A DNA stretch of 64,000 nucleotides, from positions 310,001-374,000 of the forward strand of contig NZ_FQLF01000001.1 in the NCBI RefSeq assembly GCF_900120175.1, written 5' to 3'. Source of the DNA: Oceanicoccus sp. KOV_DT_Chl (lineage in GTDB: Bacteria; Pseudomonadota; Gammaproteobacteria; Pseudomonadales; Dasaniaceae). Positions 1 through 64,000 of this stretch are shown here, in pieces (position 1 is the first letter of the stretch; every line of letters starts with the position of its first letter). A program made the position numbers and the translations under genes. The notes beneath the pieces were generated by a model. That model was not told the origin of the DNA and made no database searches. It worked only from the letters and a program-made list of their open reading frames with translations.

Positions 1-1
1 C

Positions 2-211
2 AAGATAAACCTGACGATTTCAGCCAATACACCCGCAGGTAAGAAGTTAAGGATAAAGGGGAAAGGATTACCGACAAAGTCCGTTGCGGGAGATCTTTAT
101 GCCGTTATCAAAATTGTGATGCCAAATATGGTCGATACCGAGGCGCAACAGCTTTGGCGTAAACTGGCCGACAGCAGTCAGTTTGACCCCAGAGCCGAGT
201 GGAGTAATTAG
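2..211 (+). CDS. cbpA: Curved DNA-binding protein CbpA (DnaJ family), C-terminal fragment
   Basis: The window opens inside this gene; about 69 C-terminal residues and the TAG stop are present. The visible part is the last beta-sandwich substrate-binding region of a DnaJ-like co-chaperone, with GKGLPTK and GDLYAVIKIVMP, followed by the short LWRKLADSS...FDPRAEW tail that is typical of CbpA rather than DnaJ. The J domain is outside the window. CbpA is a nucleoid-associated DnaK co-chaperone in related bacteria. The next gene, cbpM, starts two bases after the stop, so the two are co-transcribed, which supports the CbpA over the DnaJ call. Confidence 0.85.
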   Translation, partial: KINLTISANTPAGKKLRIKGKGLPTKSVAGDLYAVIKIVMPNMVDTEAQQLWRKLADSSQFDPRAEWSN

Positions 212-213
212 CT

Positions 214-519
214 ATGAGCGCACCAATATTACATATCTCTTTTACTGAGCTTTGCGATTTGGAAAGCATTGAAAGCGACGTCATTATCAGCATGGTAGAA
301 CACGGCATTGTTAAACCAATTGAGGGAGAGCACGAGACTGAATGGGTATTTGAATCAACGACTGTACATTGGATAAAAAAAGCTGCGCGGTTGGCAGCGG
401 ATTTTGAAATCGACTGGGTCGCTGTGGCACTTATCATTGAACTGATCCAGCAAAGAGAAGCGCTTGAGCGTGAGAATGAACTTTATCGCTTGCAGCTGGA
501 GCGATTCATCGAAGGTTAG
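214..519 (+). CDS. cbpM: Chaperone modulator CbpM
   Basis: 101 residues, the usual family length. CbpM is a MerR-like small protein that binds the J domain of CbpA and inhibits its DnaK co-chaperone and DNA-binding activities. The sequence has the expected N-terminal FTELCDLESIESDVIISMVEHGIV helix-turn-helix-like segment (residues about 10-33), a central WVF strand, and a C-terminal helix rich in Glu, Arg and Leu (residues 78-98) that probably forms a coiled coil. Position directly behind cbpA with a two-base gap is the standard arrangement. The ATG at 214 is the only sensible start. Confidence 0.88.
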   Translation: MSAPILHISFTELCDLESIESDVIISMVEHGIVKPIEGEHETEWVFESTTVHWIKKAARLAADFEIDWVAVALIIELIQQREALERENELYRLQLERFIEG

Positions 520-554
520 AAATTCTTTCCCTTGCTAATGCAGCCGGCAGTTGA

Positions 555-603
555 ATTAAAGGGGTCATTAAAGGGCTCTGACCCCTTTAATGACCCCTTT
601 AAT
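555..603. repeat. Palindromic REP-like repeat, long form
   Basis: A perfect 21-bp inverted repeat with a 7-base loop. Each arm holds two copies of an ATTAAAGGG-type core, so the element looks like the short ATTAAAGGG-CTCTGA-CCCCTTTAAT repeat with an extra nested arm. Related copies lie at 1810-1834 and 2042-2101. GGGGTCAGAGCCC-type palindromes of this kind are common in gammaproteobacteria and are often linked to REP-associated tyrosine transposases, but no transposase is visible here. Confidence 0.8.
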
Positions 604-646
604 ACGTTTCGCATTCCGTTCCACCATTTTGGCCTATACTGCAATA

Positions 647-1855
647 ATGCAAAATTCCTCGATTAATCAAGAAGCGGAGTTTACCGCCTTAGAGCATCAA
701 CAGCTGCTAAAACTGATGCTGAGAGATAATGCTGGGCGAGCGCGGGGCGGCACTTTTATTTATGCGGTACTCTGGTTAGTGATCGGTGTGGGGAGTGGCT
801 GGTATCAGCAACAAGCCTCACTGTTTTGGGGTAATCTTGTTTTTTTGTTGGCGTTTGGCCTGGTGCGTTTGTGGGTGTTGAGCCGAGTAGAATTCTGGGC
901 TGAATCAAATCGTTCTTGGGCGCGTTTTTGTTATCTGGGCGTTATTTTAGTTAACCCATTGCATATGGGTGTTTTAGCCGCGCTGAGTATTTATAGTGAG
1001 GCTTGGTCTTCCATTCAGGTCCCCTTGCTGTTGTTTATTTGCGGTATTGCAGCAGCAGGCACTTCGGTGTTGAGTATTGATCGCTATATACGCTATTTAT
1101 TTCCCAGTTTTTGTATGCTGCCTGCTGTCGTGGTGCTGTGTCTGGATTTGAATACCGACAATGCCTTGATCGCATTCCTTTGTTTGGGTTTGACGGCGTA
1201 TCTTATTATCACTTCGGCCATAGTTAACCGCGATTACTGGCGGGCATTAAGAACCAGTAAATTGTTGGAGGCAAAGGCGGCCGAGCTTCACCAGTTATCC
1301 GTGACCGATCCTCTAACCCAGCTGTACAATCGGTTGTACTTTGAAAAGCAGTTTGATCTTGAGTGGCGCAGGGCTCATCGCAGCCAGCACAGTCTGGCAA
1401 TTTTGATCGTTGATCTCGATCATTTTAAGCGGATAAACGATAATTTTGGTCATGGCTTTGGCGATTATTGCCTGCAGCACAGTGCGCAGATGATTAGCCA
1501 GCAGATGGTGCGAGCAGGGGATTTTGTTGCCCGTTATGGTGGTGAGGAGTTTATCGTCTTGCTGCCTAATACTGATGTTGATGGCGGTCTGGTGGTGGCT
1601 AATAAAATACGCGAGGCGATAAAACTGAGCGAGTTAGTGCAGGGTCAGCACCGCACCATCGTTACCGCCAGCATTGGTATGGCAGTTGTCACGCCTGCTG
1701 ACGATGTTGAGCGGCATAGTCTAGTTAAACTTGCCGATACTGCACTGTATCGCGCTAAGGAGCTTGGGCGCGATCGCGTGGAGTTGGCGGCGGAATCATG
1801 GCTTCAGAAATTAAAGGGGTCAGAGCCCTTTAATAAGAGTGTCACTCCTACTTAA
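647..1855 (+). CDS. Membrane diguanylate cyclase (GGDEF domain)
   Basis: Predicted to make cyclic di-GMP from two GTP at the inner membrane. Starting at ATG 647 (MQNSSIN) the protein is 402 residues. A hydrophobic region of about six membrane helices occupies roughly residues 35-195, followed by a short linker helix and a GGDEF domain. The active-site loop is GGEEF at residues 298-302, preceded by RAGD five residues upstream, an intact RxxD allosteric inhibition site. The reading frame is open back to 590, but that part lies inside the palindromic repeat at 555-603, so I reject it as coding. At the 3' end another repeat copy (1810-1834) is translated as part of the last 15 or so residues, so the native C-terminus was probably altered by repeat insertion. 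No signal-sensing family was recognised in the membrane part. Confidence 0.88.
   Translation: MQNSSINQEAEFTALEHQQLLKLMLRDNAGRARGGTFIYAVLWLVIGVGSGWYQQQASLFWGNLVFLLAFGLVRLWVLSRVEFWAESNRSWARFCYLGVILVNPLHMGVLAALSIYSEAWSSIQVPLLLFICGIAAAGTSVLSIDRYIRYLFPSFCMLPAVVVLCLDLNTDNALIAFLCLGLTAYLIITSAIVNRDYWRALRTSKLLEAKAAELHQLSVTDPLTQLYNRLYFEKQFDLEWRRAHRSQHSLAILIVDLDHFKRINDNFGHGFGDYCLQHSAQMISQQMVRAGDFVARYGGEEFIVLLPNTDVDGGLVVANKIREAIKLSELVQGQHRTIVTASIGMAVVTPADDVERHSLVKLADTALYRAKELGRDRVELAAESWLQKLKGSEPFNKSVTPT
1810..1834. repeat. Palindromic REP-like repeat inside the 3' end of the GGDEF gene
   Basis: 25-bp near-palindrome with the same core as the copies at 2042-2066 and 2077-2101, in inverted orientation relative to them. 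It lies within the coding sequence of the diguanylate cyclase and supplies its final codons. Confidence 0.8.
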
Positions 1856-1881
1856 AATTTTGCAGTAAATTGTTTCTTTAA

Positions 1882-2040
1882 TCATCCACCTCCAGTCATT
1901 TTTTCCGGATCAAGCAGTCGCGCTAATTCTGCTCGGCTCAGTTCGGTATTTTCATCTGCAACATCAATAATCGGTCGTTTTTCGGCATAGGCTTGTGTGG
2001 CAATTTTTGCTGCTTGCGCGTAGCCGATCATCGGGTTGAT
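1882..2040 (-). pseudogene. Remnant of a fumarase/aspartase-family 3' end
   Basis: On the minus strand 52 codons plus a TGA stop remain in frame. They read NPMIGYAQAAKIA near the left edge and LLDPEKMTGGG at the end, the characteristic C-terminal domain of class II fumarase (FumC) and relatives. No upstream part of the gene exists: the homology stops abruptly where the palindromic repeats begin at 2033-2102. The likely history is deletion of the rest of the gene by recombination between repeat copies. FumC is the best guess; aspartate ammonia-lyase is the alternative. Confidence 0.72.
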
Positions 2041-2102
2041 AATTAAAGGGCTCTGACCCCTTTAATAGGGTTGATAATTAAAGGGCTCTGACCCCTTTAA
2101 TA
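2033..2102. repeat. Two tandem 35-bp repeat units carrying the palindromic core
   Basis: The unit GGGTTGATAATTAAAGGG followed by CTCTGACCCCTTTAATA occurs twice in direct tandem (2033-2067 and 2068-2102). The first eight bases of unit 1 are still part of the fumarase-like remnant, so the duplication took a piece of that gene with it. The palindromic cores are 2042-2066 and 2077-2101. Confidence 0.85.
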
Positions 2103-2145
2103 AGGCTACACTAGAAGCAAGCTTTTCAATTCAAAAGGTAGATGT

Positions 2146-3837
2146 ATGCGAAATAGTGCGCTCATGCTTCCCCGGCCAGATGTCATACTTTTTGATTGGC
2201 ACGGCACCTTGGTAGATACGCAGGATGCCATGTTCGAAGCAATGGAAGAAATGCTTCCTTTGTTAGAAGATTTGGATTTGGTAGATCGGTTAATACCTGA
2301 AAAGCAGTGTTCATCTAAAGACGACGTTAAGTTAGTTCGTTATATACGTATATTTAGAAATCTTCACCCGAAGATATTAGCTGAAAGAAGGGTTTCGAGA
2401 ACCGATATTTTTAACGCAATATTTGGTGATGATACCGATGCAAAAAATATAGCACACGCAGCGTATAATGAATGCTATCGTAACCACTTTGGTCATGTTC
2501 GTCCATTCCAGCAAGGCGTCGGCGAATATCTCTCAATTATTAATCGATTAGGTATAAGTTTAGGGGTTGCTACCAACCGCAGTAGAGAATTTTTAGATCA
2601 TGAGCTGCAAACAGTAGATGATGGTGATTGGTGTTCACTGATAGATACTACGGCTTGCGCAAATGATGTAACACATTACAAGCCTCATCCAGAAGTTATT
2701 AATGCTGCTCTGGCTAAAATTAACCAATCCGCGAGCACCAAGGTTTGGTATGTGGGCGATAGCTATTTGGACATGGTGACCGCTAAAAACGCAGGTGTAA
2801 CTTCAGTTTTTTACAACGGTGCTTGCTGGGATAAAGGTTATATCAAACAACTTTTCCGGGAGTCCCCCGATAGCTATCCAGATGCCATTATTAATAGCTT
2901 CGATGAGCTCATTGATTTACTTGCAAGAATCCAAGCTGATGTCCCAGGCGCTTTTAATATAAATATCGCGGGAGTTCGGCCGGAAAGATTCGAATCTCCG
3001 CAACCTCCAGCTTACCGAATTGAGCCTGACTGGCACCCCTCTGTTGCCAAACTTACGCCACCAAAAACCATATTATTTGATTGGCATGCAACTTTGGTCG
3101 ATACCTTGGATGCAATGTACCACGCTGTCGATGACATGTTGCCGGAGCTAAGGGAAAAAGGCTTACTTGATCGCATGGTAAATCCGGATCAGAGTAAATC
3201 ACCCGAAGATGCCAAATTGGTAGAATATGTTCAAAGCTATGCGCAACTTCATCCAAGAGTAAAAGCTGATCGAAAAATTTCCAGAACGGATATCTTCGAA
3301 GTCCTGTTTGGCGGCGATCAAGAAGCGAAGCAAATAGCCCACAAAATATTTACTCATCATTATCGCAATCACTATGGCACTGTTCTGCCTTTTGAGCCGC
3401 AGGTAAAAAATATGCTCGTCGGTTTAAGAGCATTGGATCTAAAGGTCGGCGTTATAACTAACCGTGATAGAGAATTTTTTGATCATGAGCTATCCGCTGT
3501 AGATGGCACCGGCTGGACGGATTTATTCGATATCAGCATTTGCGGAGATGACACGCCACTACGAAAGCCACATCCTGATCAGTTACTTCTCGCCGCCAAT
3601 ATGATGCATGCCAATTCAATCAAAGATATATGGTATGTGGGTGACAGCACAACCGATACCATCGCTGCCAAACGCGCGGGGCAAACCAGTGTTTTTTTTA
3701 ATGGTGCACAATGGGATCTTCCCTGGCTAGAAAAAATCTTTCCAGGGACAGAATCACACCCCTATAAACCCGACGTTGTAGTAAACGATTTTTCAGAGTT
3801 CTGGGCTTTAGTGCTTGCAGTATTGAACAATAATTAG
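2146..3837 (+). CDS. Tandem-duplicated HAD-superfamily protein
   Basis: 563 residues made of two homologous HAD domains (about residues 12-275 and 305-560), joined by a Pro-rich linker. Both halves share the insert with IRTD/SRTDIF and YRNHFG/YRNHYG, so this is an internal gene duplication. Motif I is FDWHGTLVDT (D17) and FDWHATLVDT (D312): the nucleophile Asp is kept, but the Asp normally two residues later is His (H19, H314). Motif II Thr lies in ATNRS/ITNRD, motif III Lys in KPHP, and motif IV in YVGDSYLD (D205) and YVGDSTTD (D500). The family hydrolyses phosphate esters; the His substitution makes catalysis uncertain. Monocistronic; the substrate cannot be told from the context. Confidence 0.85.
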   Translation: MRNSALMLPRPDVILFDWHGTLVDTQDAMFEAMEEMLPLLEDLDLVDRLIPEKQCSSKDDVKLVRYIRIFRNLHPKILAERRVSRTDIFNAIFGDDTDAKNIAHAAYNECYRNHFGHVRPFQQGVGEYLSIINRLGISLGVATNRSREFLDHELQTVDDGDWCSLIDTTACANDVTHYKPHPEVINAALAKINQSASTKVWYVGDSYLDMVTAKNAGVTSVFYNGACWDKGYIKQLFRESPDSYPDAIINSFDELIDLLARIQADVPGAFNINIAGVRPERFESPQPPAYRIEPDWHPSVAKLTPPKTILFDWHATLVDTLDAMYHAVDDMLPELREKGLLDRMVNPDQSKSPEDAKLVEYVQSYAQLHPRVKADRKISRTDIFEVLFGGDQEAKQIAHKIFTHHYRNHYGTVLPFEPQVKNMLVGLRALDLKVGVITNRDREFFDHELSAVDGTGWTDLFDISICGDDTPLRKPHPDQLLLAANMMHANSIKDIWYVGDSTTDTIAAKRAGQTSVFFNGAQWDLPWLEKIFPGTESHPYKPDVVVNDFSEFWALVLAVLNNN

Positions 3838-4262
3838 GGATTAAAGGTTTAGAGCCCTTGTATAAATGTTTCCGGCATTCCGGGGACAGCCTGGCTAATC
3901 AGAATATTTAGAGCTTGGGTAAAACTTGCTACTATCAATGGGGGTTGTCAACTGCCATAAACACCAAGTTAGGGGGGCAATATCCCTGAGCCTTACGCTG
4001 AAAAATGCGCTAGCTATGAGCAACGAAGTACATAGCGCGTTACCCTACTAAGCGACCTGAGCTGCCTTAAGGCTCTGCAAGTCCAATCCTGTCGAACTGA
4101 CCAGACGCCTTGTTGGGTGCTCCTTTATTCCTTGGTCTTGGTATCTGCTGCTGTTTATCTGCACTAAATCTTCTATAATCCACTGCCAAATTCCTTGAGC
4201 TAAACAGTAATCCCCACTCGGAGATTGGATACATTCACCTCATACCTTGAGAACCAGGCACT
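3838..4262. other. Intergenic region without a supported gene
   Basis: 425 bases. It begins with a decayed copy of the palindromic repeat (ATTAAAGGTTTAGAGCCC, about 3840-3857) and holds the leader of the decarboxylase gene. No coding potential or RNA gene could be supported. Confidence 0.6.
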
Positions 4263-6515
4263 ATGAAATTTCGTTTCCCCATTGTCATTATTGATGAAGA
4301 CTTTCGCTCAGAAAATATCTCAGGTTCAGGAATCCGTGACTTGGCGGAGGCTATAGGCCAGGAAGGGGTGGAAGTTGTTGGGTTTACCAGTTATGGCGAT
4401 CTAAGCTCATTTGCCCAGCAGTCCAGCCGTGCATCGTGCTTTATTGTGTCGATTGATGATGAAGAGTTGGATTCGGTTGAGGATGAGGCTGAGTCGCAAG
4501 CCTTACTGGCAGTACGAAAATTCATCAGTGAGGTGCGTCGGCGTAATATTGATATTCCGATTTTTCTGTATGGTGAAACCCGTACTTCACGACATATCCC
4601 CAACGATATTCTGCGTGAGTTACACGGCTTTATTCATATGTTTGAAGATACCCCTGAGTTTGTTGCTCGCCACATTATTCGCGAGGCGAAAAAGTATCTG
4701 GATTCTTTAGCCCCGCCATTCTTCAATGCGCTAATGGATTATGCCAGCGACAGTTCTTATTCCTGGCACTGCCCGGGCCACTCTGGTGGGGTGGCCTTTC
4801 TAAAAAGTCCGGTAGGGCAAATGTTCCACCAGTTTTTTGGGGAAAATATGTTACGGGCCGATGTGTGTAATTCGGTGGATGAGCTAGGCCAATTACTGGA
4901 TCATACTGGACCAGTAGCCGATAGTGAAAATAACGCTGCCCGCATATTTGGTTGTGACCATTTGTTTTTTGTAACCAATGGCACATCTACTTCTAATAAA
5001 GTGGTATGGCATTCTACGGTTGCGCCGGGCGATGTGGTGGTGGTTGACCGTAACTGTCATAAATCAATTTTACACTCGATTATTATGACGGGGGCGATTC
5101 CGGTTTTCCTGATGCCAACCCGCAATCACTACGGCATTATTGGCCCTATTTCTAAAAGTGAATTTAGCCCTGAGACGATTCAGCGCAAGATTGAAGCGAA
5201 TCCGTTCGCCAAGAATGCCGTTAATAAAAAACCGCGTATTCTTACCATTACCCAAAGTACCTATGATGGGATTGTCTACAACGTTGAAGAAATCAAAAGT
5301 ATGCTGGGCTCGACTATAGATACCTTGCATTTTGATGAGGCGTGGTTACCTCATGCAGCTTTTCATCCGTTTTATAAAAATATGCATGCTATCGGTGAAG
5401 GGCGTCCTCGCTCAGAGGACCCTGTAGTGTTTGCCACTCAATCAACCCATAAAATGTTGGCGGGCTTGTCGCAGGCTTCGCAAATTTTAGTGCAGGACAG
5501 TGCTACGCGAAAACTGGATACGCATCGATTTAATGAGTCGTATTTAATGCATAGCTCTACCAGCCCTCAGTACTCGATTATTGCTTCCTGTGATGTGGCC
5601 GCGGCGATGATGGAGCATCCGGGCGGTAATGCCTTGGTTGAAGAGTCTATTCTGGAAGCGTTGGATTTTCGTCGCGCCATGCGCAAAGTCGATGAAGAGT
5701 TTGGTGATGATTGGTGGTTCCAGGTGTGGGGCCCGGACGATATTGTTGATGAAGGTATCGGTGATCGGGATGATTGGGTGATTAAAACCGAAGATACCTG
5801 GCATGGATTTGGCGAAATTGAAACCGGCTTTAATATGTTGGACCCAATAAAAGCCACTATCATCACGCCCGGATTAAATTTAGCCGGTGAGTTCGATGAA
5901 ATGGGTATTCCGGCGACTATCGTCAGCAAGTATTTGGCGGAGCACGGAATCATTATTGAAAAAACCGGGCTGTATTCCTTTTTCATTATGTTCACTATTG
6001 GTATCACCAAAGGTCGCTGGAATTCTATGGTGACCGAGTTGCAGCAGTTCAAGGATGATTATGATCAAAACTTGCCGATGTGGCGGGTTATGCCTGAGTT
6101 TGCGAAAAAATTTCCACGCTATGAAAAAGTTGGGTTGAAGGACTTATGTACGGCTATACATCAGGTTTATCGCGAGTTTGATGTCGCCAGAATAACCACA
6201 GAAATGTATTTGTCGGATTTTATTCCCTCATTAACCCCTGCCGATGCCTGGGCAAAAATGGCCCACCGACAAGTAGAGCGTGTGTCCATTGATGATCTCG
6301 AAGGACGTATCACCGCCATGCTGGTGACGCCTTATCCGCCAGGTATTCCACTGCTGATTCCCGGAGAGCACTACAATAAAGTTATTGTTAGCTATCTGAA
6401 ATTTGTGCGCGAATTTAATACCCGTTTCCCTGGTTTTGAAACCGATGTACATGGTTTGGTGCGTGAGAAAATCAACGGCGTCGATGAGTACTTTGTTGAC
6501 GTGGTAGCTAATTAA
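4263..6515 (+). CDS. PLP-dependent Orn/Lys/Arg decarboxylase (LdcA-like)
   Basis: 750 residues, the full length of the fold-type I basic amino acid decarboxylases. It has an N-terminal response-regulator-like wing domain (residues 1-130), the large PLP-binding domain, and the C-terminal domain ending near HGLV. Visible signatures include SWHCPGHSGGVAF, FVTNGTSTSNKVVWH and the Schiff-base lysine K397 in STHKMLAGLSQAS. The enzyme removes CO2 from lysine, arginine or ornithine to give cadaverine, agmatine or putrescine in the cytoplasm. Much of the sequence resembles Pseudomonas LdcA (lysine), so lysine is my preferred substrate, but I cannot assign it from motifs. No antiporter gene is adjacent, which argues for a biosynthetic or catabolic role rather than a classic acid-resistance pair. 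Confidence 0.92.
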   Translation: MKFRFPIVIIDEDFRSENISGSGIRDLAEAIGQEGVEVVGFTSYGDLSSFAQQSSRASCFIVSIDDEELDSVEDEAESQALLAVRKFISEVRRRNIDIPIFLYGETRTSRHIPNDILRELHGFIHMFEDTPEFVARHIIREAKKYLDSLAPPFFNALMDYASDSSYSWHCPGHSGGVAFLKSPVGQMFHQFFGENMLRADVCNSVDELGQLLDHTGPVADSENNAARIFGCDHLFFVTNGTSTSNKVVWHSTVAPGDVVVVDRNCHKSILHSIIMTGAIPVFLMPTRNHYGIIGPISKSEFSPETIQRKIEANPFAKNAVNKKPRILTITQSTYDGIVYNVEEIKSMLGSTIDTLHFDEAWLPHAAFHPFYKNMHAIGEGRPRSEDPVVFATQSTHKMLAGLSQASQILVQDSATRKLDTHRFNESYLMHSSTSPQYSIIASCDVAAAMMEHPGGNALVEESILEALDFRRAMRKVDEEFGDDWWFQVWGPDDIVDEGIGDRDDWVIKTEDTWHGFGEIETGFNMLDPIKATIITPGLNLAGEFDEMGIPATIVSKYLAEHGIIIEKTGLYSFFIMFTIGITKGRWNSMVTELQQFKDDYDQNLPMWRVMPEFAKKFPRYEKVGLKDLCTAIHQVYREFDVARITTEMYLSDFIPSLTPADAWAKMAHRQVERVSIDDLEGRITAMLVTPYPPGIPLLIPGEHYNKVIVSYLKFVREFNTRFPGFETDVHGLVREKINGVDEYFVDVVAN

Positions 6516-6571
6516 GCTACTGATTTTCTATCTATGGTTTTACTATCTATGATTTTATTAGGGAGTGTTTT

Positions 6572-6976
6572 ATGTCGCTAGTCTGGCAACAACTGCCTGA
6601 AGGTACAACCGATGGCCCCATTATTGTTGCAGCAAGCTATTTGCAACAGGATGAAGTGCTCGCTCAGCAGGCGGTAAACGACAGTATTGAGAAAGCTGTT
6701 GAAATTGTTCCGTTAAATATTAGCGACGAGTCGATGTATATGATATTCGAGTGGAATGCACAGCGTGGTTTGCTCAGTATTGCCTTGACGGATGAAGCCA
6801 AATCCAATGATTCCCAACGTACTGTGCGGTGTGAGCTACCTGCTATGGTAGCTATCGATCGGGAAACAATGCGGTTTTGGATTCGTGATTACCTTACTAC
6901 TTGTGATGGCTTCATGCATTTTTCCTTAATTGCTGTGTTTCATACCGGTGACCGAACAGCAGTCGATTTACTCTAA
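6572..6976 (+). CDS. Uncharacterised 134-residue protein
   Basis: I do not recognise the family. It follows the decarboxylase by 56 bases on the same strand and has a good ribosome-binding site (GGGAGTG about 7 bases before ATG 6572). The protein is acidic and soluble, with no signal peptide or membrane segment. Alternating hydrophobic strands (IIVAASYL, MYMIFEW, FWIRDYL, HFSLIAVF) suggest a compact alpha/beta fold. It may share a transcript with the decarboxylase; no function is assigned. Confidence 0.7.
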   Translation: MSLVWQQLPEGTTDGPIIVAASYLQQDEVLAQQAVNDSIEKAVEIVPLNISDESMYMIFEWNAQRGLLSIALTDEAKSNDSQRTVRCELPAMVAIDRETMRFWIRDYLTTCDGFMHFSLIAVFHTGDRTAVDLL

Positions 6977-7062
6977 ACGGATCTGCCAGCTCCTATTGAA
7001 TTGTCACAAAGCTTTCCTTATAAGTTCATATATCTGCAATAATTTACATTTACCTTGTGCTC

Positions 7063-7881
7063 ATGGAAACGAGCAACGCCCCTGTCGGTAGTTCATCAAA
7101 AGTCTTTTTTAAGACTTTATGGTTATCAGACATTCATCTTGGTAGTCGTGACTGTCACGCGGCCTATCTTCTTCACTTCTTAAACCACATCGAATGCGAG
7201 CGGCTTTATCTGGTCGGCGATATATTCGATATGTTAGCAATGAAACGCAAAGTCTTTTGGCCGCAAGAGCATAGCGATGTGGTTAAGCAACTTTACTGTA
7301 TGGCGCAACAGCAGCACACCGAGATCGTTTATATCCCCGGCAATCACGACATGCCCATGCGGCATTTTGATCAGGGCCTGCTGCTAAATGTTCAGCTACA
7401 CCGGCAGTTTATTCACACTACGGTCGATGGTAAGAAATTATTAGTGGTACATGGTGATGAATTTGATCATGCAGTTCTTTACCGTGCGATGAATCGACTC
7501 ATTGGTGATCCTGCATACGACCTTATGGTGTTTCTCAATCGGTGGTTTCATCGCTTGCGCAGTATTTTTGGGCTGCCCTTTTGGTCGTTGGCCAGCTATC
7601 TAAAAACGAATATTTCACAGGCGCGAGCAACCATCGAGGCGTTTGAGCAGGCTGCGGCGATGGAAGCAAGGCAGCGGCATTTGGATGGTGTGGTTTGTGG
7701 GCATATTCATCAGGCCAATCTGCGGGAGATTGATGGGATTATGTATTGCAATGACGGCGATTGGACTGAAACCTGCTCGGCGCTGGTTGAGCATAATGAT
7801 GGCCGCTTAGAACTGATGCATTGGCGTGATATTGAAAACATGATCGATCAGCAACAGTGGTCATTAGGCAAAGCTGCGTAG
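7063..7881 (+). CDS. UDP-2,3-diacylglucosamine diphosphatase-like metallophosphoesterase
   Basis: Calcineurin-like phosphoesterase with all metal-binding blocks: SDIHLGSRD, GDIFD, GNHD, the HGDEFD motif and the final GHIHQAN. This pattern and the 272-residue length match the LpxH-type UDP-2,3-diacylglucosamine hydrolases and their paralogues. LpxH cleaves UMP from the lipid A precursor on the inner face of the membrane. Many marine gammaproteobacteria carry both a true LpxH and longer paralogues, so this may act on another lipid pyrophosphate. Its immediate neighbour is an acyltransferase fusion (23-base gap), which supports a membrane lipid role. The frame opens at GTG 7057; I prefer ATG 7063. 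No clear Shine-Dalgarno decides this. Confidence 0.82.
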   Translation: METSNAPVGSSSKVFFKTLWLSDIHLGSRDCHAAYLLHFLNHIECERLYLVGDIFDMLAMKRKVFWPQEHSDVVKQLYCMAQQQHTEIVYIPGNHDMPMRHFDQGLLLNVQLHRQFIHTTVDGKKLLVVHGDEFDHAVLYRAMNRLIGDPAYDLMVFLNRWFHRLRSIFGLPFWSLASYLKTNISQARATIEAFEQAAAMEARQRHLDGVVCGHIHQANLREIDGIMYCNDGDWTETCSALVEHNDGRLELMHWRDIENMIDQQQWSLGKAA

Positions 7882-7904
7882 CTGAATGTTGAAGGAAGAG
7901 AGCA

Positions 7905-9632
7905 ATGATTAGCATTGAATCAGTATTGGAACAAAAACTGCCGGGTTTGTCTGAGCGGCAACCTCTATTGGGTAAAACCTTACTCAAATTTATGCGTTAC
8001 CTGTTTCATGAGCGCGAATTTCAGCAATTTGGAGAAACCTATCCCCACGTTGAAGGTTTCGATTTTGTTGAGCAGGCGCTCGCTTATTTTGATTTTTCTT
8101 ACCGGGTTAAAGCTAGCGAGCAGGAGCGAATCCCCACTCACGGCAGAGTGGTGATAGTCGCCAACCACCCGATTGGTAGTTTAGATGGTTTGGCATTATT
8201 GAAAATGATTGGTGAGATTAGACCGGATGTAAAAGCGGTTGCTAACGAAATTTTATACGCGTTGGACCCTCTGCGCTCATTGTTACTGCCTGTCGATAAT
8301 ATGAATGGCCGCAGTGGCAAAGTGCAGCTGAGGGCGATAAAAGATCATTTGGCCGCAGAAGGGGCAGTCATTATTTTCCCCGCTGGGGAAGTGTCAAGAA
8401 TGAGCCCGACGGGGATCAAGGATGGGCGTTGGAATAGTGGTTTCCTGCGTTTTGCTAAAAGCCGGCAGGCGCCGATTTTACCGGTATTTGTCGATGGCAG
8501 AAATTCTATTTTCTTTTATAGCTTGTCTATATTAGCCAAGCCTATTTCAACCCTGTGGTTGATTAGGGAGATGTTCAAGCACGCTAAAAACCATGTCGAT
8601 ATTAGCGTAGGGCATTTGGTTTACCCTGAACAGTATCAAGGCCTTGGGTTAAAGCCCGACGCAGTCGCCAAGTTATTTAAGAAAAATACCTATCGGCTAC
8701 CCAAAAAAAATAAACCGCAATTAGGGTTTGTGACCGAGTTTGAGGCCGTTGCGCACCCAGAGAACAGACAATTATTAAAACGGGAAATTGGCCAGTGCGA
8801 ATTGCTGGGTGCTACTGCTGATGGTAAATCCATATATTTATTTCACTATAAAACCAGTTCAGTGATTATGCGTGAAATTGGCCGCTTGCGAGAGCTGACC
8901 TTTCGTGCGGTAAAGGAGGGTACCGGCCGTCGGCGCGATATCGATATTTATGATAGCTACTATGATCACCTGGTGTTGTGGGACGATCAGGAATTGGAAA
9001 TTGTCGGCGCCTATCGGATGGCACAAAGTCAGCAGTTGCTTGCTAGTCAAGAGAGTAAAAAACTATATACACAAACGCTTTTTAATTTTGAGCCAGGTTT
9101 TAATCGCTATTTTGCTAATGGCCTGGAGCTGGGTCGCAGTTTTGTACAGCCGAAGTTCTGGGGTATGCGCAGCCTCGATTATTTATGGTATGGCATAGGA
9201 GCCTATCTGAAAAGATACCCGGATATTCGCTATTTGTTTGGACCGGTTAGCATTAGTCATGATTACCCGGATAAAGCCAAAGATCTGTTGATTTGTTTTT
9301 ACGCCATGCATTTTGGTAGTGATGAGCCATTGGCTAGCGCAAAAAACCCTTACCTGATGAATTCTGAATGCAATAACCTTGAACTGGCCGAGATGTTCTC
9401 GGGCGATGATTACGCTACTGAATTTAAAGTGCTCAAAGAAAAACTAACGCAAATGGATTTAGCGGTGCCTACTTTATATAAGCAATACACTGAGCTTTGT
9501 GAGCCGGGTGGTGCTACCTTTTCTGCCTTTAATGTAGATCATGATTTTGCTGATTGTGTGGATGGTTTGATTGTGGTGGATCTCACGAAAGTAAAAGCCA
9601 ATAAACGTAAACGTTACCTGGATCAAAATTGA
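7905..9632 (+). CDS. olsF: Bifunctional ornithine-lipid synthase-like acyltransferase (OlsF type)
   Basis: 575 residues, matching the length of OlsF. The N-terminal half (about 80-280) is a lysophospholipid acyltransferase domain with ANHPIGSLDG (H88, D94), FPAGEVSR and PVFVDGR motifs. The C-terminal half (about 300-560) is an OlsB-like GNAT domain of the hemolysin/N-acyltransferase type (MREIGRLRELTFR, DHLVLWD, GAYRM). In the characterised OlsF such a fusion acylates ornithine and then lyso-ornithine lipid to give phosphorus-free ornithine lipids. The order of domains and overall size fit OlsF; assignment rests on recalled family features. A strong GGAAGAGAG ribosome-binding site precedes ATG 7905, and the gene forms an operon with the upstream phosphoesterase. 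Confidence 0.75.
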   Translation: MISIESVLEQKLPGLSERQPLLGKTLLKFMRYLFHEREFQQFGETYPHVEGFDFVEQALAYFDFSYRVKASEQERIPTHGRVVIVANHPIGSLDGLALLKMIGEIRPDVKAVANEILYALDPLRSLLLPVDNMNGRSGKVQLRAIKDHLAAEGAVIIFPAGEVSRMSPTGIKDGRWNSGFLRFAKSRQAPILPVFVDGRNSIFFYSLSILAKPISTLWLIREMFKHAKNHVDISVGHLVYPEQYQGLGLKPDAVAKLFKKNTYRLPKKNKPQLGFVTEFEAVAHPENRQLLKREIGQCELLGATADGKSIYLFHYKTSSVIMREIGRLRELTFRAVKEGTGRRRDIDIYDSYYDHLVLWDDQELEIVGAYRMAQSQQLLASQESKKLYTQTLFNFEPGFNRYFANGLELGRSFVQPKFWGMRSLDYLWYGIGAYLKRYPDIRYLFGPVSISHDYPDKAKDLLICFYAMHFGSDEPLASAKNPYLMNSECNNLELAEMFSGDDYATEFKVLKEKLTQMDLAVPTLYKQYTELCEPGGATFSAFNVDHDFADCVDGLIVVDLTKVKANKRKRYLDQN

Positions 9633-9724
9633 TTATCGATTCTACAGTTGTCTACCAGTTAAGGTGAGCTGCGATTACTATTAATTATCAATCTCTATTA
9701 CCTGAGCTGCATCAACTAGAACAG

Positions 9725-10699
9725 TTGATTAATCGCGCCTCACCGGTATTGCGCAGTGAGGTATTAACCACAGTTAGCTATCATGATGTGGAATTGCCGG
9801 TGTATGCCTGTTATTTAGGCAGTGAAGCTTTAGACGCGCCAGTCCTGGTGTTTACTGGTGGTGTCCACGGTGTGGAGCGTATTGGTTGTCAGGTTGTGCT
9901 GGCGTTTATGGAAACATTGGTACAGCGTCTGCAGTGGGACCATAGCTTGATCAATGGGTTGGATAATCTCAGGTTATTATTTATACCGTTAGTTAATCCG
10001 GTAGGGGTGATTCTCCAAACCCGAGCCAATGGCAGCAGTGTCGATTTAATGCGTAATGCACCGGTAGAGGCTGAGCATCGAGTGCCGCTTTTTATAGGGG
10101 GTCATCGATTAACGTCGATACTGCCGTGGTACCGTGGTAAAAAAGAAGCGCCGATGGAACCAGAAGCGCAAGCTTTATGTCAGGCATTAACATCCCAGTT
10201 ACAACATTCCCCTTTTACACTTTCCCTGGATGTTCATTCTGGTTACGGCTTTTTTGATCGGCTGTGGTTTCCTCTGGCTAGCAGTTATCGGCCCATTGAA
10301 AATTTGCCAGAAATTTATGCGCTTTATGATTTGCTTGAGAGTACCTATCCGAATCTGGATTATGTGTTTGAGCCACAATCCAGACAGTATTTAGCCCATG
10401 GCGATTTATGGGATTACCTCTATTTGAACCATGCCCAAAATGGTCAGGTGTTCTTACCGTTAACATTGGAAATGGGGTCCTGGAATTGGGTGAAAAAAAA
10501 TCCCAGCCAGTTATTAAGCGCGGTGGGGTTATTTAACCCGGTGAAACCTCATCGTACCCAGCGTGTGTTGCGCCGTCATACCATCCTGTTAGAGTTTTTT
10601 ATCCGCGCTGCCAGAGCGCATGAGCAGTGGCTACCAAAGATAAGCAAGCCATCGTCACGTGAGCAACTTCGGCAGCAAGCACTGTCGCTTTGGTATTAA
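9725..10699 (+). CDS. M14-family zinc carboxypeptidase
   Basis: Zinc peptidase of the M14/AstE-like group. The first metal pair is in GGVHGVERIG (His and Glu), the third ligand in DVHSGYGFFDR, the substrate Arg-containing loop is LMRNAP, and the catalytic Glu is in LTLEMGSW. It probably removes a C-terminal residue from a peptide, in the cytoplasm since no signal peptide is seen. TTG 9725 is the first standard start codon in frame, but homologous-looking coding sequence and a good AAGGTGA site lie further upstream; an ATT codon at 9674 has ideal spacing and would add 17 residues (ending HQLEQ before the TTG). The true N-terminus is therefore uncertain. Confidence 0.82.
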   Translation: MINRASPVLRSEVLTTVSYHDVELPVYACYLGSEALDAPVLVFTGGVHGVERIGCQVVLAFMETLVQRLQWDHSLINGLDNLRLLFIPLVNPVGVILQTRANGSSVDLMRNAPVEAEHRVPLFIGGHRLTSILPWYRGKKEAPMEPEAQALCQALTSQLQHSPFTLSLDVHSGYGFFDRLWFPLASSYRPIENLPEIYALYDLLESTYPNLDYVFEPQSRQYLAHGDLWDYLYLNHAQNGQVFLPLTLEMGSWNWVKKNPSQLLSAVGLFNPVKPHRTQRVLRRHTILLEFFIRAARAHEQWLPKISKPSSREQLRQQALSLWY

Positions 10700-10769
10700 C
10701 AGGGCTCAGGCAATGATCGTGGTGCTACGGTTACTTCATTGTTATTTCAATGTTGCTGTTAGCTGAGGT

Positions 10770-11555
10770 ATGAAAACAGTGTTAGCCAATATTAAAACCT
10801 GGGTGTTATTACGCGGATTATCCCGTGAGCAGCAACACTGGGGTGAGTTTCTCAACCTCTGCCGTCATCGGTTTCCTGATAAGCAGTTTATTACGCTCGA
10901 CCTGCCGGGTTGTGGAATTTATCACCATCAGCAGTCGCCGTTATCCATTACCAAAATACGTCGCCATCTACAGTTCGAATTACAGAAAAATCATCATCAG
11001 GAGTTGGCACAGGGTTTTGGGATTATTGGTTTGTCACTGGGTGCAATGGTGGCGCTGGACTGGTTGCAGCATGACCATCAGAGGGTGGCGGCGGTGGTGG
11101 TGATGAACACCAGTGCGAATAATTTTCCGCCGTTCTGGCGATTTAAATTTACTGCATTAGGAACTGCGCTCCGTACTCTGTTAGCAAAGTCAGTGGCGCA
11201 GCGAGAGGCCAATATTTTACAGCTTGTGAGCCAGCAGCATGGTGTTGATCAGCAAGTATTGATGCAGTGGCAAACTATCCAGCAGCAACGGCCAGTGAGT
11301 GTCGTGACATTTTTTCGACAGTTAATAGCGGCAGCACGATTTTCCCTTCCTGATTTTTTTCCAAAAACCAGCGTTTTGGTGTTAGCCAGTAGCAATGACG
11401 GTATGGTATCGAGTGAATGCAGCAAAAAAATTGCTGAACGTTACGCCTGGCCATTGGCATTAAATAATCTGGCCGGTCATGATCTCACCCTCGATCAGCC
11501 AGTTTGGGTGGTCGATCAACTGCAACAATGGTGGCAGGCTGACGATTGCAGTTGA
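10770..11555 (+). CDS. Alpha/beta-hydrolase family protein
   Basis: 261 residues with the alpha/beta-hydrolase layout: LLRGLSREQQHW (oxyanion region), LDLPGCG, the nucleophile elbow GLSLG with Ser in the centre, an Asp in SSNDGMV, and a His in LAGHDLTLD. This gives a complete Ser-Asp-His triad. The cap region is short and helical. Substrate unknown; BioH-like and lipase-like enzymes share this pattern. GAGG ahead of ATG 10770 serves as ribosome-binding site. It lies between the M14 peptidase and the lemA operon without obvious co-transcription with either. Confidence 0.8.
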   Translation: MKTVLANIKTWVLLRGLSREQQHWGEFLNLCRHRFPDKQFITLDLPGCGIYHHQQSPLSITKIRRHLQFELQKNHHQELAQGFGIIGLSLGAMVALDWLQHDHQRVAAVVVMNTSANNFPPFWRFKFTALGTALRTLLAKSVAQREANILQLVSQQHGVDQQVLMQWQTIQQQRPVSVVTFFRQLIAAARFSLPDFFPKTSVLVLASSNDGMVSSECSKKIAERYAWPLALNNLAGHDLTLDQPVWVVDQLQQWWQADDCS

Positions 11556-11606
11556 TATCGTGCTACACTTCCCTGATAAATTAATCACCACTCGGGGTTT
11601 CATATC

Positions 11607-12206
11607 ATGGCAAGGCGTTCACCGTTTATATTCAGTGTTTTGTTGTTGGCTTACTGTTTGTTGTTGTCAGGATGTGGCATCAATAATATTCCCACCAACG
11701 ATGAAAAAGTAAAATCCAGCTGGGCCCAGGTTCAGAATCAATATCAACGCCGTGCTGATTTAATTCCCAATTTAGTAGCGACCGTCAAAGGCTACGCTGC
11801 CCAGGAAAAAGAAACACTGGTAGCGGTGACTGAGGCCCGCTCGAAAGTGTCATCGATGCAAGTGTCTAAAGATATTTTGAATGACCCTGCCGCATTGGCG
11901 AAATTTGAACAGGCGCAGGGCCAGTTGGGTAGTGCTTTAAATCGACTGATGGTAGTGGCAGAGCGTTACCCTGATTTAAAATCCAATCAAAATTTCTTGG
12001 CGCTGCAGTCACAACTTGAAGGTACTGAAAACAGAATTAGTGTAGCGCGTCGCGATTATATTGGCGCTGTTGAAATTTATAATACCGAAATTCGTACCTT
12101 CCCCGGCAAAATATGGCATTCCCTGATGTATAGCGATATGCCTATTCGCGAAACGTTTGAAGCCACCACCGCCGGTGCTGAAGCTGCGCCTGAGGTGGCG
12201 TTTTGA
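11607..12206 (+). CDS. lemA: LemA-family lipoprotein
   Basis: 199 residues. A signal peptide ends in a lipobox (LLLSGC, Cys about residue 23), so it is an outer- or inner-membrane lipoprotein exposed to the periplasm. The mature part is the LemA four-helix domain with the diagnostic NQYQRRADLIPNLVATVKGYA segment and the FPGKIWHSLMY tail. Function is unsettled; LemA proteins almost always precede TPM-domain proteins, as here. The stop codon overlaps the start of the next gene, so the three genes form one operon. Confidence 0.92.
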   Translation: MARRSPFIFSVLLLAYCLLLSGCGINNIPTNDEKVKSSWAQVQNQYQRRADLIPNLVATVKGYAAQEKETLVAVTEARSKVSSMQVSKDILNDPAALAKFEQAQGQLGSALNRLMVVAERYPDLKSNQNFLALQSQLEGTENRISVARRDYIGAVEIYNTEIRTFPGKIWHSLMYSDMPIRETFEATTAGAEAAPEVAF

Positions 12207-12943
12207 TCGTGCGTCAATGTGCTGTCGCGCTATTATTGCTGTGTTGGTTTGCTTCAGCTTACGCTGCGCCTGATTTTCCAAAACTGACTGGTCGGGTGGT
12301 TGACCAGGCTAATTATTTGAGCAGTGATGCTGAGGTGCAACTCACTCAGCAGTTACAAGCCCATGAAAATGCCAGCAGCAATCAACTGGTAGTGGTCACG
12401 TTGGCTGATTTGCAAGGCTATAGCATAGAAGAGTTCAGTTATCAGTTAGGACGCGAGTGGGGGATTGGCCAGAAAGATAAAAATAATGGTGTGCTGTTAA
12501 TTGTGGCTAAAGCTGAACGCAAAGTACGGATTGAAGTGGGTTACGGCCTTGAAGGTGAACTAACGGATGCTATTAGCGCTAATATCATCAATAGCATTAT
12601 TCTGCCGGCATTTAAGCAGCGTCAATTTCAAAGCGGTATTGTAGATGGTACCAGTGCCGTCATTGAGGCATTGGGCGGCCAGTATGTAATGAAAAAATCT
12701 AGTTCCCGGAAACAAACTGTTAGCAAAGCGTATTTAGCTTTATTGCTGCTGGCGATATTTATGGGGCCATTTTTTGGGATGATGTCTCCCGGTAGTCGGC
12801 TCGGCCGACGCGGCCATGGTTCTGGTTACTATGGTGGTGGCTTGGGCGGTGGCTTTGGTGGTCGTGGCGGTGGTAGTTTTGGCGGCGGTTTTGGTGGCGG
12901 AGGCGGTGGCTTCGGCGGCGGCGGCGCCTCGGGGGGATGGTAA
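12203..12943 (+). CDS. TPM-domain (YgcG family) membrane protein
   Basis: 246 residues: N-terminal signal peptide (VALLLLCWFASAYAA), a TPM phosphatase-like domain (about residues 30-155, with GRVVDQANYLS, NQLVVVTL and NGVLLIVAKAERKVRIEVGYGLEG), one membrane helix (YLALLLLAIFMGPFFG) and a Gly-rich C-terminal tail with many GGGFGG repeats. The TPM domain faces the periplasm. The start is TTG 12203, overlapping the lemA stop by four bases, or GTG 12209. The LemA plus TPM pairing is widespread and has been linked to membrane maintenance; the exact role is unknown. Confidence 0.9.
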   Translation: MIVRQCAVALLLLCWFASAYAAPDFPKLTGRVVDQANYLSSDAEVQLTQQLQAHENASSNQLVVVTLADLQGYSIEEFSYQLGREWGIGQKDKNNGVLLIVAKAERKVRIEVGYGLEGELTDAISANIINSIILPAFKQRQFQSGIVDGTSAVIEALGGQYVMKKSSSRKQTVSKAYLALLLLAIFMGPFFGMMSPGSRLGRRGHGSGYYGGGLGGGFGGRGGGSFGGGFGGGGGGFGGGGASGGW

Positions 12944-13557
12944 TGAAATTATTAAAAGAACAAGAATTACAGGCGATCAGTGACGCTATTAATGCGGTAG
13001 AGCAACATACCGATGCCGAATTGGTGACGGTATTAGCCCGCCAAGCAGATGACTATCGATATATCCCAACATTATGGGCGGCAGTGTTGGCGTTATTAGC
13101 GCCGGGTGTGGTTTGGTTATCCGGTATGTGGCTGGGCACCTTGGAAATTCTGTTAGTGCAGCTGTCGGTGTTTTTTATACTGGCGTTGGTGTTGCGTTTG
13201 CCATTTATACTGTTTCGAATTATTCCCGCCTCGGTGCGTTATTGGCGAGCATCAAATTTGGCGCGGCGGCAGTTTTTGGAAAACAACTTGCATCACACCA
13301 ATCAGGATTGTGGCGTACTGATTTTTGTTTCGGAAGCCGAGCAGTATGTTGAAATTTTGGCGGATCGTGGCATTGATCAGCATGTTAGTGCGGAGCAGTG
13401 GCAAGTGATTGTGGATGATTTTATTGCCAGTGTTAAGCAAGGTAATACTCAGCAGGGGTTTATTGAGTGTATTAACGCCTGCGGTAAGTTGTTAGCAGAG
13501 CATGCGCCAGCTACTGCTGAGAAAAATGAGCTGCCTAATCATTTAGTGGTGATTTAA
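12943..13557 (+). CDS. TPM-domain protein, short form
   Basis: A second TPM protein of about 204 residues. It has the N-terminal helix QELQAISDAINAVEQHTDAELVTVLARQ, two adjacent membrane helices (WAAVLALLAPGVVWLSG and ILLVQLSVFFILALVLRLPF, about residues 48-95) in the middle of the domain, then CGVLIFVSEAEQYVEILADRGI. ATG 12943 overlaps the previous stop by one base (TAATG); ATG 12937 is an alternative two codons upstream. Third gene of the lemA operon. The placement of the membrane pair inside the TPM domain is typical of the DUF2207/TPM short forms found next to LemA. Confidence 0.87.
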   Translation: MKLLKEQELQAISDAINAVEQHTDAELVTVLARQADDYRYIPTLWAAVLALLAPGVVWLSGMWLGTLEILLVQLSVFFILALVLRLPFILFRIIPASVRYWRASNLARRQFLENNLHHTNQDCGVLIFVSEAEQYVEILADRGIDQHVSAEQWQVIVDDFIASVKQGNTQQGFIECINACGKLLAEHAPATAEKNELPNHLVVI

Positions 13558-14264
13558 TTGCATGCGGTATTAGTTCAGCTTGATCTGAGACTAGAATACA
13601 TTGGTTTGTAAAATGACAGCTGATCGATTAAATGCCTGTATTGCGAAGATCCATTGAACCCACTACCACAAAGGATATTCTTTAGCCGGTCACTTCCACG
13701 TAGGTGGGAATCCAGAGCTACAAAGTAAGGGTCATGAATTCCAGTTTAATTTTTTAACAACTCTACGATTCCAGTCTGCATTTTTATAGCTACGTTAGTA
13801 TATTTAATCGCATAAAGATTCCCGCCTGCGCGATCTGTGGACTCCTCCCCCTTACGGAATGACGTAAAAAGTGAGTTCTCTGCTCGCACGAAACTCCCGA
13901 AGTGAGAAATAGTGAAAGTGTTAGTTTTGATGGTTATTTTAATTGATAGCGGTGATTTAGTTTATATGTAAGATAAAGTTTAGGTTTTGTCGGAGTTTGA
14001 CTCCAAGCGGTCCTTTCGACATAACTCTCCCTGCTATGCTGCATCCGGTTGTTGCAAAAAAAGAGTAATAGCCGCTCATTTAAGCTGCTGAAGCGAATAT
14101 TGTTGTTTATAGTGCCTCTGCTCGCTAGCTGACTTTGGTGAGACTTGGCTACTTACTTCTTAAGCTTTGCCGTCGCCAGCATTCAATGAGCCTCTCATTG
14201 TCTAGATCGCATTCTCTTATATTACTCTTTAAATCTGTACTATAAAAATATCGACATAACTATT
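13558..14264. other. Intergenic region with decayed repeats
   Basis: About 700 bases with no supported gene. It holds degenerate copies of a common intergenic repeat type (CGTAGGTGGGAATCC near 13699 and CCCGCCTGCGCG near 13820) and the upstream motif listed at 13955-13977. The remainder is AT-rich with no recognisable RNA gene. Confidence 0.55.
13955..13977 (+). promoter_or_regulatory. Shared upstream motif, copy 1
   Basis: Contains GTTTATATGTAAGATAAA, identical over its core to a copy at 28765-28787 and close to one at 32193-32215. All three lie 190-370 bases upstream of genes for exported or surface proteins. The TTATATGTAA centre is an imperfect palindrome, suggesting a dimeric regulator or a transposon-like end; which one is not decidable here. 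Confidence 0.5.
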
Positions 14265-14321
14265 GTGTTTGTTATGATATTAGGAAATATAAAGAATAAA
14301 AATTTTAAGGAATTCTCTTCA

Positions 14322-16097
14322 GTGCTTATAAAAAATATTGTAACTGTGTCAACCGTTTTATTTGTGACAGCCTGTGGCGGTGGCGGTGGCGGTGGCGGTA
14401 ATATTTCACCCTCCAATGAGGTCACCTCTGATCAAACGCCAATATTACCTGACCCCTTGGTGCCCACTGCTCGTTTTGAAGAGAAGGATGTCTACCAGGT
14501 TGCTAGCACAACATACAATTCTGTACTGGCCACCCTAAACTTGAACGATTTTTCAACGGGCTTTGTTAGTGGTTTTGCCAAAGGCTTAAGTTCCAGTTCA
14601 CCGAGCAATTCCAATCAACAGCAATTTGGGCCGATGCGTACAGATTGTGCTCATGGTGGATATAGCTCGTTGTCCTATTTCCTTGTTGATATAAGCGAAC
14701 TATTCAATGGGCAGCTACAAGATGGTGATAGCTTGGAGTCGTCATGGAACAACTGTCATGATGTTAGCGGTTTTACTTTCAATGGTGGATTTAATTTTGA
14801 GGTGAATGAATTCTCTGGTGATTTTTTTAGCGGTCAATATATTCTCGATATTGACTACAGTCTTATTAATTTTTCAGCGTCTTATGATTACAACCAGAGT
14901 TTTCAAGTTGATGGAAGCCTAACTTCTTCCGTTAATACCATGAGTTACCCAGCTTATTCCGCGACTTCTTCAGGTAACGATGTCCGTATTCAAAGTGGCC
15001 TTGCGAGCATTTTGAAAAATTTTAGTATTACCATCAATAGTAGTGGTACTGGTTCACAATCGATAGCAGGGGAGGGGTTTATTAATAGCTCTGTTGGTGG
15101 TGACATAAAGTTCACTATTGTTGATGCTCTTGAACAACGGTCAGGCGAGAATGTTACCGCTGGAACTATTGTTATCGAGGGGGATAATAATAGTTCCATT
15201 TTATTGTCTATCAATTCTTCTAGCGTGGAAATCGAAATGGATCTCGATGGTGATAGTATTTACGAAGATAGCATCATCTCCTCAGTATATAATTTTACCG
15301 CACCGCTGGATGCCATTACCGTTAATAATGCGTCCTATATCAGCGAAGACGCTTTGGAGTTTGCAGAAGGTATGCACTACATGATCCAAAGTAACGTGAA
15401 CCAATTTAAGCTATTTGTTAATAATGCAGCCGATGCCTATGCTGGAAATTACGAACTCTACACAGTCAATTGCCAAAATTGGGGTGATACCGAATTTGAT
15501 TTTAATTTCGCTGACAGTGACAGTGTGTACGCTGGGGAATTGGCTACGGGTGACAAAATTATAGGTTCCTGGAATGACTGTTCCTACCCTGATACTCAGC
15601 GTTATTCAGGCTCCATAGATTTTGAAGTAGTAAATCAAACAGGTAATTTCAACACTGCGGACTACGAAATCACCTTTGAAGGCTCTATTTACTTAAGTAG
15701 TCCAAACAACAATTCTCTATATGCAACTAATTACCAGTTTACACTAACGGAAATCGCCGCTTCAGACCAGCAGGTTCATTTCACTAGCGATGAAATTAGT
15801 TTTGGTGTTTTCGATAGTTTTTCCAACATAAATGTCTACGGTACTAATACTGATGGTATAAAAGGCATTTCAGGTACCGGTAGTTATATTGCATATGATC
15901 AAATTGTCAGCGTTAGCATCACTGACACCGTTACCGTTGACGATAATCGTAGGCCGAATGGCGGCACTATTATCGTCACTGACCCCCACGGATCTACCAT
16001 CACGATTAGTCCCCTTGGTGACAATGATTATCAGCTGGATGTCGATATTGATGGAGACGAATCGATAGATTCAACGTTTATTAAAAACGGTTATTAA
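14322..16097 (+). CDS. Secreted lipoprotein with two repeated domains
   Basis: I do not recognise a named family. Starting at GTG 14322, which has AAGGAA nine bases upstream, the protein is 591 residues and begins with a clean lipoprotein signal (TVLFVTAC). The Cys is followed directly by a run of eight glycines encoded by a GGTGGC hexamer repeat. The mature part holds two similar beta-rich modules (about residues 90-330 and 350-590), each starting with a Cys-containing YxLxxxxC segment, then GSWNDC/SSWNNC, a GNF/GDF turn and ending in a GGTIIV..G..I.IS..VD.DGD block. The paired Cys residues suggest disulfides. The frame is open further upstream to 14265 (ATG 14274), but those starts lack a ribosome-binding site. 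Confidence 0.78.
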   Translation: MLIKNIVTVSTVLFVTACGGGGGGGGNISPSNEVTSDQTPILPDPLVPTARFEEKDVYQVASTTYNSVLATLNLNDFSTGFVSGFAKGLSSSSPSNSNQQQFGPMRTDCAHGGYSSLSYFLVDISELFNGQLQDGDSLESSWNNCHDVSGFTFNGGFNFEVNEFSGDFFSGQYILDIDYSLINFSASYDYNQSFQVDGSLTSSVNTMSYPAYSATSSGNDVRIQSGLASILKNFSITINSSGTGSQSIAGEGFINSSVGGDIKFTIVDALEQRSGENVTAGTIVIEGDNNSSILLSINSSSVEIEMDLDGDSIYEDSIISSVYNFTAPLDAITVNNASYISEDALEFAEGMHYMIQSNVNQFKLFVNNAADAYAGNYELYTVNCQNWGDTEFDFNFADSDSVYAGELATGDKIIGSWNDCSYPDTQRYSGSIDFEVVNQTGNFNTADYEITFEGSIYLSSPNNNSLYATNYQFTLTEIAASDQQVHFTSDEISFGVFDSFSNINVYGTNTDGIKGISGTGSYIAYDQIVSVSITDTVTVDDNRRPNGGTIIVTDPHGSTITISPLGDNDYQLDVDIDGDESIDSTFIKNGY

Positions 16098-16290
16098 GTA
16101 TATAAAAGACGTTTTGATTTGCAGCATGTTTGGCGTCTGCTTTGGCCCAGAAGCGAATATCAGTGATTGTGTGGCTTGGTCTGTGCCTCAAGTATCGCTT
16201 TGTCCTATCAAGCCTGCATATAAAGCTAAATCTAATACACTTTAGCAGCAAAGATAGAGACGCGTTATCTCTCCTTACCCGGCTCGGACT

Positions 16291-17055
16291 TTAGTCAAAT
16301 TGACTAAAGTCTGGCTGACGTTTCTCCATAAAAGCGGTCATGGCTTCTTTGGCTTCCGGGCTCTTCATGCATTCGGCAAACTCTTTTCCTTCGGCTTCAA
16401 TGATCGACATTAGCTGTGCTTTGTCGGTGTTGGTGAGCAAGTCTTTGGTGAGTCGAATGGCGGCAGCGGGTAGCGCGGCAATGATTTGTGCTTGTTCGCG
16501 GGCGGTAGCTAAAGCGTCGTCGGTAACCTGATTAATAAGACCGTATTGAAACGCGGTTTCGGCATTGATCGCTGCGCCAGTATAGAGTAGCGCTGCCGCA
16601 TGGCGCTGGCCGATAAGCCGGGGTAATAAAAAGCTGGAACCAAATTCAGGACATAAAGCCAGTTTAACAAAAGGGAGTTGGAATTTAGCCGTGGTGTCAG
16701 CGTAGACCATGTCACAATGCAGCAGCAAGGTCGTACCGATACCGACGGCGTGGCCCTGCACGGCGGCTATAATGGGTTTGGTGCAATTGGGTACGGCGTT
16801 CAAAAAACGCACTACACCATTATTCAAGCCATCGCTGGTATGGCTAATAAAATCCATCAGATCATTGCCGGCAGTAAAACTATCGCCCCGTCCTGAAATA
16901 ATAATCACTCGAACCTTGGGGTTGGTATTGGCTTGTTCAAAGGCTTCGGAAGCTTGTGCATACATATCTACAGTGATGGCATTTTTCTTTTCCGGACGGT
17001 TGAACTCTATATGCAAGATGCCGTCATCGGTAAGGGTGCTTATAACTGTGCTCAT
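16291..17055 (-). CDS. Enoyl-CoA hydratase/isomerase family protein
   Basis: 254-residue crotonase-fold enzyme acting on acyl-CoA thioesters. The oxyanion-hole segments are SFTAGNDLMDF and AAVQGHAVGIGTTLLLHCD. The glutamate in LCPEFGSS sits where delta3,delta2-enoyl-CoA isomerases carry their catalytic acid (APEGCSS in that group), so an isomerase is more likely than a hydratase. The gene stands alone on the minus strand opposite the CitE-like gene; the 283-base gap between them probably carries both promoters. A role in unsaturated fatty acid or isoprenoid-type degradation is an inference. Confidence 0.85.
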   Translation of the reverse strand: MSTVISTLTDDGILHIEFNRPEKKNAITVDMYAQASEAFEQANTNPKVRVIIISGRGDSFTAGNDLMDFISHTSDGLNNGVVRFLNAVPNCTKPIIAAVQGHAVGIGTTLLLHCDMVYADTTAKFQLPFVKLALCPEFGSSFLLPRLIGQRHAAALLYTGAAINAETAFQYGLINQVTDDALATAREQAQIIAALPAAAIRLTKDLLTNTDKAQLMSIIEAEGKEFAECMKSPEAKEAMTAFMEKRQPDFSQFD

Positions 17056-17338
17056 GGTGGAGTCCTATAGCGTAGTGCGGCTCTATGGGAGCGCAGTGGA
17101 TTGTCAGACGCGTGTATCAGCCGCTAAGCTTAACGGAAGTTTTACTTCCATTGTAGGCCTGTTTTTATTTCCCCTTTAATTACTGGTTGGGGTTGAGGGC
17201 GCGCGGGTATTCACTATCAGGTCGAGTCGCCGTTGTGAGTGGTGGTTTATGCTGCCGAGCAATGCAAGTCAGGCGTGTTAGAATGCCGGCAATTTAAAGT
17301 TTTTTTATCATTATCAATGAATACAGTTAGAGGAATTT

Positions 17339-18208
17339 ATGTCAATTAGACCCAGACGTTCAGTTTTATATATGCCAGGTTCCAATCAGCGGGCGTTAGA
17401 AAAAGCCAAAAGTCTGGCCGCTGATACTGTGGTATTGGATCTGGAAGATTCAGTCGGGCCAGAGAAAAAAGTGGGGGCCAGGGAGCAAGTAGTCAAAGCT
17501 GCAGCGTCAGGTGGTTATGGTAAGCGCGAACTAATTATCCGTGCCAACAGCCTTGATACCTCCTGGGGAGAGGCGGATATCCAGGCGATAGCCGGGTCCA
17601 GGGCTGATGGTGTGTGTTTACCGAAAGTAGAAACCGCCGAGCAAGCACAGGCGGCACTTGCCATTATGAGCGCAGCTGGTGCGCCGAATATGCCGTTATG
17701 GGTAATGATCGAAACGCCATTGGGTGTGCTAAATATTCAGCAGATTGCTGCGGTCGATCCGCGGGTTGAAGTCATTGTGATGGGGACAACGGATTTAGCC
17801 AAAGAATTAAGAGTCCCGCATACGCCAGACCGATTGGGTTTGCAGTTTGCTTTGTCAGCGTGCGTATTAGCAGCCAGAGCCAATGGTAAAGAAATCCTCG
17901 ATGGGGTCTATCTGGATTTAGACGATGAGGCAGGCTTTGCTAACGCCTGTGAGCAGGGGCGTGATTTGGGCTTTGATGGTAAAACGCTGATTCACCCAAA
18001 ACAATTAGCCTCGGCGAACAACGTGTTTGGCCCAAGCAAGGCTGATATTGTCCGTGCAGAAAAAATAATTACTGCCTGGCAAGTCGCTGAAGCTGAGGGT
18101 AAAGGTGTGGTGGTGGTTGACGGTAAATTAGTCGAGGGTATGCATGTGGATGAAGCCAGGCGGCATTTAGAACTAGCGAAAATAATCGCGGAATTACATC
18201 AAGCATAA
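17339..18208 (+). CDS. HpcH/HpaI aldolase, CitE-like acyl-CoA lyase
   Basis: 289-residue TIM-barrel lyase of the citrate lyase beta / malyl-CoA lyase group. It shows RSVLYMPGSNQRALEKA, the metal-site DLEDSV, the IETPLGVLN block with the second acidic ligand, and GFDGKTLIHPKQ. The last is typical of stand-alone CitE-like malyl-CoA or citramalyl-CoA lyases rather than of citrate lyase complexes, and no citC/D/F genes are near. It cleaves or forms C-C bonds of 3-hydroxyacyl-CoAs. AGAGGAA just before ATG 17339 supports the start. Neighbouring SDR and enoyl-CoA enzymes fit a short acyl-CoA degradation group. Confidence 0.86.
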   Translation: MSIRPRRSVLYMPGSNQRALEKAKSLAADTVVLDLEDSVGPEKKVGAREQVVKAAASGGYGKRELIIRANSLDTSWGEADIQAIAGSRADGVCLPKVETAEQAQAALAIMSAAGAPNMPLWVMIETPLGVLNIQQIAAVDPRVEVIVMGTTDLAKELRVPHTPDRLGLQFALSACVLAARANGKEILDGVYLDLDDEAGFANACEQGRDLGFDGKTLIHPKQLASANNVFGPSKADIVRAEKIITAWQVAEAEGKGVVVVDGKLVEGMHVDEARRHLELAKIIAELHQA

Positions 18209-18330
18209 TCAGCCTATCCCTTGGTTAGACAGTAATGTTGCGGTAATCATTAAGTCAATTTAACTGGCAATCACTTTATCCCCGCTTATGATTGGGTTAT
18301 TCCTGCTATTGAATAACCAAGAGGGTGTGT

Positions 18331-19206
18331 ATGCAAAATCTTACTGGAAAAATTGCGGTAGTGACGGGTGGTGCCAGTGGCATTGGCGCGGCGCTGGTAA
18401 GGCAGTTACTGGGTGAGGGTGCCAAAGTTGTCGTTGCCGATGTTGAGCAGGGTGCCTTGGACAAAGCCTTGGCCGAATTTTCTGCGTTAGGAGAGGTGTC
18501 GGGTGTCGTTACCGATGTGTCTAGCGCTGACTCAGTAGAAGCGTTAGCAGTCAAAGTGTTTGCTGATCACGGCGCTTGCCATTTGTTATTCAATAATGCC
18601 GGTGTGGCAGCCCCTAATGCCAATATCTGGGAAACCACGGTCAACGATTGGAAGTGGGTGTTCGGGGTTAATGTGATGGGGGTTGTGCATGGTATTCAAG
18701 CCTTTGTGCCGCGGATGATTGCCTCCGGCGAAGAAGGTCATGTCATTAATACCTCCTCTGGTGATGGCGGAATCTCGCCGCTACCTTATCAGTCGGTGTA
18801 TGCCTCCAGTAAAGCCTCTGTTTCTATTATTACTGAGTGTTTGGGCGCGCAGTTGGCTAGCGAAAACACTAAATTATCGGCCTCTATTTTTTACCCCTCA
18901 GGCGGGCTGTTAGCGACGGGAATATGGACCACCGACCGCAATAGGCCAAAAGAACTGGCGCGGGAAAAAGCCTATGCACCAGTGCCATCGATTGAAGATT
19001 TTAAAGCGGCAGCCAATGCTGCAGGGATGGAGTTGGAATTCCAGGACCTGGATGAGCTGGCGCGCTTTACCCTGGAAGGCATTCGCGAAAAGCGTTTTAT
19101 TATTATGATCGGTGTTGAAGAAGCAGAAGCGACATTGACTGATCGCGCCCAGCGTTATGGACGGGCAGAGCTGCCAATTGACTTGGCGCATATTCCTTCC
19201 CTGTAA
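18331..19206 (+). CDS. Short-chain dehydrogenase/reductase (SDR)
   Basis: Classical SDR, 291 residues from ATG 18331. It has a cofactor-binding TGGASGIG motif near residues 11-18, NNAG in the middle, an active-site Ser in NTSSGDGG and YxxxK as YASSK. VVVADVE after the second beta strand suggests NAD rather than NADP. The C-terminal 60 residues (FKAAANAAG... LARFTLEGIREKRFIIM) form an extension often seen in SDRs of acyl or steroid-like substrates in actinobacteria and marine gammaproteobacteria. GAGGG lies just ahead of the start; GTG 18325 is two codons earlier and less likely. Confidence 0.88.
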   Translation: MQNLTGKIAVVTGGASGIGAALVRQLLGEGAKVVVADVEQGALDKALAEFSALGEVSGVVTDVSSADSVEALAVKVFADHGACHLLFNNAGVAAPNANIWETTVNDWKWVFGVNVMGVVHGIQAFVPRMIASGEEGHVINTSSGDGGISPLPYQSVYASSKASVSIITECLGAQLASENTKLSASIFYPSGGLLATGIWTTDRNRPKELAREKAYAPVPSIEDFKAAANAAGMELEFQDLDELARFTLEGIREKRFIIMIGVEEAEATLTDRAQRYGRAELPIDLAHIPSL

Positions 19207-19246
19207 GATCGGAACGCGCTATCGGGGGATTAACTTCCCCTTCTTG

Positions 19247-19675
19247 TTACGGCGCCACTGTGGCGAGAGTGCGCAATAAAATAACGGGTATGTTCCTACC
19301 AGATTTTTCTTTATAGCGATCTACCGCAGAATTTAGTTTTCGAATTTGCGGCCATATTTCTGCACGTTTTTGTGCGCTCAATTGCTCTGCTGTTACCCTC
19401 CGTTTCTCTCTGCCTACTTGAATATTAAACGTGGGATTGGCTTGAAGATTAAACCACCAGGCTGGTGGTTTGATTTGGCCATTATTTGAGGCGATGATGA
19501 TAATGCCATTATCAGCTAAGGGATAATATTGGACGGGTACTGTACGGATGCAATTGCTTTTGGCGCCGATGGTATGCATTAGCACCATTGGGTGCCAGAG
19601 TGTTGCGCCAATTCTGCCATCGGTGGCTTGATAGATACGGCTATGTAACTTCGAGAACCAAAGAAAATTGGCCAT
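19247..19675 (-). CDS. Deazaflavin-dependent nitroreductase-like protein (DDN/DUF385 family)
   Basis: 142 residues, typical for the split beta-barrel DDN family that binds the deazaflavin F420 in mycobacteria. Signatures visible include an aromatic-rich amphipathic N-terminus (FLWFSKLHSRIYQ), VLMHTIGAKS, YYPLADNGIIIIASNNG and PAWWFNLQANP, which contacts the cofactor in this family. It is divergently arranged with the next gene, an LLM-type protein also of an F420-associated subgroup. Some proteobacterial members bind other cofactors, so F420 use is an inference. Confidence 0.8.
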   Translation of the reverse strand: MANFLWFSKLHSRIYQATDGRIGATLWHPMVLMHTIGAKSNCIRTVPVQYYPLADNGIIIIASNNGQIKPPAWWFNLQANPTFNIQVGREKRRVTAEQLSAQKRAEIWPQIRKLNSAVDRYKEKSGRNIPVILLRTLATVAP

Positions 19676-19799
19676 TTATTTCTCCTGCTGGATATTCTAA
19701 CTATAGCTTCGCCAAGAAAACGCCACATCGTCCAAAAAGATGAGGTAGACTTGCCGCCATTGAAAACCTCTTAAATTGAATGTGATGCTGGAGATTAAT

Positions 19800-20714
19800 A
19801 TGCGAATCGGATTTATGGTTGGTGCGGGTACCGAAAAAGATAATTCATTAGTTAGCGCTATTAATTTTTCCAAGCGTGTAGAGCAATTGGGGTTTGATAA
19901 CGTATGGATGGCGAATATTTTCGGTTATGACGCGATGACGATGATGGCTGCTGTTGGGCGTGAGACGACAACGCTTGGTGTTGGCACAGCTGTCATACCG
20001 ACTTATCCACGCCACCCGATGGCGATGGCCCAGCAAGCGATGACAACGGCAGCGATGAGTAACGGTCGTTTTGCTTTGGGTATTGGTCTGTCACACAAGA
20101 TTGTCATCGAAAATATGCTGGGCATGTCTTATGACAAACCGGCCAAGCATATGCGCGAATATCTGGATGTGTTAATACCGTTATTGAAGGGTGAAAACGT
20201 TAGCTATCAGGGCGAGCAATACAATGTTCACTGCCAATTGGATGTAGCCGACAAATTTGAGATCCCGGTTATTGTGGCTGCATTAGGGCCGGTAATGTTA
20301 AAGCTTGCCGGACAGATGACAGCAGGGACTTCAACCTGGATGACCGGTGTTGATACTTTGGAAAAACATATTATTCCGACGATTACTGCTGCAACAAACG
20401 ACGCAGGTAGAGCCGCGCCTCGTGTTGTCGCCGGTTTGCCTATCGTGTTGACCAGTGATGTCGATGCGGCAAAAGCAAAAATAGACAAGGCATTGGCTGT
20501 TTACGGCAACCTACCCTCCTATCGTGCAATGCTGGATAAAGAAGGTTCGGAAGGCCCGTCAGGGGTTGCGTTGTTAGGCGATGAAACGGCTTTACGAAAA
20601 AAAATCCAACAGCTACGTGATATCGGCGTAACCGATTTTAATGCCGCTGTGATGAATGTGGAAGAGGGCGCATTCGAGCGCACGCTGGCGTTTTTGCAGT
20701 CAGAACTGAGCTGA
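19800..20714 (+). CDS. LLM-class F420-type oxidoreductase
   Basis: Luciferase-like monooxygenase fold, 304 residues from ATG 19800 (MRIGFMVGAG), which has GGAG six bases upstream; the longer frame from 19776 lacks a site. Typical LLM blocks are LGFDNVWMANIFGYDA, TTLGVGTAVIPTYPRHPMAMAQQAMT and GRFALGIGLSHK. The pattern resembles the MSMEG_4879-type F420-dependent group. It probably reduces or oxidises a small organic substrate with a flavin or deazaflavin cofactor. It sits divergent from the DDN-family gene and ten bases ahead of the next gene, which is likely co-transcribed. Confidence 0.83.
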   Translation: MRIGFMVGAGTEKDNSLVSAINFSKRVEQLGFDNVWMANIFGYDAMTMMAAVGRETTTLGVGTAVIPTYPRHPMAMAQQAMTTAAMSNGRFALGIGLSHKIVIENMLGMSYDKPAKHMREYLDVLIPLLKGENVSYQGEQYNVHCQLDVADKFEIPVIVAALGPVMLKLAGQMTAGTSTWMTGVDTLEKHIIPTITAATNDAGRAAPRVVAGLPIVLTSDVDAAKAKIDKALAVYGNLPSYRAMLDKEGSEGPSGVALLGDETALRKKIQQLRDIGVTDFNAAVMNVEEGAFERTLAFLQSELS

Positions 20715-20724
20715 TTAATACGCT

Positions 20725-21483
20725 ATGTCGCTAGGCAGAGAAATTTATCATCATCACGATGAGTTCGGCCCGTTAATTGTTTTTGATGATGGTAATAAAC
20801 GCTATTTGGCGTTTGGCGCAGGCGATGAACAAAGCTGTTCTTTAAAATCCAATCCCTTTTTATTACAGCACGACTACAGCCAGGCGATGTTATTGGTGTT
20901 GTTATTCATTCAACCGCGTCGGCTAACGTTGCTAGGTTTAGGCGGTGGTTGTCTGGTGACGACTTTGCATCAGTATTTACCCGATATAAATATTACCGCA
21001 GTAGAGCTGCGACCCCATGTAGTGAAAATTGCACAGCGTTTTTTTCAATTGCCTCGCAGTTCGCGCCTGTCGATTGTAGTTGATGACGCCAGTGAATTTT
21101 TAGAAACCCATGAGGGTGAAAAAGTCGATGTATTGTTTGGTGATATCTATGATGCCGAGGGTTTGGATTTACAGCAAACCCAGCCTTGGTTTATCGAAGC
21201 GTGTTATCAACAACTAGAAGATGATGGTTGGCTGGTATTAAATTGTTGGCGCCATCATCGCGGCGAGCAAGAGATGATGGATACCCTGACCCGATTATTT
21301 GCTGATGTAAGAACGTGTTCAACTATTGAAGGTAATTGGGTTGTGCTGGCGGGTAAAAAAGCCAACACAATTAGTGTTGGGCAGTTAAAAAATGATGCCA
21401 AAAAATGGTCGAAAGTGTTGGGCTATTCGCTATTGCCGAGCTTGGGCCGTTTACAGCAGTGGCGAGCAGTCCCGGTTGATTAA
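20725..21483 (+). CDS. Spermidine synthase-like methyltransferase-fold protein
   Basis: 252 residues with the Rossmann-type fold of polyamine synthases: LLGLGGGCLVTTL (cofactor loop), TAVELRPHVV (acidic end of strand 2), VVDDASEFL and a DVLFGDIYDAEG acidic loop. It lacks the usual N-terminal beta-barrel length and the strict catalytic GGGDG, so it belongs to the broad spermidine-synthase-like group of unknown substrate. Ten-base gap from the LLM gene. The C-terminus overlaps the convergent yhbY stop by four bases. Confidence 0.75.
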   Translation: MSLGREIYHHHDEFGPLIVFDDGNKRYLAFGAGDEQSCSLKSNPFLLQHDYSQAMLLVLLFIQPRRLTLLGLGGGCLVTTLHQYLPDINITAVELRPHVVKIAQRFFQLPRSSRLSIVVDDASEFLETHEGEKVDVLFGDIYDAEGLDLQQTQPWFIEACYQQLEDDGWLVLNCWRHHRGEQEMMDTLTRLFADVRTCSTIEGNWVVLAGKKANTISVGQLKNDAKKWSKVLGYSLLPSLGRLQQWRAVPVD

Positions 21484-21788
21484 GCTGGGCGCAATAAGTT
21501 AGAGAGTTTGGCGTTGGGTTTTTTGGCTTGGCGACAAATCAGCGCCATTTTGCCAATAGCCTGTACCAGTGCGGCCCGGTGTTGTTGGCAAATTTGTTCG
21601 GCAAATTGTTTACGTATCGCTGGATCGTTAATATTGATTTTGATTTTTATCAGCTCATGATCCTCCAGTGCCCGCTCAATTTCTTTATCGATGGTTTCGG
21701 TCAACCCTTTTTCGGCAATCATCACCACAGGGTTTAAATTATGACCAATAGCGCGAAGTTCTTTTTTGCGAGAGTTGGAAAGTTCCAT
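21480..21788 (-). CDS. yhbY: YhbY family ribosome-assembly RNA-binding protein
   Basis: 102 residues of a single CRM domain. The start KKELRAIGHNLNPVVMIAEKGLTETIDKEIERALEDHELIKIK is the hallmark of YhbY, with the GxxG RNA-binding loop replaced locally by IAEKGL. It associates with pre-50S ribosomal subunits. Its position divergent from rlmE, itself a 50S rRNA methyltransferase, is conserved in gammaproteobacteria. The 3' end overlaps the convergent spermidine-synthase-like gene. Confidence 0.93.
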   Translation of the reverse strand: MELSNSRKKELRAIGHNLNPVVMIAEKGLTETIDKEIERALEDHELIKIKININDPAIRKQFAEQICQQHRAALVQAIGKMALICRQAKKPNAKLSNLLRPA

Positions 21789-21920
21789 AATGCGAATTGC
21801 AGCCGTATCTGGTAAAAAGGGCGCGTAGTTTATAGCGCCCAGTCTATTGGTGAAAGCCTTACTCGCTATTTTTATGCTAACCCCGTTTTAGTAATTGTCT
21901 ATTTTGGAAACCAATCATCG

Positions 21921-22547
21921 ATGGCGAAGAAAGGTAGTACCAGCAAAGGCTGGATGAAAGAGCATTTTAGTGATGAGTACGTATTGCGTGCCCAGCGCGA
22001 GGGCTATCGCTCCCGTGCTTGCTATAAGTTGTTGGAATTAAACGAAAAAGACAAATTGATCAGGCCCGGTATGACAGTGGTCGATCTGGGTAGCGCGCCC
22101 GGTGGCTGGTCGCAGGTGGCGGCGCAATTGGTGGGTGACAAGGGGCGGGTAGTAGCCTCCGATATCTTGCCAATGGACAACCTGGCCGGAGTGGATTTTG
22201 TACAGGGCGATTTCACTGATGAGCAAGTGTTTGATTCTATTATGGAATTATTGGGGGATAAGCCTGTAGACCTTGTAATTTCAGATATGGCCCCCAATAT
22301 GTCCGGTATGGCAGCCGTTGATCAGCCACAATCTATGTATTTAGTGGAGCTGGCATTGGATATGGCGCGGCAGGTGTTGAAACCTGGCGGCGTTTTTGTT
22401 GCCAAAGTATTTCAGGGAGAAGGTTTTGATACCTTATTGCAGGACATGCGTACAAGTTTTAACTCGGTACAATCGCGCAAGCCTGCGGCATCCCGTTCAC
22501 GTTCACGGGAGATCTATCAGGTGGGCAAGGGCTTCAAAGGCATGTGA
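21921..22547 (+). CDS. rlmE: 23S rRNA 2'-O-methyltransferase RlmE (FtsJ)
   Basis: 208 residues, the standard length. It methylates the 2'-OH of U2552 of 23S rRNA late in 50S assembly, using SAM. N-terminal [15 protein letters not shown], the SAM-binding [16 protein letters not shown], the catalytic Asp in [11 protein letters not shown] and Lys in [13 protein letters not shown] form the K-D-K-E set, and the end reads [13 protein letters not shown]. First gene of the conserved rlmE-ftsH-folP-glmM series; a heat-shock-type promoter candidate lies between it and ftsH. Confidence 0.96.
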
Positions 22548-22565
22548 CAAAAGCCTTAACAGTGG

Positions 22566-22592
22566 CTTGAGTGCATGGTGGCTACCGCCAAT
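22566..22592 (+). promoter_or_regulatory. Candidate heat-shock (RpoH) promoter of ftsH
   Basis: CTTGAG, a 13-base spacer and CCGCCAAT, close to the RpoH consensus CTTGAA-N13-CCCCAT. It is about 50 bases before the ftsH start. ftsH is RpoH-controlled in other gammaproteobacteria, which supports the reading. Confidence 0.5.
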
Positions 22593-22641
22593 TTGTAGTA
22601 AAGTGAGCGTCAATTGACGTCAGCATTTAGAGGGTTCTCTT

Positions 22642-24574
22642 TTGAACGATATGGGTAAAATTTATTATTGTGGTTGGTTATCGCGGCAGTGCTGCTGACG
22701 GTGTTTAATAATTTTAGTGTGCAGCCCAAATCTGCTGAGCTCAACTACTCCCAGTTTATCCAGGAAGTGCAGCAGGACAGGGTCAGCAAAGTCGTGATCG
22801 ATGGCCTGACAATTTTTGGCACCCGCTTTGATAATTCCACTTTTGAAACGGTTCGTCCTATGCTGGATGACCCGAAACTGATTGATGACCTGATTGAGCA
22901 CCGTGTAGAGGTCGTCGGCAGTAAGCCGGAGCAGCAGAGCCTGTGGACCCAATTACTGGTCGCCTGTTTCCCCATCCTCATCATTATCGCCGTGTTTATG
23001 TTCTTTATGCGCCAGATGCAGGGCGGCGGCGGTGGCCGTGGTGGCCCAATGGCATTTGGTAAGAGTAAAGCGCGGCTGTTAGGCGAAGACCAGATTAAAA
23101 CGACTTTTGCCGATGTGGCGGGGGTTGATGAAGCCAAGGAAGACGTACAGGAATTAGTTGAGTTTCTGCGTGACCCCGGCAGATTCCAGAAATTGGGTGG
23201 TCGTATTCCCCGCGGTGTATTGATGGTTGGTCAGCCTGGTACTGGTAAAACCTTGTTAGCCAAGGCCATTGCCGGTGAAGCTAAAGTCCCGTTCTTCTCT
23301 ATTTCAGGTTCTGATTTCGTCGAAATGTTCGTAGGTGTCGGTGCTTCCCGTGTGCGCGATATGTTCGAGCAAGCCAAGAAGCAAGCGCCTTGTATTATCT
23401 TTATCGATGAGATCGATGCGGTGGGTCGTCACCGTGGTGCTGGTCTGGGTGGTGGACATGATGAGCGCGAGCAAACCTTGAACCAACTATTGGTAGAAAT
23501 GGATGGTTTTGAAGTCAACGATGGCGTGATCGTGATTGCCGCGACTAACCGTCCTGATGTATTAGATCCCGCATTACTACGTCCTGGCCGCTTTGACCGC
23601 CAGGTGGTGGTGGGCCTGCCAGATATCCGTGGTCGCGAACAAATTTTAAAAGTGCATATGCGTAAAGTGCCATTAAATGATGGTGTTGATCCTTCTCTAA
23701 TTGCGCGTGGTACTCCCGGTTTTTCTGGTGCTGATTTGGCTAATTTGGTCAATGAGGCCGCCTTGTTTGCTGCCCGTGCCAATGTGCGTACCGTGGGCAT
23801 GGAGCAGTTTGAGTTGGCCAAGGACAAAATCATGATGGGCGCTGAGCGCAAGTCAATGGTGATGTCTGAAAGTGAGAAGCGTAATACCGCTTATCACGAG
23901 GCGGGTCACGCGATTGTCGGTCGCTTGGTACCTGAGCATGACCCGGTATATAAAGTCAGCATCATTCCTCGTGGCCGCGCTTTGGGTGTCACTATGTTCC
24001 TGCCAGAGGAAGACCGTTACAGTTTGAGTCGCCGTCATATCCTCAGCCAGATTTGCTCCTTGTATGGTGGTCGTATCGCTGAAGAAATGACGTTGGGGCC
24101 AGATGGCGTGACTACTGGCGCATCTAACGATATTCAACGCGCGTCGGAAATTGCCCGTAATATGGTGACCAAATGGGGCTTGTCGGAAAAAATGGGACCA
24201 TTGATGTATGACGAAGCGCAGGAAGAAGTTTTCCTCGGTCGCTCCGCTGGCGCCAATTCGAAAAGCATTTCTGGTGAAACCGCCCAGCATATTGATGAGG
24301 AAGTACGTCGTATTTCCGATGAGTGTTATGGCCGAGCTCAGAAAATACTGGAAGAGCATCGTGAGCAGTTAGATATGATGGCCGAAGCGTTAATGACCTA
24401 TGAAACCATCGATGCTTCCCAGATCGACGATATCATGGCTGGCCGCAAACCCAAGGAACCAGCAGATTGGCACAGTGATAACACTCCGCCCAGTGGGGTG
24501 CTGGCGCTACTGGTGCTAGCACTGAAACCCAGCCCAAGGACGATCCTATAGGTGGTCCGGCGGGTGAGCACTAG
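22642..24574 (+). CDS. ftsH: ATP-dependent zinc metalloprotease FtsH (two apparent frameshifts)
   Basis: Membrane-anchored AAA+ protease that degrades misfolded and regulatory proteins such as RpoH and LpxC. From TTG 22642 (after GAGGG) the protein begins MNDMGK, then one base is missing in the A run 22657-22660; the frame continues [18 protein letters not shown]. Two membrane helices flank a periplasmic segment. Walker A is GQPGTGKT, Walker [29 protein letters not shown], and the zinc site HEAGH. A second base is missing in the G run 24495-24498: as written the protein ends early with an unrelated tail, whereas the corrected frame gives [15 protein letters not shown] and ends GGPAGEH, a normal FtsH tail with stop at 24572-24574. 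Since ftsH is usually essential, both lesions are probably sequence errors. Confidence 0.95.
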
Positions 24575-24580
24575 CCACTG

Positions 24581-25481
24581 ATGGCTGCAACGCCACTGAA
24601 CTTCCCTGATCAAAACAACAGCCGTTCACTACAATGTGGTGAACGGCTGTTGCATTTCGATGTGCCTCAAATTATGGGGTACTCAATGTTACTCCGATTC
24701 ATTTTCAGATGGTGGCAGCTTGCATCAAGCTGGCGAGCTAAATATTGATATGGCCCTGTTCCGTTGTGAGCAAATGCTTCAGGAGGGCGCGGCTATTATT
24801 GATGTGGGCGGCGAGTCCACTCGCCCTGGTGCAGAGCCTGTAGGGGTGCAGCAGGAACTGGATCGAGTGTTGCCCATCGTTAACGCCATTCATAAACGCT
24901 TCGATACCATTATTTCCATTGATACCAGTAGTCCGGAGTTGATGCTTGAAGCTGCCAAAGTCGGTGCTGGTTTGCTCAATGATGTGCGTGCCTTATCACG
25001 TCCCGGTGCGATTGAGGCGGCAGCGGCTACCGGTCTGCCGGTATGCTTGATGCATATGCAGGGGCAACCCCAAACCATGCAGCAGCAACCTGATTATGGC
25101 AATGTGGTGCGGGAGGTTATTGATTATCTATTGGCACGTGTTGCGAGTTGTGAGCAAGCAGGTATCGAACGCAGTCAATTAATTTTGGACCCGGGGTTTG
25201 GCTTCGGTAAATCCGTTGAGCATAATTTAGTGCTATTGAATCGTTTGCCCCAGCTAGTGGCGCAGGGGATGCCAGTATTAGTAGGTTTGTCGCGTAAATC
25301 ATTGATCGGCAAAGTACTAGGACGAGAGGTTGATCAGCGATTGGCAGGCAGTTTGGCGTTGGCATTACTTGCAGCCCAGCGAGGGGCATCTATTATTCGA
25401 GTGCATGATGTTCAACAGACAGTGGATGCCATCAGTTTGTGGGCTGCAGTAGATCGGGAAATGGTTGCTGGCAGTGAATAG
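24581..25481 (+). CDS. folP: Dihydropteroate synthase FolP (two apparent frameshifts)
   Basis: Condenses p-aminobenzoate with hydroxymethyl-dihydropterin diphosphate in folate synthesis. The body is clear: DSFSDGG, DVGGESTRPGAEPV, IDTSSPELML, LMHMQGQPQTMQ, DPGFGFGKS and GLSRKSLIG. The normal N-terminus is found by reading ATG 24581 in another frame: it gives SLQCGERLLHFDVPQIMG, then one G is missing in run 24676-24679 and one C in 24694-24695, after which the frame meets the main body (IMGVLNVTPDSFSDGG restored, where the V and P codons regain the lost bases). ATG 24636 is therefore not the start. Six bases separate it from ftsH. A 14-bp hairpin lies within its first codons. Confidence 0.92.
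24616..24652 (+). other. Strong hairpin at the ftsH-folP junction
   Basis: A perfect 14-bp inverted repeat (CAACAGCCGTTCAC and its complement) with a 9-base loop, inside the first 25 codons of folP and 42 bases after the ftsH stop. It is not followed by a T run, so it is not a classical terminator; RNA processing or dampening of folP translation are possible roles. Confidence 0.6.
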
Positions 25482-25548
25482 AAATAATTAATATCGGCCT
25501 CATAAAAAGTGGCTGCATAACAAAAAATAAATTTGAGGAAGACGGTAA

Positions 25549-26886
25549 ATGGCACGTAAATATTTTGGCACTGACGGTATTCGTGGGCGCGTGGGTACTG
25601 GGCCTATTACGCCGGAGTTTGTGCTTAAATTAGGCTGGGCTGCAGGTAAGGTCTTTGCACAGTCAGGTCGCAGTAAAATTATTATTGGTAAAGATACGCG
25701 GATTTCCGGCTATATGTTTGAATCTGCACTGGAAGCGGGTTTAGTGGCTGCTGGTGTTGATGTAATCATGCTGGGGCCAATGCCTACGCCGGCCATTGCG
25801 TATTTAACACGTACCTTTCATGCTCAGGCTGGCATCGTAATTAGTGCTTCCCATAATGCGTATCACGATAACGGCATTAAATTTTTCTCGTCTAATGGCA
25901 CCAAGCTGGATGATGAAGTCGAACTCGCCATTGAAAAACAAATTGATGAACGTATGACTACAGTCGAGTCTGCCTATTTAGGCAAAGTCGAACGGATGAC
26001 TGATGCGCCTGGTCGCTATATCGAATTTTGTAAATCCACGGTGCCATCCGGTTTTAGCTTGCGTGGTTTAAAAATTGTTGTGGACTGCGCTCATGGGGCG
26101 ACATATTACGTAGCGCCAGCGGTATTTGAAGAATTAGGTGCCGAAGTTATTGTTATGGGTGCCGCGCCCAATGGCCTTAACATTAATGAACAAGTTGGTT
26201 CTACAAAGCCAAAAGCCTTGCAGAAATTGGTGCTGGAGCAAAAAGCAGACTTGGGTATTGCCTTTGATGGTGATGGTGATCGTTTGGCTTTTGTTGACCG
26301 CAATGGTGAGCTGGTGGATGGTGATGAGTTGTTATTTGTGATTGCTCAAGACCAAATGCGTACCGCCGGGTCTTGTTCCGGGGTGGTGGGGACGTTGATG
26401 TCTAACCTGGGTTTTGAACTGGCTTTGAAAGATTTGGAAATTCCTTTTGCCAGAGCCAATGTCGGCGATCGTTATGTTAATGAGCTGATGAAATCCCGTG
26501 GCTGGAAACTGGGCGGCGAAAACTCCGGGCATATTATTTGTGCCGATGTGACCACAACCGGTGATGGCTTGGTGGCGGCACTTAAGGTGTTGTTTGCCTT
26601 GGTCAACGGCTCAGCGCCTCTACATGATCTGAAAACAGGGATGCAGAAATTTCCACAAGTGATGATTAATGTTGCCAACGTGGATAAAGCCAAGTTGGTG
26701 GATAATGCGGCTATTAACCAAGCGGTTGCCGCGGCAGAGAAAAAACTGGATGGCCGTGGTCGGGTACTATTACGGCCTTCAGGCACTGAACCGGTAGTCC
26801 GGGTGATGGTAGAGGGTGAGGATGGTGTGCTGGTTAAATCGCTGGCCGAAGAGATTGCAGCAGTGGTTGAACAGGCTGCGGCATAG
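25549..26886 (+). CDS. glmM: Phosphoglucosamine mutase GlmM
   Basis: 445 residues, full length. It interconverts glucosamine-6-phosphate and glucosamine-1-phosphate for UDP-GlcNAc synthesis. N-terminal [13 protein letters not shown], the phosphoserine loop [12 protein letters not shown] with S101, the metal loop DGDGDR, the sugar-binding GGENSGHI and the phosphate-binding [12 protein letters not shown] are all intact. Standard position after folP. GAGGAAG precedes ATG 25549. Confidence 0.97.
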
Positions 26887-27055
26887 CGCTTTTATGCTTC
26901 ACGGTTAATTGTGCAACGACTAACCATTAGATCCCGGATAAATCCTTGTGTTTCAGGCAGTTGCTTTGGCTAGCTACCTTGTATGTTGCAAGTAGTTTGG
27001 GTAAGATTGCCGCCTTTTTGGCAAGCACCTAATAGTAGTTTTAACGGAATTTAGC

Positions 27056-27805
27056 ATGCGGCGTGGTTTGGTAGTAGGTAACTGGAAAATGCATGGCTCA
27101 AAAGCCAGTGTTGCCGAACTGGTTACCGGCTTGAAACGGCTTACTAGCCATGCTGATGCTGATCTTGCAGTCTGTCCGCCTTATGTATTTATTCCCTCGG
27201 TAGTCGATGGTTTAGCAGCAACGGACATCACCGTAGGTGCGCAAAACGTTAGTGATCAAGCTGAAGGGGCTTTCACCGGAGAAGTTTCAGCCGGGATGTT
27301 AGCGGAGTTCGGTTGTCGCTATGTGATTGTTGGGCATTCCGAGCGTAGAACGTTGTTTGCCGATAGTGACAAGCTAGTGGCTGCTAAATTTGTGGCGGCG
27401 CAACAAGTCGGTCTAACGCCCATATTATGTGTTGGTGAAAGCTTGGCACAGCGTGAGGCCGGTGAGACTTTAACATTGGTAGAAGAGCAGTTGCTGGCAG
27501 TTATTGATAGCGCCGGTATACAGGCTTTATCGAAAGCCGTTGTGGCCTATGAGCCCATTTGGGCGATAGGTACCGGTAAAACTGCCAGTCCGGAGCAGGC
27601 ACAGCAAGTTCATGCCCATATCAGGCAGGTGGTAGCTAAGGCAAGTTCGACAGTGGCAGCCGGGTTACAAATTTTATACGGCGGCAGTGTTAAGGCCGAT
27701 AATGCGGCAGAACTTTTTGCCAACCAGGATATCGATGGTGCTTTAGTAGGCGGGGCATCATTACAAATTGAAGACTTTGCAGCGATTTACAACGCTGCCG
27801 GTTAA
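27056..27805 (+). CDS. tpiA: Triosephosphate isomerase TpiA
   Basis: 249 residues. It interconverts dihydroxyacetone phosphate and glyceraldehyde-3-phosphate. Catalytic Lys in GNWKMHG, His in VGHSERR, Glu in AYEPIWAIGTGK, and the phosphate-binding YGGSVKADN are present. The order glmM-tpiA-secG is the conserved gammaproteobacterial one. A small GCCTG-CAAAA-CAGGC hairpin follows the stop. Confidence 0.97.
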   Translation: MRRGLVVGNWKMHGSKASVAELVTGLKRLTSHADADLAVCPPYVFIPSVVDGLAATDITVGAQNVSDQAEGAFTGEVSAGMLAEFGCRYVIVGHSERRTLFADSDKLVAAKFVAAQQVGLTPILCVGESLAQREAGETLTLVEEQLLAVIDSAGIQALSKAVVAYEPIWAIGTGKTASPEQAQQVHAHIRQVVAKASSTVAAGLQILYGGSVKADNAAELFANQDIDGALVGGASLQIEDFAAIYNAAG

Positions 27806-27847
27806 GCCTGCAAAACAGGCATAAATGTAACGAACAGGTAAAACCTA

Positions 27848-28264
27848 ATGGAACAAATTATTCTTATTATTCACATGCTAATCGCATTGGCTATCATCGG
27901 CCTGATTATGATTCAGCAAGGTAAGGGCGCTGATATGGGAGCCTCTTTTGGTGCGGGTTCTTCCCAGACACTGTTTGGCAGTGGTGGCGGTGGTAGTGTG
28001 CTGACGCTGGCAACGACCTGGTTGGTAGCGCTATTTTTTGCCACTAGTTTTGGTTTGGCGGTGATTGCAAAAAATAATTCCGCCAATGCTGGAGCCGTTG
28101 ATTTACCCATCCCGGCAGTAGTGGAAAGCAAGTCTGCCGCAGATGTAGAAATTCCTGCTATCGATGAGCAAGCACTGCAAGAATCGATGGGTACTATGGC
28201 CGATGATATTCCCGAAATAGGTGCATCGACAACGACACCCGCTGAGTCGGACATCCCGGAATAG
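27848..28264 (+). CDS. secG: Preprotein translocase subunit SecG
   Basis: 138 residues. Two membrane helices (ILIIHMLIALAIIGLIMI and LATTWLVALFFATSFGLAVI) flank the conserved QQGKGADMGASFGAGSSQTLFGSGG loop, the signature of SecG, a stimulatory subunit of the SecYEG channel. The acidic C-terminal tail (about residues 85-138) is longer than in E. coli, as common in marine relatives. Followed by tRNA-Leu, the usual arrangement. Confidence 0.95.
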   Translation: MEQIILIIHMLIALAIIGLIMIQQGKGADMGASFGAGSSQTLFGSGGGGSVLTLATTWLVALFFATSFGLAVIAKNNSANAGAVDLPIPAVVESKSAADVEIPAIDEQALQESMGTMADDIPEIGASTTTPAESDIPE

Positions 28265-28288
28265 GCTAGACGTTTAACAACCAGATAA

Positions 28289-28374
28289 GCCGAAGTGGTG
28301 GAATTGGTAGACACGCCATCTTGAGGGGGTGGTGAGCTATGCTCGTGCGGGTTCAAGTCCCGCCTTCGGCACCA
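28289..28374 (+). tRNA. tRNA-Leu(GAG)
   Basis: 86 bases including an encoded CCA. The acceptor GCCGAAG pairs with CTTCGGC; the D-arm contains GGAATTGGTAGAC; the anticodon stem CCATC/GGTGG encloses TTGAGGG, giving anticodon GAG; a class II variable arm (TGAGCTATGCTCG) and a normal T-arm GGTTCAAGTCCC follow. Placement after secG is conserved. Its 3' half is duplicated at 30489-30554. Confidence 0.97.
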
Positions 28375-28418
28375 ACAACTAAAGATCAACTAGCAATGGT
28401 TGGTCTTTTTTTATGTCT
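28351..28418. repeat. Direct repeat copy 1 (tRNA-Leu 3' end plus terminator)
   Basis: 68 bases from the T-arm of tRNA-Leu through its terminator. It is repeated at 30489-30554 with only two bases (GG of the acceptor) missing. This is what integration of a mobile element at a tRNA 3' end leaves behind: one repeat keeps the tRNA whole, the other marks the far end. Confidence 0.85.
28383..28413 (+). terminator. Rho-independent terminator of tRNA-Leu
   Basis: AGATCAAC and GTTGGTCT form an 8-bp stem (one G-T pair) with a TAGCAATG loop, followed by seven T residues. It would end the secG/tRNA transcript. A second copy lies at 30519-30549. Confidence 0.8.
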
Positions 28419-28460
28419 CCAGTAACGTCCAGTTATCGTTATTGCTACAAACTTCCCTAC

Positions 28461-28678
28461 ATGTCACAGCATGAAAGTGATACAGAAAGGATTACTAGCC
28501 AGTTGCATAAAATAGGCGAACGAATCTTTGAGTATTACGAATATGGTAAGGGCTACGGCAAAAAGAAGGGCATGCACTGGAAACCTTTAACCGGCTTCAT
28601 GCTCGATATGAGCAGCTAGAGGCGCAGTGGTGCCGTGCAATAGCTGTTCACCTTAAGGGACTTGAGTTATTCGACTAA
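28461..28678 (+). CDS. Small unrecognised protein, one apparent frameshift
   Basis: As written the frame from ATG 28461 ends at 28619. Adding one A to the run 28581-28583 extends it in a coherent way: GKKKGMHWKTFNRL, then ARYEQLEAQWCRAIAVHLKG, ending at TAA 28678, for about 72 residues. It is basic in the centre (GKGYGKKKG) and helical at both ends. I do not know the family. It is the first gene inside the putative tRNA-Leu island. No integrase domain is visible. Confidence 0.5.
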
Positions 28679-28764
28679 GCAAAACAATAAGTTAGATTCG
28701 AATCAAATGGTTTCTGTGTTCGTGAGTAGATGTCCGTTGTTGGGGTGTAAGCGGTCGGTGTGAT

Positions 28765-28787
28765 ATTTAGTTTATATGTAAGATAAA
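28765..28787 (+). promoter_or_regulatory. Shared upstream motif, copy 2
   Basis: Contains GTTTATATGTAAGATAAA, the same as at 13955-13977. It lies about 207 bases ahead of the VPLPA-CTERM gene at 28994. Flanking bases also resemble copy 1 (GCGGT shortly upstream). Confidence 0.5.
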
Positions 28788-28993
28788 TTAGTCGGTATTG
28801 ACTCAATCTTACTGTTTACATAGAACAGGATAGGTGTCATAAAGGCTCTGGCATTTAATCTTACGTGATTGGCTGGTGTTTCCAATATTATTATAGGTAT
28901 ATTATAAGCTACACTTAATTGTTGTGATTGCTCGTGATTTGAATATTTTAATTTATTAAAGAAATAAAAATAATACTAGAGAGGGTTAGGGTT

Positions 28994-29743
28994 GTGTTAT
29001 CAAAAATTCTAATAATAACCATGTTTTTTGTATTCTCCGGAAGAGCTGGCGCTGAAATTTTTTTGCCGGATTCTCTTTGCGATAACCCCTATGACTGTCA
29101 AGCGGCAACAACTATATTTAGTTCTGATAATGTCGCCATTTTTTCATCTCCGAGCCAATATATCTGGGCCGGCTATAATTTGGGCGGAGCTTCGAACTAT
29201 TATGATACTGGGAGCGAGCCATCGTATAGTGAGCCAGAAACAACCTCCTCAATCTCTGGTACCCTTTGGATTAAATCCAAAGCGATATATTACAATGAGC
29301 CGATTATAATTGAGGTTTTTGCACCCAATCCATACCCGTGGGATGCTGCTGAATATCTTAATCCAGTTTTCACACTTAACGCAGAAGCGCTACTTACCGG
29401 AACGGGGATGGGTTCTAGGCTGTACTCTGATGATATATTAATCCCCCCCGGTTCCGATAATATGACAGTAGCACCTTTCGCACCTTCTTGTGTTGAGTGT
29501 GGTGAGATTATGGAACTCAATCTTTTGTATCTGCTCTACAGGGAAGTGTCTCCCGATGTATATGCTTTTGAGCTAAATTCATTAGACAACCGAACAGTCA
29601 TTTATACACAAGAAGATTATTTTTATACAAGTCAGCATCTTGGTACCGCAACGTATAGTCTTGCGAATGTACCATTGCCAACAGCTACATGGTTGTTTTT
29701 TTCTGCATTAATTGGTTTGGTTGGCATCAATCGGAGAAAGTAA
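28994..29743 (+). CDS. VPLPA-CTERM sorting domain protein
   Basis: 249 residues. The signal peptide ends near SGRAGA. The C-terminus reads VPLPTATWLFFSALIGLVGI followed by NRRK: a short motif, a hydrophobic helix and a basic tail, the tripartite sorting signal of the exosortase VPLPA/PEP-CTERM class. Such proteins are exported by Sec, cut at the motif and released or anchored at the surface. The middle part is a beta-rich region of unknown family with four cysteines. GAGGGTTAGGG precedes GTG 28994. It lies inside the tRNA-Leu-flanked interval and is preceded by the shared upstream motif. No exosortase gene is in the window. Confidence 0.82.
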   Translation: MLSKILIITMFFVFSGRAGAEIFLPDSLCDNPYDCQAATTIFSSDNVAIFSSPSQYIWAGYNLGGASNYYDTGSEPSYSEPETTSSISGTLWIKSKAIYYNEPIIIEVFAPNPYPWDAAEYLNPVFTLNAEALLTGTGMGSRLYSDDILIPPGSDNMTVAPFAPSCVECGEIMELNLLYLLYREVSPDVYAFELNSLDNRTVIYTQEDYFYTSQHLGTATYSLANVPLPTATWLFFSALIGLVGINRRK

Positions 29744-29995
29744 TCAATGGCAATCAATGGTGGCAGACTCGATTGAAAACCTATTCTGTCTTCTCTTGGC
29801 ACAACAGCGACCGAATGAGCTAAAAATACTTGTCAGTCGCACTATGATCCTTAACAGCCTGAGGGCTGTTAAGTCCCTGCGGGCTTCGCCTTCGGCTCGG
29901 TCCAAACGCTATGCGTGTTTGTGACCCATTGCAGGCCCGAGTAATTACGTGCGCATTCCAGTTGGCAGGAAATTGGATAGGGTCGATCTTATCGC

Positions 29996-30229
29996 GGCAC
30001 GATGTGGGGGCGGACCAATAATTTTACGTTGTTTGTAAAATTTTGCTCTGACCCCCGCTAGAAACCGTTGGCACGATGTTGTTTCGAAGTATCTGCCAGA
30101 ATGGCAAGTTGATAAATCGGAGTGACCTGAAAAAGGTTTATTTAGGGAAATCGTGCCGACGGTTTCTGTCAGGGGTCAGAGCCACTTTTGTAAACAGCAC
30201 AAAAGTGGGTCCGACCCCGCACTGTGCCA
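29996..30229. repeat. Long inverted-repeat (MITE/BIME-like) element
   Basis: Two arms of about 80 bases (29996-30078 and 30148-30229) face each other across a 70-base centre. The inner parts AGAAACCGTTGGCACGAT and its partner differ at one base. The outer parts each carry a GGGGTCAGAGC-type core and their own small hairpin (ATTTTAC...GTAAAAT and CACTTTTGT...ACAAAAGTG). The TCTGACCCC core is shared with the REP-like repeats at 555-2102. The structure suits a non-autonomous element mobilised in trans; no transposase is encoded. Confidence 0.7.
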
Positions 30230-30291
30230 TGGCAAGTATTATTTCTATCCGACCTCGTACCAACGTCTCTAATTGGCACAAACTACCTAAT

Positions 30292-30318
30292 AGCCTCAAC
30301 TAACCTTGGGGCTTTTTC
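30292..30318 (+). terminator. Rho-independent terminator
   Basis: AGCCTCAA and TTGGGGCT form an 8-bp stem with a CTAACC loop, followed by TTTTT. No plus-strand gene ends close by, so it may be a leftover of the integrated element. Confidence 0.65.
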
Positions 30319-30488
30319 ATGTCCGTTATTAGGGTATTTTTATACATAAAATCCTATCGAGGTGAGTCACCAGTGGCGGCAGGTTTAACTCAATTCCAAG
30401 CAATTGAAATGCAGTGACTTTTCTCTAATGTAACACCGGCAGGGATATGGTTTTTTATCCCCTTGATATACGCGGCCTGTAGGAGGTT

Positions 30489-30554
30489 GTTCAAGTCCCG
30501 CCTTCCACCAACAACTAAAGATCAACTAGCAATGGTTGGTCTTTTTTTATGTCT
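30489..30554. repeat. Direct repeat copy 2 (partial tRNA-Leu and terminator)
   Basis: 66 bases matching 28351-28418 with two bases deleted. It begins in the T-arm, so no complete tRNA can form here. With copy 1 it bounds a 2,070-base interval. Confidence 0.85.
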
Positions 30555-30591
30555 GCAAGAATATGAGGTTCGCTACTCCTATATTTGATAA

Positions 30592-31275
30592 CTAGATTTT
30601 ATTTTCCGGCCGGACATCTGCATAGATCGATTTGGGGAACCAACGTTCAGCCGTCTTAATGAGATAGGGCGTGCCTGTTAACATCAGCGTTTTGTTGTTG
30701 ATCGCAGCTCCTACCCCGCTATCCCCCATCCAGACGGCGGCGAGATCTGGCAGAGTGCTGCTAATGTATAAGTCCACCTCTCTTCCGGTATCGCTGTCGC
30801 ATAGATCGACCACGCCACCATTGGCAATCAACCACCATTGTTTTTGACCGGACTGGTCATTGAGAATAATGCTGAATACAGAATCACCATCAGGCAGCTC
30901 CGCAACATTCAGCGTGCGATGAAAGTCCCACATAAATGTACCTGCATCCAGATCACTATCACACAGCTGATCCCTGGCCCAACGTAAACCCCATCGCGCA
31001 AGGCCATCAATCACGGGAGCCAACTCCCGGCCACATGCGGTTAGATGATATTCAACGCTTCGCTGAGCGGCTGATTTACGAATAACTAACCCGTGCTGCT
31101 CCAGATGCTTCAGCCGCTTGCTGAGTATGGTCGGTGATATACGTGGCATGGCGCGCTGGAATTCGTTGTAGCGACAAGCACCGAAGAACAGTTCACGGAG
31201 GATCAGCAGCGTCCATTTGTCGCCGACAATATCAGCAGCTTTAACAGCTGGGCATAGGCTACCTGGGGTATTCAT
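30592..31275 (-). CDS. HxlR-family transcriptional regulator with C-terminal extension
   Basis: 227 residues. The first 105 are an HxlR-type winged helix: Cys8 in SLCPAVKAADIVGDKWTLLI, then FNEFQ-like YNEFQRAMPRISPTILSKRLKHLEQHGLV and VEYHLTACGREL. Cys8 is the position used for redox sensing in several HxlR proteins. The remaining 120 residues resemble an SCP2-like lipid-binding domain (VFSIILNDQSGQKQWWLIANGG, LYISSTLPDLAAVW, LTGTPYLI), an arrangement seen in other HxlR regulators. It is divergent from the OsmC-like gene, and the 151-base gap holds a candidate operator, so peroxide-linked control of osmC is a reasonable inference. Confidence 0.85.
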   Translation of the reverse strand: MNTPGSLCPAVKAADIVGDKWTLLILRELFFGACRYNEFQRAMPRISPTILSKRLKHLEQHGLVIRKSAAQRSVEYHLTACGRELAPVIDGLARWGLRWARDQLCDSDLDAGTFMWDFHRTLNVAELPDGDSVFSIILNDQSGQKQWWLIANGGVVDLCDSDTGREVDLYISSTLPDLAAVWMGDSGVGAAINNKTLMLTGTPYLIKTAERWFPKSIYADVRPENKI

Positions 31276-31317
31276 TTTTTCTCCTATCTAATCGCGCGGC
31301 TCGCAAAATTAATATCT

Positions 31318-31340
31318 CTACACCGCTACGCAAAGTGTAG
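31318..31340. promoter_or_regulatory. Candidate HxlR operator
   Basis: CTACAC and GTGTAG form a perfect 6-bp inverted repeat with an 11-base spacer, centred in the gap between the divergent HxlR and OsmC-like genes, where a dimeric winged-helix regulator would act on both. Confidence 0.5.
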
Positions 31341-31426
31341 TGGTTTGCTACCGATAGCGCAGTATTCTACAACTGCCAACTGGCGGTAATCTGGATTCGT
31401 TATTTACCCAACGAGAGATCAGAGTT

Positions 31427-32041
31427 ATGGAAACCCTAAACCGATATATGCAAGACTTAAGTCGAACCAACTTTGTAACAGCGTCCTGCGATGCCAGCAT
31501 GAATACACGGCAGATGCCTCTGACAGACAGTTATAGAGTAAATCCAAAGCTGGCCCAAATTACCGATTATGCCTGCACCCGCAGCGATAATATAGACGCC
31601 AGCTCACCCCTTTATGGGGAAGTCCGCCTGACCCACAATAATCCATACCCGCTCGCGGTAGGTGTGCATACGGCCGTCGGTGGTGAAAGTGATTACCCAA
31701 CGCCGGGCGATATACTCTGCGGTGCTTTGGCCGCTTGTCTGGATAGTACTATACGGATTATTGCCAATAAACTGAGTGTAGAATTGCTGGATCTGTCGGT
31801 CTCAGTGACTGCCGAGATAGACGTCAGAGGTACGCTGCGAGTCGACGATGATGTACCTGTGGGCTTCCAGAATATCGCGATTCATACCGATATTAAAACC
31901 GCAGCAGGAGTCGATAAAAACCTCATGGTGCAATTGCTTAAAGCCGCAGAGTATAGCTGTGTCATTGTCCAGACCTTGCGCAATGCACCAGATATCGCGA
32001 TCACTTCCGACCTCCGATGTGAGGACGCTGCAGCAGCTTAG
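31427..32041 (+). CDS. OsmC-family thiol peroxidase-like protein
   Basis: 204 residues with the two OsmC/Ohr cysteines in their usual places: GALAACLDSTIRI and AEYSCVIVQTL. The central domain (about residues 60-190) is the OsmC fold; the first 55 residues are an extra N-terminal segment. OsmC proteins reduce organic hydroperoxides in the cytoplasm. Divergent from the HxlR regulator. AGAGATCAGAG precedes ATG 31427. Confidence 0.87.
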   Translation: METLNRYMQDLSRTNFVTASCDASMNTRQMPLTDSYRVNPKLAQITDYACTRSDNIDASSPLYGEVRLTHNNPYPLAVGVHTAVGGESDYPTPGDILCGALAACLDSTIRIIANKLSVELLDLSVSVTAEIDVRGTLRVDDDVPVGFQNIAIHTDIKTAAGVDKNLMVQLLKAAEYSCVIVQTLRNAPDIAITSDLRCEDAAAA

Positions 32042-32404
32042 TTTGCTGCTCTTTCGAAAGTCAGAAAAGGGGACAGCGTCTGCATTGCTGTCCCTCGACA
32101 TTTGCCACATTTAAAGAAATTAGAGCTTGTTGCTAATGCGTGATCTAGTAAGAGCGTTAGCTACAATGGTGGTTTTAGATTCAATAGCCGCAATTTAATT
32201 TACATGTAAGTTAAAAAGTAATTTTCAAATGAAAGTATTGCTTAACGGAATGATACTATTGACAGTCGAATTTACAGCTTCGTCAATTGACCCCTTATAT
32301 TTAAGGTTATACCCTGAAATAGTCGGGTTCTAGGCTGCGTTGAATAAACGCTTTGCTTGTCGTATCCTGCTATTTGAAAAATAATAATTAAAAAGGACTG
32401 GATC
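32042..32404. other. Intergenic region ahead of the second VPLPA-CTERM gene
   Basis: 363 bases without a supported gene; it carries the third copy of the shared upstream motif and otherwise AT-rich leader sequence. Confidence 0.55.
32193..32215 (+). promoter_or_regulatory. Shared upstream motif, copy 3
   Basis: AATTTACATGTAAGTTAAA, a variant of copies 1 and 2 in which the centre TTACATGTAA is a perfect palindrome. About 190 bases ahead of the VPLPA-CTERM gene at 32405, similar to the spacing at copy 2. Confidence 0.5.
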
Positions 32405-33106
32405 ATGAAATTTTTTTTCGCACTTATCTTTTTGACCCCTTCTATAACGTTTGCAGAAATTTATCATTTCTCTAATACGCTGCCATCTGGTAACGGTGTG
32501 CCTACAATCAGCGGTTATTTAGAGCGAGCTGGTGATGATGTATCTATTTTTCTTTCGGTCGACAATCACATAGTCGAGACTGGCTCATACCCTGTTGACC
32601 AAGTAGAACATTCGGACTTTCAAATAACCTATTCCTCAACAGTACAGAGTGAAAACTTTTATTATAGTGATTGGGGATATGATTACAGTTATGAAGAACT
32701 GTACGATAAAACCTGGATAAACGGGTATACAGCTGTCGAAAATATTGAGCAACGCGTGTACATTAGCTCGGCTCCTTTGGTCGCTGAGCCTGGCACAGTC
32801 ACTATTGATATGCCCGAGCTGGTGCTTTATCAGAGCTCATATATTTGTGAATATTATTATGGTGACTCTTCACAAACAGGAACACCTACCGGTGGTTGTC
32901 ATGACGAAGTGAATATCAATAATGGACTTGATGGATTAACGTTTGATTTGGTACTGGCTTATCACATAGATGGCCCCATCACTGAACAGCAATGGATTGA
33001 GACGCATTCAGTGACGTTGTCTGCTATACCTGTTCCTGCGGCAGCTTGGTTTTTTGGTTCAGCTTTAATTGGTCTTGCTGGAATCAAGCGTAAACAGTCA
33101 CGTTAG
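32405..33106 (+). CDS. VPLPA-CTERM sorting domain protein
   Basis: 233 residues. A signal peptide (KFFFALIFLTPSITFA) is followed by a beta-rich region and a C-terminal signal: IPVPAAAWFFGSALIGLAGI then KRKQSR. This is the same exosortase-type tail as at 28994, with a VPAAAW motif, hydrophobic helix and basic end. A Cys pair (SSYICEYYYG and GGCHDE) may form a disulfide. The middle domain is not recognised. AAAAGGA precedes ATG 32405 and a hairpin terminator follows. Confidence 0.83.
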   Translation: MKFFFALIFLTPSITFAEIYHFSNTLPSGNGVPTISGYLERAGDDVSIFLSVDNHIVETGSYPVDQVEHSDFQITYSSTVQSENFYYSDWGYDYSYEELYDKTWINGYTAVENIEQRVYISSAPLVAEPGTVTIDMPELVLYQSSYICEYYYGDSSQTGTPTGGCHDEVNINNGLDGLTFDLVLAYHIDGPITEQQWIETHSVTLSAIPVPAAAWFFGSALIGLAGIKRKQSR

Positions 33107-33117
33107 TCCCTAGGATT

Positions 33118-33150
33118 AGGCCCCCGCGTAGATTGTTTATGGCGGGGCCT
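33118..33150 (+). terminator. Hairpin terminator after the VPLPA-CTERM gene
   Basis: AGGCCCCCGC and GGCGGGGCCT pair with one bulged C across a 14-base loop; only a weak T-rich tail follows, so termination is probable but not certain. Confidence 0.5.
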
Positions 33151-33241
33151 TGCTTATCTCCTGTACTGTTTCTTAATTGGTATTTTTTATAATTGATCCG
33201 TGGATTTGGGTTGCTCTAATGGCGAATTTATAGATTGATTA

Positions 33242-33257
33242 CTGTATGTATATACAG
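33242..33257 (+). promoter_or_regulatory. LexA (SOS) box of umuDC
   Basis: CTGTATGTATATACAG matches the LexA consensus CTG-N10-CAG with an AT-alternating centre. It lies 12 bases before the umuD ATG, where LexA would block transcription until DNA damage. Confidence 0.92.
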
Positions 33258-33269
33258 TAATCTGCGCTA

Positions 33270-33668
33270 ATGAAAATAATCCCGATTCCTTTTTTTGGTC
33301 ACACCATTGCGGCAGGTTTCCCTAGCCCTGCCGATGATTTTATTGAAAGTTATCTGGACCTTAATGAATACCTGATCCGCCATCCCAGTGCGACCTATAT
33401 GGCAAAAGCGCAGGGTCAGTCGATGGTCGGGCGTGGTATTTATGATGGCGATACGTTGATTGTTGATCGCCATATTGAGGCGCAGCATGGCAGTATTGTT
33501 ATTGCCGCGTTGGATGGCGAGCTAACCTGCAAGATACTGGATACGCGGCGGCGTTTGTTAGTGCCAGCGCATGGCAATATGGCGCCGATACCTGTGGGTG
33601 ACGATGCCGAGTTAATCATCGAGGGTGTTGTCACTCATTCCATTCGTCACCATGTTCGCATTGGTTGA
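33270..33668 (+). CDS. umuD: UmuD-like translesion polymerase V accessory protein
   Basis: 132 residues, S24 peptidase family. The self-cleavage site is A15-G16 in AAGFPSP, the nucleophile S51 in GQSMVG and the general base K88 in LTCKIL. RecA-stimulated cleavage would yield UmuD', which joins UmuC to form the mutagenic polymerase V. It overlaps umuC by 17 bases and lies directly behind a LexA box, so its regulation is clear from sequence. Confidence 0.93.
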
Positions 33669-34908
33669 CTGCAATAGCTGCTATGCCAGCTGTGAACAAA
33701 TTTTCAGGCCCGACCTTCGTGGTAAGCCGGTTGTTGTATTAAGCAATAACGACGGCTGTATTGTTGCGCGCAGCAAGGAAGCCAAAGCTTTGGGTATCCC
33801 GGACCTACAGCCTTTTTTTAAGATTGAAGGCTTGTTGCGCAAGCTTGGGGTGTATGTCTTCAGTAGTAACTACACATTGTACGGTGATATTAGCCAGCGT
33901 GTTATGAACACACTTAAAGACTATTCGCCAGAGGTGGAGGTTTACTCTATCGATGAAATGTTTTTGCAGCTGGACGGCATCGCCTGTGATCTTGGTGTTT
34001 ACGGGCGGGATATTAAACAGCGACTCTGGCGAGATATCAGGATGCCGGTAGGCGTTGGTATTGCGCCAACGAAAACACTGGCCAAACTGGCCAATCATGC
34101 CGCCAAAAAAATTGTCAGCACCCATGGGGTTTGCGTGCTCGATACGCCGGTTAAGTGGCAGTGGTTACAGCGGCGACTGCCGGTGAAGCAAGTGTGGGGT
34201 ATTGGATCACGGTTGAGCGGCAAGTTAAATGCCTTGGAGATATACAGTGTTTATGATTTGGCAACAGCGAACCCCAAGCGCTTACGCGGACAATTCGGGG
34301 TGAATGTTGAACGTATTATTGAAGAGCTTAACGGGGTTTCTGCCATTCCGCTTGCAGAGCAGCCACTGGCTAAAAAACAAATCTACTGTACGCGTTCTTT
34401 TGGCGACAAACCTACAACTCTGGAGCCGCTCGATAAAGCGGTGAGTGCTTATGCGAGTCGCGCAGCAGAGAAGTTGCGGGCGCAGCAGCATGTCGTTAGT
34501 ACGTTGCAGGTATTCATTAATAGCTCGCCCTATGAAACTAATCATTACAGTCGGAATATTGTGGTGAAATTGCCGTACGCTACCGATGATAGTCGCCTTA
34601 TTGTGAAAACTGCACGCGCTGGTTTGAGAGAAATATTTAAGCCCAATGTGCGGTATTTGAAAGCAGGGGTGGGATTAATAGAGTTATCAGATAAGCATTA
34701 TCAGCAGCAGGATTTATTTATGTTGAGTCACTCGCCCAAGGTTGAAGCGTTAATGTCGGTGATGGATAGCATTAATAAGCGCTATGGTCAGGGCACAAGC
34801 TATATCGGTGCGCAAGGTTCGGGGAGTCGCTGGCAGATGCGGCAGAATTTTAAGTCGCCGGCTTACACAACAAAGTGGAGCGAGCTGCCCGCAGTCAGTT
34901 GTCACTAA
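33652..34908 (+). CDS. umuC: DNA polymerase V catalytic subunit UmuC
   Basis: Y-family polymerase, 418 residues from ATG 33652 ([15 protein letters not shown]). The palm motifs are [22 protein letters not shown] and YSIDEMFL; the fingers, thumb with [10 protein letters not shown], and little-finger domain follow, and the C-terminal UmuC extension is present ([12 protein letters not shown] ... WQMRQ). It copies past damaged bases. The start lies inside umuD, in keeping with translational coupling. The longer frame from 33625 is not needed. Confidence 0.95.
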
Positions 34909-35081
34909 TCTATAGGTGATGCTCCCTTTAAGTCAGGTAATTATTTAATGTGTGGGTGTTACAGGATTGGTGTCGTGACTTAATGTCAGATAGACTTAAC
35001 CGAAAAAAGACGGCTGTGCTCAATGTTGGCATGTCGATTGCTCTAACAATAATGCTAAGTTAACGGAGAAAAGTATTACGT

Positions 35082-36531
35082 ATGAATAAGAGCTGGACAT
35101 CCTATAAAACCGATTCGTTTTTTGACGAACTTATTACCCCCGCCGGAAAATCCCGCCAAACAGCCAAGCAGCTGATCAAATTACTCCAACATCTTTCCAT
35201 TGATGAAATGCGTACGCGGCGTGCTGCAGCAGAATTGGCGATTAAGGAAATGGGCGTGTCTTTCACTATTTATAGTGAAGAGGGAAATATCGATAGAGCG
35301 TGGCCGTTCGATATCATCCCCGGGTTATTCCGTCGCGTGAATGGGATAAAGTGCGACTGGGGCTGATGCAGCGTAGCCGCGCGCTGAATTGCTTCATCGA
35401 TGATATTTATAACAAACAAAAAATTATTGCCGACGGCATTATTCCGGCGGACATTGTTCTCGACTCAGGAAACTATAAAGCACAATGTCAGGGCATATCG
35501 CCACGATATGGGGTGTGGGCGCATATTTGTGGCTCCGATTTGGTGCGTGATAAAGATGGCAAGTTTTACGTGCTGGAAGATAATCTGCGAGTTCCGTCCG
35601 GCGTGTCCTATATGTTGGAAAATCGAGAAATCACCAAACGGGTGCTGCCCGAGTTATTTGAAAACTACAGTATTTTACCGGTCGATGATTATCCCTCGCG
35701 TTTGCACAGTACGTTAGCTTCGCTATCCCCGCGCAATCAAAAGCGCCCCTGCATCGTGGTGTTGACGCCAGGTATTTATAACTCCGCCTATTTTGAACAC
35801 GCGTTTTTAGCGCAAGGTATGGGCGCGGAATTAGTCGAAGGCAGTGATTTGTTCGTTGATGACGACGACTGTGTCTATATGCGAACCGTAGATGGACCCA
35901 TCAGGGTGGATGTGGTTTATCGTCGCATTGATGATGATTTCCTTGACCCGGAAGTTTTTAACAAGGATTCGGCCTTGGGTGTGCCCGGCATAATGCGGGC
36001 ATGGAAAGCGGGTAATGTAGCCATTGCTAATGCGCCGGGAGCAGGGGTAGCGGATGATAAAGTCGTTTACGCTTATGTTAACGAGATGATTCGTTATTAC
36101 TTAAACGAAAAACCATTGATGGCTAGTGTTAAAACCTATTTGTGCATGAATGAAAAAGATCGCGAATATGTGTTGGCTAATCTGGATAAGTTAGTAGTAA
36201 AACCCGCCAATGAATCCGGGGCTATGGTTTAATGGTCGGCCCCACGCCAGCCAGCGCTGCTAAACGGGCGGAGTTTGCCAAATTAATTGCAGCTAACCCG
36301 CGTAATTATATTGCGCAACCGACCTTGGCGCTGTCGACAGCCCCTACCTATATCGACGATAAGGTAGAACCCCGCCATTTGGATTTACGACCGTTTATTT
36401 TGCAGGGCAAAGAGAGCTGGGTAACCCCTGGCGGTTTGACCCGGGTGGCGCTGGTGAAGGGTTCCCTGGTGGTCAATTCCTCGCAAGGGGGTGGCAGTAA
36501 AGATACCTGGATTGTGGAGAATAACAAATGA
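35082..36531 (+). CDS. Circularly permuted ATP-grasp protein, module A (two apparent frameshifts)
   Basis: About 483 residues once two lost bases are restored: one C at 35318-35321 (giving [16 protein letters not shown]) and one G at 36218-36221 (giving NESGGYGLMVG). The intact paralogue at 51912-53420 shows the same residues across both sites. Visible blocks: [90 protein letters not shown] and [14 protein letters not shown]. The family (DUF404/DUF407, type 2 circularly permuted ATP-grasp) is predicted to ligate amino groups to carboxylates in peptide-like products. It overlaps the alpha-E gene by four bases. A plausible site (GGAG) lies 14 bases before ATG 35082. Confidence 0.88.
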
Positions 36532-37466
36532 CCATGCTTTCGCGAGTGGCCGAGCGGCTTTATTGGATGGCGCGTTATTTAGAACGTGCAGAAGATATGG
36601 CCCGATTAACCAATGCCTATACCCATATGGCAATGGATATACCCAAAGGCGCAGAACCTGGGTGGGATGTGTTAGTACGGATCATGGACGCGGAAGCGGC
36701 TTATACCGATCACTACCGCGTGTACAACGAACAGAACGTGTTGAAGTTTATCATTGCCGATGAGGACAATGTCGGTGGTATTTACAATGCCATTCGAGCG
36801 GTGCGCGAAAATGTCCGCACTACTCGTGATGTATTGCCAGAAGAGGCGTGGGAATATGTCAATGAGCTGTATATCTATGCGCAGGAGCATGCTGATAAAT
36901 CCATTGGCCGCCGCAATCGCTATAAATTTCTAGAAACGGTAATCACTAGTTGCCAAATGATCAGTGGCATGTTGTCATCCACGCTCAGTCGCGACCATGC
37001 CTACCGTTTTATTAAGCTTGGAAGGCTGTTGGAGCGTGCCGATATGACCACCCGGATAATTGATGTGGGTGCAGCGGCGTTATTGGGTGAAGATCGCCAC
37101 CATACAACCGTAGATCCGTTAATTTGGGCCAGTTTATTAAAGTCCTTATCAGCAATGGGGGCCTACCGTCGTATGATTGGGCCGCAGGTTGAAGCTAATG
37201 ATGTGGTTGACTTTGTCTTGCGCAACGAAACCTTACCCCGGTCGGTGAAGTTTTGTCTTAATGGCATGCGTGAAGAGTTGATACCGCTCACAAATCATAA
37301 GCCGGTAGTAAAGTTATTGGATAGAGCGCGTCGAAAGCAATCCGGATTTGATCCGTATAATTCGACGCGTGAACAGTTACATACTTTTGTGGATGAGTTT
37401 CAAGCAAGTTTGTTTAATATTAATAGAACCATTGATAGTACGTGGTTCCAGCAGGATCAGACATGA
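36528..37466 (+). CDS. Alpha-E domain protein, module A
   Basis: 312 residues, all-helical alpha-E (DUF403) family. It starts [25 protein letters not shown] (from residue 3), the family signature, with [42 protein letters not shown] and [12 protein letters not shown] following. The biochemical role is unknown; in genome surveys it always accompanies the circularly permuted ATP-grasp, with a four-base overlap here (ATGA). Close paralogue at 50970-51911 and the C-terminal half of the fused protein at 41011. Confidence 0.92.
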
Positions 37467-37515
37467 ATATTATTGCTCCCCGAGTAATGGCTACCGTTAA
37501 AATCGGTAATACACT

Positions 37516-40500
37516 ATGACCATCCGTGTCGCGATTAATCATCGCACCTCGTATAAATTTGATCGCCCCGTTAACTTATCAGCACATACGGTGAGGTTGA
37601 GACCTGCACCGCATTCCCGCACACCTATTCACAGCTATAGCTTAAAAATAAAGCCGCAAGAACATTTTATTAATTGGCAGCAAGATGCATTTGGTAATTA
37701 TTTGGCGCGCTTGGTGTTTCCGGAAAAATGCACTGAATTCGAAGTGGATGTTGAAGTTATTGCCGATATGGTGACGATTAACCCTTTCGATTTTTTTGTG
37801 GAAGAGTACGCCGAGAAATATCCATTTAAATATCCTGCGCAGTTAAAAAAAGAATTACTACCGTATCTGGAAAAGTTAAAAGAAGGGAAAAAGTTCAAGA
37901 AGTTTTTAAACGGCTTTGATAAAAAACCGCGCGCGATTAATGACTTTTTAGTCGAGCTTAACCAATATGTAGAAAAAGAAATTGAGTATCTGGTGCGATT
38001 GGAACCGGGTATTCAAACACCGGAAGAAACATTAAAACTGGCTAAAGGTTCCTGTCGGGATTCGGCCTGGTTGCTGGTGCAGTTATTACGTCACTTGGGA
38101 TTGGCGGCGCGTTTTGCCTCCGGATATCTGGTGCAACTTAAGCCTGATGAAAAATCGCTGGATGGCCCTTCGGGGGCGGCCGAGGATTTCACCGACTTGC
38201 ATGCCTGGTGCGAAGTGTTTTTACCGGGCGCCGGTTGGGTTGGTTTAGATCCCACCTCGGGATTGTTCGCCAGTGAAGGTCATATCCCGTTAGCGTGTAC
38301 TCCGAGCCCAGTGTCGGCAGCACCTATCGTCGGTGCTACCGATAAGTGCGAAGTTGAATTCGATTTTAGCAATACCGTTACCCGTGTGCTGGAAGATCCG
38401 CGAGTCACCAAACCGTACAGTGAAGACCAGTGGCAACATATTTTGGCGCTGGGCAAAGCGGTGGATGTGGAGTTTGAACAAAATGATGTGCGCTTAACCA
38501 TGGGTGGTGAGCCGACCTTTGTGTCCATCGATGATATGGAGTCGGAGCAGTGGAACACCGATGCGCTCGGGGAAGACAAGCTCAGTCTGGCAAAAACGTT
38601 ATTGCTGCGGTTGCGTGATCGCTACGCACCTAATGGTTTGCTGCATTACGGTCAGGGCAAATGGTATCCCGGTGAAGAAGTCCCGCGTTGGGCGCTGGGA
38701 GTATTCTGGCGGAAAGATGGTGAGCCGCTCTGGAACAACACAGAATTGCTGGCGCGCGTCGATAAAAAGTATGACTACGACGTCAACTACGCCAGCCGTT
38801 TTGGTAAGCATTTGTGTGGGTTGTTGGGTATACCCAAAGCCTGCTGTCAGCCAGCTTATGAAGATGCTTTATATTATTTAATGCAGGAGCAAAACCTGCC
38901 AAAAAATCTCGATATTTTGGCGCATAAGCTCAGCAGCAATCTTGATCGCCGCCGTTTGGCCAAACTTATTGAACGAGGTATGGATGTACCGACAGGGGTG
39001 GTGCTACCACTCAGTCGCAGCACAGGCTGGCCGTTAGAGGAAGAACAAAAAAGCTGGCACAGTAGTTTGTGGCCGATGAGGCGTGAGCGCATTACGCTAA
39101 TTCCCGGTGATTCACCCATGGGCTTGCGTTTACCGTTGGGGAATTTACCGGAGTTTGCTAATAAAGCAGATCAGTTTACGCCTCAGCGTGATCCCTTCGA
39201 GCCACGCAAAGATTTACCGGCGCGTAGCGAACTAGCATTTGCAGACGATAAAACGGCTGATGAAGAGGCCCCGGTTGCGGAGGATCTCGAGGCCGTAGTA
39301 CGAACCGCTATGTGTGTCGAGGTGCGGGACGGGCGCTTGCATATCTTTATGCCACCACTGGAGTATCTGGAAGATTATGTGGCACTGGTTGCCGCCATTG
39401 AAGCCACTGCTGCCAGTTTGAAAGTAGCAGTGATCATTGAGGGTTATGAACCGCCGCGCGATCCGCGTATGCAAAAATTATTGGTCACCCCTGACCCGGG
39501 TGTTATCGAAGTGAATGTGCATCCCTCTAACAACTGGGATGAGTTGGTCGCTACCACCACGTCGCTCTATGAAGAGGCGCGCTTATCACGTTTGTCCACC
39601 GAGAAATTTATGTTGGATGGTCGTCATACAGGTACTGGAGGCGGGAATCATATTACGCTGGGCGGAACCACTCCTGCGGATAGCCCGATGCTGCGCCGTC
39701 CGGATATTTTGCGCAGTTTTATTACTTTTTGGCAGCACCATCCCAGCTTGTCGTATTTGTTTTCCGGCATGTTTGTTGGGCCGACCAGCCAGGCGCCCCG
39801 GGTTGATGAGGGCCGCGATGAAATGCTCTATGAGCTGGAAGTGGCGTTCTCGCAAATGTCAGGCACGGAAGAGGTCGCTCAACCCTGGATAGTCGATCGC
39901 TTGTTGCGTAATTTGTTAATCGATGTCACGGGTAATACCCATCGCGCAGAGTTTTGTATCGATAAATTGTATTCCCCTTCCGGCAGTGCCGGGCGTTTGG
40001 GTATTTTGGAGTTTCGTGGTTTTGAAATGCCACCGCACTCGCGTATGGCGCTGGTGCAGGCGCTGTTGATTCGCAGCTTAGTGGCACGTTTTTGGAAAAC
40101 GCCATACCACAAACCACTGACGCGCTGGGGCACAGAGTTACACGACCGGTTTATGTTGCCGCATTTTTTGTGGCAAGACATGAAATACGTGGTGAACGAT
40201 TTGCAGGAGCATGGTTATCCCTTCCAGTTGGAGTGGTTAGCTCCATTTGAAGAGTTTCGTTTCCCGCATTACGGTCGCGTACAGATTGATGATATTGAAC
40301 TGGAATTGCGCTGGGCAGTTGAGCCCTGGCATGTGTTGGGTGAAGAGACCAGCAGCTTTGGCACGTCGCGGTATGTCGACTCTTCGGTTGAGCGATTGCA
40401 GATCAAGGCCACGGGGTTGACCGAAGGGCGTTATGTGCTGGCTTGTAATGGTCGTCGTGTGCCCCTGCGTAGCACCGGCCAGCATGGCGAGTACGTGGGT

Positions 40501-40875
40501 GGGGTGCGTTATCGTGCCTGGCAACCGCCGTCGGCATTGCACCCGTTGATCGGTGTGCACGTACCGCTGAATTTTGATTTGATTGATACCTGGAATGGTC
40601 GCTCCATTGGCGGTTGTAGTTACCACGTCAGCCACCCGGGTGGTCGCAGCTACGATAGCTTCCCGGTTAACTCCTATGAGGCGGAATCCCGACGAATCAA
40701 TCGCTTTACTACTGTGAACCACACGCAGGGGCCATTTATACCTATGCCTGAGGTGAGCGCGTTACGGCAGTTTTACCCTGATCAGCATGTGCCCAGACCC
40801 ATGCAGCCACCACCTGAAGAGGCTGCTGGCGAATATCCTTATATATTGGATATGCGTAGTTCCGGGCGGTCATAA
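37516..40875 (+). CDS. Transglutaminase-like protein with DUF2126 extension
   Basis: 1119 residues. N-terminal BTLCP-type region (1-130, VAINHRTSYKFDRPV...LRPAPHSRTPIHSY), then a transglutaminase core with C180 in GSCRDSAWLL, H229 in TDLHAWCEV and D245 in GLDPTSG, a complete Cys-His-Asp triad. From about residue 310 follows DUF2126: DVRLTMGGEPTFVSIDDME, LHYGQGKWYPGEEVPRWALG, DGRHTGTGGGNHITLGG, LEFRGFEMPPHSRMALVQ and GGVRYRAWQPPSALHPLIG. The N-terminal 280 residues are paralogous to the 286-residue protein at 53434-54294, which lacks DUF2126. No signal peptide, so cytoplasmic. Peptide cleavage or cross-linking on the product of the ATP-grasp partner is the current prediction for the family. 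Confidence 0.93.
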   Translation: MTIRVAINHRTSYKFDRPVNLSAHTVRLRPAPHSRTPIHSYSLKIKPQEHFINWQQDAFGNYLARLVFPEKCTEFEVDVEVIADMVTINPFDFFVEEYAEKYPFKYPAQLKKELLPYLEKLKEGKKFKKFLNGFDKKPRAINDFLVELNQYVEKEIEYLVRLEPGIQTPEETLKLAKGSCRDSAWLLVQLLRHLGLAARFASGYLVQLKPDEKSLDGPSGAAEDFTDLHAWCEVFLPGAGWVGLDPTSGLFASEGHIPLACTPSPVSAAPIVGATDKCEVEFDFSNTVTRVLEDPRVTKPYSEDQWQHILALGKAVDVEFEQNDVRLTMGGEPTFVSIDDMESEQWNTDALGEDKLSLAKTLLLRLRDRYAPNGLLHYGQGKWYPGEEVPRWALGVFWRKDGEPLWNNTELLARVDKKYDYDVNYASRFGKHLCGLLGIPKACCQPAYEDALYYLMQEQNLPKNLDILAHKLSSNLDRRRLAKLIERGMDVPTGVVLPLSRSTGWPLEEEQKSWHSSLWPMRRERITLIPGDSPMGLRLPLGNLPEFANKADQFTPQRDPFEPRKDLPARSELAFADDKTADEEAPVAEDLEAVVRTAMCVEVRDGRLHIFMPPLEYLEDYVALVAAIEATAASLKVAVIIEGYEPPRDPRMQKLLVTPDPGVIEVNVHPSNNWDELVATTTSLYEEARLSRLSTEKFMLDGRHTGTGGGNHITLGGTTPADSPMLRRPDILRSFITFWQHHPSLSYLFSGMFVGPTSQAPRVDEGRDEMLYELEVAFSQMSGTEEVAQPWIVDRLLRNLLIDVTGNTHRAEFCIDKLYSPSGSAGRLGILEFRGFEMPPHSRMALVQALLIRSLVARFWKTPYHKPLTRWGTELHDRFMLPHFLWQDMKYVVNDLQEHGYPFQLEWLAPFEEFRFPHYGRVQIDDIELELRWAVEPWHVLGEETSSFGTSRYVDSSVERLQIKATGLTEGRYVLACNGRRVPLRSTGQHGEYVGGVRYRAWQPPSALHPLIGVHVPLNFDLIDTWNGRSIGGCSYHVSHPGGRSYDSFPVNSYEAESRRINRFTTVNHTQGPFIPMPEVSALRQFYPDQHVPRPMQPPPEEAAGEYPYILDMRSSGRS

Positions 40876-40933
40876 TGAGAGTGACAGACTAAAATCTGGA
40901 GCGTCATGTTTAGTGATCTGCGGCGTAAGCGTA

Positions 40934-40939
40934 TATAAT
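40934..40939 (+). promoter_or_regulatory. Possible -10 element ahead of the fused ATP-grasp/alpha-E gene
   Basis: TATAAT within a GC-rich inverted repeat (GCGGCG upstream, CGCCGC downstream), 77 bases before GTG 41011. No good -35 is seen, so an internal operon promoter is only suggested. Confidence 0.3.
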
Positions 40940-41010
40940 GCGCCGCGATCACGGTGACTATTGGCGGAGCCCAAGCTGTGCTCGTCAACAATCTCATACA
41001 GGTAGAATAC

Positions 41011-43624
41011 GTGACCGACCCTCTGCAACAATCCCAGAGTCAACTCCAAAGTCAGGACCCGGCCCAGAGTCAGGTTGAAACGGATGCCGAGCGGGTAAAA
41101 CCGGCAGGGGCGCTCGACTATAACGCTATTAGTGGCTCGTTAGATGATACTCAGGCCGCTGATGGCAGTGTCAAAACGGAGTGGGGCTATCTGCTCAATA
41201 GCCTGAAGGATTTAGGGCCTAGCGTATTAAGTGAGCGAGAGCAGAAAGCGCGCAGAATTTTACGCGATGATGGTGCTACCTATAATATCTATGCCGAAAA
41301 CGGCAGCCCAGCTCCAGTTGGGAGCTCGATCCAGTGCCTTATATTATTGGCAGTGAAGATTGGGGGAGGATTGAAGCGGGGCTGTTAGAGCGTTCAGAGC
41401 TGTTCAATTTGCTGGTACAGGACCTTTATGGGCCGCGCAACTTGCTGAGGAAGGGGCTATCCCGCCAGAAGCATTATTTAGTCACGGTGGTTTCTTGCGC
41501 GCTTGCCAGGGTATTGAATTGCCCGGTGAACACCAGCTGATACTGCATGCCGTTGATATGGTACGTCAGCGTGATGGCACTATGTGCGTGTTATCGGATC
41601 GTACTCAGGCACCCAGTGGCTCGGGCTATGTATTAGAAAACCGGACAGTTATGTCGCGGGTATTCCCCAGTTTGTATCGCGATAGCCATGTGCATCGATT
41701 GGCCAGTTTTTATCAGCGTTTACGGCTTAAGCTGATTTCATTATCACCGTCTGATGATGAGCCTTTAGTTGTAGTGCTTACACCCGGTGGCCAAAACGAA
41801 ACCTATTTTGAGCATGCCTATCTAGCGAACTATCTCGGTTTTCCATTAGTACAAAGTGGCGATTTGATCGTTCGTAATGGCTTTGTCTGGATGAAAAGCC
41901 TCGATGGGTTAAAGCGGGTGGATGTTATTTTACGGCGGGTTGATGATGTTTTTTGTGACCCTGTTGAATTGCGCAGTGACTCCCGTCTAGGTGTGCCAGG
42001 TTTATTAGAGGTGGCGCGAAGTGGGCGCATAGTGATTGCCAATCCACTGGGCTCGGGAGTATTGGAAAACCCCATATTGCTGAAATGTTTACCTGAAATT
42101 AGCAAGTGTTTATTAGGGCGTGAGTTACGTCTGCCGTCGGTTAAAACCTATTGGTGTGGCGACGAAGAGGATTTGCGTTTTGTCGTGGCTAATATTCGTC
42201 AGTTGATTATTAAACCTGCCTATCGTGGCAGTGGCATCAGCAGCGTTTGGGGCGGTGATTTAACAACCGAACAGCTAAATAAATTACTCGCGACTATTCA
42301 CAGCAATCGTTATCAATATGTGGCGCAGGAGCGTCTGGAAAAATCGTATATTCCGACATTCTCGGCGGGAAAATTAGAGCCTCGTCCCACATTGTTACGC
42401 ACTTTTTCAGTAGCTACTGATAGCTCCTATATGATTTTGCCGGGTGGCCTTACCCGCGTGGGTGACGATACCACAAGCCGGGTAATTAGCATGCAATCCG
42501 GTAGCCCTAGCAAGGATACCTGGGTGACCGCGACGGAGCCGCAGCGCACGGCTGATAATGATCCCGCATTAGACACGCATTCTGCGCTACGTAGTTCCAG
42601 TCTGGTGAGTTTACCCAGTCGTGTGGTTGAGAACCTTTATTGGATGGGGCGTTATGCTGAGCGGGCAGAAGCGTCCTTACGTTTGTTACGTACCGTGTTT
42701 ATGTTGTTGAATGGTGAAGAGCCCATTGGCCCCAATGCGCGGCGTATTTTATTGCAAACAGTGAGTCAGGTAACCGCAACATTGCCCGGCTTTATGAAAG
42801 CCAGTGCGGAGTTGCTGGCAGACCCGGAAGATGAATTACTGCAAATAATCAAAGATGGCAATCGGCTCGGTAGTATTAAATCAACATTGAATTCAATGCT
42901 CGCCAGCGCCGATGAATCCAAAGAGTTATTGTCCACTGATACTATCCGCGTTATCAATGATATACGTGATGCCTTGGGGGATTTGGATCTTGCGTTAACA
43001 GACAGTACCTCGGCGCCGGAAGAAGCACTTGATCCATTGGTAACCGTGTTGGCGGCATTGTCGGGGCTAATGCAAGAGAGCATGATTCGCAGTGTGGGGT
43101 GGCGATTTATGGAGCTTGGTAAGCGCATCGAGCGCTCCTTGCAGGCGGTACAAACTATCCGCAGTTTATTGACGCCGATAACCGGTGAAGGTGACCAGTC
43201 AACCCCGCTGACCGCACTGTTGATTACTATGGATGTATTGATCACTTATCGTCGTCGTAGTCGTGAGCGTCGCGGCATTGGATTAGGTCTTGAATTAGTG
43301 CTGTTGGATGAAAATAATCCGCGCTCAGTTATTTTTCAGCTGCAACGATTACAGCAGCACCTCAGTGTACTCCCCAAAGTAAATACGGTTTCGCAAGAGC
43401 TGGAAGAAGAGGAGCGAGCGTTAATGGAGGCGATTACCAGTTTGAAATTATCGCGCTTGCCGGACTTACTCGAAGACAATGGCGCACAGCGCGAAGCATT
43501 GAATAATTTATTGGTGCAATTGGATAGATTATTAAAAGATTTCAATGGTTTTATTAGTGATAAGCATTTTGATCATCGCACCGATACCCAGCAACTGGTG
43601 ACGACATTTTGGGGAGCACGTTAA
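41011..43624 (+). CDS. Fused circularly permuted ATP-grasp/alpha-E protein, module B (two apparent frameshifts)
   Basis: About 870 residues if one base is restored near 41317-41322 (giving PVWELDPVPYIIGSEDWG) and one near 41445-41450 (giving NLL.EGAIPPEALFSHGG). The ATP-grasp half (to about residue 510) is diverged: CVLSDRTQAPSGSGYVLENR, PGGQNETYFEHAYLA, RRVDDVFCDPVELRSDS, LIIKPAYRGSGIS and SPSKDTWV. The alpha-E half begins LPSRVVENLYWMGRYAERAEASLRLL. The same fusion occurs in proteobacterial genomes beside a small transglutaminase, as here: the stop overlaps the next ATG by one base. The GTG at 41011 (MTDPLQQSQSQLQSQ) follows CAGGTAG; a longer frame opens at 40954. The N-terminal 90 residues are Gln/Ser-rich and probably disordered. 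Confidence 0.87.
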
Positions 43625-44496
43625 TGCGTTTTCGGATTCGCCATATCACCCACTATAAATATGCACAGCAAGTCAGCCGTTGTTATAACCTGGCGAATGT
43701 GGTGCCACGGGATACCGATAGTCAGCGGGCGATTAAAAGTCGTATTACGGTTTCACCACAGGCGGCAACTACCCATAAACGCACGGATTATTTTGGCAAT
43801 ATTGCCTACCATTTTGAAATTCAGCGGCCTCACACTGAGCTCACTATTACTGCCGAAACCGATATTGACATCGACAGCCGTGATAGCGAATTGGATTTGG
43901 GGGCATCGTACGGTGAGTCGTTAGCGTATTTACGGGATACTCTCACCCCTGAAACCATTGCAGCGCGTGAATTTTTATTAAATTCTCAAATGATTGAACC
44001 CAGTCGTGCGATGGCCGAGTATGCCAAGCCTTCGTTTAACCTTAATCGTTCACTTAAATCCTGTGTCAGTGAATTAACCACTCGCATTTTTAATGATTTT
44101 GAGTACGATCCCGGTTTTTCAACTATCGCCACACCGTTGGCGGAGGTGTTAGAGCATAAGCGCGGCGTCTGTCAGGATTTTGCTCACTTACAAATTGGTT
44201 GCTTGCGCTCAATGGGCATTCCTGCCAAATATGTCTCGGGTTATATTGAAACCCTGCCCAAGCCCGGTGAAGTTAAGCTGGTAGGAGCTGATGCAACGCA
44301 CGCCTGGGTGGCGTATTTTTGTCCTAAAGAAGGTTGGGTAGAATTTGATCCAACCAATAATACCGCCGCGGGTAGCCAGCACATAGTGACAGCATTTGGT
44401 CGGGATTATGGTGACGTTACGCCAATCAAAGGGGTTATTTTTGGAGGCGGAAAAAGCCCGGTTCTGAGTGTTTCAGTTGATGTGCGGCGTCTATAA
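43624..44496 (+). CDS. Transglutaminase family protein, module B
   Basis: 291 residues from ATG 43624 (TAATG overlap with the fused gene). Domains: N-terminal BTLCP region (MRFRIRHITHYKYAQQVSR to about 90) and the transglutaminase core with C183 in RGVCQDFAHL, H226 in ATHAWVAYF and D242 in EFDPTNN, so the catalytic triad is intact. The ending HIVTAFGRDYGDVTPIKG is usual for the group. Cytoplasmic, no signal peptide. Last gene of the 35-44.5 kb operon. Confidence 0.93.
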   Translation: MRFRIRHITHYKYAQQVSRCYNLANVVPRDTDSQRAIKSRITVSPQAATTHKRTDYFGNIAYHFEIQRPHTELTITAETDIDIDSRDSELDLGASYGESLAYLRDTLTPETIAAREFLLNSQMIEPSRAMAEYAKPSFNLNRSLKSCVSELTTRIFNDFEYDPGFSTIATPLAEVLEHKRGVCQDFAHLQIGCLRSMGIPAKYVSGYIETLPKPGEVKLVGADATHAWVAYFCPKEGWVEFDPTNNTAAGSQHIVTAFGRDYGDVTPIKGVIFGGGKSPVLSVSVDVRRL

Positions 44497-44569
44497 TAAT
44501 GTTACCGTTATGCTTAGAGCTAAAATTTCCAATGCCAGTAATAAAGCTTACATAAAAGGATGTCTGTAT

Positions 44570-45187
44570 ATGTATAACAAATCTCTAATGGGAATAGCGC
44601 TGTTGTTATCCCTGCCAATAAATGCCACCATTTTTGTAACTGACCAACTTTACGATGATGCAGATGTAGTCATTTCATTCGACGAATTTGAGTTGTCTGA
44701 AGGGGAAGTTATCACTGATCAATATGTAGATTATGGCGTGACCTTTTCTAACGGTGGCTGTCAACGTCAGAACCAAGTAGTAAATTTCTTGTGCGCAAGT
44801 CAGTCTAGCCCACAAGACTTGATTACTGTTAATTTTGATAAGGCTGTTAGTCGGGCTGGCTTTAGGGTGACTTACATGTCCTCGGCTGGTGTTCAAATCA
44901 CTACTGGTCTGGATGGTGTTGTTCAGGATGTATTTACCGTGAAATGTAGCGGCGATGAAGAGGACTTTTCAAATTGCTTTGGGTCAGTTGATTGGGTTAT
45001 TGAGGTTGATGGGAATATCGACGCGATCAATTTTTTGACAGCTGATAATGTTGTTGCATTTGACGACTTTCAGATGAGTTATGCAGCTCCAGTGCCGGAA
45101 GAAGTTCCGGAGTCAACGACAGTGTTGTTACTGCTAGCGGGTATGTTAGGGCTGGGAGCAACGCGAATGAGGAGGAAGGGACTTTAG
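44570..45187 (+). CDS. PEP-CTERM-type sorting domain protein
   Basis: 205 residues from ATG 44570 (MYNKSLMGIALLLSLPINA, signal peptide), with AAAAGGA ten bases ahead; the longer frame from 44468 overlaps the transglutaminase gene and is rejected. The C-terminus is VPESTTVLLLLAGMLGLGA then TRMRRKGL, a PEP-CTERM-like tail with VPES in place of VPEP. The body holds FDEFELSEGEVITDQYVDYGV and VAFDDFQMSY blocks common in PEP-CTERM proteins, plus Cys pairs. Exported and processed by an exosortase not found in this window. Confidence 0.8.
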   Translation: MYNKSLMGIALLLSLPINATIFVTDQLYDDADVVISFDEFELSEGEVITDQYVDYGVTFSNGGCQRQNQVVNFLCASQSSPQDLITVNFDKAVSRAGFRVTYMSSAGVQITTGLDGVVQDVFTVKCSGDEEDFSNCFGSVDWVIEVDGNIDAINFLTADNVVAFDDFQMSYAAPVPEEVPESTTVLLLLAGMLGLGATRMRRKGL

Positions 45188-45215
45188 CTTAATTGGCAAA
45201 AGTGTTCTCCTGCCA

Positions 45216-46109
45216 TCAAAACAAATTTGGATAATCCCGCCAATAGTACTGCAGAGCGGTATCTCCCCAACTTTTATAAATATATTCCCAGTTGAGCGCT
45301 TCAATCCGCCAGCCGTGATGAGGATCAAGATTGGTAAAAAATACCGGTGCGCCATAATCACAAAAGCGGGTATCTATAGTTAGTCTGACCTGGTTTTCAG
45401 TGAGGTTGGGTTCGGCTTTGTGGACGCAGCAGGAGTGAAAAATCAGCACGTCGCCCTGTTCAAAATCAGATACATGCCAAGTGCTTTCATCGTCGTAAAT
45501 TTCACATTGAATACCGCCCACCCCCTGTGCCTGAAAAACCGGGCGCACCCCTTTTTTATGGGACTTGGGTAACACTTTTACCCGCCCCAGCTGTTGAGGT
45601 ACATCATGTAGGGCCAGCCAAATGCCGGCCATCGTGGGGCCGGCGTTGTGTGAGTGCGCGTCCTGATGCGGTGGTGTTTCATAACCAATTTTACCTGGAG
45701 TAGAAATGCGCGCCATTTTCATCGGATAAACAAACACCTCTTCACCACACACTTTTTGCATTAAGTCGGTAACGTGTGGCTGATGGAAGAAACTATGAAA
45801 AGCTTCTAGAGATTGAATTTTTGGGTAGACTTCGTCCCAGATTGGATCGGTTTCAAAAAAGGGCTGGCCATGCAGTATCGGCTGTTGTTGTTCATCTAAA
45901 CCAATATAAGGGGCGAGTTGATTTAGCAGTGTCTGCAGCATTTGCTGGCATTCAGCGGTTTCGATCAGGCGTTTAAAATACAAATATCCCCATTGCTGAA
46001 ATCTGGCGCGTAATACGGATTCTTCCTCGTTGATATCAGAGATAATAAAATCTTGATTGTTACTGTCCGTAGGGGAGTTTTTCTTAGTTGCATTGCAGGC
46101 AGTCGGCAT
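45216..46109 (-). CDS. Phytanoyl-CoA dioxygenase (PhyH) family protein
   Basis: 297 residues. Fe(II)/2-oxoglutarate oxygenase with the HxD iron ligands in PPHQDAHSH, the third His in FHSCCVHKAEPN, and an Arg in QVRLTIDTRF that would bind 2-oxoglutarate. The family hydroxylates diverse small molecules including lipid and peptide-derived ones; the substrate is unknown. It is convergent with the PEP-CTERM gene. The N-terminal 25 residues are polar and variable, so a later start is possible. Confidence 0.85.
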   Translation of the reverse strand: MPTACNATKKNSPTDSNNQDFIISDINEEESVLRARFQQWGYLYFKRLIETAECQQMLQTLLNQLAPYIGLDEQQQPILHGQPFFETDPIWDEVYPKIQSLEAFHSFFHQPHVTDLMQKVCGEEVFVYPMKMARISTPGKIGYETPPHQDAHSHNAGPTMAGIWLALHDVPQQLGRVKVLPKSHKKGVRPVFQAQGVGGIQCEIYDDESTWHVSDFEQGDVLIFHSCCVHKAEPNLTENQVRLTIDTRFCDYGAPVFFTNLDPHHGWRIEALNWEYIYKSWGDTALQYYWRDYPNLF

Positions 46110-46240
46110 TAAGTTGTTCGCTAATCAAAGTCAGTTGATGGCCGCAGATTTTAGCATAGGCTTAGTTTTTTAAAATGAATATCCAGTAAGAATCGATTGG
46201 TCGGGGGCAAGCTCGCTGTTTTTAGTTGGAAGTGATGAGC

Positions 46241-46714
46241 TTATAAGTCTTCAAAGTCTTCGTCGCCAAAGCTGTCATTATCATTACCATGAGCAGCATA
46301 GTCAGGGTCTTTACAGCTATTGATTTTGATTATATAGCGGCCAGAGTTCAGGATCATCATGGTTTTTATTTTGGTTCTTTGCAGTGCCGTGGTCTGCTCA
46401 TTGATTTGTAGCATTTTATTGCTGGCCTGCTGGAGTTCCTCGTCCATGACTTGTATACAGGGGTGTTTAATAAAGCCAATAGGAATTAAATGTTGCTGGT
46501 CGGGTTTGGTCATAAATATTTGGCGGGTATCTTTAAAATACATCACATCAACATCGCCATTTTGATCTAAATCTTTGGCGCACATTTGGTAAGCAAAATA
46601 GTTGTCGCAGAATAAAGTGTTAGCTGCAGCTTGATCGGGTTGTTTCGAGGTGCCAGCACAGGCGCTTAGTAAAAGGGCGCATAAGCAACAAAAAATTAGC
46701 TTGGTGTTTTGCAT
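46241..46714 (-). CDS. Small putative lipoprotein
   Basis: 157 residues from the ATG at 46714 (MQNTKLIFCCLCALLLSAC). The lipobox LLSAC places the lipidated Cys at about residue 19. The mature part has one YFAYQMCAKDLDQNGDVD segment, a coiled-coil-prone stretch (MDEELQQASNKMLQINEQTTALQ) and an acidic tail (DNDSFGDEDFEDL). I do not recognise the family. The frame is open 12 codons further upstream, but those lack a signal. Confidence 0.68.
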   Translation of the reverse strand: MQNTKLIFCCLCALLLSACAGTSKQPDQAAANTLFCDNYFAYQMCAKDLDQNGDVDVMYFKDTRQIFMTKPDQQHLIPIGFIKHPCIQVMDEELQQASNKMLQINEQTTALQRTKIKTMMILNSGRYIIKINSCKDPDYAAHGNDNDSFGDEDFEDL

Positions 46715-46940
46715 GTCGGTTGCTGCCTCCTGTAAGTGGGTATATTGCAACTAAATTATAGCGAGGGTAAATGACATTGCTGTGGCAGCATTCAAATAAT
46801 AGTTAAATTTTTTGAGTAGCTGTTTGCAGATGATAATCATACGTGATTGGGTGTAGAGCGACCACCGTAGAACTACTTATAATTGACATCAATAGATAGG
46901 TATTAAGCACAGTACTTAGGCTCATTGAAAGCCCGAACAG

Positions 46941-47333
46941 CTAGTGAATAGCCGTCGCGGCTTGGCGTTCAATCATCAGGATTTCCTGACTGATATTAAA
47001 TACCGCATCTGCTGCTTCTTCATCTTCACAGCCTTCGTGCTCAAAGCGCACCCCGAATCTAAAGCCGCTGTCAGTAATCGTGCGATTACAGATCAGGCCG
47101 TTGACCTCTGCCAGAGTGGAATCATCCGTACGAATAATCAGCGATAGAATATCGCCGATGGCAAAGTTGTGAGTAGACTCAATGCCAATACCAAAGCGAT
47201 TAAAATCGACGGTACTGATATAACCCATCTCCCATTCACTGTCTCTATTGCGCAGCGATTTGATCAATACTTTCAAATGATTGGCGGGGTAGCGGGTGTG
47301 ATGGCGGCGCTCATTGACGGCATTCATTATCAT
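46941..47333 (-). CDS. PilZ-domain protein
   Basis: 130 residues, a single PilZ domain. The RxxxR cyclic di-GMP motif is RRHHTRYP, followed by DFNRFGIGIES in place of the (D/N)xSxxG loop: the Ser position is Asn-Arg, so ligand binding may be altered. FRFGVRFEHEG closes the barrel. Cytoplasmic effector for cyclic di-GMP; it could respond to the diguanylate cyclase at 647. Confidence 0.78.
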   Translation of the reverse strand: MIMNAVNERRHHTRYPANHLKVLIKSLRNRDSEWEMGYISTVDFNRFGIGIESTHNFAIGDILSLIIRTDDSTLAEVNGLICNRTITDSGFRFGVRFEHEGCEDEEAADAVFNISQEILMIERQAATAIH

Positions 47334-47643
47334 GGTCCGTTTTACTGCTCAGAAGTAGCACTGTACCACAGTTGCTGGGGGCCTAAAATCAATCTGTACA
47401 GAATGTTGTTGGGAGGGTAGGGCGCGCTATTATGAGGTGTTCGAGGGTCAAGACTTGACCTAACTTTACATAGCAGCGCTTGAATCGTTATGGCGGTGGT
47501 CGTACCATAATCGGCATCATTTATTGGGCTAAATTTCCATAATAAAAATTGGTTTAGCGCAGTAGATAGTCAGGGCTTTTGGTTATCAATATTGCAACTC
47601 TATCTACAGCTTTAATTATAATGTCATAACGAGGTATCACCCC
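47334..47643. other. Intergenic region with a palindrome
   Basis: 310 bases with no supported gene. Contains the 15-base palindrome listed separately and the leader of the next gene. Confidence 0.55.
47446..47460. promoter_or_regulatory. Perfect palindrome GGTCAAG-A-CTTGACC
   Basis: A 7-1-7 inverted repeat about 185 bases upstream of the gene at 47644, in the size range of an operator for a dimeric regulator. No cognate regulator is adjacent. Confidence 0.4.
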
Positions 47644-48453
47644 ATGTCAGAAACCATTGAAAAGTATGTTGCAGAAGACTCTCTAGCCTATCGCCTGTGC
47701 TGGGACTCTATTAATCATATCGTAGAGCGCTTCAAAATGAAGGAGGTCACAGGTGAGGATGGTGGTGCTTATCACCCTATTATGTTTGCCCGCGGTGGCA
47801 AAGAAGTAGGTGAACAGCGTGTCTGGATGGGGCAGGACGGTGTATTTAAATTGGTTTATGTTGGTCTGGTGGCAAACCCTCCCGGTGTTGATTCACATAT
47901 GATGTTTGCGTTTACTGATAAAGATAACCCAGCGCCTCACTACACGGTAGATTCGGTTCACTTGGCGCATATGGGGCACTATGCCTATCACTGTGAAGTG
48001 ATGCCTGGTGTCGATATCGGTGCCAACCTGAATTATGTTAATCATGTGTATGAGCCACTGTCAGAGTATAACAAAGGCTTGTATGGCACCGAGGGCTTTG
48101 TTAAGTCTGAGGAGCTTGGCTTACGTCAGTGGGCCTTTATGTCGCCTTGGATGTTGGCTGGTCGTGCACCAGATGCAGAAAGCTTTGATAAGCTGTTTCA
48201 TTATATTGGTAAGTATCGTGAGCATTGGGCGCAGTTGATTGAAAACGGTATCCCACAAGATTGTTTGGAAGGCGTGGATATGTCCAAAATTGCTGATCGT
48301 GACTATCGCAATCGCTGCGCCGCCTTTAACCGTGATGTTGATCCGGTATATAACCAGTTGTTACCGCTAATGGGGCAGGAAGAAGGTGATCGTCAGATTC
48401 AGGTCCTGCGTTGTGTAGATGGTATCGAGCAAGATGGTGATTATCAGTTTTAA
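47644..48453 (+). CDS. Uncharacterised 269-residue protein
   Basis: Not recognised. Soluble, no signal peptide, rich in aromatic and acidic residues. Notable segments: FARGGKEVGEQRVWMGQDGVFK, HYTVDSVHLAHMGHYAYHCE with four His, and RDYRNRCAAFNRDVDPVYNQLLPLMG. The clustered His and conserved-looking Tyr, Trp and Arg residues suggest an enzyme or heme/metal-binding protein, but this is a guess. Good AACGAGGT site before ATG 47644 and a strong terminator after, so it is a single-gene unit. Confidence 0.75.
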   Translation: MSETIEKYVAEDSLAYRLCWDSINHIVERFKMKEVTGEDGGAYHPIMFARGGKEVGEQRVWMGQDGVFKLVYVGLVANPPGVDSHMMFAFTDKDNPAPHYTVDSVHLAHMGHYAYHCEVMPGVDIGANLNYVNHVYEPLSEYNKGLYGTEGFVKSEELGLRQWAFMSPWMLAGRAPDAESFDKLFHYIGKYREHWAQLIENGIPQDCLEGVDMSKIADRDYRNRCAAFNRDVDPVYNQLLPLMGQEEGDRQIQVLRCVDGIEQDGDYQF

Positions 48454-48474
48454 TTAAGTCCGATGTTCGGCTAA

Positions 48475-48502
48475 AGCCAGAGCTATTTAGCTCTGGCTTT
48501 TT
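48475..48502 (+). terminator. Rho-independent terminator
   Basis: AGCCAGAGC and GCTCTGGCT form a perfect 9-bp stem with a TATTTA loop, followed by TTTTT. It ends the gene at 47644. Confidence 0.9.
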
Positions 48503-48573
48503 TATTGCTGGCTTTTTTGCTGTTGAACTTTACAATTTGTGCTTACTTTAGCTAAAGCGTTGATAGCACACCC

Positions 48574-49155
48574 ATGAGTAGCGAAAACGATAAAAATTCT
48601 CCAGTAGCCATAGGCCCCTGGTGGCGAAAATCCTCTGAACTGATTTATGACAATCCCTGGATTTCACTGCGCCATGAAGAAGTAATCACACCCGCTGGCA
48701 GTGACGGCATTTATGGCAAAATTCATTTTAAGAATAGGGCGTTGGGCATTATTCCGTTAGATGAGAATTTGCAGACGGTGTTAGTTGGTCAGTACCGTTA
48801 TGCACTGGATGAATACAGCTGGGAGATTCCGATGGGTGGCGGCTCTTTCGATCAGTCGCCCTTAAGTGCTGCGCAGCGTGAGTTGCAAGAAGAGACAGGC
48901 CTTCATGGTGGTGACTGGCAGCAATTATTTAAACTGCATACGTCCAACTCCGTCACCGATGAGGAAGGCTATGTATTTTTAGCCCGCAATCTACAACCGG
49001 GTCAGCAAGCGTTGGAAGATACTGAGGGCGACTTGGTGTTAAAACAGCTGCCTTTGAAGGACGCTGTGGCGATGGTCACCCGCGGCGAAATTACCGATCT
49101 TATTTCAATTGCCGGTTTATTGGCGGTGGAAAAATTATTAAAGAGTGGTGATTAG
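48574..49155 (+). CDS. Nudix hydrolase (ADP-ribose pyrophosphatase-like)
   Basis: 193 residues. The Nudix box is clear in its second half (RELQEETGL, with the metal-binding Glu pair) but the first Glu of GX5E is Gln (Q94). Upstream VLVGQYRYALDEYSWEIPMGGG is the usual ADP-ribose/NDP-sugar hydrolase strand. It probably splits nucleotide diphosphate linkages in the cytoplasm. Five bases separate it from the next gene, so the two are likely co-transcribed. Confidence 0.86.
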   Translation: MSSENDKNSPVAIGPWWRKSSELIYDNPWISLRHEEVITPAGSDGIYGKIHFKNRALGIIPLDENLQTVLVGQYRYALDEYSWEIPMGGGSFDQSPLSAAQRELQEETGLHGGDWQQLFKLHTSNSVTDEEGYVFLARNLQPGQQALEDTEGDLVLKQLPLKDAVAMVTRGEITDLISIAGLLAVEKLLKSGD

Positions 49156-49160
49156 TTTTC

Positions 49161-49898
49161 ATGGCTGCCCTTAATCTGAACGACAATGAAGTGCATATCT
49201 GGCGTACCGATATCCAATCAGTGCCGCCAGTACTATTGCCTGAATTTTTATCGATCATGTCCTTGGAGGAGCGCGAACGTAATCAGCGTTTCAAATTTGA
49301 GCAGGGGCGTTTTGATCACGCGTTAACTCGCGCATTGGTGCGTACGGTTTTATCCCGGTACTGCCAGCGCCAGCCTGAGGAATGGCGTTTTACCCAAGGT
49401 GAGCATGGCAAACCGGAGTTAGTGGATGCGCCAGTGGCGCTGGAATTTAACCTCAGTCACAGCTGTCGTTTTATTGTTTGTGCGGTCAGCAAACAGATGA
49501 AAATTGGAGTGGATGTTGAGCATACTGAGAGAAAAAATAGTCTGTCCTCGATAGCTGACCGGTTTTTTTCTGAGCAGGAAGTCAAAGATTTATTCGCATT
49601 GCCCGCGGCGGAACAAAGTAGCCGTTTTTTTGATTACTGGACGCTAAAAGAAGCTTATATGAAGGCGCGTGGAGAGGGGATTTCTCTGGGGCTGGGGAAT
49701 TTCGGTTTTAGTTTTAACAATGAGGAGATAGCCATCGCCATGGCACCCATACTGAAGGATAACCCCGCCGATTGGTATTTTGAATTATCCAGCCCCAGTC
49801 CTGATCAGCGTATGGCACTGGCGGTTAAAATCGCTGGCTTACCACAGCCTCTGGATATCCAGCGGTTTGACGTTATCCCGCTATTAACAGCAGGTTAA
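49161..49898 (+). CDS. 4'-phosphopantetheinyl transferase (Sfp type)
   Basis: 245 residues. Moves the phosphopantetheine arm of CoA to a Ser of carrier proteins. Key blocks: FNLSHSCRFIVCAV, IGVDVEH (metal Asp and Glu), FFSEQEV and WTLKEAYMKARGEGISLGL. Sfp-type length and the GVDVE motif mark the broad-range class used for polyketide, peptide or fatty acid synthases rather than AcpS. No carrier-protein synthase is in the window. Likely in operon with the Nudix gene. Confidence 0.9.
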   Translation: MAALNLNDNEVHIWRTDIQSVPPVLLPEFLSIMSLEERERNQRFKFEQGRFDHALTRALVRTVLSRYCQRQPEEWRFTQGEHGKPELVDAPVALEFNLSHSCRFIVCAVSKQMKIGVDVEHTERKNSLSSIADRFFSEQEVKDLFALPAAEQSSRFFDYWTLKEAYMKARGEGISLGLGNFGFSFNNEEIAIAMAPILKDNPADWYFELSSPSPDQRMALAVKIAGLPQPLDIQRFDVIPLLTAG

Positions 49899-49917
49899 CG
49901 GTGTTACTCCGGCGAAT

Positions 49918-50718
49918 TTAAATGCCTTTTAAGAACGGTTGTATTGTTTGCAGAACACCCTTAAAACATTTTGGGTTGCCGGCAACGATGTTGCCTGATT
50001 CCATATAGCCGTTGCCGCCCCGAAAGTCTGAAACCAAGCCGCCGGATTCGCGAATTAATAATACCCCCGCAGCGATATCCCATTGGTTCAGGCTAATTTC
50101 CCAAAACGCATCCAGTCGGCCGGCAGCAACATACGCTAAATCCAGTGAAGCGGCGCCAGCGCGACGAATACCGGCGGTTTGTTTGGCGACGGCGGCCATG
50201 CTTTCGGTGTAGGCCGGGATATGATCTTCACTACGGGATTTATAAGGGATACCAGTGCCAATTAATGCGCCGTCGAGAGATTTACGGTTGCTGACACGCA
50301 TTCTGCGGCCATTAAGCTGGGCACCTTTGCCACGGCTGGCGGTAAATTCTTCCCGCCGTATGGGGTCGAGAATCACAGCATGTTCCAGTTGCCCTTTGTA
50401 TAGGCAAGCGATTGAAATAGCGAAGTGGGGGATACCGCGAATAAAGTTCGTGGTGCCATCAATCGGATCGATCACCCACTGGTAATCACTGTCGGCATTG
50501 CCTTGACGGCCACCTTCTTCGCCCAGAAAGCCATGATCAGGGTGGGCTTTGGAGATATGGTAAATCACTTCCTTTTCTGCAGCCTGATCGACTTCAGTGA
50601 CAAAGTCGTTAGCACTTTTTTCCTTTACCTCCAGGGTATCCAGCTGATCAGTGGCGCGGGCAACAATTTCGCCAGCCTGGCGCGCAGCACGGAGGGCAAT
50701 ATTTAGCATGGGTTCCAT
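49918..50718 (-). CDS. suhB: Inositol-1-monophosphatase SuhB
   Basis: 266 residues. Metal-site motifs GEEGG, DPIDGTTNFIRGIPHFAIS and WDIAAGVLLIRESGG are intact. The enzyme dephosphorylates inositol monophosphate and, in gammaproteobacteria, also binds RNA polymerase complexes during rRNA antitermination. In related genomes suhB stands divergent from trmJ; here trmJ is 7 kb away, with the third ATP-grasp module and the MgtE operon lying between. Confidence 0.93.
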   Translation of the reverse strand: MEPMLNIALRAARQAGEIVARATDQLDTLEVKEKSANDFVTEVDQAAEKEVIYHISKAHPDHGFLGEEGGRQGNADSDYQWVIDPIDGTTNFIRGIPHFAISIACLYKGQLEHAVILDPIRREEFTASRGKGAQLNGRRMRVSNRKSLDGALIGTGIPYKSRSEDHIPAYTESMAAVAKQTAGIRRAGAASLDLAYVAAGRLDAFWEISLNQWDIAAGVLLIRESGGLVSDFRGGNGYMESGNIVAGNPKCFKGVLQTIQPFLKGI

Positions 50719-50969
50719 TGGGTAGACCTTATCGATTGAGCTGGATTTAGTGGCGGCGGATTATAGCAGCAACGGGATAAATAGTGCTAACGCTGAGGTT
50801 GGCTTTCCCTTGAGTGGATAGTGCTCATTTGAAGTATATCTAGAACCTTGGTAGCGCAAAGGGCTACTAAGGCTCTGTCATTAAAGGGCTGCACACTTGA
50901 TTTGGCTTGATCCATTGGTCATGAGACACATGACAGCGCCGCTGCCGTTCTGCTGAGCCAAGTCTCAAA

Positions 50970-51911
50970 TCAAGTTTTATGCAGTGTTTCAGGGTGTAAC
51001 CAGGTGGAATAAATCACCCCGTGAATGCTACCTAATTCGGCTTGCAGGTCATCAATATACTGATGCAGTTTGATGCCTTCCAGTGCGCTTAAATCGACGG
51101 TGCGCAGGCGTTTTGAGATGGTTTTTATCACACCTAGGGTTTTGTCGTGGTGATCCAAACGCTGCACACAGGATTCAAGTTCCGCTAAATTAAATGCGGT
51201 TGAACGCGGGAATACCTCACTTTTTAGTAAGAAATCCAGTACCGCTTCAGGTTTCACTTTTTGTGAAGTATCGAGCCGGTACATTTGATAAGCACTGAGC
51301 GAACGCAGAATACTGATCCATAACACATTGCGATAGGGTTCAATTTCTTCGCGGGCGCCGCTGAGTGATGCCGAGCCTGCATCAACGATACGTGTAGTCA
51401 TATCTGCTTGTTCAAGATTGCTACCCAGACGGATAAATTGGTAGGCATCGCCATGATTCATTGTGGTGGCTAACAGCCCGGTAATTTGCTGGCAGGACAT
51501 AATGATATCGTTGAGTACTTTGTGTCGGCTACTGCGGGATAAATACATACCGGAACGTTTCGATACACTTAAATACAGTGCGTTGACGCACTCCCAGGTT
51601 TCGCTGGGTAAGACTTCGCGGGTGGTTCGCATATTTTCGCGCGCACTGGCGATTGTGCTAATCACTGAACCTTGATGGCTTCGATCACTGAAAATAAAGG
51701 AGATAATATTTTTTTCAGTGGCCTCCTTTTGCGTTGCTTTAAATTCTTCATGGATACCCAGCATATCGACCAGCAAACTCCAGTCTGGTTGAATGTTTTT
51801 GGGCAGATCAAGAATCAGTTGATGGCGCACTAGCATTAAGCGGGCAATATTTTCTGTGCGTTCAACGTAGCGGGCAAACCAATAAACACGTTCTGCAGTT
51901 TGGGATAACAT
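50970..51911 (-). CDS. Alpha-E domain protein, module C
   Basis: 313 residues. MLSQTAERVYWFARYVERTENIARL, NMRTTREVLPSETWECVNALY, AYQFIRLGSNLEQADMTTRI and FPRSTAFNLAEL line up with the alpha-E protein at 36528, so it is a paralogue. Last gene of a three-gene minus-strand operon; its ATG immediately follows the TAA of the ATP-grasp gene. Function unknown, always tied to that partner. Confidence 0.92.
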   Translation of the reverse strand: MLSQTAERVYWFARYVERTENIARLMLVRHQLILDLPKNIQPDWSLLVDMLGIHEEFKATQKEATEKNIISFIFSDRSHQGSVISTIASARENMRTTREVLPSETWECVNALYLSVSKRSGMYLSRSSRHKVLNDIIMSCQQITGLLATTMNHGDAYQFIRLGSNLEQADMTTRIVDAGSASLSGAREEIEPYRNVLWISILRSLSAYQMYRLDTSQKVKPEAVLDFLLKSEVFPRSTAFNLAELESCVQRLDHHDKTLGVIKTISKRLRTVDLSALEGIKLHQYIDDLQAELGSIHGVIYSTWLHPETLHKT

Positions 51912-53420
51912 TTATTTGCCCTCCGTTTCGACGATCCAGGTGTCTTTACTACCACCGCCCTGGGATGAGTTAACCACCAGTGAACCTTTGCGCAATGCCA
52001 CCCGTGTTAGTCCGCCGGGCGTTACATAGGATGAGTCGCCTTGCAAAATAAAGGGGCGTAAATCCAGATGTCGCGGTTCAATTTTTCCATTGCAGAGGGT
52101 GGGGGCTGTGCTTAATTTTAAGGCGGGCTGTGCCATATAGTTCCTGGGATTTTTCTTAATCAGCGCGGCAAATTGCTCGCGTTCTTTTTTGGTTGAAGCG
52201 GGACCAACTAGCATGCCATAACCGCCCGATTCGTTAGCGGGTTTAACCACCATAGTTTCGAGGTTGTCCAGCACATGTTCGCGCTCTTTGTCGTTGACAC
52301 ATAAATAGGAAGGCACATTCGGTAAGATCGGCTCTTCGCCCAAATAGTATTTAATAATAGCAGGTACATAGGTGTAGATAATTTTGTCGTCGGCGACACC
52401 CGCACCAGGGGCGTTGGCGAGTGCAACATTGCCTTTTGCCCAGGCACGAAATAAACCGGGAGTGCCGACACAGGAATCCGGGTTGAACACTTCAGGGTCG
52501 AGAAATTCGTCATTAATACGACGATAAATAACATCAACACGTTCTAGCCCTTTAATTGTTTTCATATAGACGCAATCGTCTTTGCCCACAGTCAAGTTGC
52601 TGCCACTGACCAGTTCTGCACCCATACGCTGGGCTAAATAGGCGTGTTCAAAATAGGCTGAGTTATAAATCCCCGGGGTAAGCACTGCAATTTCAGGATT
52701 TTCAACTTTATTGGGGCTAAGTGAGGTGAGCATATCGAAAAGTTGTGAGGGATAATCATCAACCGGCAGGATGCTGTGCTTATTAAAGAGTTGTGGCAGT
52801 ACCCGCTTGGTCACCGCGCGGTTTTCAAGCATATAGGATACGCCCGATGGTACTCGTAGGTTATCCTCCAGGACATAGACGGTGCCATTATCATCACGCA
52901 CCAGATCCGAGCCGCAAATATTGGCCCAAACCCCGTGTCGCGGTTTGATTCCCATACACGCTTTTAAAAAATCTTTGGAGCCGAGAATAAGTTCTGAGGG
53001 AACGATTTTGTCCTTAAAGATTTTTTGCTCATTGTAGACGTCATTGATAAACATATTCAGGGCGGTAACCCGTTGCACCAATCCCTTTTCGACATTTACC
53101 CACTCTGACTTTGGAATGATTCGAGGAATAATATCCATTGGCCAGGCGCGATCAATATTTTCGCCTTCGCTGTAAATAGTAAAACTGATCCCCATTTCCT
53201 GAATAACGAGATCGGTGGCTTTTTGTCTGGCGACTAGATTCGATTCCGAAATCTTTTTCACATAAGAAAAAATACCTTTACCTGCGGGACGAGGTTTGTT
53301 CTTGGCAGCGATTAGCTCATCGTAAAAAATACCCGGGTCATAATTGGACCAATCAAATGATGGCCGTTTGGTTTTGGCGGTTTTATTCGCGGTAGGCTGT
53401 TTGGTTTTTGGAGACGCCAT
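51912..53420 (-). CDS. Circularly permuted ATP-grasp protein, module C
   Basis: 502 residues, intact. Same block order as module [118 protein letters not shown] and [14 protein letters not shown]. The first 30 residues are Lys/Pro/Thr-rich and probably flexible (a short basic tail absent from module A). It serves as the reference that exposes the two lost bases in module A. Predicted ATP-dependent amide ligase of unknown substrate. Confidence 0.93.
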   Translation of the reverse strand: MASPKTKQPTANKTAKTKRPSFDWSNYDPGIFYDELIAAKNKPRPAGKGIFSYVKKISESNLVARQKATDLVIQEMGISFTIYSEGENIDRAWPMDIIPRIIPKSEWVNVEKGLVQRVTALNMFINDVYNEQKIFKDKIVPSELILGSKDFLKACMGIKPRHGVWANICGSDLVRDDNGTVYVLEDNLRVPSGVSYMLENRAVTKRVLPQLFNKHSILPVDDYPSQLFDMLTSLSPNKVENPEIAVLTPGIYNSAYFEHAYLAQRMGAELVSGSNLTVGKDDCVYMKTIKGLERVDVIYRRINDEFLDPEVFNPDSCVGTPGLFRAWAKGNVALANAPGAGVADDKIIYTYVPAIIKYYLGEEPILPNVPSYLCVNDKEREHVLDNLETMVVKPANESGGYGMLVGPASTKKEREQFAALIKKNPRNYMAQPALKLSTAPTLCNGKIEPRHLDLRPFILQGDSSYVTPGGLTRVALRKGSLVVNSSQGGGSKDTWIVETEGK

Positions 53421-53433
53421 GTTTTTTTATCCG

Positions 53434-54294
53434 TTAGCTGAGTCGAGTGACAGAGTTATTAAAAAATAATTGAGTTGCTCCGGGGCCTTTATTGCCACTA
53501 ACCGGGGCAGCGGATGCTGGCTCACGCGTACAGCATAATGGAATATAGCCTTCACCAGTTAATTGCGCTGAAGTTGGATCAATGCCAATCCAGCCTGCAC
53601 CCGGGATAAATACTTCGGTCCAGGCATGTAAATCAGTACTGTCTTGAGAAAAATTATTGTCGGCAGCGGCTAGCTGAATAGAGTAACCGGAGACGAATCG
53701 CGCTGCTACACCCAAGTGCCGAAAGCTCTGCACCAATAGCCAGGCTGAATCCCGGCAGGAGCCGCTGCCAATACTCAGGCTGGTTTCACAACTCTGTACG
53801 CCTTGCTCCAATCGTTCAACATAGCTGATTCTGTTCAGTAATGCTTGGCTGACGTATAGCAAAAAATCGACAATGCCAATATTACTGGTGCTTAAACTGT
53901 TCAGGAACTGCTGCATTTCGGCGCCAGCTGCTTGCACGTTTAAATAAGGTGCCAAGTCCTGAGCCATCTCAGCGGAGTAAACCAGTGGCCACAGGCTGGC
54001 ATCGTCATCGATAAAGAAGTCAAAAGGGTTAATGGTTTGAATGTTAGCAATGATATCCACTTCGATGGAGAATTCACTAATCAGTTGGGAAAACATTACT
54101 CTAAGAATATGGTTGTTGAAGGCATCCTGCTGCCAGTATTGCAGGTGTTCAGCGGGGCTAATATTAAGATGGTAGTGCTGGATTTCAGTTCGGCAATGCG
54201 GTGCGGGGCGCAATCGAATAAGTTGCGGAAACAGCAGTACGGGGTCGCTGTATCGGTAATCAGTGCTGTGCTTGAGTGCTACGCGGATGGACAT
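53434..54294 (-). CDS. Transglutaminase family protein, module C
   Basis: 286 residues. N-terminal BTLCP part (SIRVALKHSTDYRYSDPV, LIRLRPAPHCRTEIQHYH) and a core with C180 in GSGSCRDSAWLL, H223 in TDLHAWTEVF and D239 in GIDPTSAQ. It parallels the first 280 residues of the 1119-residue protein at 37516 but ends where DUF2126 would begin. First gene of the minus-strand operon; 13 bases ahead of the ATP-grasp gene. A truncation after duplication, or an ancestral short form, would explain it. Confidence 0.92.
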   Translation of the reverse strand: MSIRVALKHSTDYRYSDPVLLFPQLIRLRPAPHCRTEIQHYHLNISPAEHLQYWQQDAFNNHILRVMFSQLISEFSIEVDIIANIQTINPFDFFIDDDASLWPLVYSAEMAQDLAPYLNVQAAGAEMQQFLNSLSTSNIGIVDFLLYVSQALLNRISYVERLEQGVQSCETSLSIGSGSCRDSAWLLVQSFRHLGVAARFVSGYSIQLAAADNNFSQDSTDLHAWTEVFIPGAGWIGIDPTSAQLTGEGYIPLCCTREPASAAPVSGNKGPGATQLFFNNSVTRLS

Positions 54295-54588
54295 TTATGC
54301 TCTCTAGTGGCGCAAGCCCAGATGGGCGTTAGTGTTCATTATAGGCTGAGTAATGACTTTATATTGGATAAATCCGTATTAAAGTTATAAGTTTGCCATT
54401 CTTTATGGGTAAATTTCGTTAGTCGTTTAGTTCGTTACCTTTACTAAGTGCTTGTTGTTTTTGCTATTGCGGTCGCTTTTATATTCACTAGCCAAAGCGG
54501 GCACGGTTCGACTACTCTATGCTGACTTAAAGCTGCGTGAGTTGCTAGCAAATGCAGCGTATTTCTAGACTCCTGGGGATTTTTGTTG

Positions 54589-55341
54589 ATGAATACTTCT
54601 TACCTTAATCAATACCCGGAGATTATTGCGATCTGCGTTGCAGTGTTTGGCTTTGTGGCTGCGGGTGTGGTTGCTGGCTGGTTTGAGACATTATTAAACC
54701 TGCTCGACCGCGGGGTGCGTAGTATCTCGCCACTGCGTGCAGATCAACTGGCCACCGCAACACCGCGCGGCGTGATTTCGAAAGTAGTGTACTACGCTAC
54801 ACTGATTTTCTTTTTGCTGTTGGCTATCCGCATTCTCGGTATTTTGGCGCTGAGTGAATGGCTGGATGTGGTGCTAAGTTTTATCCCGCAAATTTTACTG
54901 GGCGGCTTTATTATTATTGCCGGTTATTTGTTGGGGCTGTTGGTCTATAGCGTGGTGAGCAATTTATTGCACCCGGGCCAAAGTAAATTACTGCCTCGGT
55001 TAGCACAATCCATTGTGGTGATTACCGCGGTGATGACGGGTTTAGAGCAAATGAATATTGATGTTTCATTTGTTACCAACGTCATTGTTATCCTGTTGGC
55101 TACCAGTCTTGGTGGTTTGTCACTGGCCTTTGCCATGGGTTCAAAAAATCTGGTCGCTAATCTGGTTGCGCGTCGCGGACTGGCGCATTTATCGGTGGGG
55201 GATACTATTGAGGTGGGCGACGCGCGTGGTGTCATTATTGAATTTACCGCCACCGGTGTGGCTTTGGAGTGTGAGGCTGGTGTCACTCACATACCGGCTG
55301 CGCGTTTTCTTGAAGCCGATGTCACGGTGATAAAATCATGA
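54589..55341 (+). CDS. MscS-like small mechanosensitive channel family protein
   Basis: 250 residues from ATG 54589. Four membrane helices: IIAICVAVFGFVAAGVVAG, VVYYATLIFFLLLAIRILGI, IPQILLGGFIIIAGYLLGLLVYSV (TM_helix repeat type) and VTNVIVILLATSLGGLSLAFAMG. They are followed by a short beta domain (VGDTIEVGDARGVIIEFTATGVALE) like the MscS middle domain. The large MscS C-terminal chamber is missing. It overlaps the next gene by four bases, tying it to the MgtE genes, which suggests a role in ion homeostasis. Confidence 0.82.
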   Translation: MNTSYLNQYPEIIAICVAVFGFVAAGVVAGWFETLLNLLDRGVRSISPLRADQLATATPRGVISKVVYYATLIFFLLLAIRILGILALSEWLDVVLSFIPQILLGGFIIIAGYLLGLLVYSVVSNLLHPGQSKLLPRLAQSIVVITAVMTGLEQMNIDVSFVTNVIVILLATSLGGLSLAFAMGSKNLVANLVARRGLAHLSVGDTIEVGDARGVIIEFTATGVALECEAGVTHIPAARFLEADVTVIKS

Positions 55342-56159
55342 GCGGCGATACGCTTCTGGTTAATTTTGCGAATCATCATCCCGCTGATGTGGCTGATCGT
55401 ATGGATAATTATGCGGCGGCCGATATTGTCGAGCTGCTTGAAGCTTTTCCGCCAGCAGTGGCCTGTCCGGTGTTATCGAGACTGGCGAGTAGGCCATTAG
55501 CGTCGGTATTGAAAATTATTAGCCCGCGTCAGCTAGGTGCAATGTTAGCGTTGGGGCATTACTCCGACGTCATTGCATTGGTGTCGCATATGAACGGCAG
55601 CTGTCAGCAGCAAGTATTGGCGGCTGCGCCGGAAGATGTACAAGAGCAATTGGGTCGTTTATTTCATACTTCGTTAAAAACCTTGTCGGGTATCGCTAGC
55701 CCGGAATTTGTTCGAGTGGAGCTGGATAACAATTGCGGCGCTGTACGCGAGCAATTGTTCAGCAGTGAAATCGATGATGAGCAGCCGATTTTTGTGATCA
55801 ATGAATTTGGTGAGTATCAGGGGATTGTTTCGCCAATGGTGTTATTACAACAGAAAAATGCTGACCGAAGGATTGCCGAAGTGTTGCAGCGGGTGGAGGC
55901 CTTGAGTGGTAATACGCCGTTTGCGGCAGCAGTCGGGGCGCCGCAGTGGACACGTTTTCGGGCGCTGCCAGTAGTCGACGGTCAGTCGCGCTTATTGGGC
56001 GCTTTAACACTTGAACAACTGGTCAGGGCAAGTAATGGGTTAACCGAAACTGACTCCGGCTTTGGCGAGTTGGTGGGCGAAGTGGCTGCCAGCTATATTG
56101 ATATTTGCGCCAACTTAATGGAAATCACCATGGGGAGAAATACCATTGAACCTAAGTGA
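55338..56159 (+). CDS. MgtE N-terminal/CBS-domain regulatory protein
   Basis: 273 residues without membrane helices. The first half resembles the MgtE N domain (NHHPADVADRMDNYAAADIVELLEAFPP), and the second half a CBS pair (PIFVINEFGEYQGIVSPMVLL and LPVVDGQSRLLGALTLEQLVRA). These are the cytosolic Mg2+-sensing parts of MgtE, here on a separate polypeptide next to a complete MgtE. It overlaps both neighbours (4 and 14 bases), so translation is coupled. Likely a regulatory subunit; a degenerate MgtE copy is the alternative. Confidence 0.78.
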   Translation: MSGDTLLVNFANHHPADVADRMDNYAAADIVELLEAFPPAVACPVLSRLASRPLASVLKIISPRQLGAMLALGHYSDVIALVSHMNGSCQQQVLAAAPEDVQEQLGRLFHTSLKTLSGIASPEFVRVELDNNCGAVREQLFSSEIDDEQPIFVINEFGEYQGIVSPMVLLQQKNADRRIAEVLQRVEALSGNTPFAAAVGAPQWTRFRALPVVDGQSRLLGALTLEQLVRASNGLTETDSGFGELVGEVAASYIDICANLMEITMGRNTIEPK

Positions 56160-57432
56160 TGCGTTAAAGGCCGATTATTTTGGTCGCTATCCGGCAGAGG
56201 CAGCGCGGATAGTCGAACAGTCGAATCCGTCGCAACTCAATATTAGCCAAGTACCCGCGCTGAATCTGGCGCCGTTATTAGAGCGTGTTGATCCTGCTCA
56301 GCTACGGGAATTGTTTTTGGTGTTACCTGAAGCCACTCAGCTGGAAGTGATTTCCGCACTGTCAACGGGTACCACCCTGACGTTGTTGCGGCATTTGACG
56401 GAAGCGGAGCGGGAGGGTTTGTTTACCGCGCTCCCGGATGGCAGCGAAAGTGAAATTCGCATGTTATTGGCTTTTCCTGAAGGGACCGCTGGCTATTATA
56501 TGGATAGGTTGTACGGACATTATCGTACATCAATGACGGTGCGCGAGGCGCTTGAGCGGGTGCGCGATTCTAATCGCCGCCGCGCTCGCTCCATCTACAT
56601 TACTGACGAAGATGGCAAGCTCGCAGGGAGGGTTGATTTACAGGATATGGCCTTATCCAGTGATGACGCCTTGATGTCATCACTGCTTAACCCGGCGGAG
56701 GGCTCAGCAAGATTAATCTCCCAGCGCGAAGAGCTGGTTAAAACCTTTGATCAATATCGTACCGATTCAATTCCGGTGGTCGATCAGGACAACAAATTAA
56801 TTGGTGTGGTGCGCTACGCGGCTCTGTTTCAGGCGGCTGAGGATGCGGCAACGGTTAATATCCAGACCATGGTGGGTGCCAGCGCAGATGAGCGGGCGCT
56901 ATCTCCGGCGCTATTTGCCGTTAAAAAACGGTTACCGTGGCTGCACATTAATTTGCTGACGGCTTTTTTGGCAGCGTCAGTGGTAGGTTTGTTCGAGGCT
57001 ACTATCGCGCAATTTACTGCGCTGGCGATATTGCTGCCGGTGGTTGCCGGTCAATCCGGAAACGCTGGCTCGCAGGCGTTGGCAGTAACCATGCGGGGGC
57101 TGGCACTGAAAGAGGTCACTGGATTGCAATGGAAAGTTGTGCTGGCTAAAGAGCTTAAAGTTGGCGTTATTGATGGTATCGTGCTGGCATTGACCTGTGG
57201 TTTGGGGGTGTTTGTATGGAGCCAGTCCTTTGGTCTGGCGCTGGTCATTGCGATTGCTATGGTCTGTTCAATGGTAGCGGCAGGCCTTGCCGGTGCGTTG
57301 GTGCCCATGATTCTGATACGAGTAGGGCAGGACCCTGCTACCGCTTCATCCATTATTTTGACCACGGTAACCGATGTGGCAGGTTTTATTTCCTTTCTTG
57401 GTACCGCGACGCTGCTGTCGTCCATACTCTGA
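56146..57432 (+). CDS. mgtE: MgtE-family magnesium transporter
   Basis: 428 residues. MgtE N domain (about 25-125), CBS pair (about 125-250, with RSIYITDEDGKLAGRVDLQDM and SIPVVDQDNKLIGVVRYAAL), then five membrane helices from WLHINLLTAFLAASVVGLF. The pore signature LPVVAGQSGNAGSQALAVTMRGLA is present, as is the ending TASSIILTTVTDVAGFISFLG. It imports Mg2+ or related divalent ions through the inner membrane. The start is TTG 56146 after GGGGAGA, inside the previous gene. Confidence 0.92.
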   Translation: MNLSDALKADYFGRYPAEAARIVEQSNPSQLNISQVPALNLAPLLERVDPAQLRELFLVLPEATQLEVISALSTGTTLTLLRHLTEAEREGLFTALPDGSESEIRMLLAFPEGTAGYYMDRLYGHYRTSMTVREALERVRDSNRRRARSIYITDEDGKLAGRVDLQDMALSSDDALMSSLLNPAEGSARLISQREELVKTFDQYRTDSIPVVDQDNKLIGVVRYAALFQAAEDAATVNIQTMVGASADERALSPALFAVKKRLPWLHINLLTAFLAASVVGLFEATIAQFTALAILLPVVAGQSGNAGSQALAVTMRGLALKEVTGLQWKVVLAKELKVGVIDGIVLALTCGLGVFVWSQSFGLALVIAIAMVCSMVAAGLAGALVPMILIRVGQDPATASSIILTTVTDVAGFISFLGTATLLSSIL

Positions 57433-57689
57433 TTGGCCCAGGGTCGGGAGTGATGTACACATCATCGAATCTATGCCTTTAGCTCAGCGGGTTTGCTCCG
57501 GCTATCGAAGACTAAACCTGTAAAACGATTCATTTATTCCGGATAGTAGTGTGAACCAAGTCGGGGGAAGGGTGTAGTTTATTACTGAATATGGCCACTA
57601 CAGCGGGCAGATTCAAAGGTTTCATTCAACCCCCGTTATTCTGTTAAACTCTCGCGCCATTTCCAACCGACTAGAGAAAGAAGCTGACT

Positions 57690-58475
57690 GTGAGTATCGA
57701 AAATAGCGAACCCAATGCGCCGAGCAATCCTCTGAGCAATGCCCGAATTGTCCTGGTACATACGACACACCCCGGGAATATCGGTGCTGTTGCCAGAGCG
57801 ATGAAAAATATGGGGCTGCAGCAGCTGTATTTGGTTAAGCCAAAAGCGTTCCCTCATGAGCGCGCCATTTGGCGTTCAGCCAGTGCAGTAGATATTCTGG
57901 ATAACGCAGTAGTGGTTGAAACACTGGAAGAAGCAGTAGCTGATTGTGGGTTGGTGGTAGGCACCAGTGCGCGCGGTCGTCGCATTCCCTGGCCGCTAGT
58001 AAATCCCCGTGTCTGTGCAGAAAAAGTGTATCCGGAGCTAGCCCAGCACCCTGTTGCGCTGGTGTTCGGTCGTGAAGACCGAGGCCTGACTAATGAGGAG
58101 CTGCAAGCTTGCCATTTACATGTCAATATTCCAGCCAGTGAAGATTACTCTTCATTGAATTTGGGGATGGCTGTGCAGGTGGTGAGTTATGAATTACGCA
58201 TGCATCATCTGGCGATGCAGGATCAACTATCCACTGATGAAATGCAGGAATGGGATACCCGTATGGCACGCGTCGATGAAATTGAGCGTATGTTTGTACA
58301 CTTGGAAGAAACACTGATTGAAATGGACTTTTTAAATCCAGCGGCACCAAAACAATTGATGACCCGTTTGCGACGGCTCTACAACCGTACCCGAATGGAC
58401 GATTTGGAAGTGCAGATGATGCGCGGAATTTTGACATCCACGCAACAGTGGGTCCGTAAGGCCAGAGATAAATAA
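57690..58475 (+). CDS. trmJ: tRNA (cytidine/uridine 2'-O) methyltransferase TrmJ
   Basis: 261 residues. SPOUT-fold methyltransferase for position 32 of the anticodon loop. Motifs: IVLVHTTHPGNIGAVARAMKNMGL, LVVGTSARGRRIPWP, ALVFGREDRGLTNEEL and the knot end PASEDYSSLNLGMAVQVVSYELR. The C-terminal 80 residues form the helical extension used for dimerisation in TrmJ. GTG 57690 follows AGAGAAAG. Confidence 0.94.
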   Translation: MSIENSEPNAPSNPLSNARIVLVHTTHPGNIGAVARAMKNMGLQQLYLVKPKAFPHERAIWRSASAVDILDNAVVVETLEEAVADCGLVVGTSARGRRIPWPLVNPRVCAEKVYPELAQHPVALVFGREDRGLTNEELQACHLHVNIPASEDYSSLNLGMAVQVVSYELRMHHLAMQDQLSTDEMQEWDTRMARVDEIERMFVHLEETLIEMDFLNPAAPKQLMTRLRRLYNRTRMDDLEVQMMRGILTSTQQWVRKARDK

Positions 58476-58590
58476 TTATATTTCTCCGTTTGTTGTGGTC
58501 AATAAAGGGTAGCAATGTTGCCACAGACGGATATTTGTTGAAGGTGTAGAGATAGTATTCCGTTTATTTTAGGAGGTCATTTAATCGTAT

Positions 58591-59433
58591 ATGTTCGATG
58601 CTAGATGGTTAACATTGAAATTCCCTACGCTACTGATGGTATTGCTAACGCTAGGTACTTCTGCGGCATTTGCTAACGACTTGCTACGCTTCTCTATCGG
58701 CAATAAAAATTCACCGGCCTTTCCTCCCTACCAATGGTATGACTTTTGCGGGGGTGGTTATCAGGGTTTTAATAAAGAGTTATATCGTCGGCTGGCGGTA
58801 GATCTTGGGTATTCGGCGATATTTAGCGAGGCAGATTTTGCTGATAATTCCAGTCAGTTGCAAAAAAATAGTTTGGCACTTGTTGCTACAAAAAAAGCTG
58901 ATTTTACCTTAACGCATCCTGCTTTTATTACTGCGGGCGATGGATTTATTCTTGGTAAGACGCCGGTGTTACAGATCAGTCAAGTCGTATTGTTACCTGT
59001 CGATCGCCCCGACATTAGTGATATCAGTGATCTTAAAACTATGACTGGTGCTAGTATGGTGACGCCAGAAGTAAAAAATCACTTCAGAAATTTTGGCGTT
59101 GAATTGACTATGAAAAAATCGAGCTCACTTGAAGAGTCATTAAAGAATCTGGCGTCTAGCGAGGTGGATTATTGGATGACTTCAAAATTTGTTGCTCAGC
59201 ATTTAATTAATGAGTATGGCTTACAAAATAAAGTGAAATTTTCAGGGCTCGACTTAGGGACTGCTTCCCGATTTTATATGGTGACAAATACTTCAGAAAA
59301 CAATGCCCGGCTTATGACTAGGGTAGATGATTTAATTGCGTCGTATTATCAGACGGGTTATATAGATTTTCTAAAGTTCAGTGTGATGAAAAAATGGCTT
59401 GCTACCAGGTCTTGCGCAGAAAAGTCTGAGTGA
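58591..59433 (+). CDS. Periplasmic solute-binding protein, family 3 type
   Basis: 280 residues. Signal peptide LLMVLLTLGTSAAFA, then a two-lobed binding-protein fold with LRFSIGNKNSPAFPPYQWYD, GFNKELYRRLAVDLGYSAIF and the interlobe TLTHPAFIT. The family binds amino acids or small organic ligands for ABC uptake or feeds signalling proteins. No ABC permease is adjacent. AGGAGGT lies 13 bases before ATG 58591. Confidence 0.82.
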   Translation: MFDARWLTLKFPTLLMVLLTLGTSAAFANDLLRFSIGNKNSPAFPPYQWYDFCGGGYQGFNKELYRRLAVDLGYSAIFSEADFADNSSQLQKNSLALVATKKADFTLTHPAFITAGDGFILGKTPVLQISQVVLLPVDRPDISDISDLKTMTGASMVTPEVKNHFRNFGVELTMKKSSSLEESLKNLASSEVDYWMTSKFVAQHLINEYGLQNKVKFSGLDLGTASRFYMVTNTSENNARLMTRVDDLIASYYQTGYIDFLKFSVMKKWLATRSCAEKSE

Positions 59434-59473
59434 TTACCTTGGGTCGTTTGTGCTGTTATTGAATTAAGAATAA

Positions 59474-60721
59474 TTATTTTTGTGGAGACATCTCAATCGG
59501 GCAGGCGTCGGGTAAATCGCTCAACGATGCAATAAAGTGGGCTTTAACCCGTTCTATATCCATCATCGCCACACCGCTGGAAAACCCAAACCAGACATAA
59601 AGTCCATTTAAGTCTTTAAACATATCCGGCAGGTTTTTAGGCGGTAAGATGATGCCATCCAGATAAGCCTGATAGAGTGGGGCGATATCATCGATATGAA
59701 CTTTGCCAATAAATAACATGGGCAGCAACTCTGGAAGGCCCAGCTGGATGGCGCTGCGAATAAAGTTAACGATCTCAACAAAGCCTCGAACGTAAGATAA
59801 ATCTTTAGTAAATGGTGCCCCGCCAGTGAGTGGTGCGCCGCGAAAAATACGTTGGGTAATAGAGTAGGCTTCGATTTCTGATTGGCCTTGGGACATCAGT
59901 GCTAAATACACTTCTCTAAAATCAGCGCCTGATTCCGCTAAATAAATGGCATTGACACGGTCGCTAATGCGTCGCGCCCGAGAGGGGAAGCTGCTAAACG
60001 TGAGGGTTTCAATGAGTACTGCAAGCCCTTCCTGATGAGCTGCAATGCGTGGCGATCCGATACTCAGCCAGCTGGCCCATGGTTGGTTGCGACCGTTGAG
60101 CGTTGTGCCTACATGGACCCAGCCTTCATGGACTTCAAGTACGCGCAGTTCGCGTTCAGAGAAAACAGCTTTTGCATTCAGTTTAATTGCATCGCCACCG
60201 GCAGCCGCATCAGAAACAATACCGTCAGAAAGTACTACTTTGAAATCACCTGCCGCGAAATAGTTGTTCAACTTGTTAGTGAGGTATTCAACGCTTTGTT
60301 GGGCATTGAGGTCTTTCTTGTGTTGGAAGGAGAGGTGTGCTGCCGCTGGGTGCGAGAACACCGCACCTAAATTCTTACCAATTTCCCAAAGGTTGCGGTA
60401 GTCACCACTTAGATGGTCGTGGGTCGATCCATAGAGCCGTTTGCTAAAGGTACCAAACTCTTTGCTACCGCGAAATTTCACTAATTCCAGAACTTGCAGG
60501 TATTGATCGGTGGTGGCTAATAAAATTTTAGCCAGTGGATCGGTTTTCCCAAGGCGGGTATTAATATCTTGTGAGAGCGTTTTCAGTTCTTGACGCTTGG
60601 TATCATAGTCATAGTCTGCCTCCATGGATTGATAATATGCTTGATCAGCCTTGGGTAGCTCCCGAGCTTCGCTGCGAATAATATTTTCACGCCATTCATA
60701 AGGCCACTTGATACTATCCAA
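59474..60721 (-). CDS. DUF1704 putative metallopeptidase (QEGLA motif)
   Basis: At least 415 residues. Metal motif HExxxH as HEGWVH (H198, E199, H203, counted from TTG 60721), then HQEGLAVLIE (Q230 to A234), which is the name-giving motif. Members are annotated as flavohemoglobin expression-modulating proteins; eukaryotic relatives (MATCAP/KIAA0895-like) are tubulin tyrosine carboxypeptidases. Homologous-looking sequence continues upstream of 60721 in the same frame (LKTLSDQLISIQRPIRI, up to about 60790) with no normal start codon, so either a non-standard start or a base lost near 60795-60800 is likely. The substrate in bacteria is unknown. Confidence 0.83.
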   Translation of the reverse strand: MDSIKWPYEWRENIIRSEARELPKADQAYYQSMEADYDYDTKRQELKTLSQDINTRLGKTDPLAKILLATTDQYLQVLELVKFRGSKEFGTFSKRLYGSTHDHLSGDYRNLWEIGKNLGAVFSHPAAAHLSFQHKKDLNAQQSVEYLTNKLNNYFAAGDFKVVLSDGIVSDAAAGGDAIKLNAKAVFSERELRVLEVHEGWVHVGTTLNGRNQPWASWLSIGSPRIAAHQEGLAVLIETLTFSSFPSRARRISDRVNAIYLAESGADFREVYLALMSQGQSEIEAYSITQRIFRGAPLTGGAPFTKDLSYVRGFVEIVNFIRSAIQLGLPELLPMLFIGKVHIDDIAPLYQAYLDGIILPPKNLPDMFKDLNGLYVWFGFSSGVAMMDIERVKAHFIASLSDLPDACPIEMSPQK

Positions 60722-61036
60722 AATACGAATAGGCCGTTGGATGCTAATTAACTGATCGGAGAGTGTTTTAAGATCGGTGAGATATTTTTTTGTTATTCAC
60801 TGTAGGTCATTCCACCGTGGCGGTCATTGAGAGCGTAATAAAATTGAGCTGATCGGTAATGACTATAGAGGTAAATGATCGCGGGGCCAATGTTTTACTA
60901 AAATTATCAGGGAGTGTCTTGAGGTACAGAGCACTGACACGTTCAGCATATAGCTTGCAATTATTGCGCATCACTAGCAGACACTAGGGATGTCATTCAT
61001 AATCCCTGACTTCTATCTATTACCCTATTATTTGTC
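60722..61036. other. Divergent intergenic region
   Basis: 315 bases between the divergent DUF1704 and MFS genes. Its first 75 bases probably encode the DUF1704 N-terminus on the minus strand. The rest should hold both promoters; none could be fixed. Confidence 0.5.
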
Positions 61037-62469
61037 ATGCCTGCTACTAGTGTTGCTGTAACATCTCCTGCTCGAAAGCGCCGAAGTGGTCGCATGTTGT
61101 GGCTGCGCACCACTTTGCGAAAATCCCAGCAAGAAGCGGTTGCCAGTTCTACCATGACCGCGACCAGCGACCACTTCTTTATTGCCTATGCGGTTTATTT
61201 GCAAGCGAGTATGGGGCAGATGGCTTTACTGACGGGGTTGCCCCAATTATTTGGCGCGGCCGCGCAGTTATTTTCAGTATGGTTTGCCAGCCATTTTGTA
61301 CGTAAGCGTTTCATCAGTATGTTTGCTTTTTTGCAGGCGCTGGTTGTGCTGGCTATGGCTGTGGGGGCGATTGTCTCGCCCAGTCGCCCGGTTTGGGTTT
61401 TCATCAGTTTGTGCGTCGCCTACCAAGTTTGCCTGAATCTTATTCAGCCTCATTGGCGAGCCTGGATGGGGAGCGTAGTGCCTGAGCGTAGACGAGGCAC
61501 TTTTTTGCTTCGCGTACACGCTTAACAATGGTTGCTTCACTGTTTATTTTTTTTATCGGTGGTGGCTTGTTAACCTTATCAACGCAACTTGATAAAACCT
61601 GGCTGGGATTTGCCTTATTATTTTTAATTGCTGCCACGGGACGCTTTGCCTCCAGCGTCCTACTTACCCAAATGCACGACCCTGATAACACACCAATAAC
61701 TGAAAGCCGTGTATTTGCCGATACCTTGCGAAACTTTAAAGCGATTTGGCAAGATAAAACTTTTCGTCATTACAGTTTATTCGTGGCGGGAATGCAGGGC
61801 ATGGTGGCGATATCTGCGCCATACTTTGCTGTTTATATGTTGCAGGATTTACAATTCAGTTATTTTCAGTTTGTCACTGCCAGTGTAGTCTCCATCGTTG
61901 TCCAGTTTCTTTCACTGCGTTTGTGGGGTAGGTTTAGTGATCGGTTTGGTAATCACTTTGTGATGATTAGTACCAGTTGCCTATTGCCTTGTTTACCCTT
62001 GTTGTGGATTTTTTCCACCGACTTTATTTATATATTGTTGGTGCAAGCGGTATCTGGTTTTGCCTGGAGTGGGTTTAATTTATGTACCGCGAATTATTTA
62101 TACGATATACGACCGCATCGCTCTGATTTTGCTACCTATGCAGCTCTGCAGGCTGCGTTGGGTGCGAGCCTGGTTTTTATCGGGGCATTAGTGGGGGGTG
62201 TGATTACTAGCTATGCAGAGCCGTTGGTTGCTGCAGCCGCGCTGCAAGATTATCTAGCCAGTGCACTGTTTGTCGTGTTTATTGCTTCTAGCGTGTTACG
62301 GGCGTTGATTACCGCCTGGTTTATTCCGCGCTCCGTTGAGCCAAAAATACGTCCGCGGCCGAAAATTTTAGCGGTAGTTTATCGGGTTGCCCGATTTAAT
62401 GCCATATCGGGTGTGTCGCTGGACTGGTTAACTGTAGTGAAAAGACGTTCGCCTAATGATAGAGAATAG
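61037..62469 (+). CDS. MFS transporter (one apparent frameshift)
   Basis: About 478 residues after one T is restored in run 61501-61506, giving RRRGTFFASRTRLTMVASLF; as written it is two frames, 61037-61525 and 61528-62469. Twelve membrane segments are expected; those visible include LLTGLPQLFGAAAQLFSVWF, FISMFAFLQALVVLAMAVGA, LFIFFIGGGLL, YFAVYMLQDL, FVTASVVSIVVQF and LASALFVVFIASSVLRALI. LWGRFSDRFGN is an A-type MFS loop. Substrate unknown. The long cytosolic N-terminus is basic. Confidence 0.86.
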
Positions 62470-62494
62470 TGTGGGTGAGCGGAAATTGCTAAAG

Positions 62495-62701
62495 CTAATA
62501 TTTTAGCCAGTAAGGTAGTACCATTAAAATGAGTGCAATAATAATCAGTAAGCCCAGGCTATTCACCAAGTAGGGCAAAATAAAAAGTCCGATGGCAGAG
62601 CAAAAAGGGACTACTGCTTTGTGTTTCTTACTGTAAATAAAATAACCAAAGCCGATGGCGCCTAAAATAACACTCCAAACCAGTTGAAATTCAGTGTTCA
62701 T
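62495..62701 (-). CDS. Small two-helix membrane protein
   Basis: 68 residues from the ATG at 62701 (MNTEFQLVWSV). Hydrophobic helices at WSVILGAIGFGYFIY and LGLLIIIALILMVLPYWL with a central VPFCSAIGLFILPYLV segment give two or three membrane spans. Similar small proteins are common in marine bacteria; no function is known to me. GTG 62710 is an alternative start. Confidence 0.65.
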   Translation of the reverse strand: MNTEFQLVWSVILGAIGFGYFIYSKKHKAVVPFCSAIGLFILPYLVNSLGLLIIIALILMVLPYWLKY

Positions 62702-62727
62702 GATTGGCACACTCCCGGTATTCGACG

Positions 62728-63102
62728 TTATATTTTTTCTTTGGGTATGTTTATTTCAATTTTAGTTTGGGTCGGCGTCCTGAAAAAGACCTGAGAACTA
62801 TCAATTTCATCAAAATATTTAACGGTATATATTGTATTGCTGCGTTCTAATTTCTCAATCAGATCTTTTAAACCGGCGGATTGCAGTGCAATGTGATCCA
62901 GGTAGCCCTGTTTATCATTGTAAAAATGTTGTTCGCTTTCATTTAGGTGAATGATAGGCCTGTCATTATAGTATAGCCAATAGCCTGGGCTTGACATAGT
63001 GGGCCTGGCGCCCACTGTTAGGCCCAGCACGTTACAGAAAAAATCTTTCTCTTGCTCCAATAATACTTTAGGCGCTTTGATATTGATGTGATGGAGTAGC
63101 AT
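62728..63102 (-). CDS. VOC-family (glyoxalase-like) protein
   Basis: 124 residues, one beta-alpha-beta-beta-beta unit. HHINIKAP and YLDHIALQ are the two vicinal-oxygen-chelate strands with metal His, and IEINIP at the end supplies the last ligand Glu. Such proteins isomerise, open or dioxygenate small substrates. The specific substrate is not apparent. A small membrane protein gene follows 27 bases downstream on the same strand. Confidence 0.82.
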   Translation of the reverse strand: MLLHHINIKAPKVLLEQEKDFFCNVLGLTVGARPTMSSPGYWLYYNDRPIIHLNESEQHFYNDKQGYLDHIALQSAGLKDLIEKLERSNTIYTVKYFDEIDSSQVFFRTPTQTKIEINIPKEKI

Positions 63103-63316
63103 GGTCAGTCCAGATACGAGAAGTGCTAGAGGGTTTCTGTTTCAAGCGATTTAGTTTTTGTTACTGTACTAAAAAAACCAGTTATTACCTAGTCAGTGCA
63201 AAGCGATACTGACTGTTGTTATATTTTGAATTTACTAATCCTTACAGTTTCTGACTTTTATTTGCCTGTACATAAAAGCACAATGTGGTTTTTATATTTC
63301 ACGTATTGGGTGTTTG

Positions 63317-64000
63317 ATGAGTATAACTATAAGAAATCATTATAAATCAGCCGTGCTTATGCTGTGCTCTATGATTGTAGGGCTAGCCGCTACCGCTCAG
63401 GATTATTCGGAGGCGAGTTTGAAAGCTGAGGATACCATTGCCGGAGAGCAAACCTGGCAGCAATACTGCGCTTTTTGCCATACATTACGGCAAGGTGAGG
63501 CCGATATCGCAGGACCTAATTTACACCAGCTTTTTAAACGCAAGGTCGGCGCTAAATCAGGCTTCAATTATTCAGCGGTGCTGAAGAATGATCAGCGTGA
63601 CTGGACGCCAGAGTTATTTGCCGCCTATGTTCAGAACCCCGCCGCAACATTACCTGGTAATGCGATGCCTGCGGTTGATATACCTGTTGATAAGGTGCGT
63701 CCATTGCTGGCCTATGTGATGCGTACGGGAGAGTCAGTAGATTGGGATCAGCCAAGCAACAAGGGGACGGTGGCCGGCGGGCTTGATGGTGAGCTGCGGG
63801 ATTCAGCGCCTGAGTTCTGGCAGCTCTATATGGATAACACGGTGAAATTCACCGTGCCTTATGAAGACCGTAGCTATAGTTTTGTCGCCTATTTTAATGA
63901 AGATGGCACGGTAACGGGTAACAACCGCGGGCTGCAAGGTATTTGGCGGATGCGCGATAAGCGCAGTTTCTGTTTTGCCATTCAACGTATAGCGGTGCAC
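63317..64000 (+). CDS. Cytochrome c family protein, N-terminal part
   Basis: Open to the right window edge; 228 residues are seen. Signal peptide (VLMLCSMIVGLAATAQ), then a class I cytochrome c domain with CAFCH (C51, C54, H55), GPNLHQLFKRKVG and the axial-ligand NAMPAV. The segment after about residue 140 (LRDSAPEFWQLYMDNTVKFTVPYEDRSYSFVAYFNEDGTV) is a separate domain of unknown type. Periplasmic heme protein, possibly part of a respiratory or dehydrogenase complex whose other genes lie beyond the window. Confidence 0.82.
   Translation, partial: MSITIRNHYKSAVLMLCSMIVGLAATAQDYSEASLKAEDTIAGEQTWQQYCAFCHTLRQGEADIAGPNLHQLFKRKVGAKSGFNYSAVLKNDQRDWTPELFAAYVQNPAATLPGNAMPAVDIPVDKVRPLLAYVMRTGESVDWDQPSNKGTVAGGLDGELRDSAPEFWQLYMDNTVKFTVPYEDRSYSFVAYFNEDGTVTGNNRGLQGIWRMRDKRSFCFAIQRIAVH

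Follow-up and report, generated by a model that had tools for sequence, protein, structure and literature searches.

The A and B genes of the window (the whole 64,000-nucleotide stretch of Oceanicoccus sp. KOV_DT_Chl analyzed here) form, to judge from the compared loci, one system that mostly travels as one cluster. Phylogenetically, this A+B operon is a hybrid in which the leading ATP-grasp/alpha-E pair was exchanged for an Anbu-type pair, and module C is, by its gene lineages and insertion site, a separately acquired Anbu-type set. This suggested two bacterial systems that trade parts. No established function of Anbu, alpha-E or DUF2126 was found in the papers considered; the pair exchange, the unlinked descent of Anbu and the suggested nitrogen control make the function testable, and Pseudomonas putida has a known Anbu operon.

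Gene Content of the Window

The families were located by Pfam profile search of the window proteins (Table 1). Matches to CP_ATPgrasp_1/2, Alpha-E, Bact_transglu_N plus Transglut_core, and DUF2126 (1331 bits) were found at the places given in the initial annotation, and its family assignments were thus borne out. The Cys-His-Asp triads that it described were present in all three transglutaminase-like (TG) proteins; its numbering of the TG B triad starts at an internal ATG, five codons into the ORF listed from 43609. The ATP-grasp ligase assignment was based on the profile matches and the PDB relative 3n6x. NCBIfam gave no names for seven window proteins, and the alpha-E structure model was all helical and poor (pLDDT 57). 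The alpha-E proteins of A and C shared 37% identity, and those of A and B 23%. In the whole genome, three Alpha-E and three Bact_transglu_N matches were detected (E 0.001), all within the window. Any alpha-E was found in 152 of the 293 genomes of the order; three copies were rare (4 of 293, this genome included).

Table 1. Coordinates of the features in the window.
Feature	Position	Strand	Remarks
Sigma-54-type (-24/-12) promoter-like site	35027..35042	+	39 bases 5' of ATP-grasp A ATG
ATP-grasp A (circularly permuted ATP-grasp)	35082..36531	+	Three reading frames in assembly
Alpha-E A	36528..37466	+	PF04168, 276 bits; Anbu-type pair with ATP-grasp A, clade 100/100
TG-like + DUF2126 amidoligase fusion	37516..40875	+	1119 aa; C180/H229/D245; ordinary DUF2126-operon lineage
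Fused ATP-grasp-alpha-E B	40954..43624	+	N-terminal part over three frames; 41495-43624 open
TG-like B	43624..44496 (ORF listed from 43609)	+	PF08379 + PF01841; triad
Alpha-E C	50970..51911	-	PF04168, 269 bits
ATP-grasp C, intact, 502 aa	51912..53420	-	PF14403, 547 bits; PDB relative 3n6x, E 1.3e-151
TG-like C	53434..54294	-	TG-DUF2126 lineage without DUF2126 domain; C180/H223/D239
Inserted segment	50719..57689	.	Module C, MS-channel-like gene, two MgtE-like genes
MS-channel-like gene	54583..55341	+	PF05552; inside inserted segment
Two MgtE-like genes	55338..57432	+	PF03448 in both, PF01769 in second; inside inserted segment

For the plus-strand genes, the families of the initial annotation held, but ATP-grasp A did not stand as one reading frame. 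The fused ATP-grasp B was broken too, in its N-terminal part (about 40954-41540). Intact homologues of ATP-grasp A and B were found in relatives, where the fused ATP-grasp-alpha-E proteins were full-length, mostly in open frames of ~835-895 aa. The frame breaks are probably sequencing errors, since hslV of the same assembly is broken too, over two frames. It is quite improbable that the breaks in ATP-grasp A and B are genuine, marking recent pseudogenes, and that the ligase of the DUF2126 operon is now provided by C. All four breaks fell in ATP-grasp coding regions, the other operon genes had none, and ATP-grasp C is intact, as this would predict; however, the open pieces of the broken genes were conserved relative to G012, a genome of another family (82 and 91% identity for the ATP-grasp A pieces flanking the second break, and 79%). 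The breaks also lay at or near short single-base runs when the sequence was read by eye, G/C runs of exactly four were commoner in the ATP-grasp regions (18 of the operon's 42), and the broken hslV likewise counts against pseudogenes.

A and B as One Operon

The initial count of three modules was wrong: A and B make up one conserved cluster, and C is separate. The operon runs on one strand in the order ATP-grasp, alpha-E, TG-DUF2126, fused ATP-grasp-alpha-E and TG. The A and B genes lay in one cluster in 17 of the 19 fetched DUF2126 loci; the window's exact gene order was found in eight (G001, G012, G013, G025, G035, G111, G140, and G250), and in nine the cluster ended with the pair or carried it in divergent orientation. 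Some genomes depart from this clustering: in G212, the B genes were ~110 kb from the A genes (L089, L090), and in G032, DUF2126 and the pairs were on different contigs. Across the 293 genomes of the order, DUF2126 occurred in none of the 48 with one alpha-E versus 88 of the 104 with more. The multi-step pathway proposed initially fits A+B, which is mostly one travelling cluster.

The cluster I35_5080-5083 of Burkholderia cenocepacia, as described in PMC5491218, contains ATP-grasp, alpha-E, TG and a large TG protein, as in the window; this large protein presumably carries DUF2126. The window operon differs in that its leading pair is of the Anbu type and its B gene is a fusion of ATP-grasp and alpha-E.

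Hybrid Origin of the A+B Operon

The A pair fell inside a 10-row Anbu-type clade with support of 100/100, most members of which were linked to Anbu, and its grouping with the ordinary DUF2126-operon pairs was rejected (AU p 1.64e-63). The DUF2126 protein of the window, in turn, belonged to the ordinary DUF2126-operon lineage (100/99). A similar pair replacement was observed on a different DUF2126 lineage in G140, whose grouping with G000 and G012 was rejected (p 0.005). In G034, the only stand-alone pair was an Anbu-operon pair directly adjoining the DUF2126 genes. The A pair also shared a clade with seven loci in which Peptidase_Mx (PF15887) plus a Zn ribbon (PF10005) faces Anbu; unlike these metallopeptidase loci, the genome of the window had no PF15887 match.

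TG-DUF2126 was 82% identical to its counterpart in G012 (86% in the TG part), and its identity to the same-genus G001 was 76% in the TG part and 66% in the DUF2126 part. The nearby inositol-monophosphatase gene displayed the reverse, with 63% to G012 and 88% to G001. The DNA similarity to G012 extended from 35081 to 44483, which are the operon limits. From these comparisons, the hybrid operon, common to this genome and G012, probably moved horizontally. In G005, the genes flanking the operon were scattered.

Module C and the Anbu Genes

The C pair and the C pair of G012, whose locus adjoins Anbu, were sisters (100/100). A phylogeny of A and C had been proposed as a check on recent duplication, and it gave no support to that origin: A and C as sisters were rejected by the AU test (p 2.07e-06). 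That C is a recent duplicate of A within this genome is hardly credible; they comprise the same families only ~15 kb apart, but each has its own separate sister in G012, and the low A/C alpha-E identity also counts against duplication.

The Anbu operon has the conserved order ATP-grasp, alphaE, transglutaminase and Anbu, as given in PMC6376114 after Iyer et al. (2009). Module C resembles it in having ATP-grasp, alpha-E and TG, and the sisters of its pair and of its Anbu lie in one G012 locus. Unlike in the Anbu operon, the TG gene leads in C, the Anbu of C is on another contig, and TG C is of the TG-DUF2126 lineage and not the usual small TG. TG C and the N-terminal part of the DUF2126 protein shared 47% identity. 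A full-length stand-alone TG of the C type (at least 45% identity) was found, among the matches listed, only in G000 and G012 (390 genomes). When the genome contigs were searched with TG C, two Dyadobacter loci (42-44%) were the only hits.

The 7-kb segment was absent at the same place in all four same-genus genomes examined (G001, G002, G004, and G005), in which the flanks (49918-50718 and 57690-58475) were divergent neighbours 137-253 bp apart. Its MS-channel-like gene had no match at E 1e-10 in any of the six same-genus genomes searched and was 82% identical to a gene of G008.

The window contained no Anbu match, and the C operon had no Anbu gene. The search for Anbu that had been recommended found two genes in the genome, on contigs C2 and C4, unlinked to the window. 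Anbu-a and the C-linked Anbu of G012 were sisters (100/99), which makes Anbu-a the cognate of C by descent. Because the C pair and its unlinked Anbu share descent, linkage of Anbu is not needed. Anbu-b formed a long branch; FastTree placed it next to the A-type clade (0.81), and the careful tree did not reject this grouping (p 0.34). A partnership of Anbu-b and the A pair is not claimed here. Both proteins matched the solved Anbu 5loy (E 9.4e-75 and 4.2e-62), retained Thr1/Asp17/Lys32 and had nearly identical S1-pocket residues. The initial suggestion of distinct substrates therefore finds thin evidence leaning against it at the Anbu step. Anbu preparations in print were reported to lack peptidase activity. 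Anbu is not needed for the DUF2126 system, since 69 of the 88 DUF2126-bearing genomes of the order had no Anbu match (E 1e-20).

Sigma-54-Type Site and Proposed Nitrogen Control

The predicted sigma-54-type site of A had one mismatch to the consensus. Upstream of the leading ATP-grasp gene, such sites were found in 17 of 49 regions versus 0.67 hits expected, and 32 of the 49 leading genes were without one. The signal was present only upstream of leading genes; scanning the whole window with two mismatches gave 39 hits versus 42 expected, no excess. No such site preceded C or either Anbu gene, so co-regulation of all parts was not supported. The scan for NtrC sites gave no signal (18 matches versus 29 by chance). 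A DUF2126-type cluster was described as NtrC-dependent (PMC5491218), and an Anbu-type operon as responding to nitrogen (PMC7801951, PMC8050072); the enrichment of sigma-54-type sites suggests a match to this published control. Nitrogen control is thus reported for the B. cenocepacia cluster, and in the window it is suggested by the sigma-54-type site.

Proposed Function and Alternative Explanations

We consider it rather likely that the genome holds two systems, a hybrid A+B operon serving in nitrogen starvation and a separately acquired Anbu-type C with an unlinked cognate Anbu. Gene content, lineages, pair replacement, the empty site and promoter-site enrichment are its elements at the level of sequence; the function would be to ligate and hydrolyze peptides during nitrogen starvation. 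When nitrogen is limiting, the ATP-grasp/alpha-E pair may form an amide via an acyl-phosphate on the end of a small peptide or protein; phosphate release from ATP was described for an ATP-grasp relative (PMC6376114). Extension or capping of the product in A+B might fall to the fused second pair and the DUF2126 amidoligase. The TG proteins would act mainly as hydrolases of the papain kind, trimming the product or setting it free, and in the Anbu-type sets hydrolysis would be the task of Anbu. In line with a hydrolase role of TG, its slot in 24 Anbu-linked loci was occupied by TG in 10, a zinc metallopeptidase in 10, the DUF2126 operon in one and neither in three; TG and the metallopeptidase never occurred together. 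Their exchange follows deep clades and thus represents few events, and three DUF2126 loci that retain TG genes (L047, L072, and L097) also had the metallopeptidase next to the pair. The earlier idea that these families build or modify an unknown peptide agrees with the published peptide-synthesis/modification proposal (Iyer et al., 2009, as cited by later papers). The exchange of pairs between the Anbu and DUF2126 systems argues for a common reaction. If the pair is an exchangeable core common to both, A+B and C probably act on related substrates.

Other explanations were weighed against these two systems. It is improbable that three diversified paralogous modules each have their own substrate. 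The low alpha-E identities, the persistence of three lineages and the sigma-54-type site present at A and absent at C would fit such diversification, but A and B are clustered in most fetched DUF2126 loci and co-occur by count, the S1 pockets of the two Anbu proteins are nearly the same, and the replacement of the operon's former leading pair by the A pair suggests that such pairs can stand in for each other functionally. A ubiquitin-like role, in which proteins are tagged by the pair and then either stripped of the tags or degraded by Anbu or TG to release nitrogen, seems rather unlikely. Tagging has been proposed in print (PMC6376114), one structural study argued for protein degradation and not peptide synthesis (PMC5666114), and nitrogen control fits protein turnover; the many DUF2126-bearing genomes without an Anbu match speak against it.

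Possible, though doubtful, is one portable core: the pair would make one kind of nitrogen-starvation product in either system, the TG hydrolase would be replaceable by a zinc metallopeptidase at its place in the operon, and Anbu and DUF2126 would be alternative processing. The same kind of product in both systems would make the pairs exchangeable, and exchange was seen on two DUF2126 lineages, plus G034 with its DUF2126 genes beside an Anbu-operon pair only. The present genome would then run both Anbu and DUF2126 processing, with two Anbu genes.

Gene content and reading frames

The Pfam profile search recovered the domains that the initial annotation had named for the plus- and minus-strand genes, and the Cys-His-Asp triad was kept in all three transglutaminase-like (TG) proteins of the window. 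The three alpha-E and three Bact_transglu_N domains found by the whole-genome search (E 0.001) all lay inside the window. On the plus strand, the reading frames of ATP-grasp A and of the N-terminal part of the fused ATP-grasp B were both broken. As read from the sequence, the breaks fell at or near short single-base runs. True recent decay would account for such breaks, but it is the less likely explanation: homologues were unbroken in relatives, the open pieces were conserved, and hslV of the same assembly (L034) was also broken, over two frames, which hints at small indel errors in the assembly. Sequencing error is therefore the likelier cause.

Coordinates of the features discussed in the text (L numbers are fetched loci from the genome in brackets)
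Feature	Position	Strand	Observation
Sigma-54-type promoter-like site	35027-35042		One mismatch to consensus; 39 bases before the start of A
ATP-grasp A	35082-36531	+	Coding spread across three reading frames
Fused ATP-grasp B, N-terminal part	about 40954-41540	+	Coding spread across three reading frames
Listed ORF	44468-45187	+	Overlaps the end of TG B; no Pfam match; C-terminal tail presumably a PEP-CTERM-like motif
Module C segment	50719-57689		Module C, MS-channel-like gene, two MgtE-like genes
MATCAP-family (PF08014) homologue	59474-60721	-	Metallo-carboxypeptidase homologue
Two adjoining ORFs	61037-62469	+	The first matches a C-terminal and the second an N-terminal part of the MFS transporter profile, the reverse of the profile's order
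Glutaminase gene	L038:6726-7649		Directly adjoins the Anbu gene on contig C4, same strand
Anbu-like gene (G013)	L081:6285-6974		Second Anbu-like protein, Arg at positions 52 and 55; TG gene follows
Distant TG (G008)	L044:1641-2438		Further TG at gene-cluster end
Distant TG (G009)	L045:13340-14263		Further TG at gene-cluster end
Distant TG (G012)	L041:15516-16721		Further TG at gene-cluster end

A and B as one system

Sets A and B had been proposed as separate modules, which was not borne out, as most of the fetched DUF2126 loci had the genes of both in one cluster. The exact five-gene order of the window was present in 8 of the 19 fetched DUF2126 loci, and in nine others the stand-alone ATP-grasp/alpha-E pair was at the cluster end or divergent from the cluster. 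In the remaining two, the B genes were ~110 kb distant (G212) or a contig end was reached (G003). In G032, DUF2126 and the pairs were on different contigs. A and B are one system.

Among 293 sampled genomes of the order, 152 contained alpha-E: one copy in 48 (three counted from weak matches), two in 100 and three in 4. DUF2126 was found in none of the 48 single-copy genomes vs. 88 of the 104 multi-copy genomes, and Anbu, a proteasome-like protein, in 42 vs. 19 (E 1e-20); these counts were tallied by hand in related, non-independent genomes, and Fisher values serve as a guide only. The exceptions were six single-copy genomes without Anbu, 16 multi-copy genomes without DUF2126, and two with Anbu and no alpha-E. 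Thus, the order holds two largely alternative systems, Anbu with one alpha-E and DUF2126 with two. Both occurred together in the window's genome and 18 other sampled genomes.

Hybrid origin and probable transfer of the A+B operon

The pair tree comprised 48 concatenated pairs; one of the 49 (G159), whose alpha-E was not found by the model used, was left out. The A pair fell within a ten-row clade (support 100/100). Seven rows were Anbu-linked loci with a zinc metallopeptidase, and the other three were the DUF2126 operons of the window, G012 (another family) and G140, the last with Anbu directly behind. Constraining the A pair and its G012 sister to group with the ordinary DUF2126-operon pairs lowered the log-likelihood by 146 and was rejected (p 1.64e-63). 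For the TG-DUF2126 proteins, those of the window and G012 belonged to the ordinary lineage (100/99); a grouping of these two with that of G140 was also rejected (p 0.005). Judged from these sequences, the A+B operon is a hybrid, and the tests on both trees indicate that the leading pair underwent two or more exchanges, or a single one followed by transfer. In G034, the sole stand-alone pair was that of an Anbu operon directly adjoining the DUF2126 genes.

The whole A+B operon was nearer to G012 than to the same-genus G001 (TG part of TG-DUF2126, 86 vs. 76%; alpha-E A, 78 vs. 38%), whereas a nearby inositol-monophosphatase gene showed the opposite trend (63 vs. 88%). DNA similarity between the window and G012 began at 35081 and ended at 44483, the limits of the operon, and consisted of three pieces; none of 19 neighbour genes tested from the window had a match (E 1e-10) in the operon loci fetched from G012 and G001. 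Horizontal transfer is the natural reading of this pattern.

The gene families and both operon types are already known. In the literature searched, which covered only a minority of subscription papers, we found no description of pair exchange between the Anbu and DUF2126 systems, of a DUF2126-less TG of the TG-DUF2126 lineage in an Anbu set, or of a zinc metallopeptidase in the TG slot.

Module C and the Anbu genes

The module C pair was sister to the G012 pair that adjoins Anbu (100/100). The genome search for Anbu suggested by the initial annotation yielded two genuine genes, one on contig C2 and the other on C4, neither of which is the contig of the window (C1). The C2 Anbu and the Anbu linked to the C pair in G012 were sisters (100/99), and the C4 Anbu (Anbu-b) formed a long branch of uncertain placement. 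Both proteins kept Thr1, Asp17, and Lys32 and had nearly identical pocket residues (positions from the accessible parts of PMC5666114 and PMC6376114). The G013 Anbu-like protein resembles, in its two Arg residues, the basic Anbu-2 pocket described in the accessible part of PMC5666114.

TG C shared 47% identity with the TG part of TG-DUF2126 and grouped (FastTree) with the TG-DUF2126 lineage, not with the small TG that Anbu operons usually carry. Among the matches listed from 390 genomes, full-length stand-alone proteins of this type (at least 45% identity) came only from the window's genome and G012; three further short matches were at contig ends (G003, G022, and G264), and weaker stand-alone relatives had 25-39% identity.

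The genes flanking the module C segment were divergent neighbours, 137-253 bp apart, in G001, G002, G004, and G005, the four of six same-genus genomes compared (G003 and G006 had no match to the marker gene). The segment was therefore probably inserted in this lineage. The MATCAP homologue was 54-56% identical to genes that in G053 (L082) and G187 (L071) lie ~1-1.3 kb away from Anbu, the one in G053 adjoining an M48 peptidase; the homologue is a possible further partner.

Regulation and possible function

A sigma-54-type site with at most one mismatch occurred within 500 bases upstream of 17 of the 49 leading ATP-grasp genes, where the overall hit rate across these loci would predict 0.67 hits; the other 32, including that of module C, had no such site in these windows. 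As far as the accessible parts of the sources go, a Burkholderia cenocepacia cluster of DUF404/407, DUF403, TG, and a large TG protein is NtrC-dependent (PMC5491218), and Pseudomonas putida PP_2685-PP_2688 (Anbu, TG, and ATP-grasp) increased under nitrogen limitation, likely under NtrB/NtrC control (PMC7801951, PMC8050072). PP_2685 itself rose only 1.12-4.81 fold in PMC7801951, and log2 changes on nitrate vs. ammonium were 4.44 for PP_2685 and 3.99 for PP_2688 (PMC8050072). The site pattern and the published nitrogen control agree.

The accessible part of PMC6376114 reports that the Yersinia Anbu-operon ATP-grasp frees phosphate from ATP and that neither peptidase activity nor specific binding to its operon partners was seen for Anbu; another group favoured protein degradation (PMC5666114, accessible part). 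Our reading is that, under nitrogen limitation, the pair would make an amide, which DUF2126 and the fused pair would lengthen and which the TG or zinc enzyme, and Anbu, would cleave. The movement of pairs between the Anbu and DUF2126 systems suggests related substrates.

The slot between alpha-E and Anbu was surveyed in the 24 fetched Anbu loci whose stretch also contained an ATP-grasp gene; eight Anbu stretches without one (L037, L038, L071, L081, L082, L084, L085, and L091) were left out. The slot held a TG in ten loci (L040, L043, L074, L076-L079, and L093-L095; no alpha-E was detected in L093), a Peptidase_Mx/zinc-ribbon protein in ten (L050, L060-L063, and L065-L069; Pfam names obtained for two), neither in three (L046, L070, and L075), and DUF2126-operon genes in one (L064). 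TG and Peptidase_Mx were together in none of the 24. Peptidase_Mx also adjoined the pair in three DUF2126 loci retaining TG genes (L047, L072, and L097) and in L096, which counts against a simple exchange of the two.
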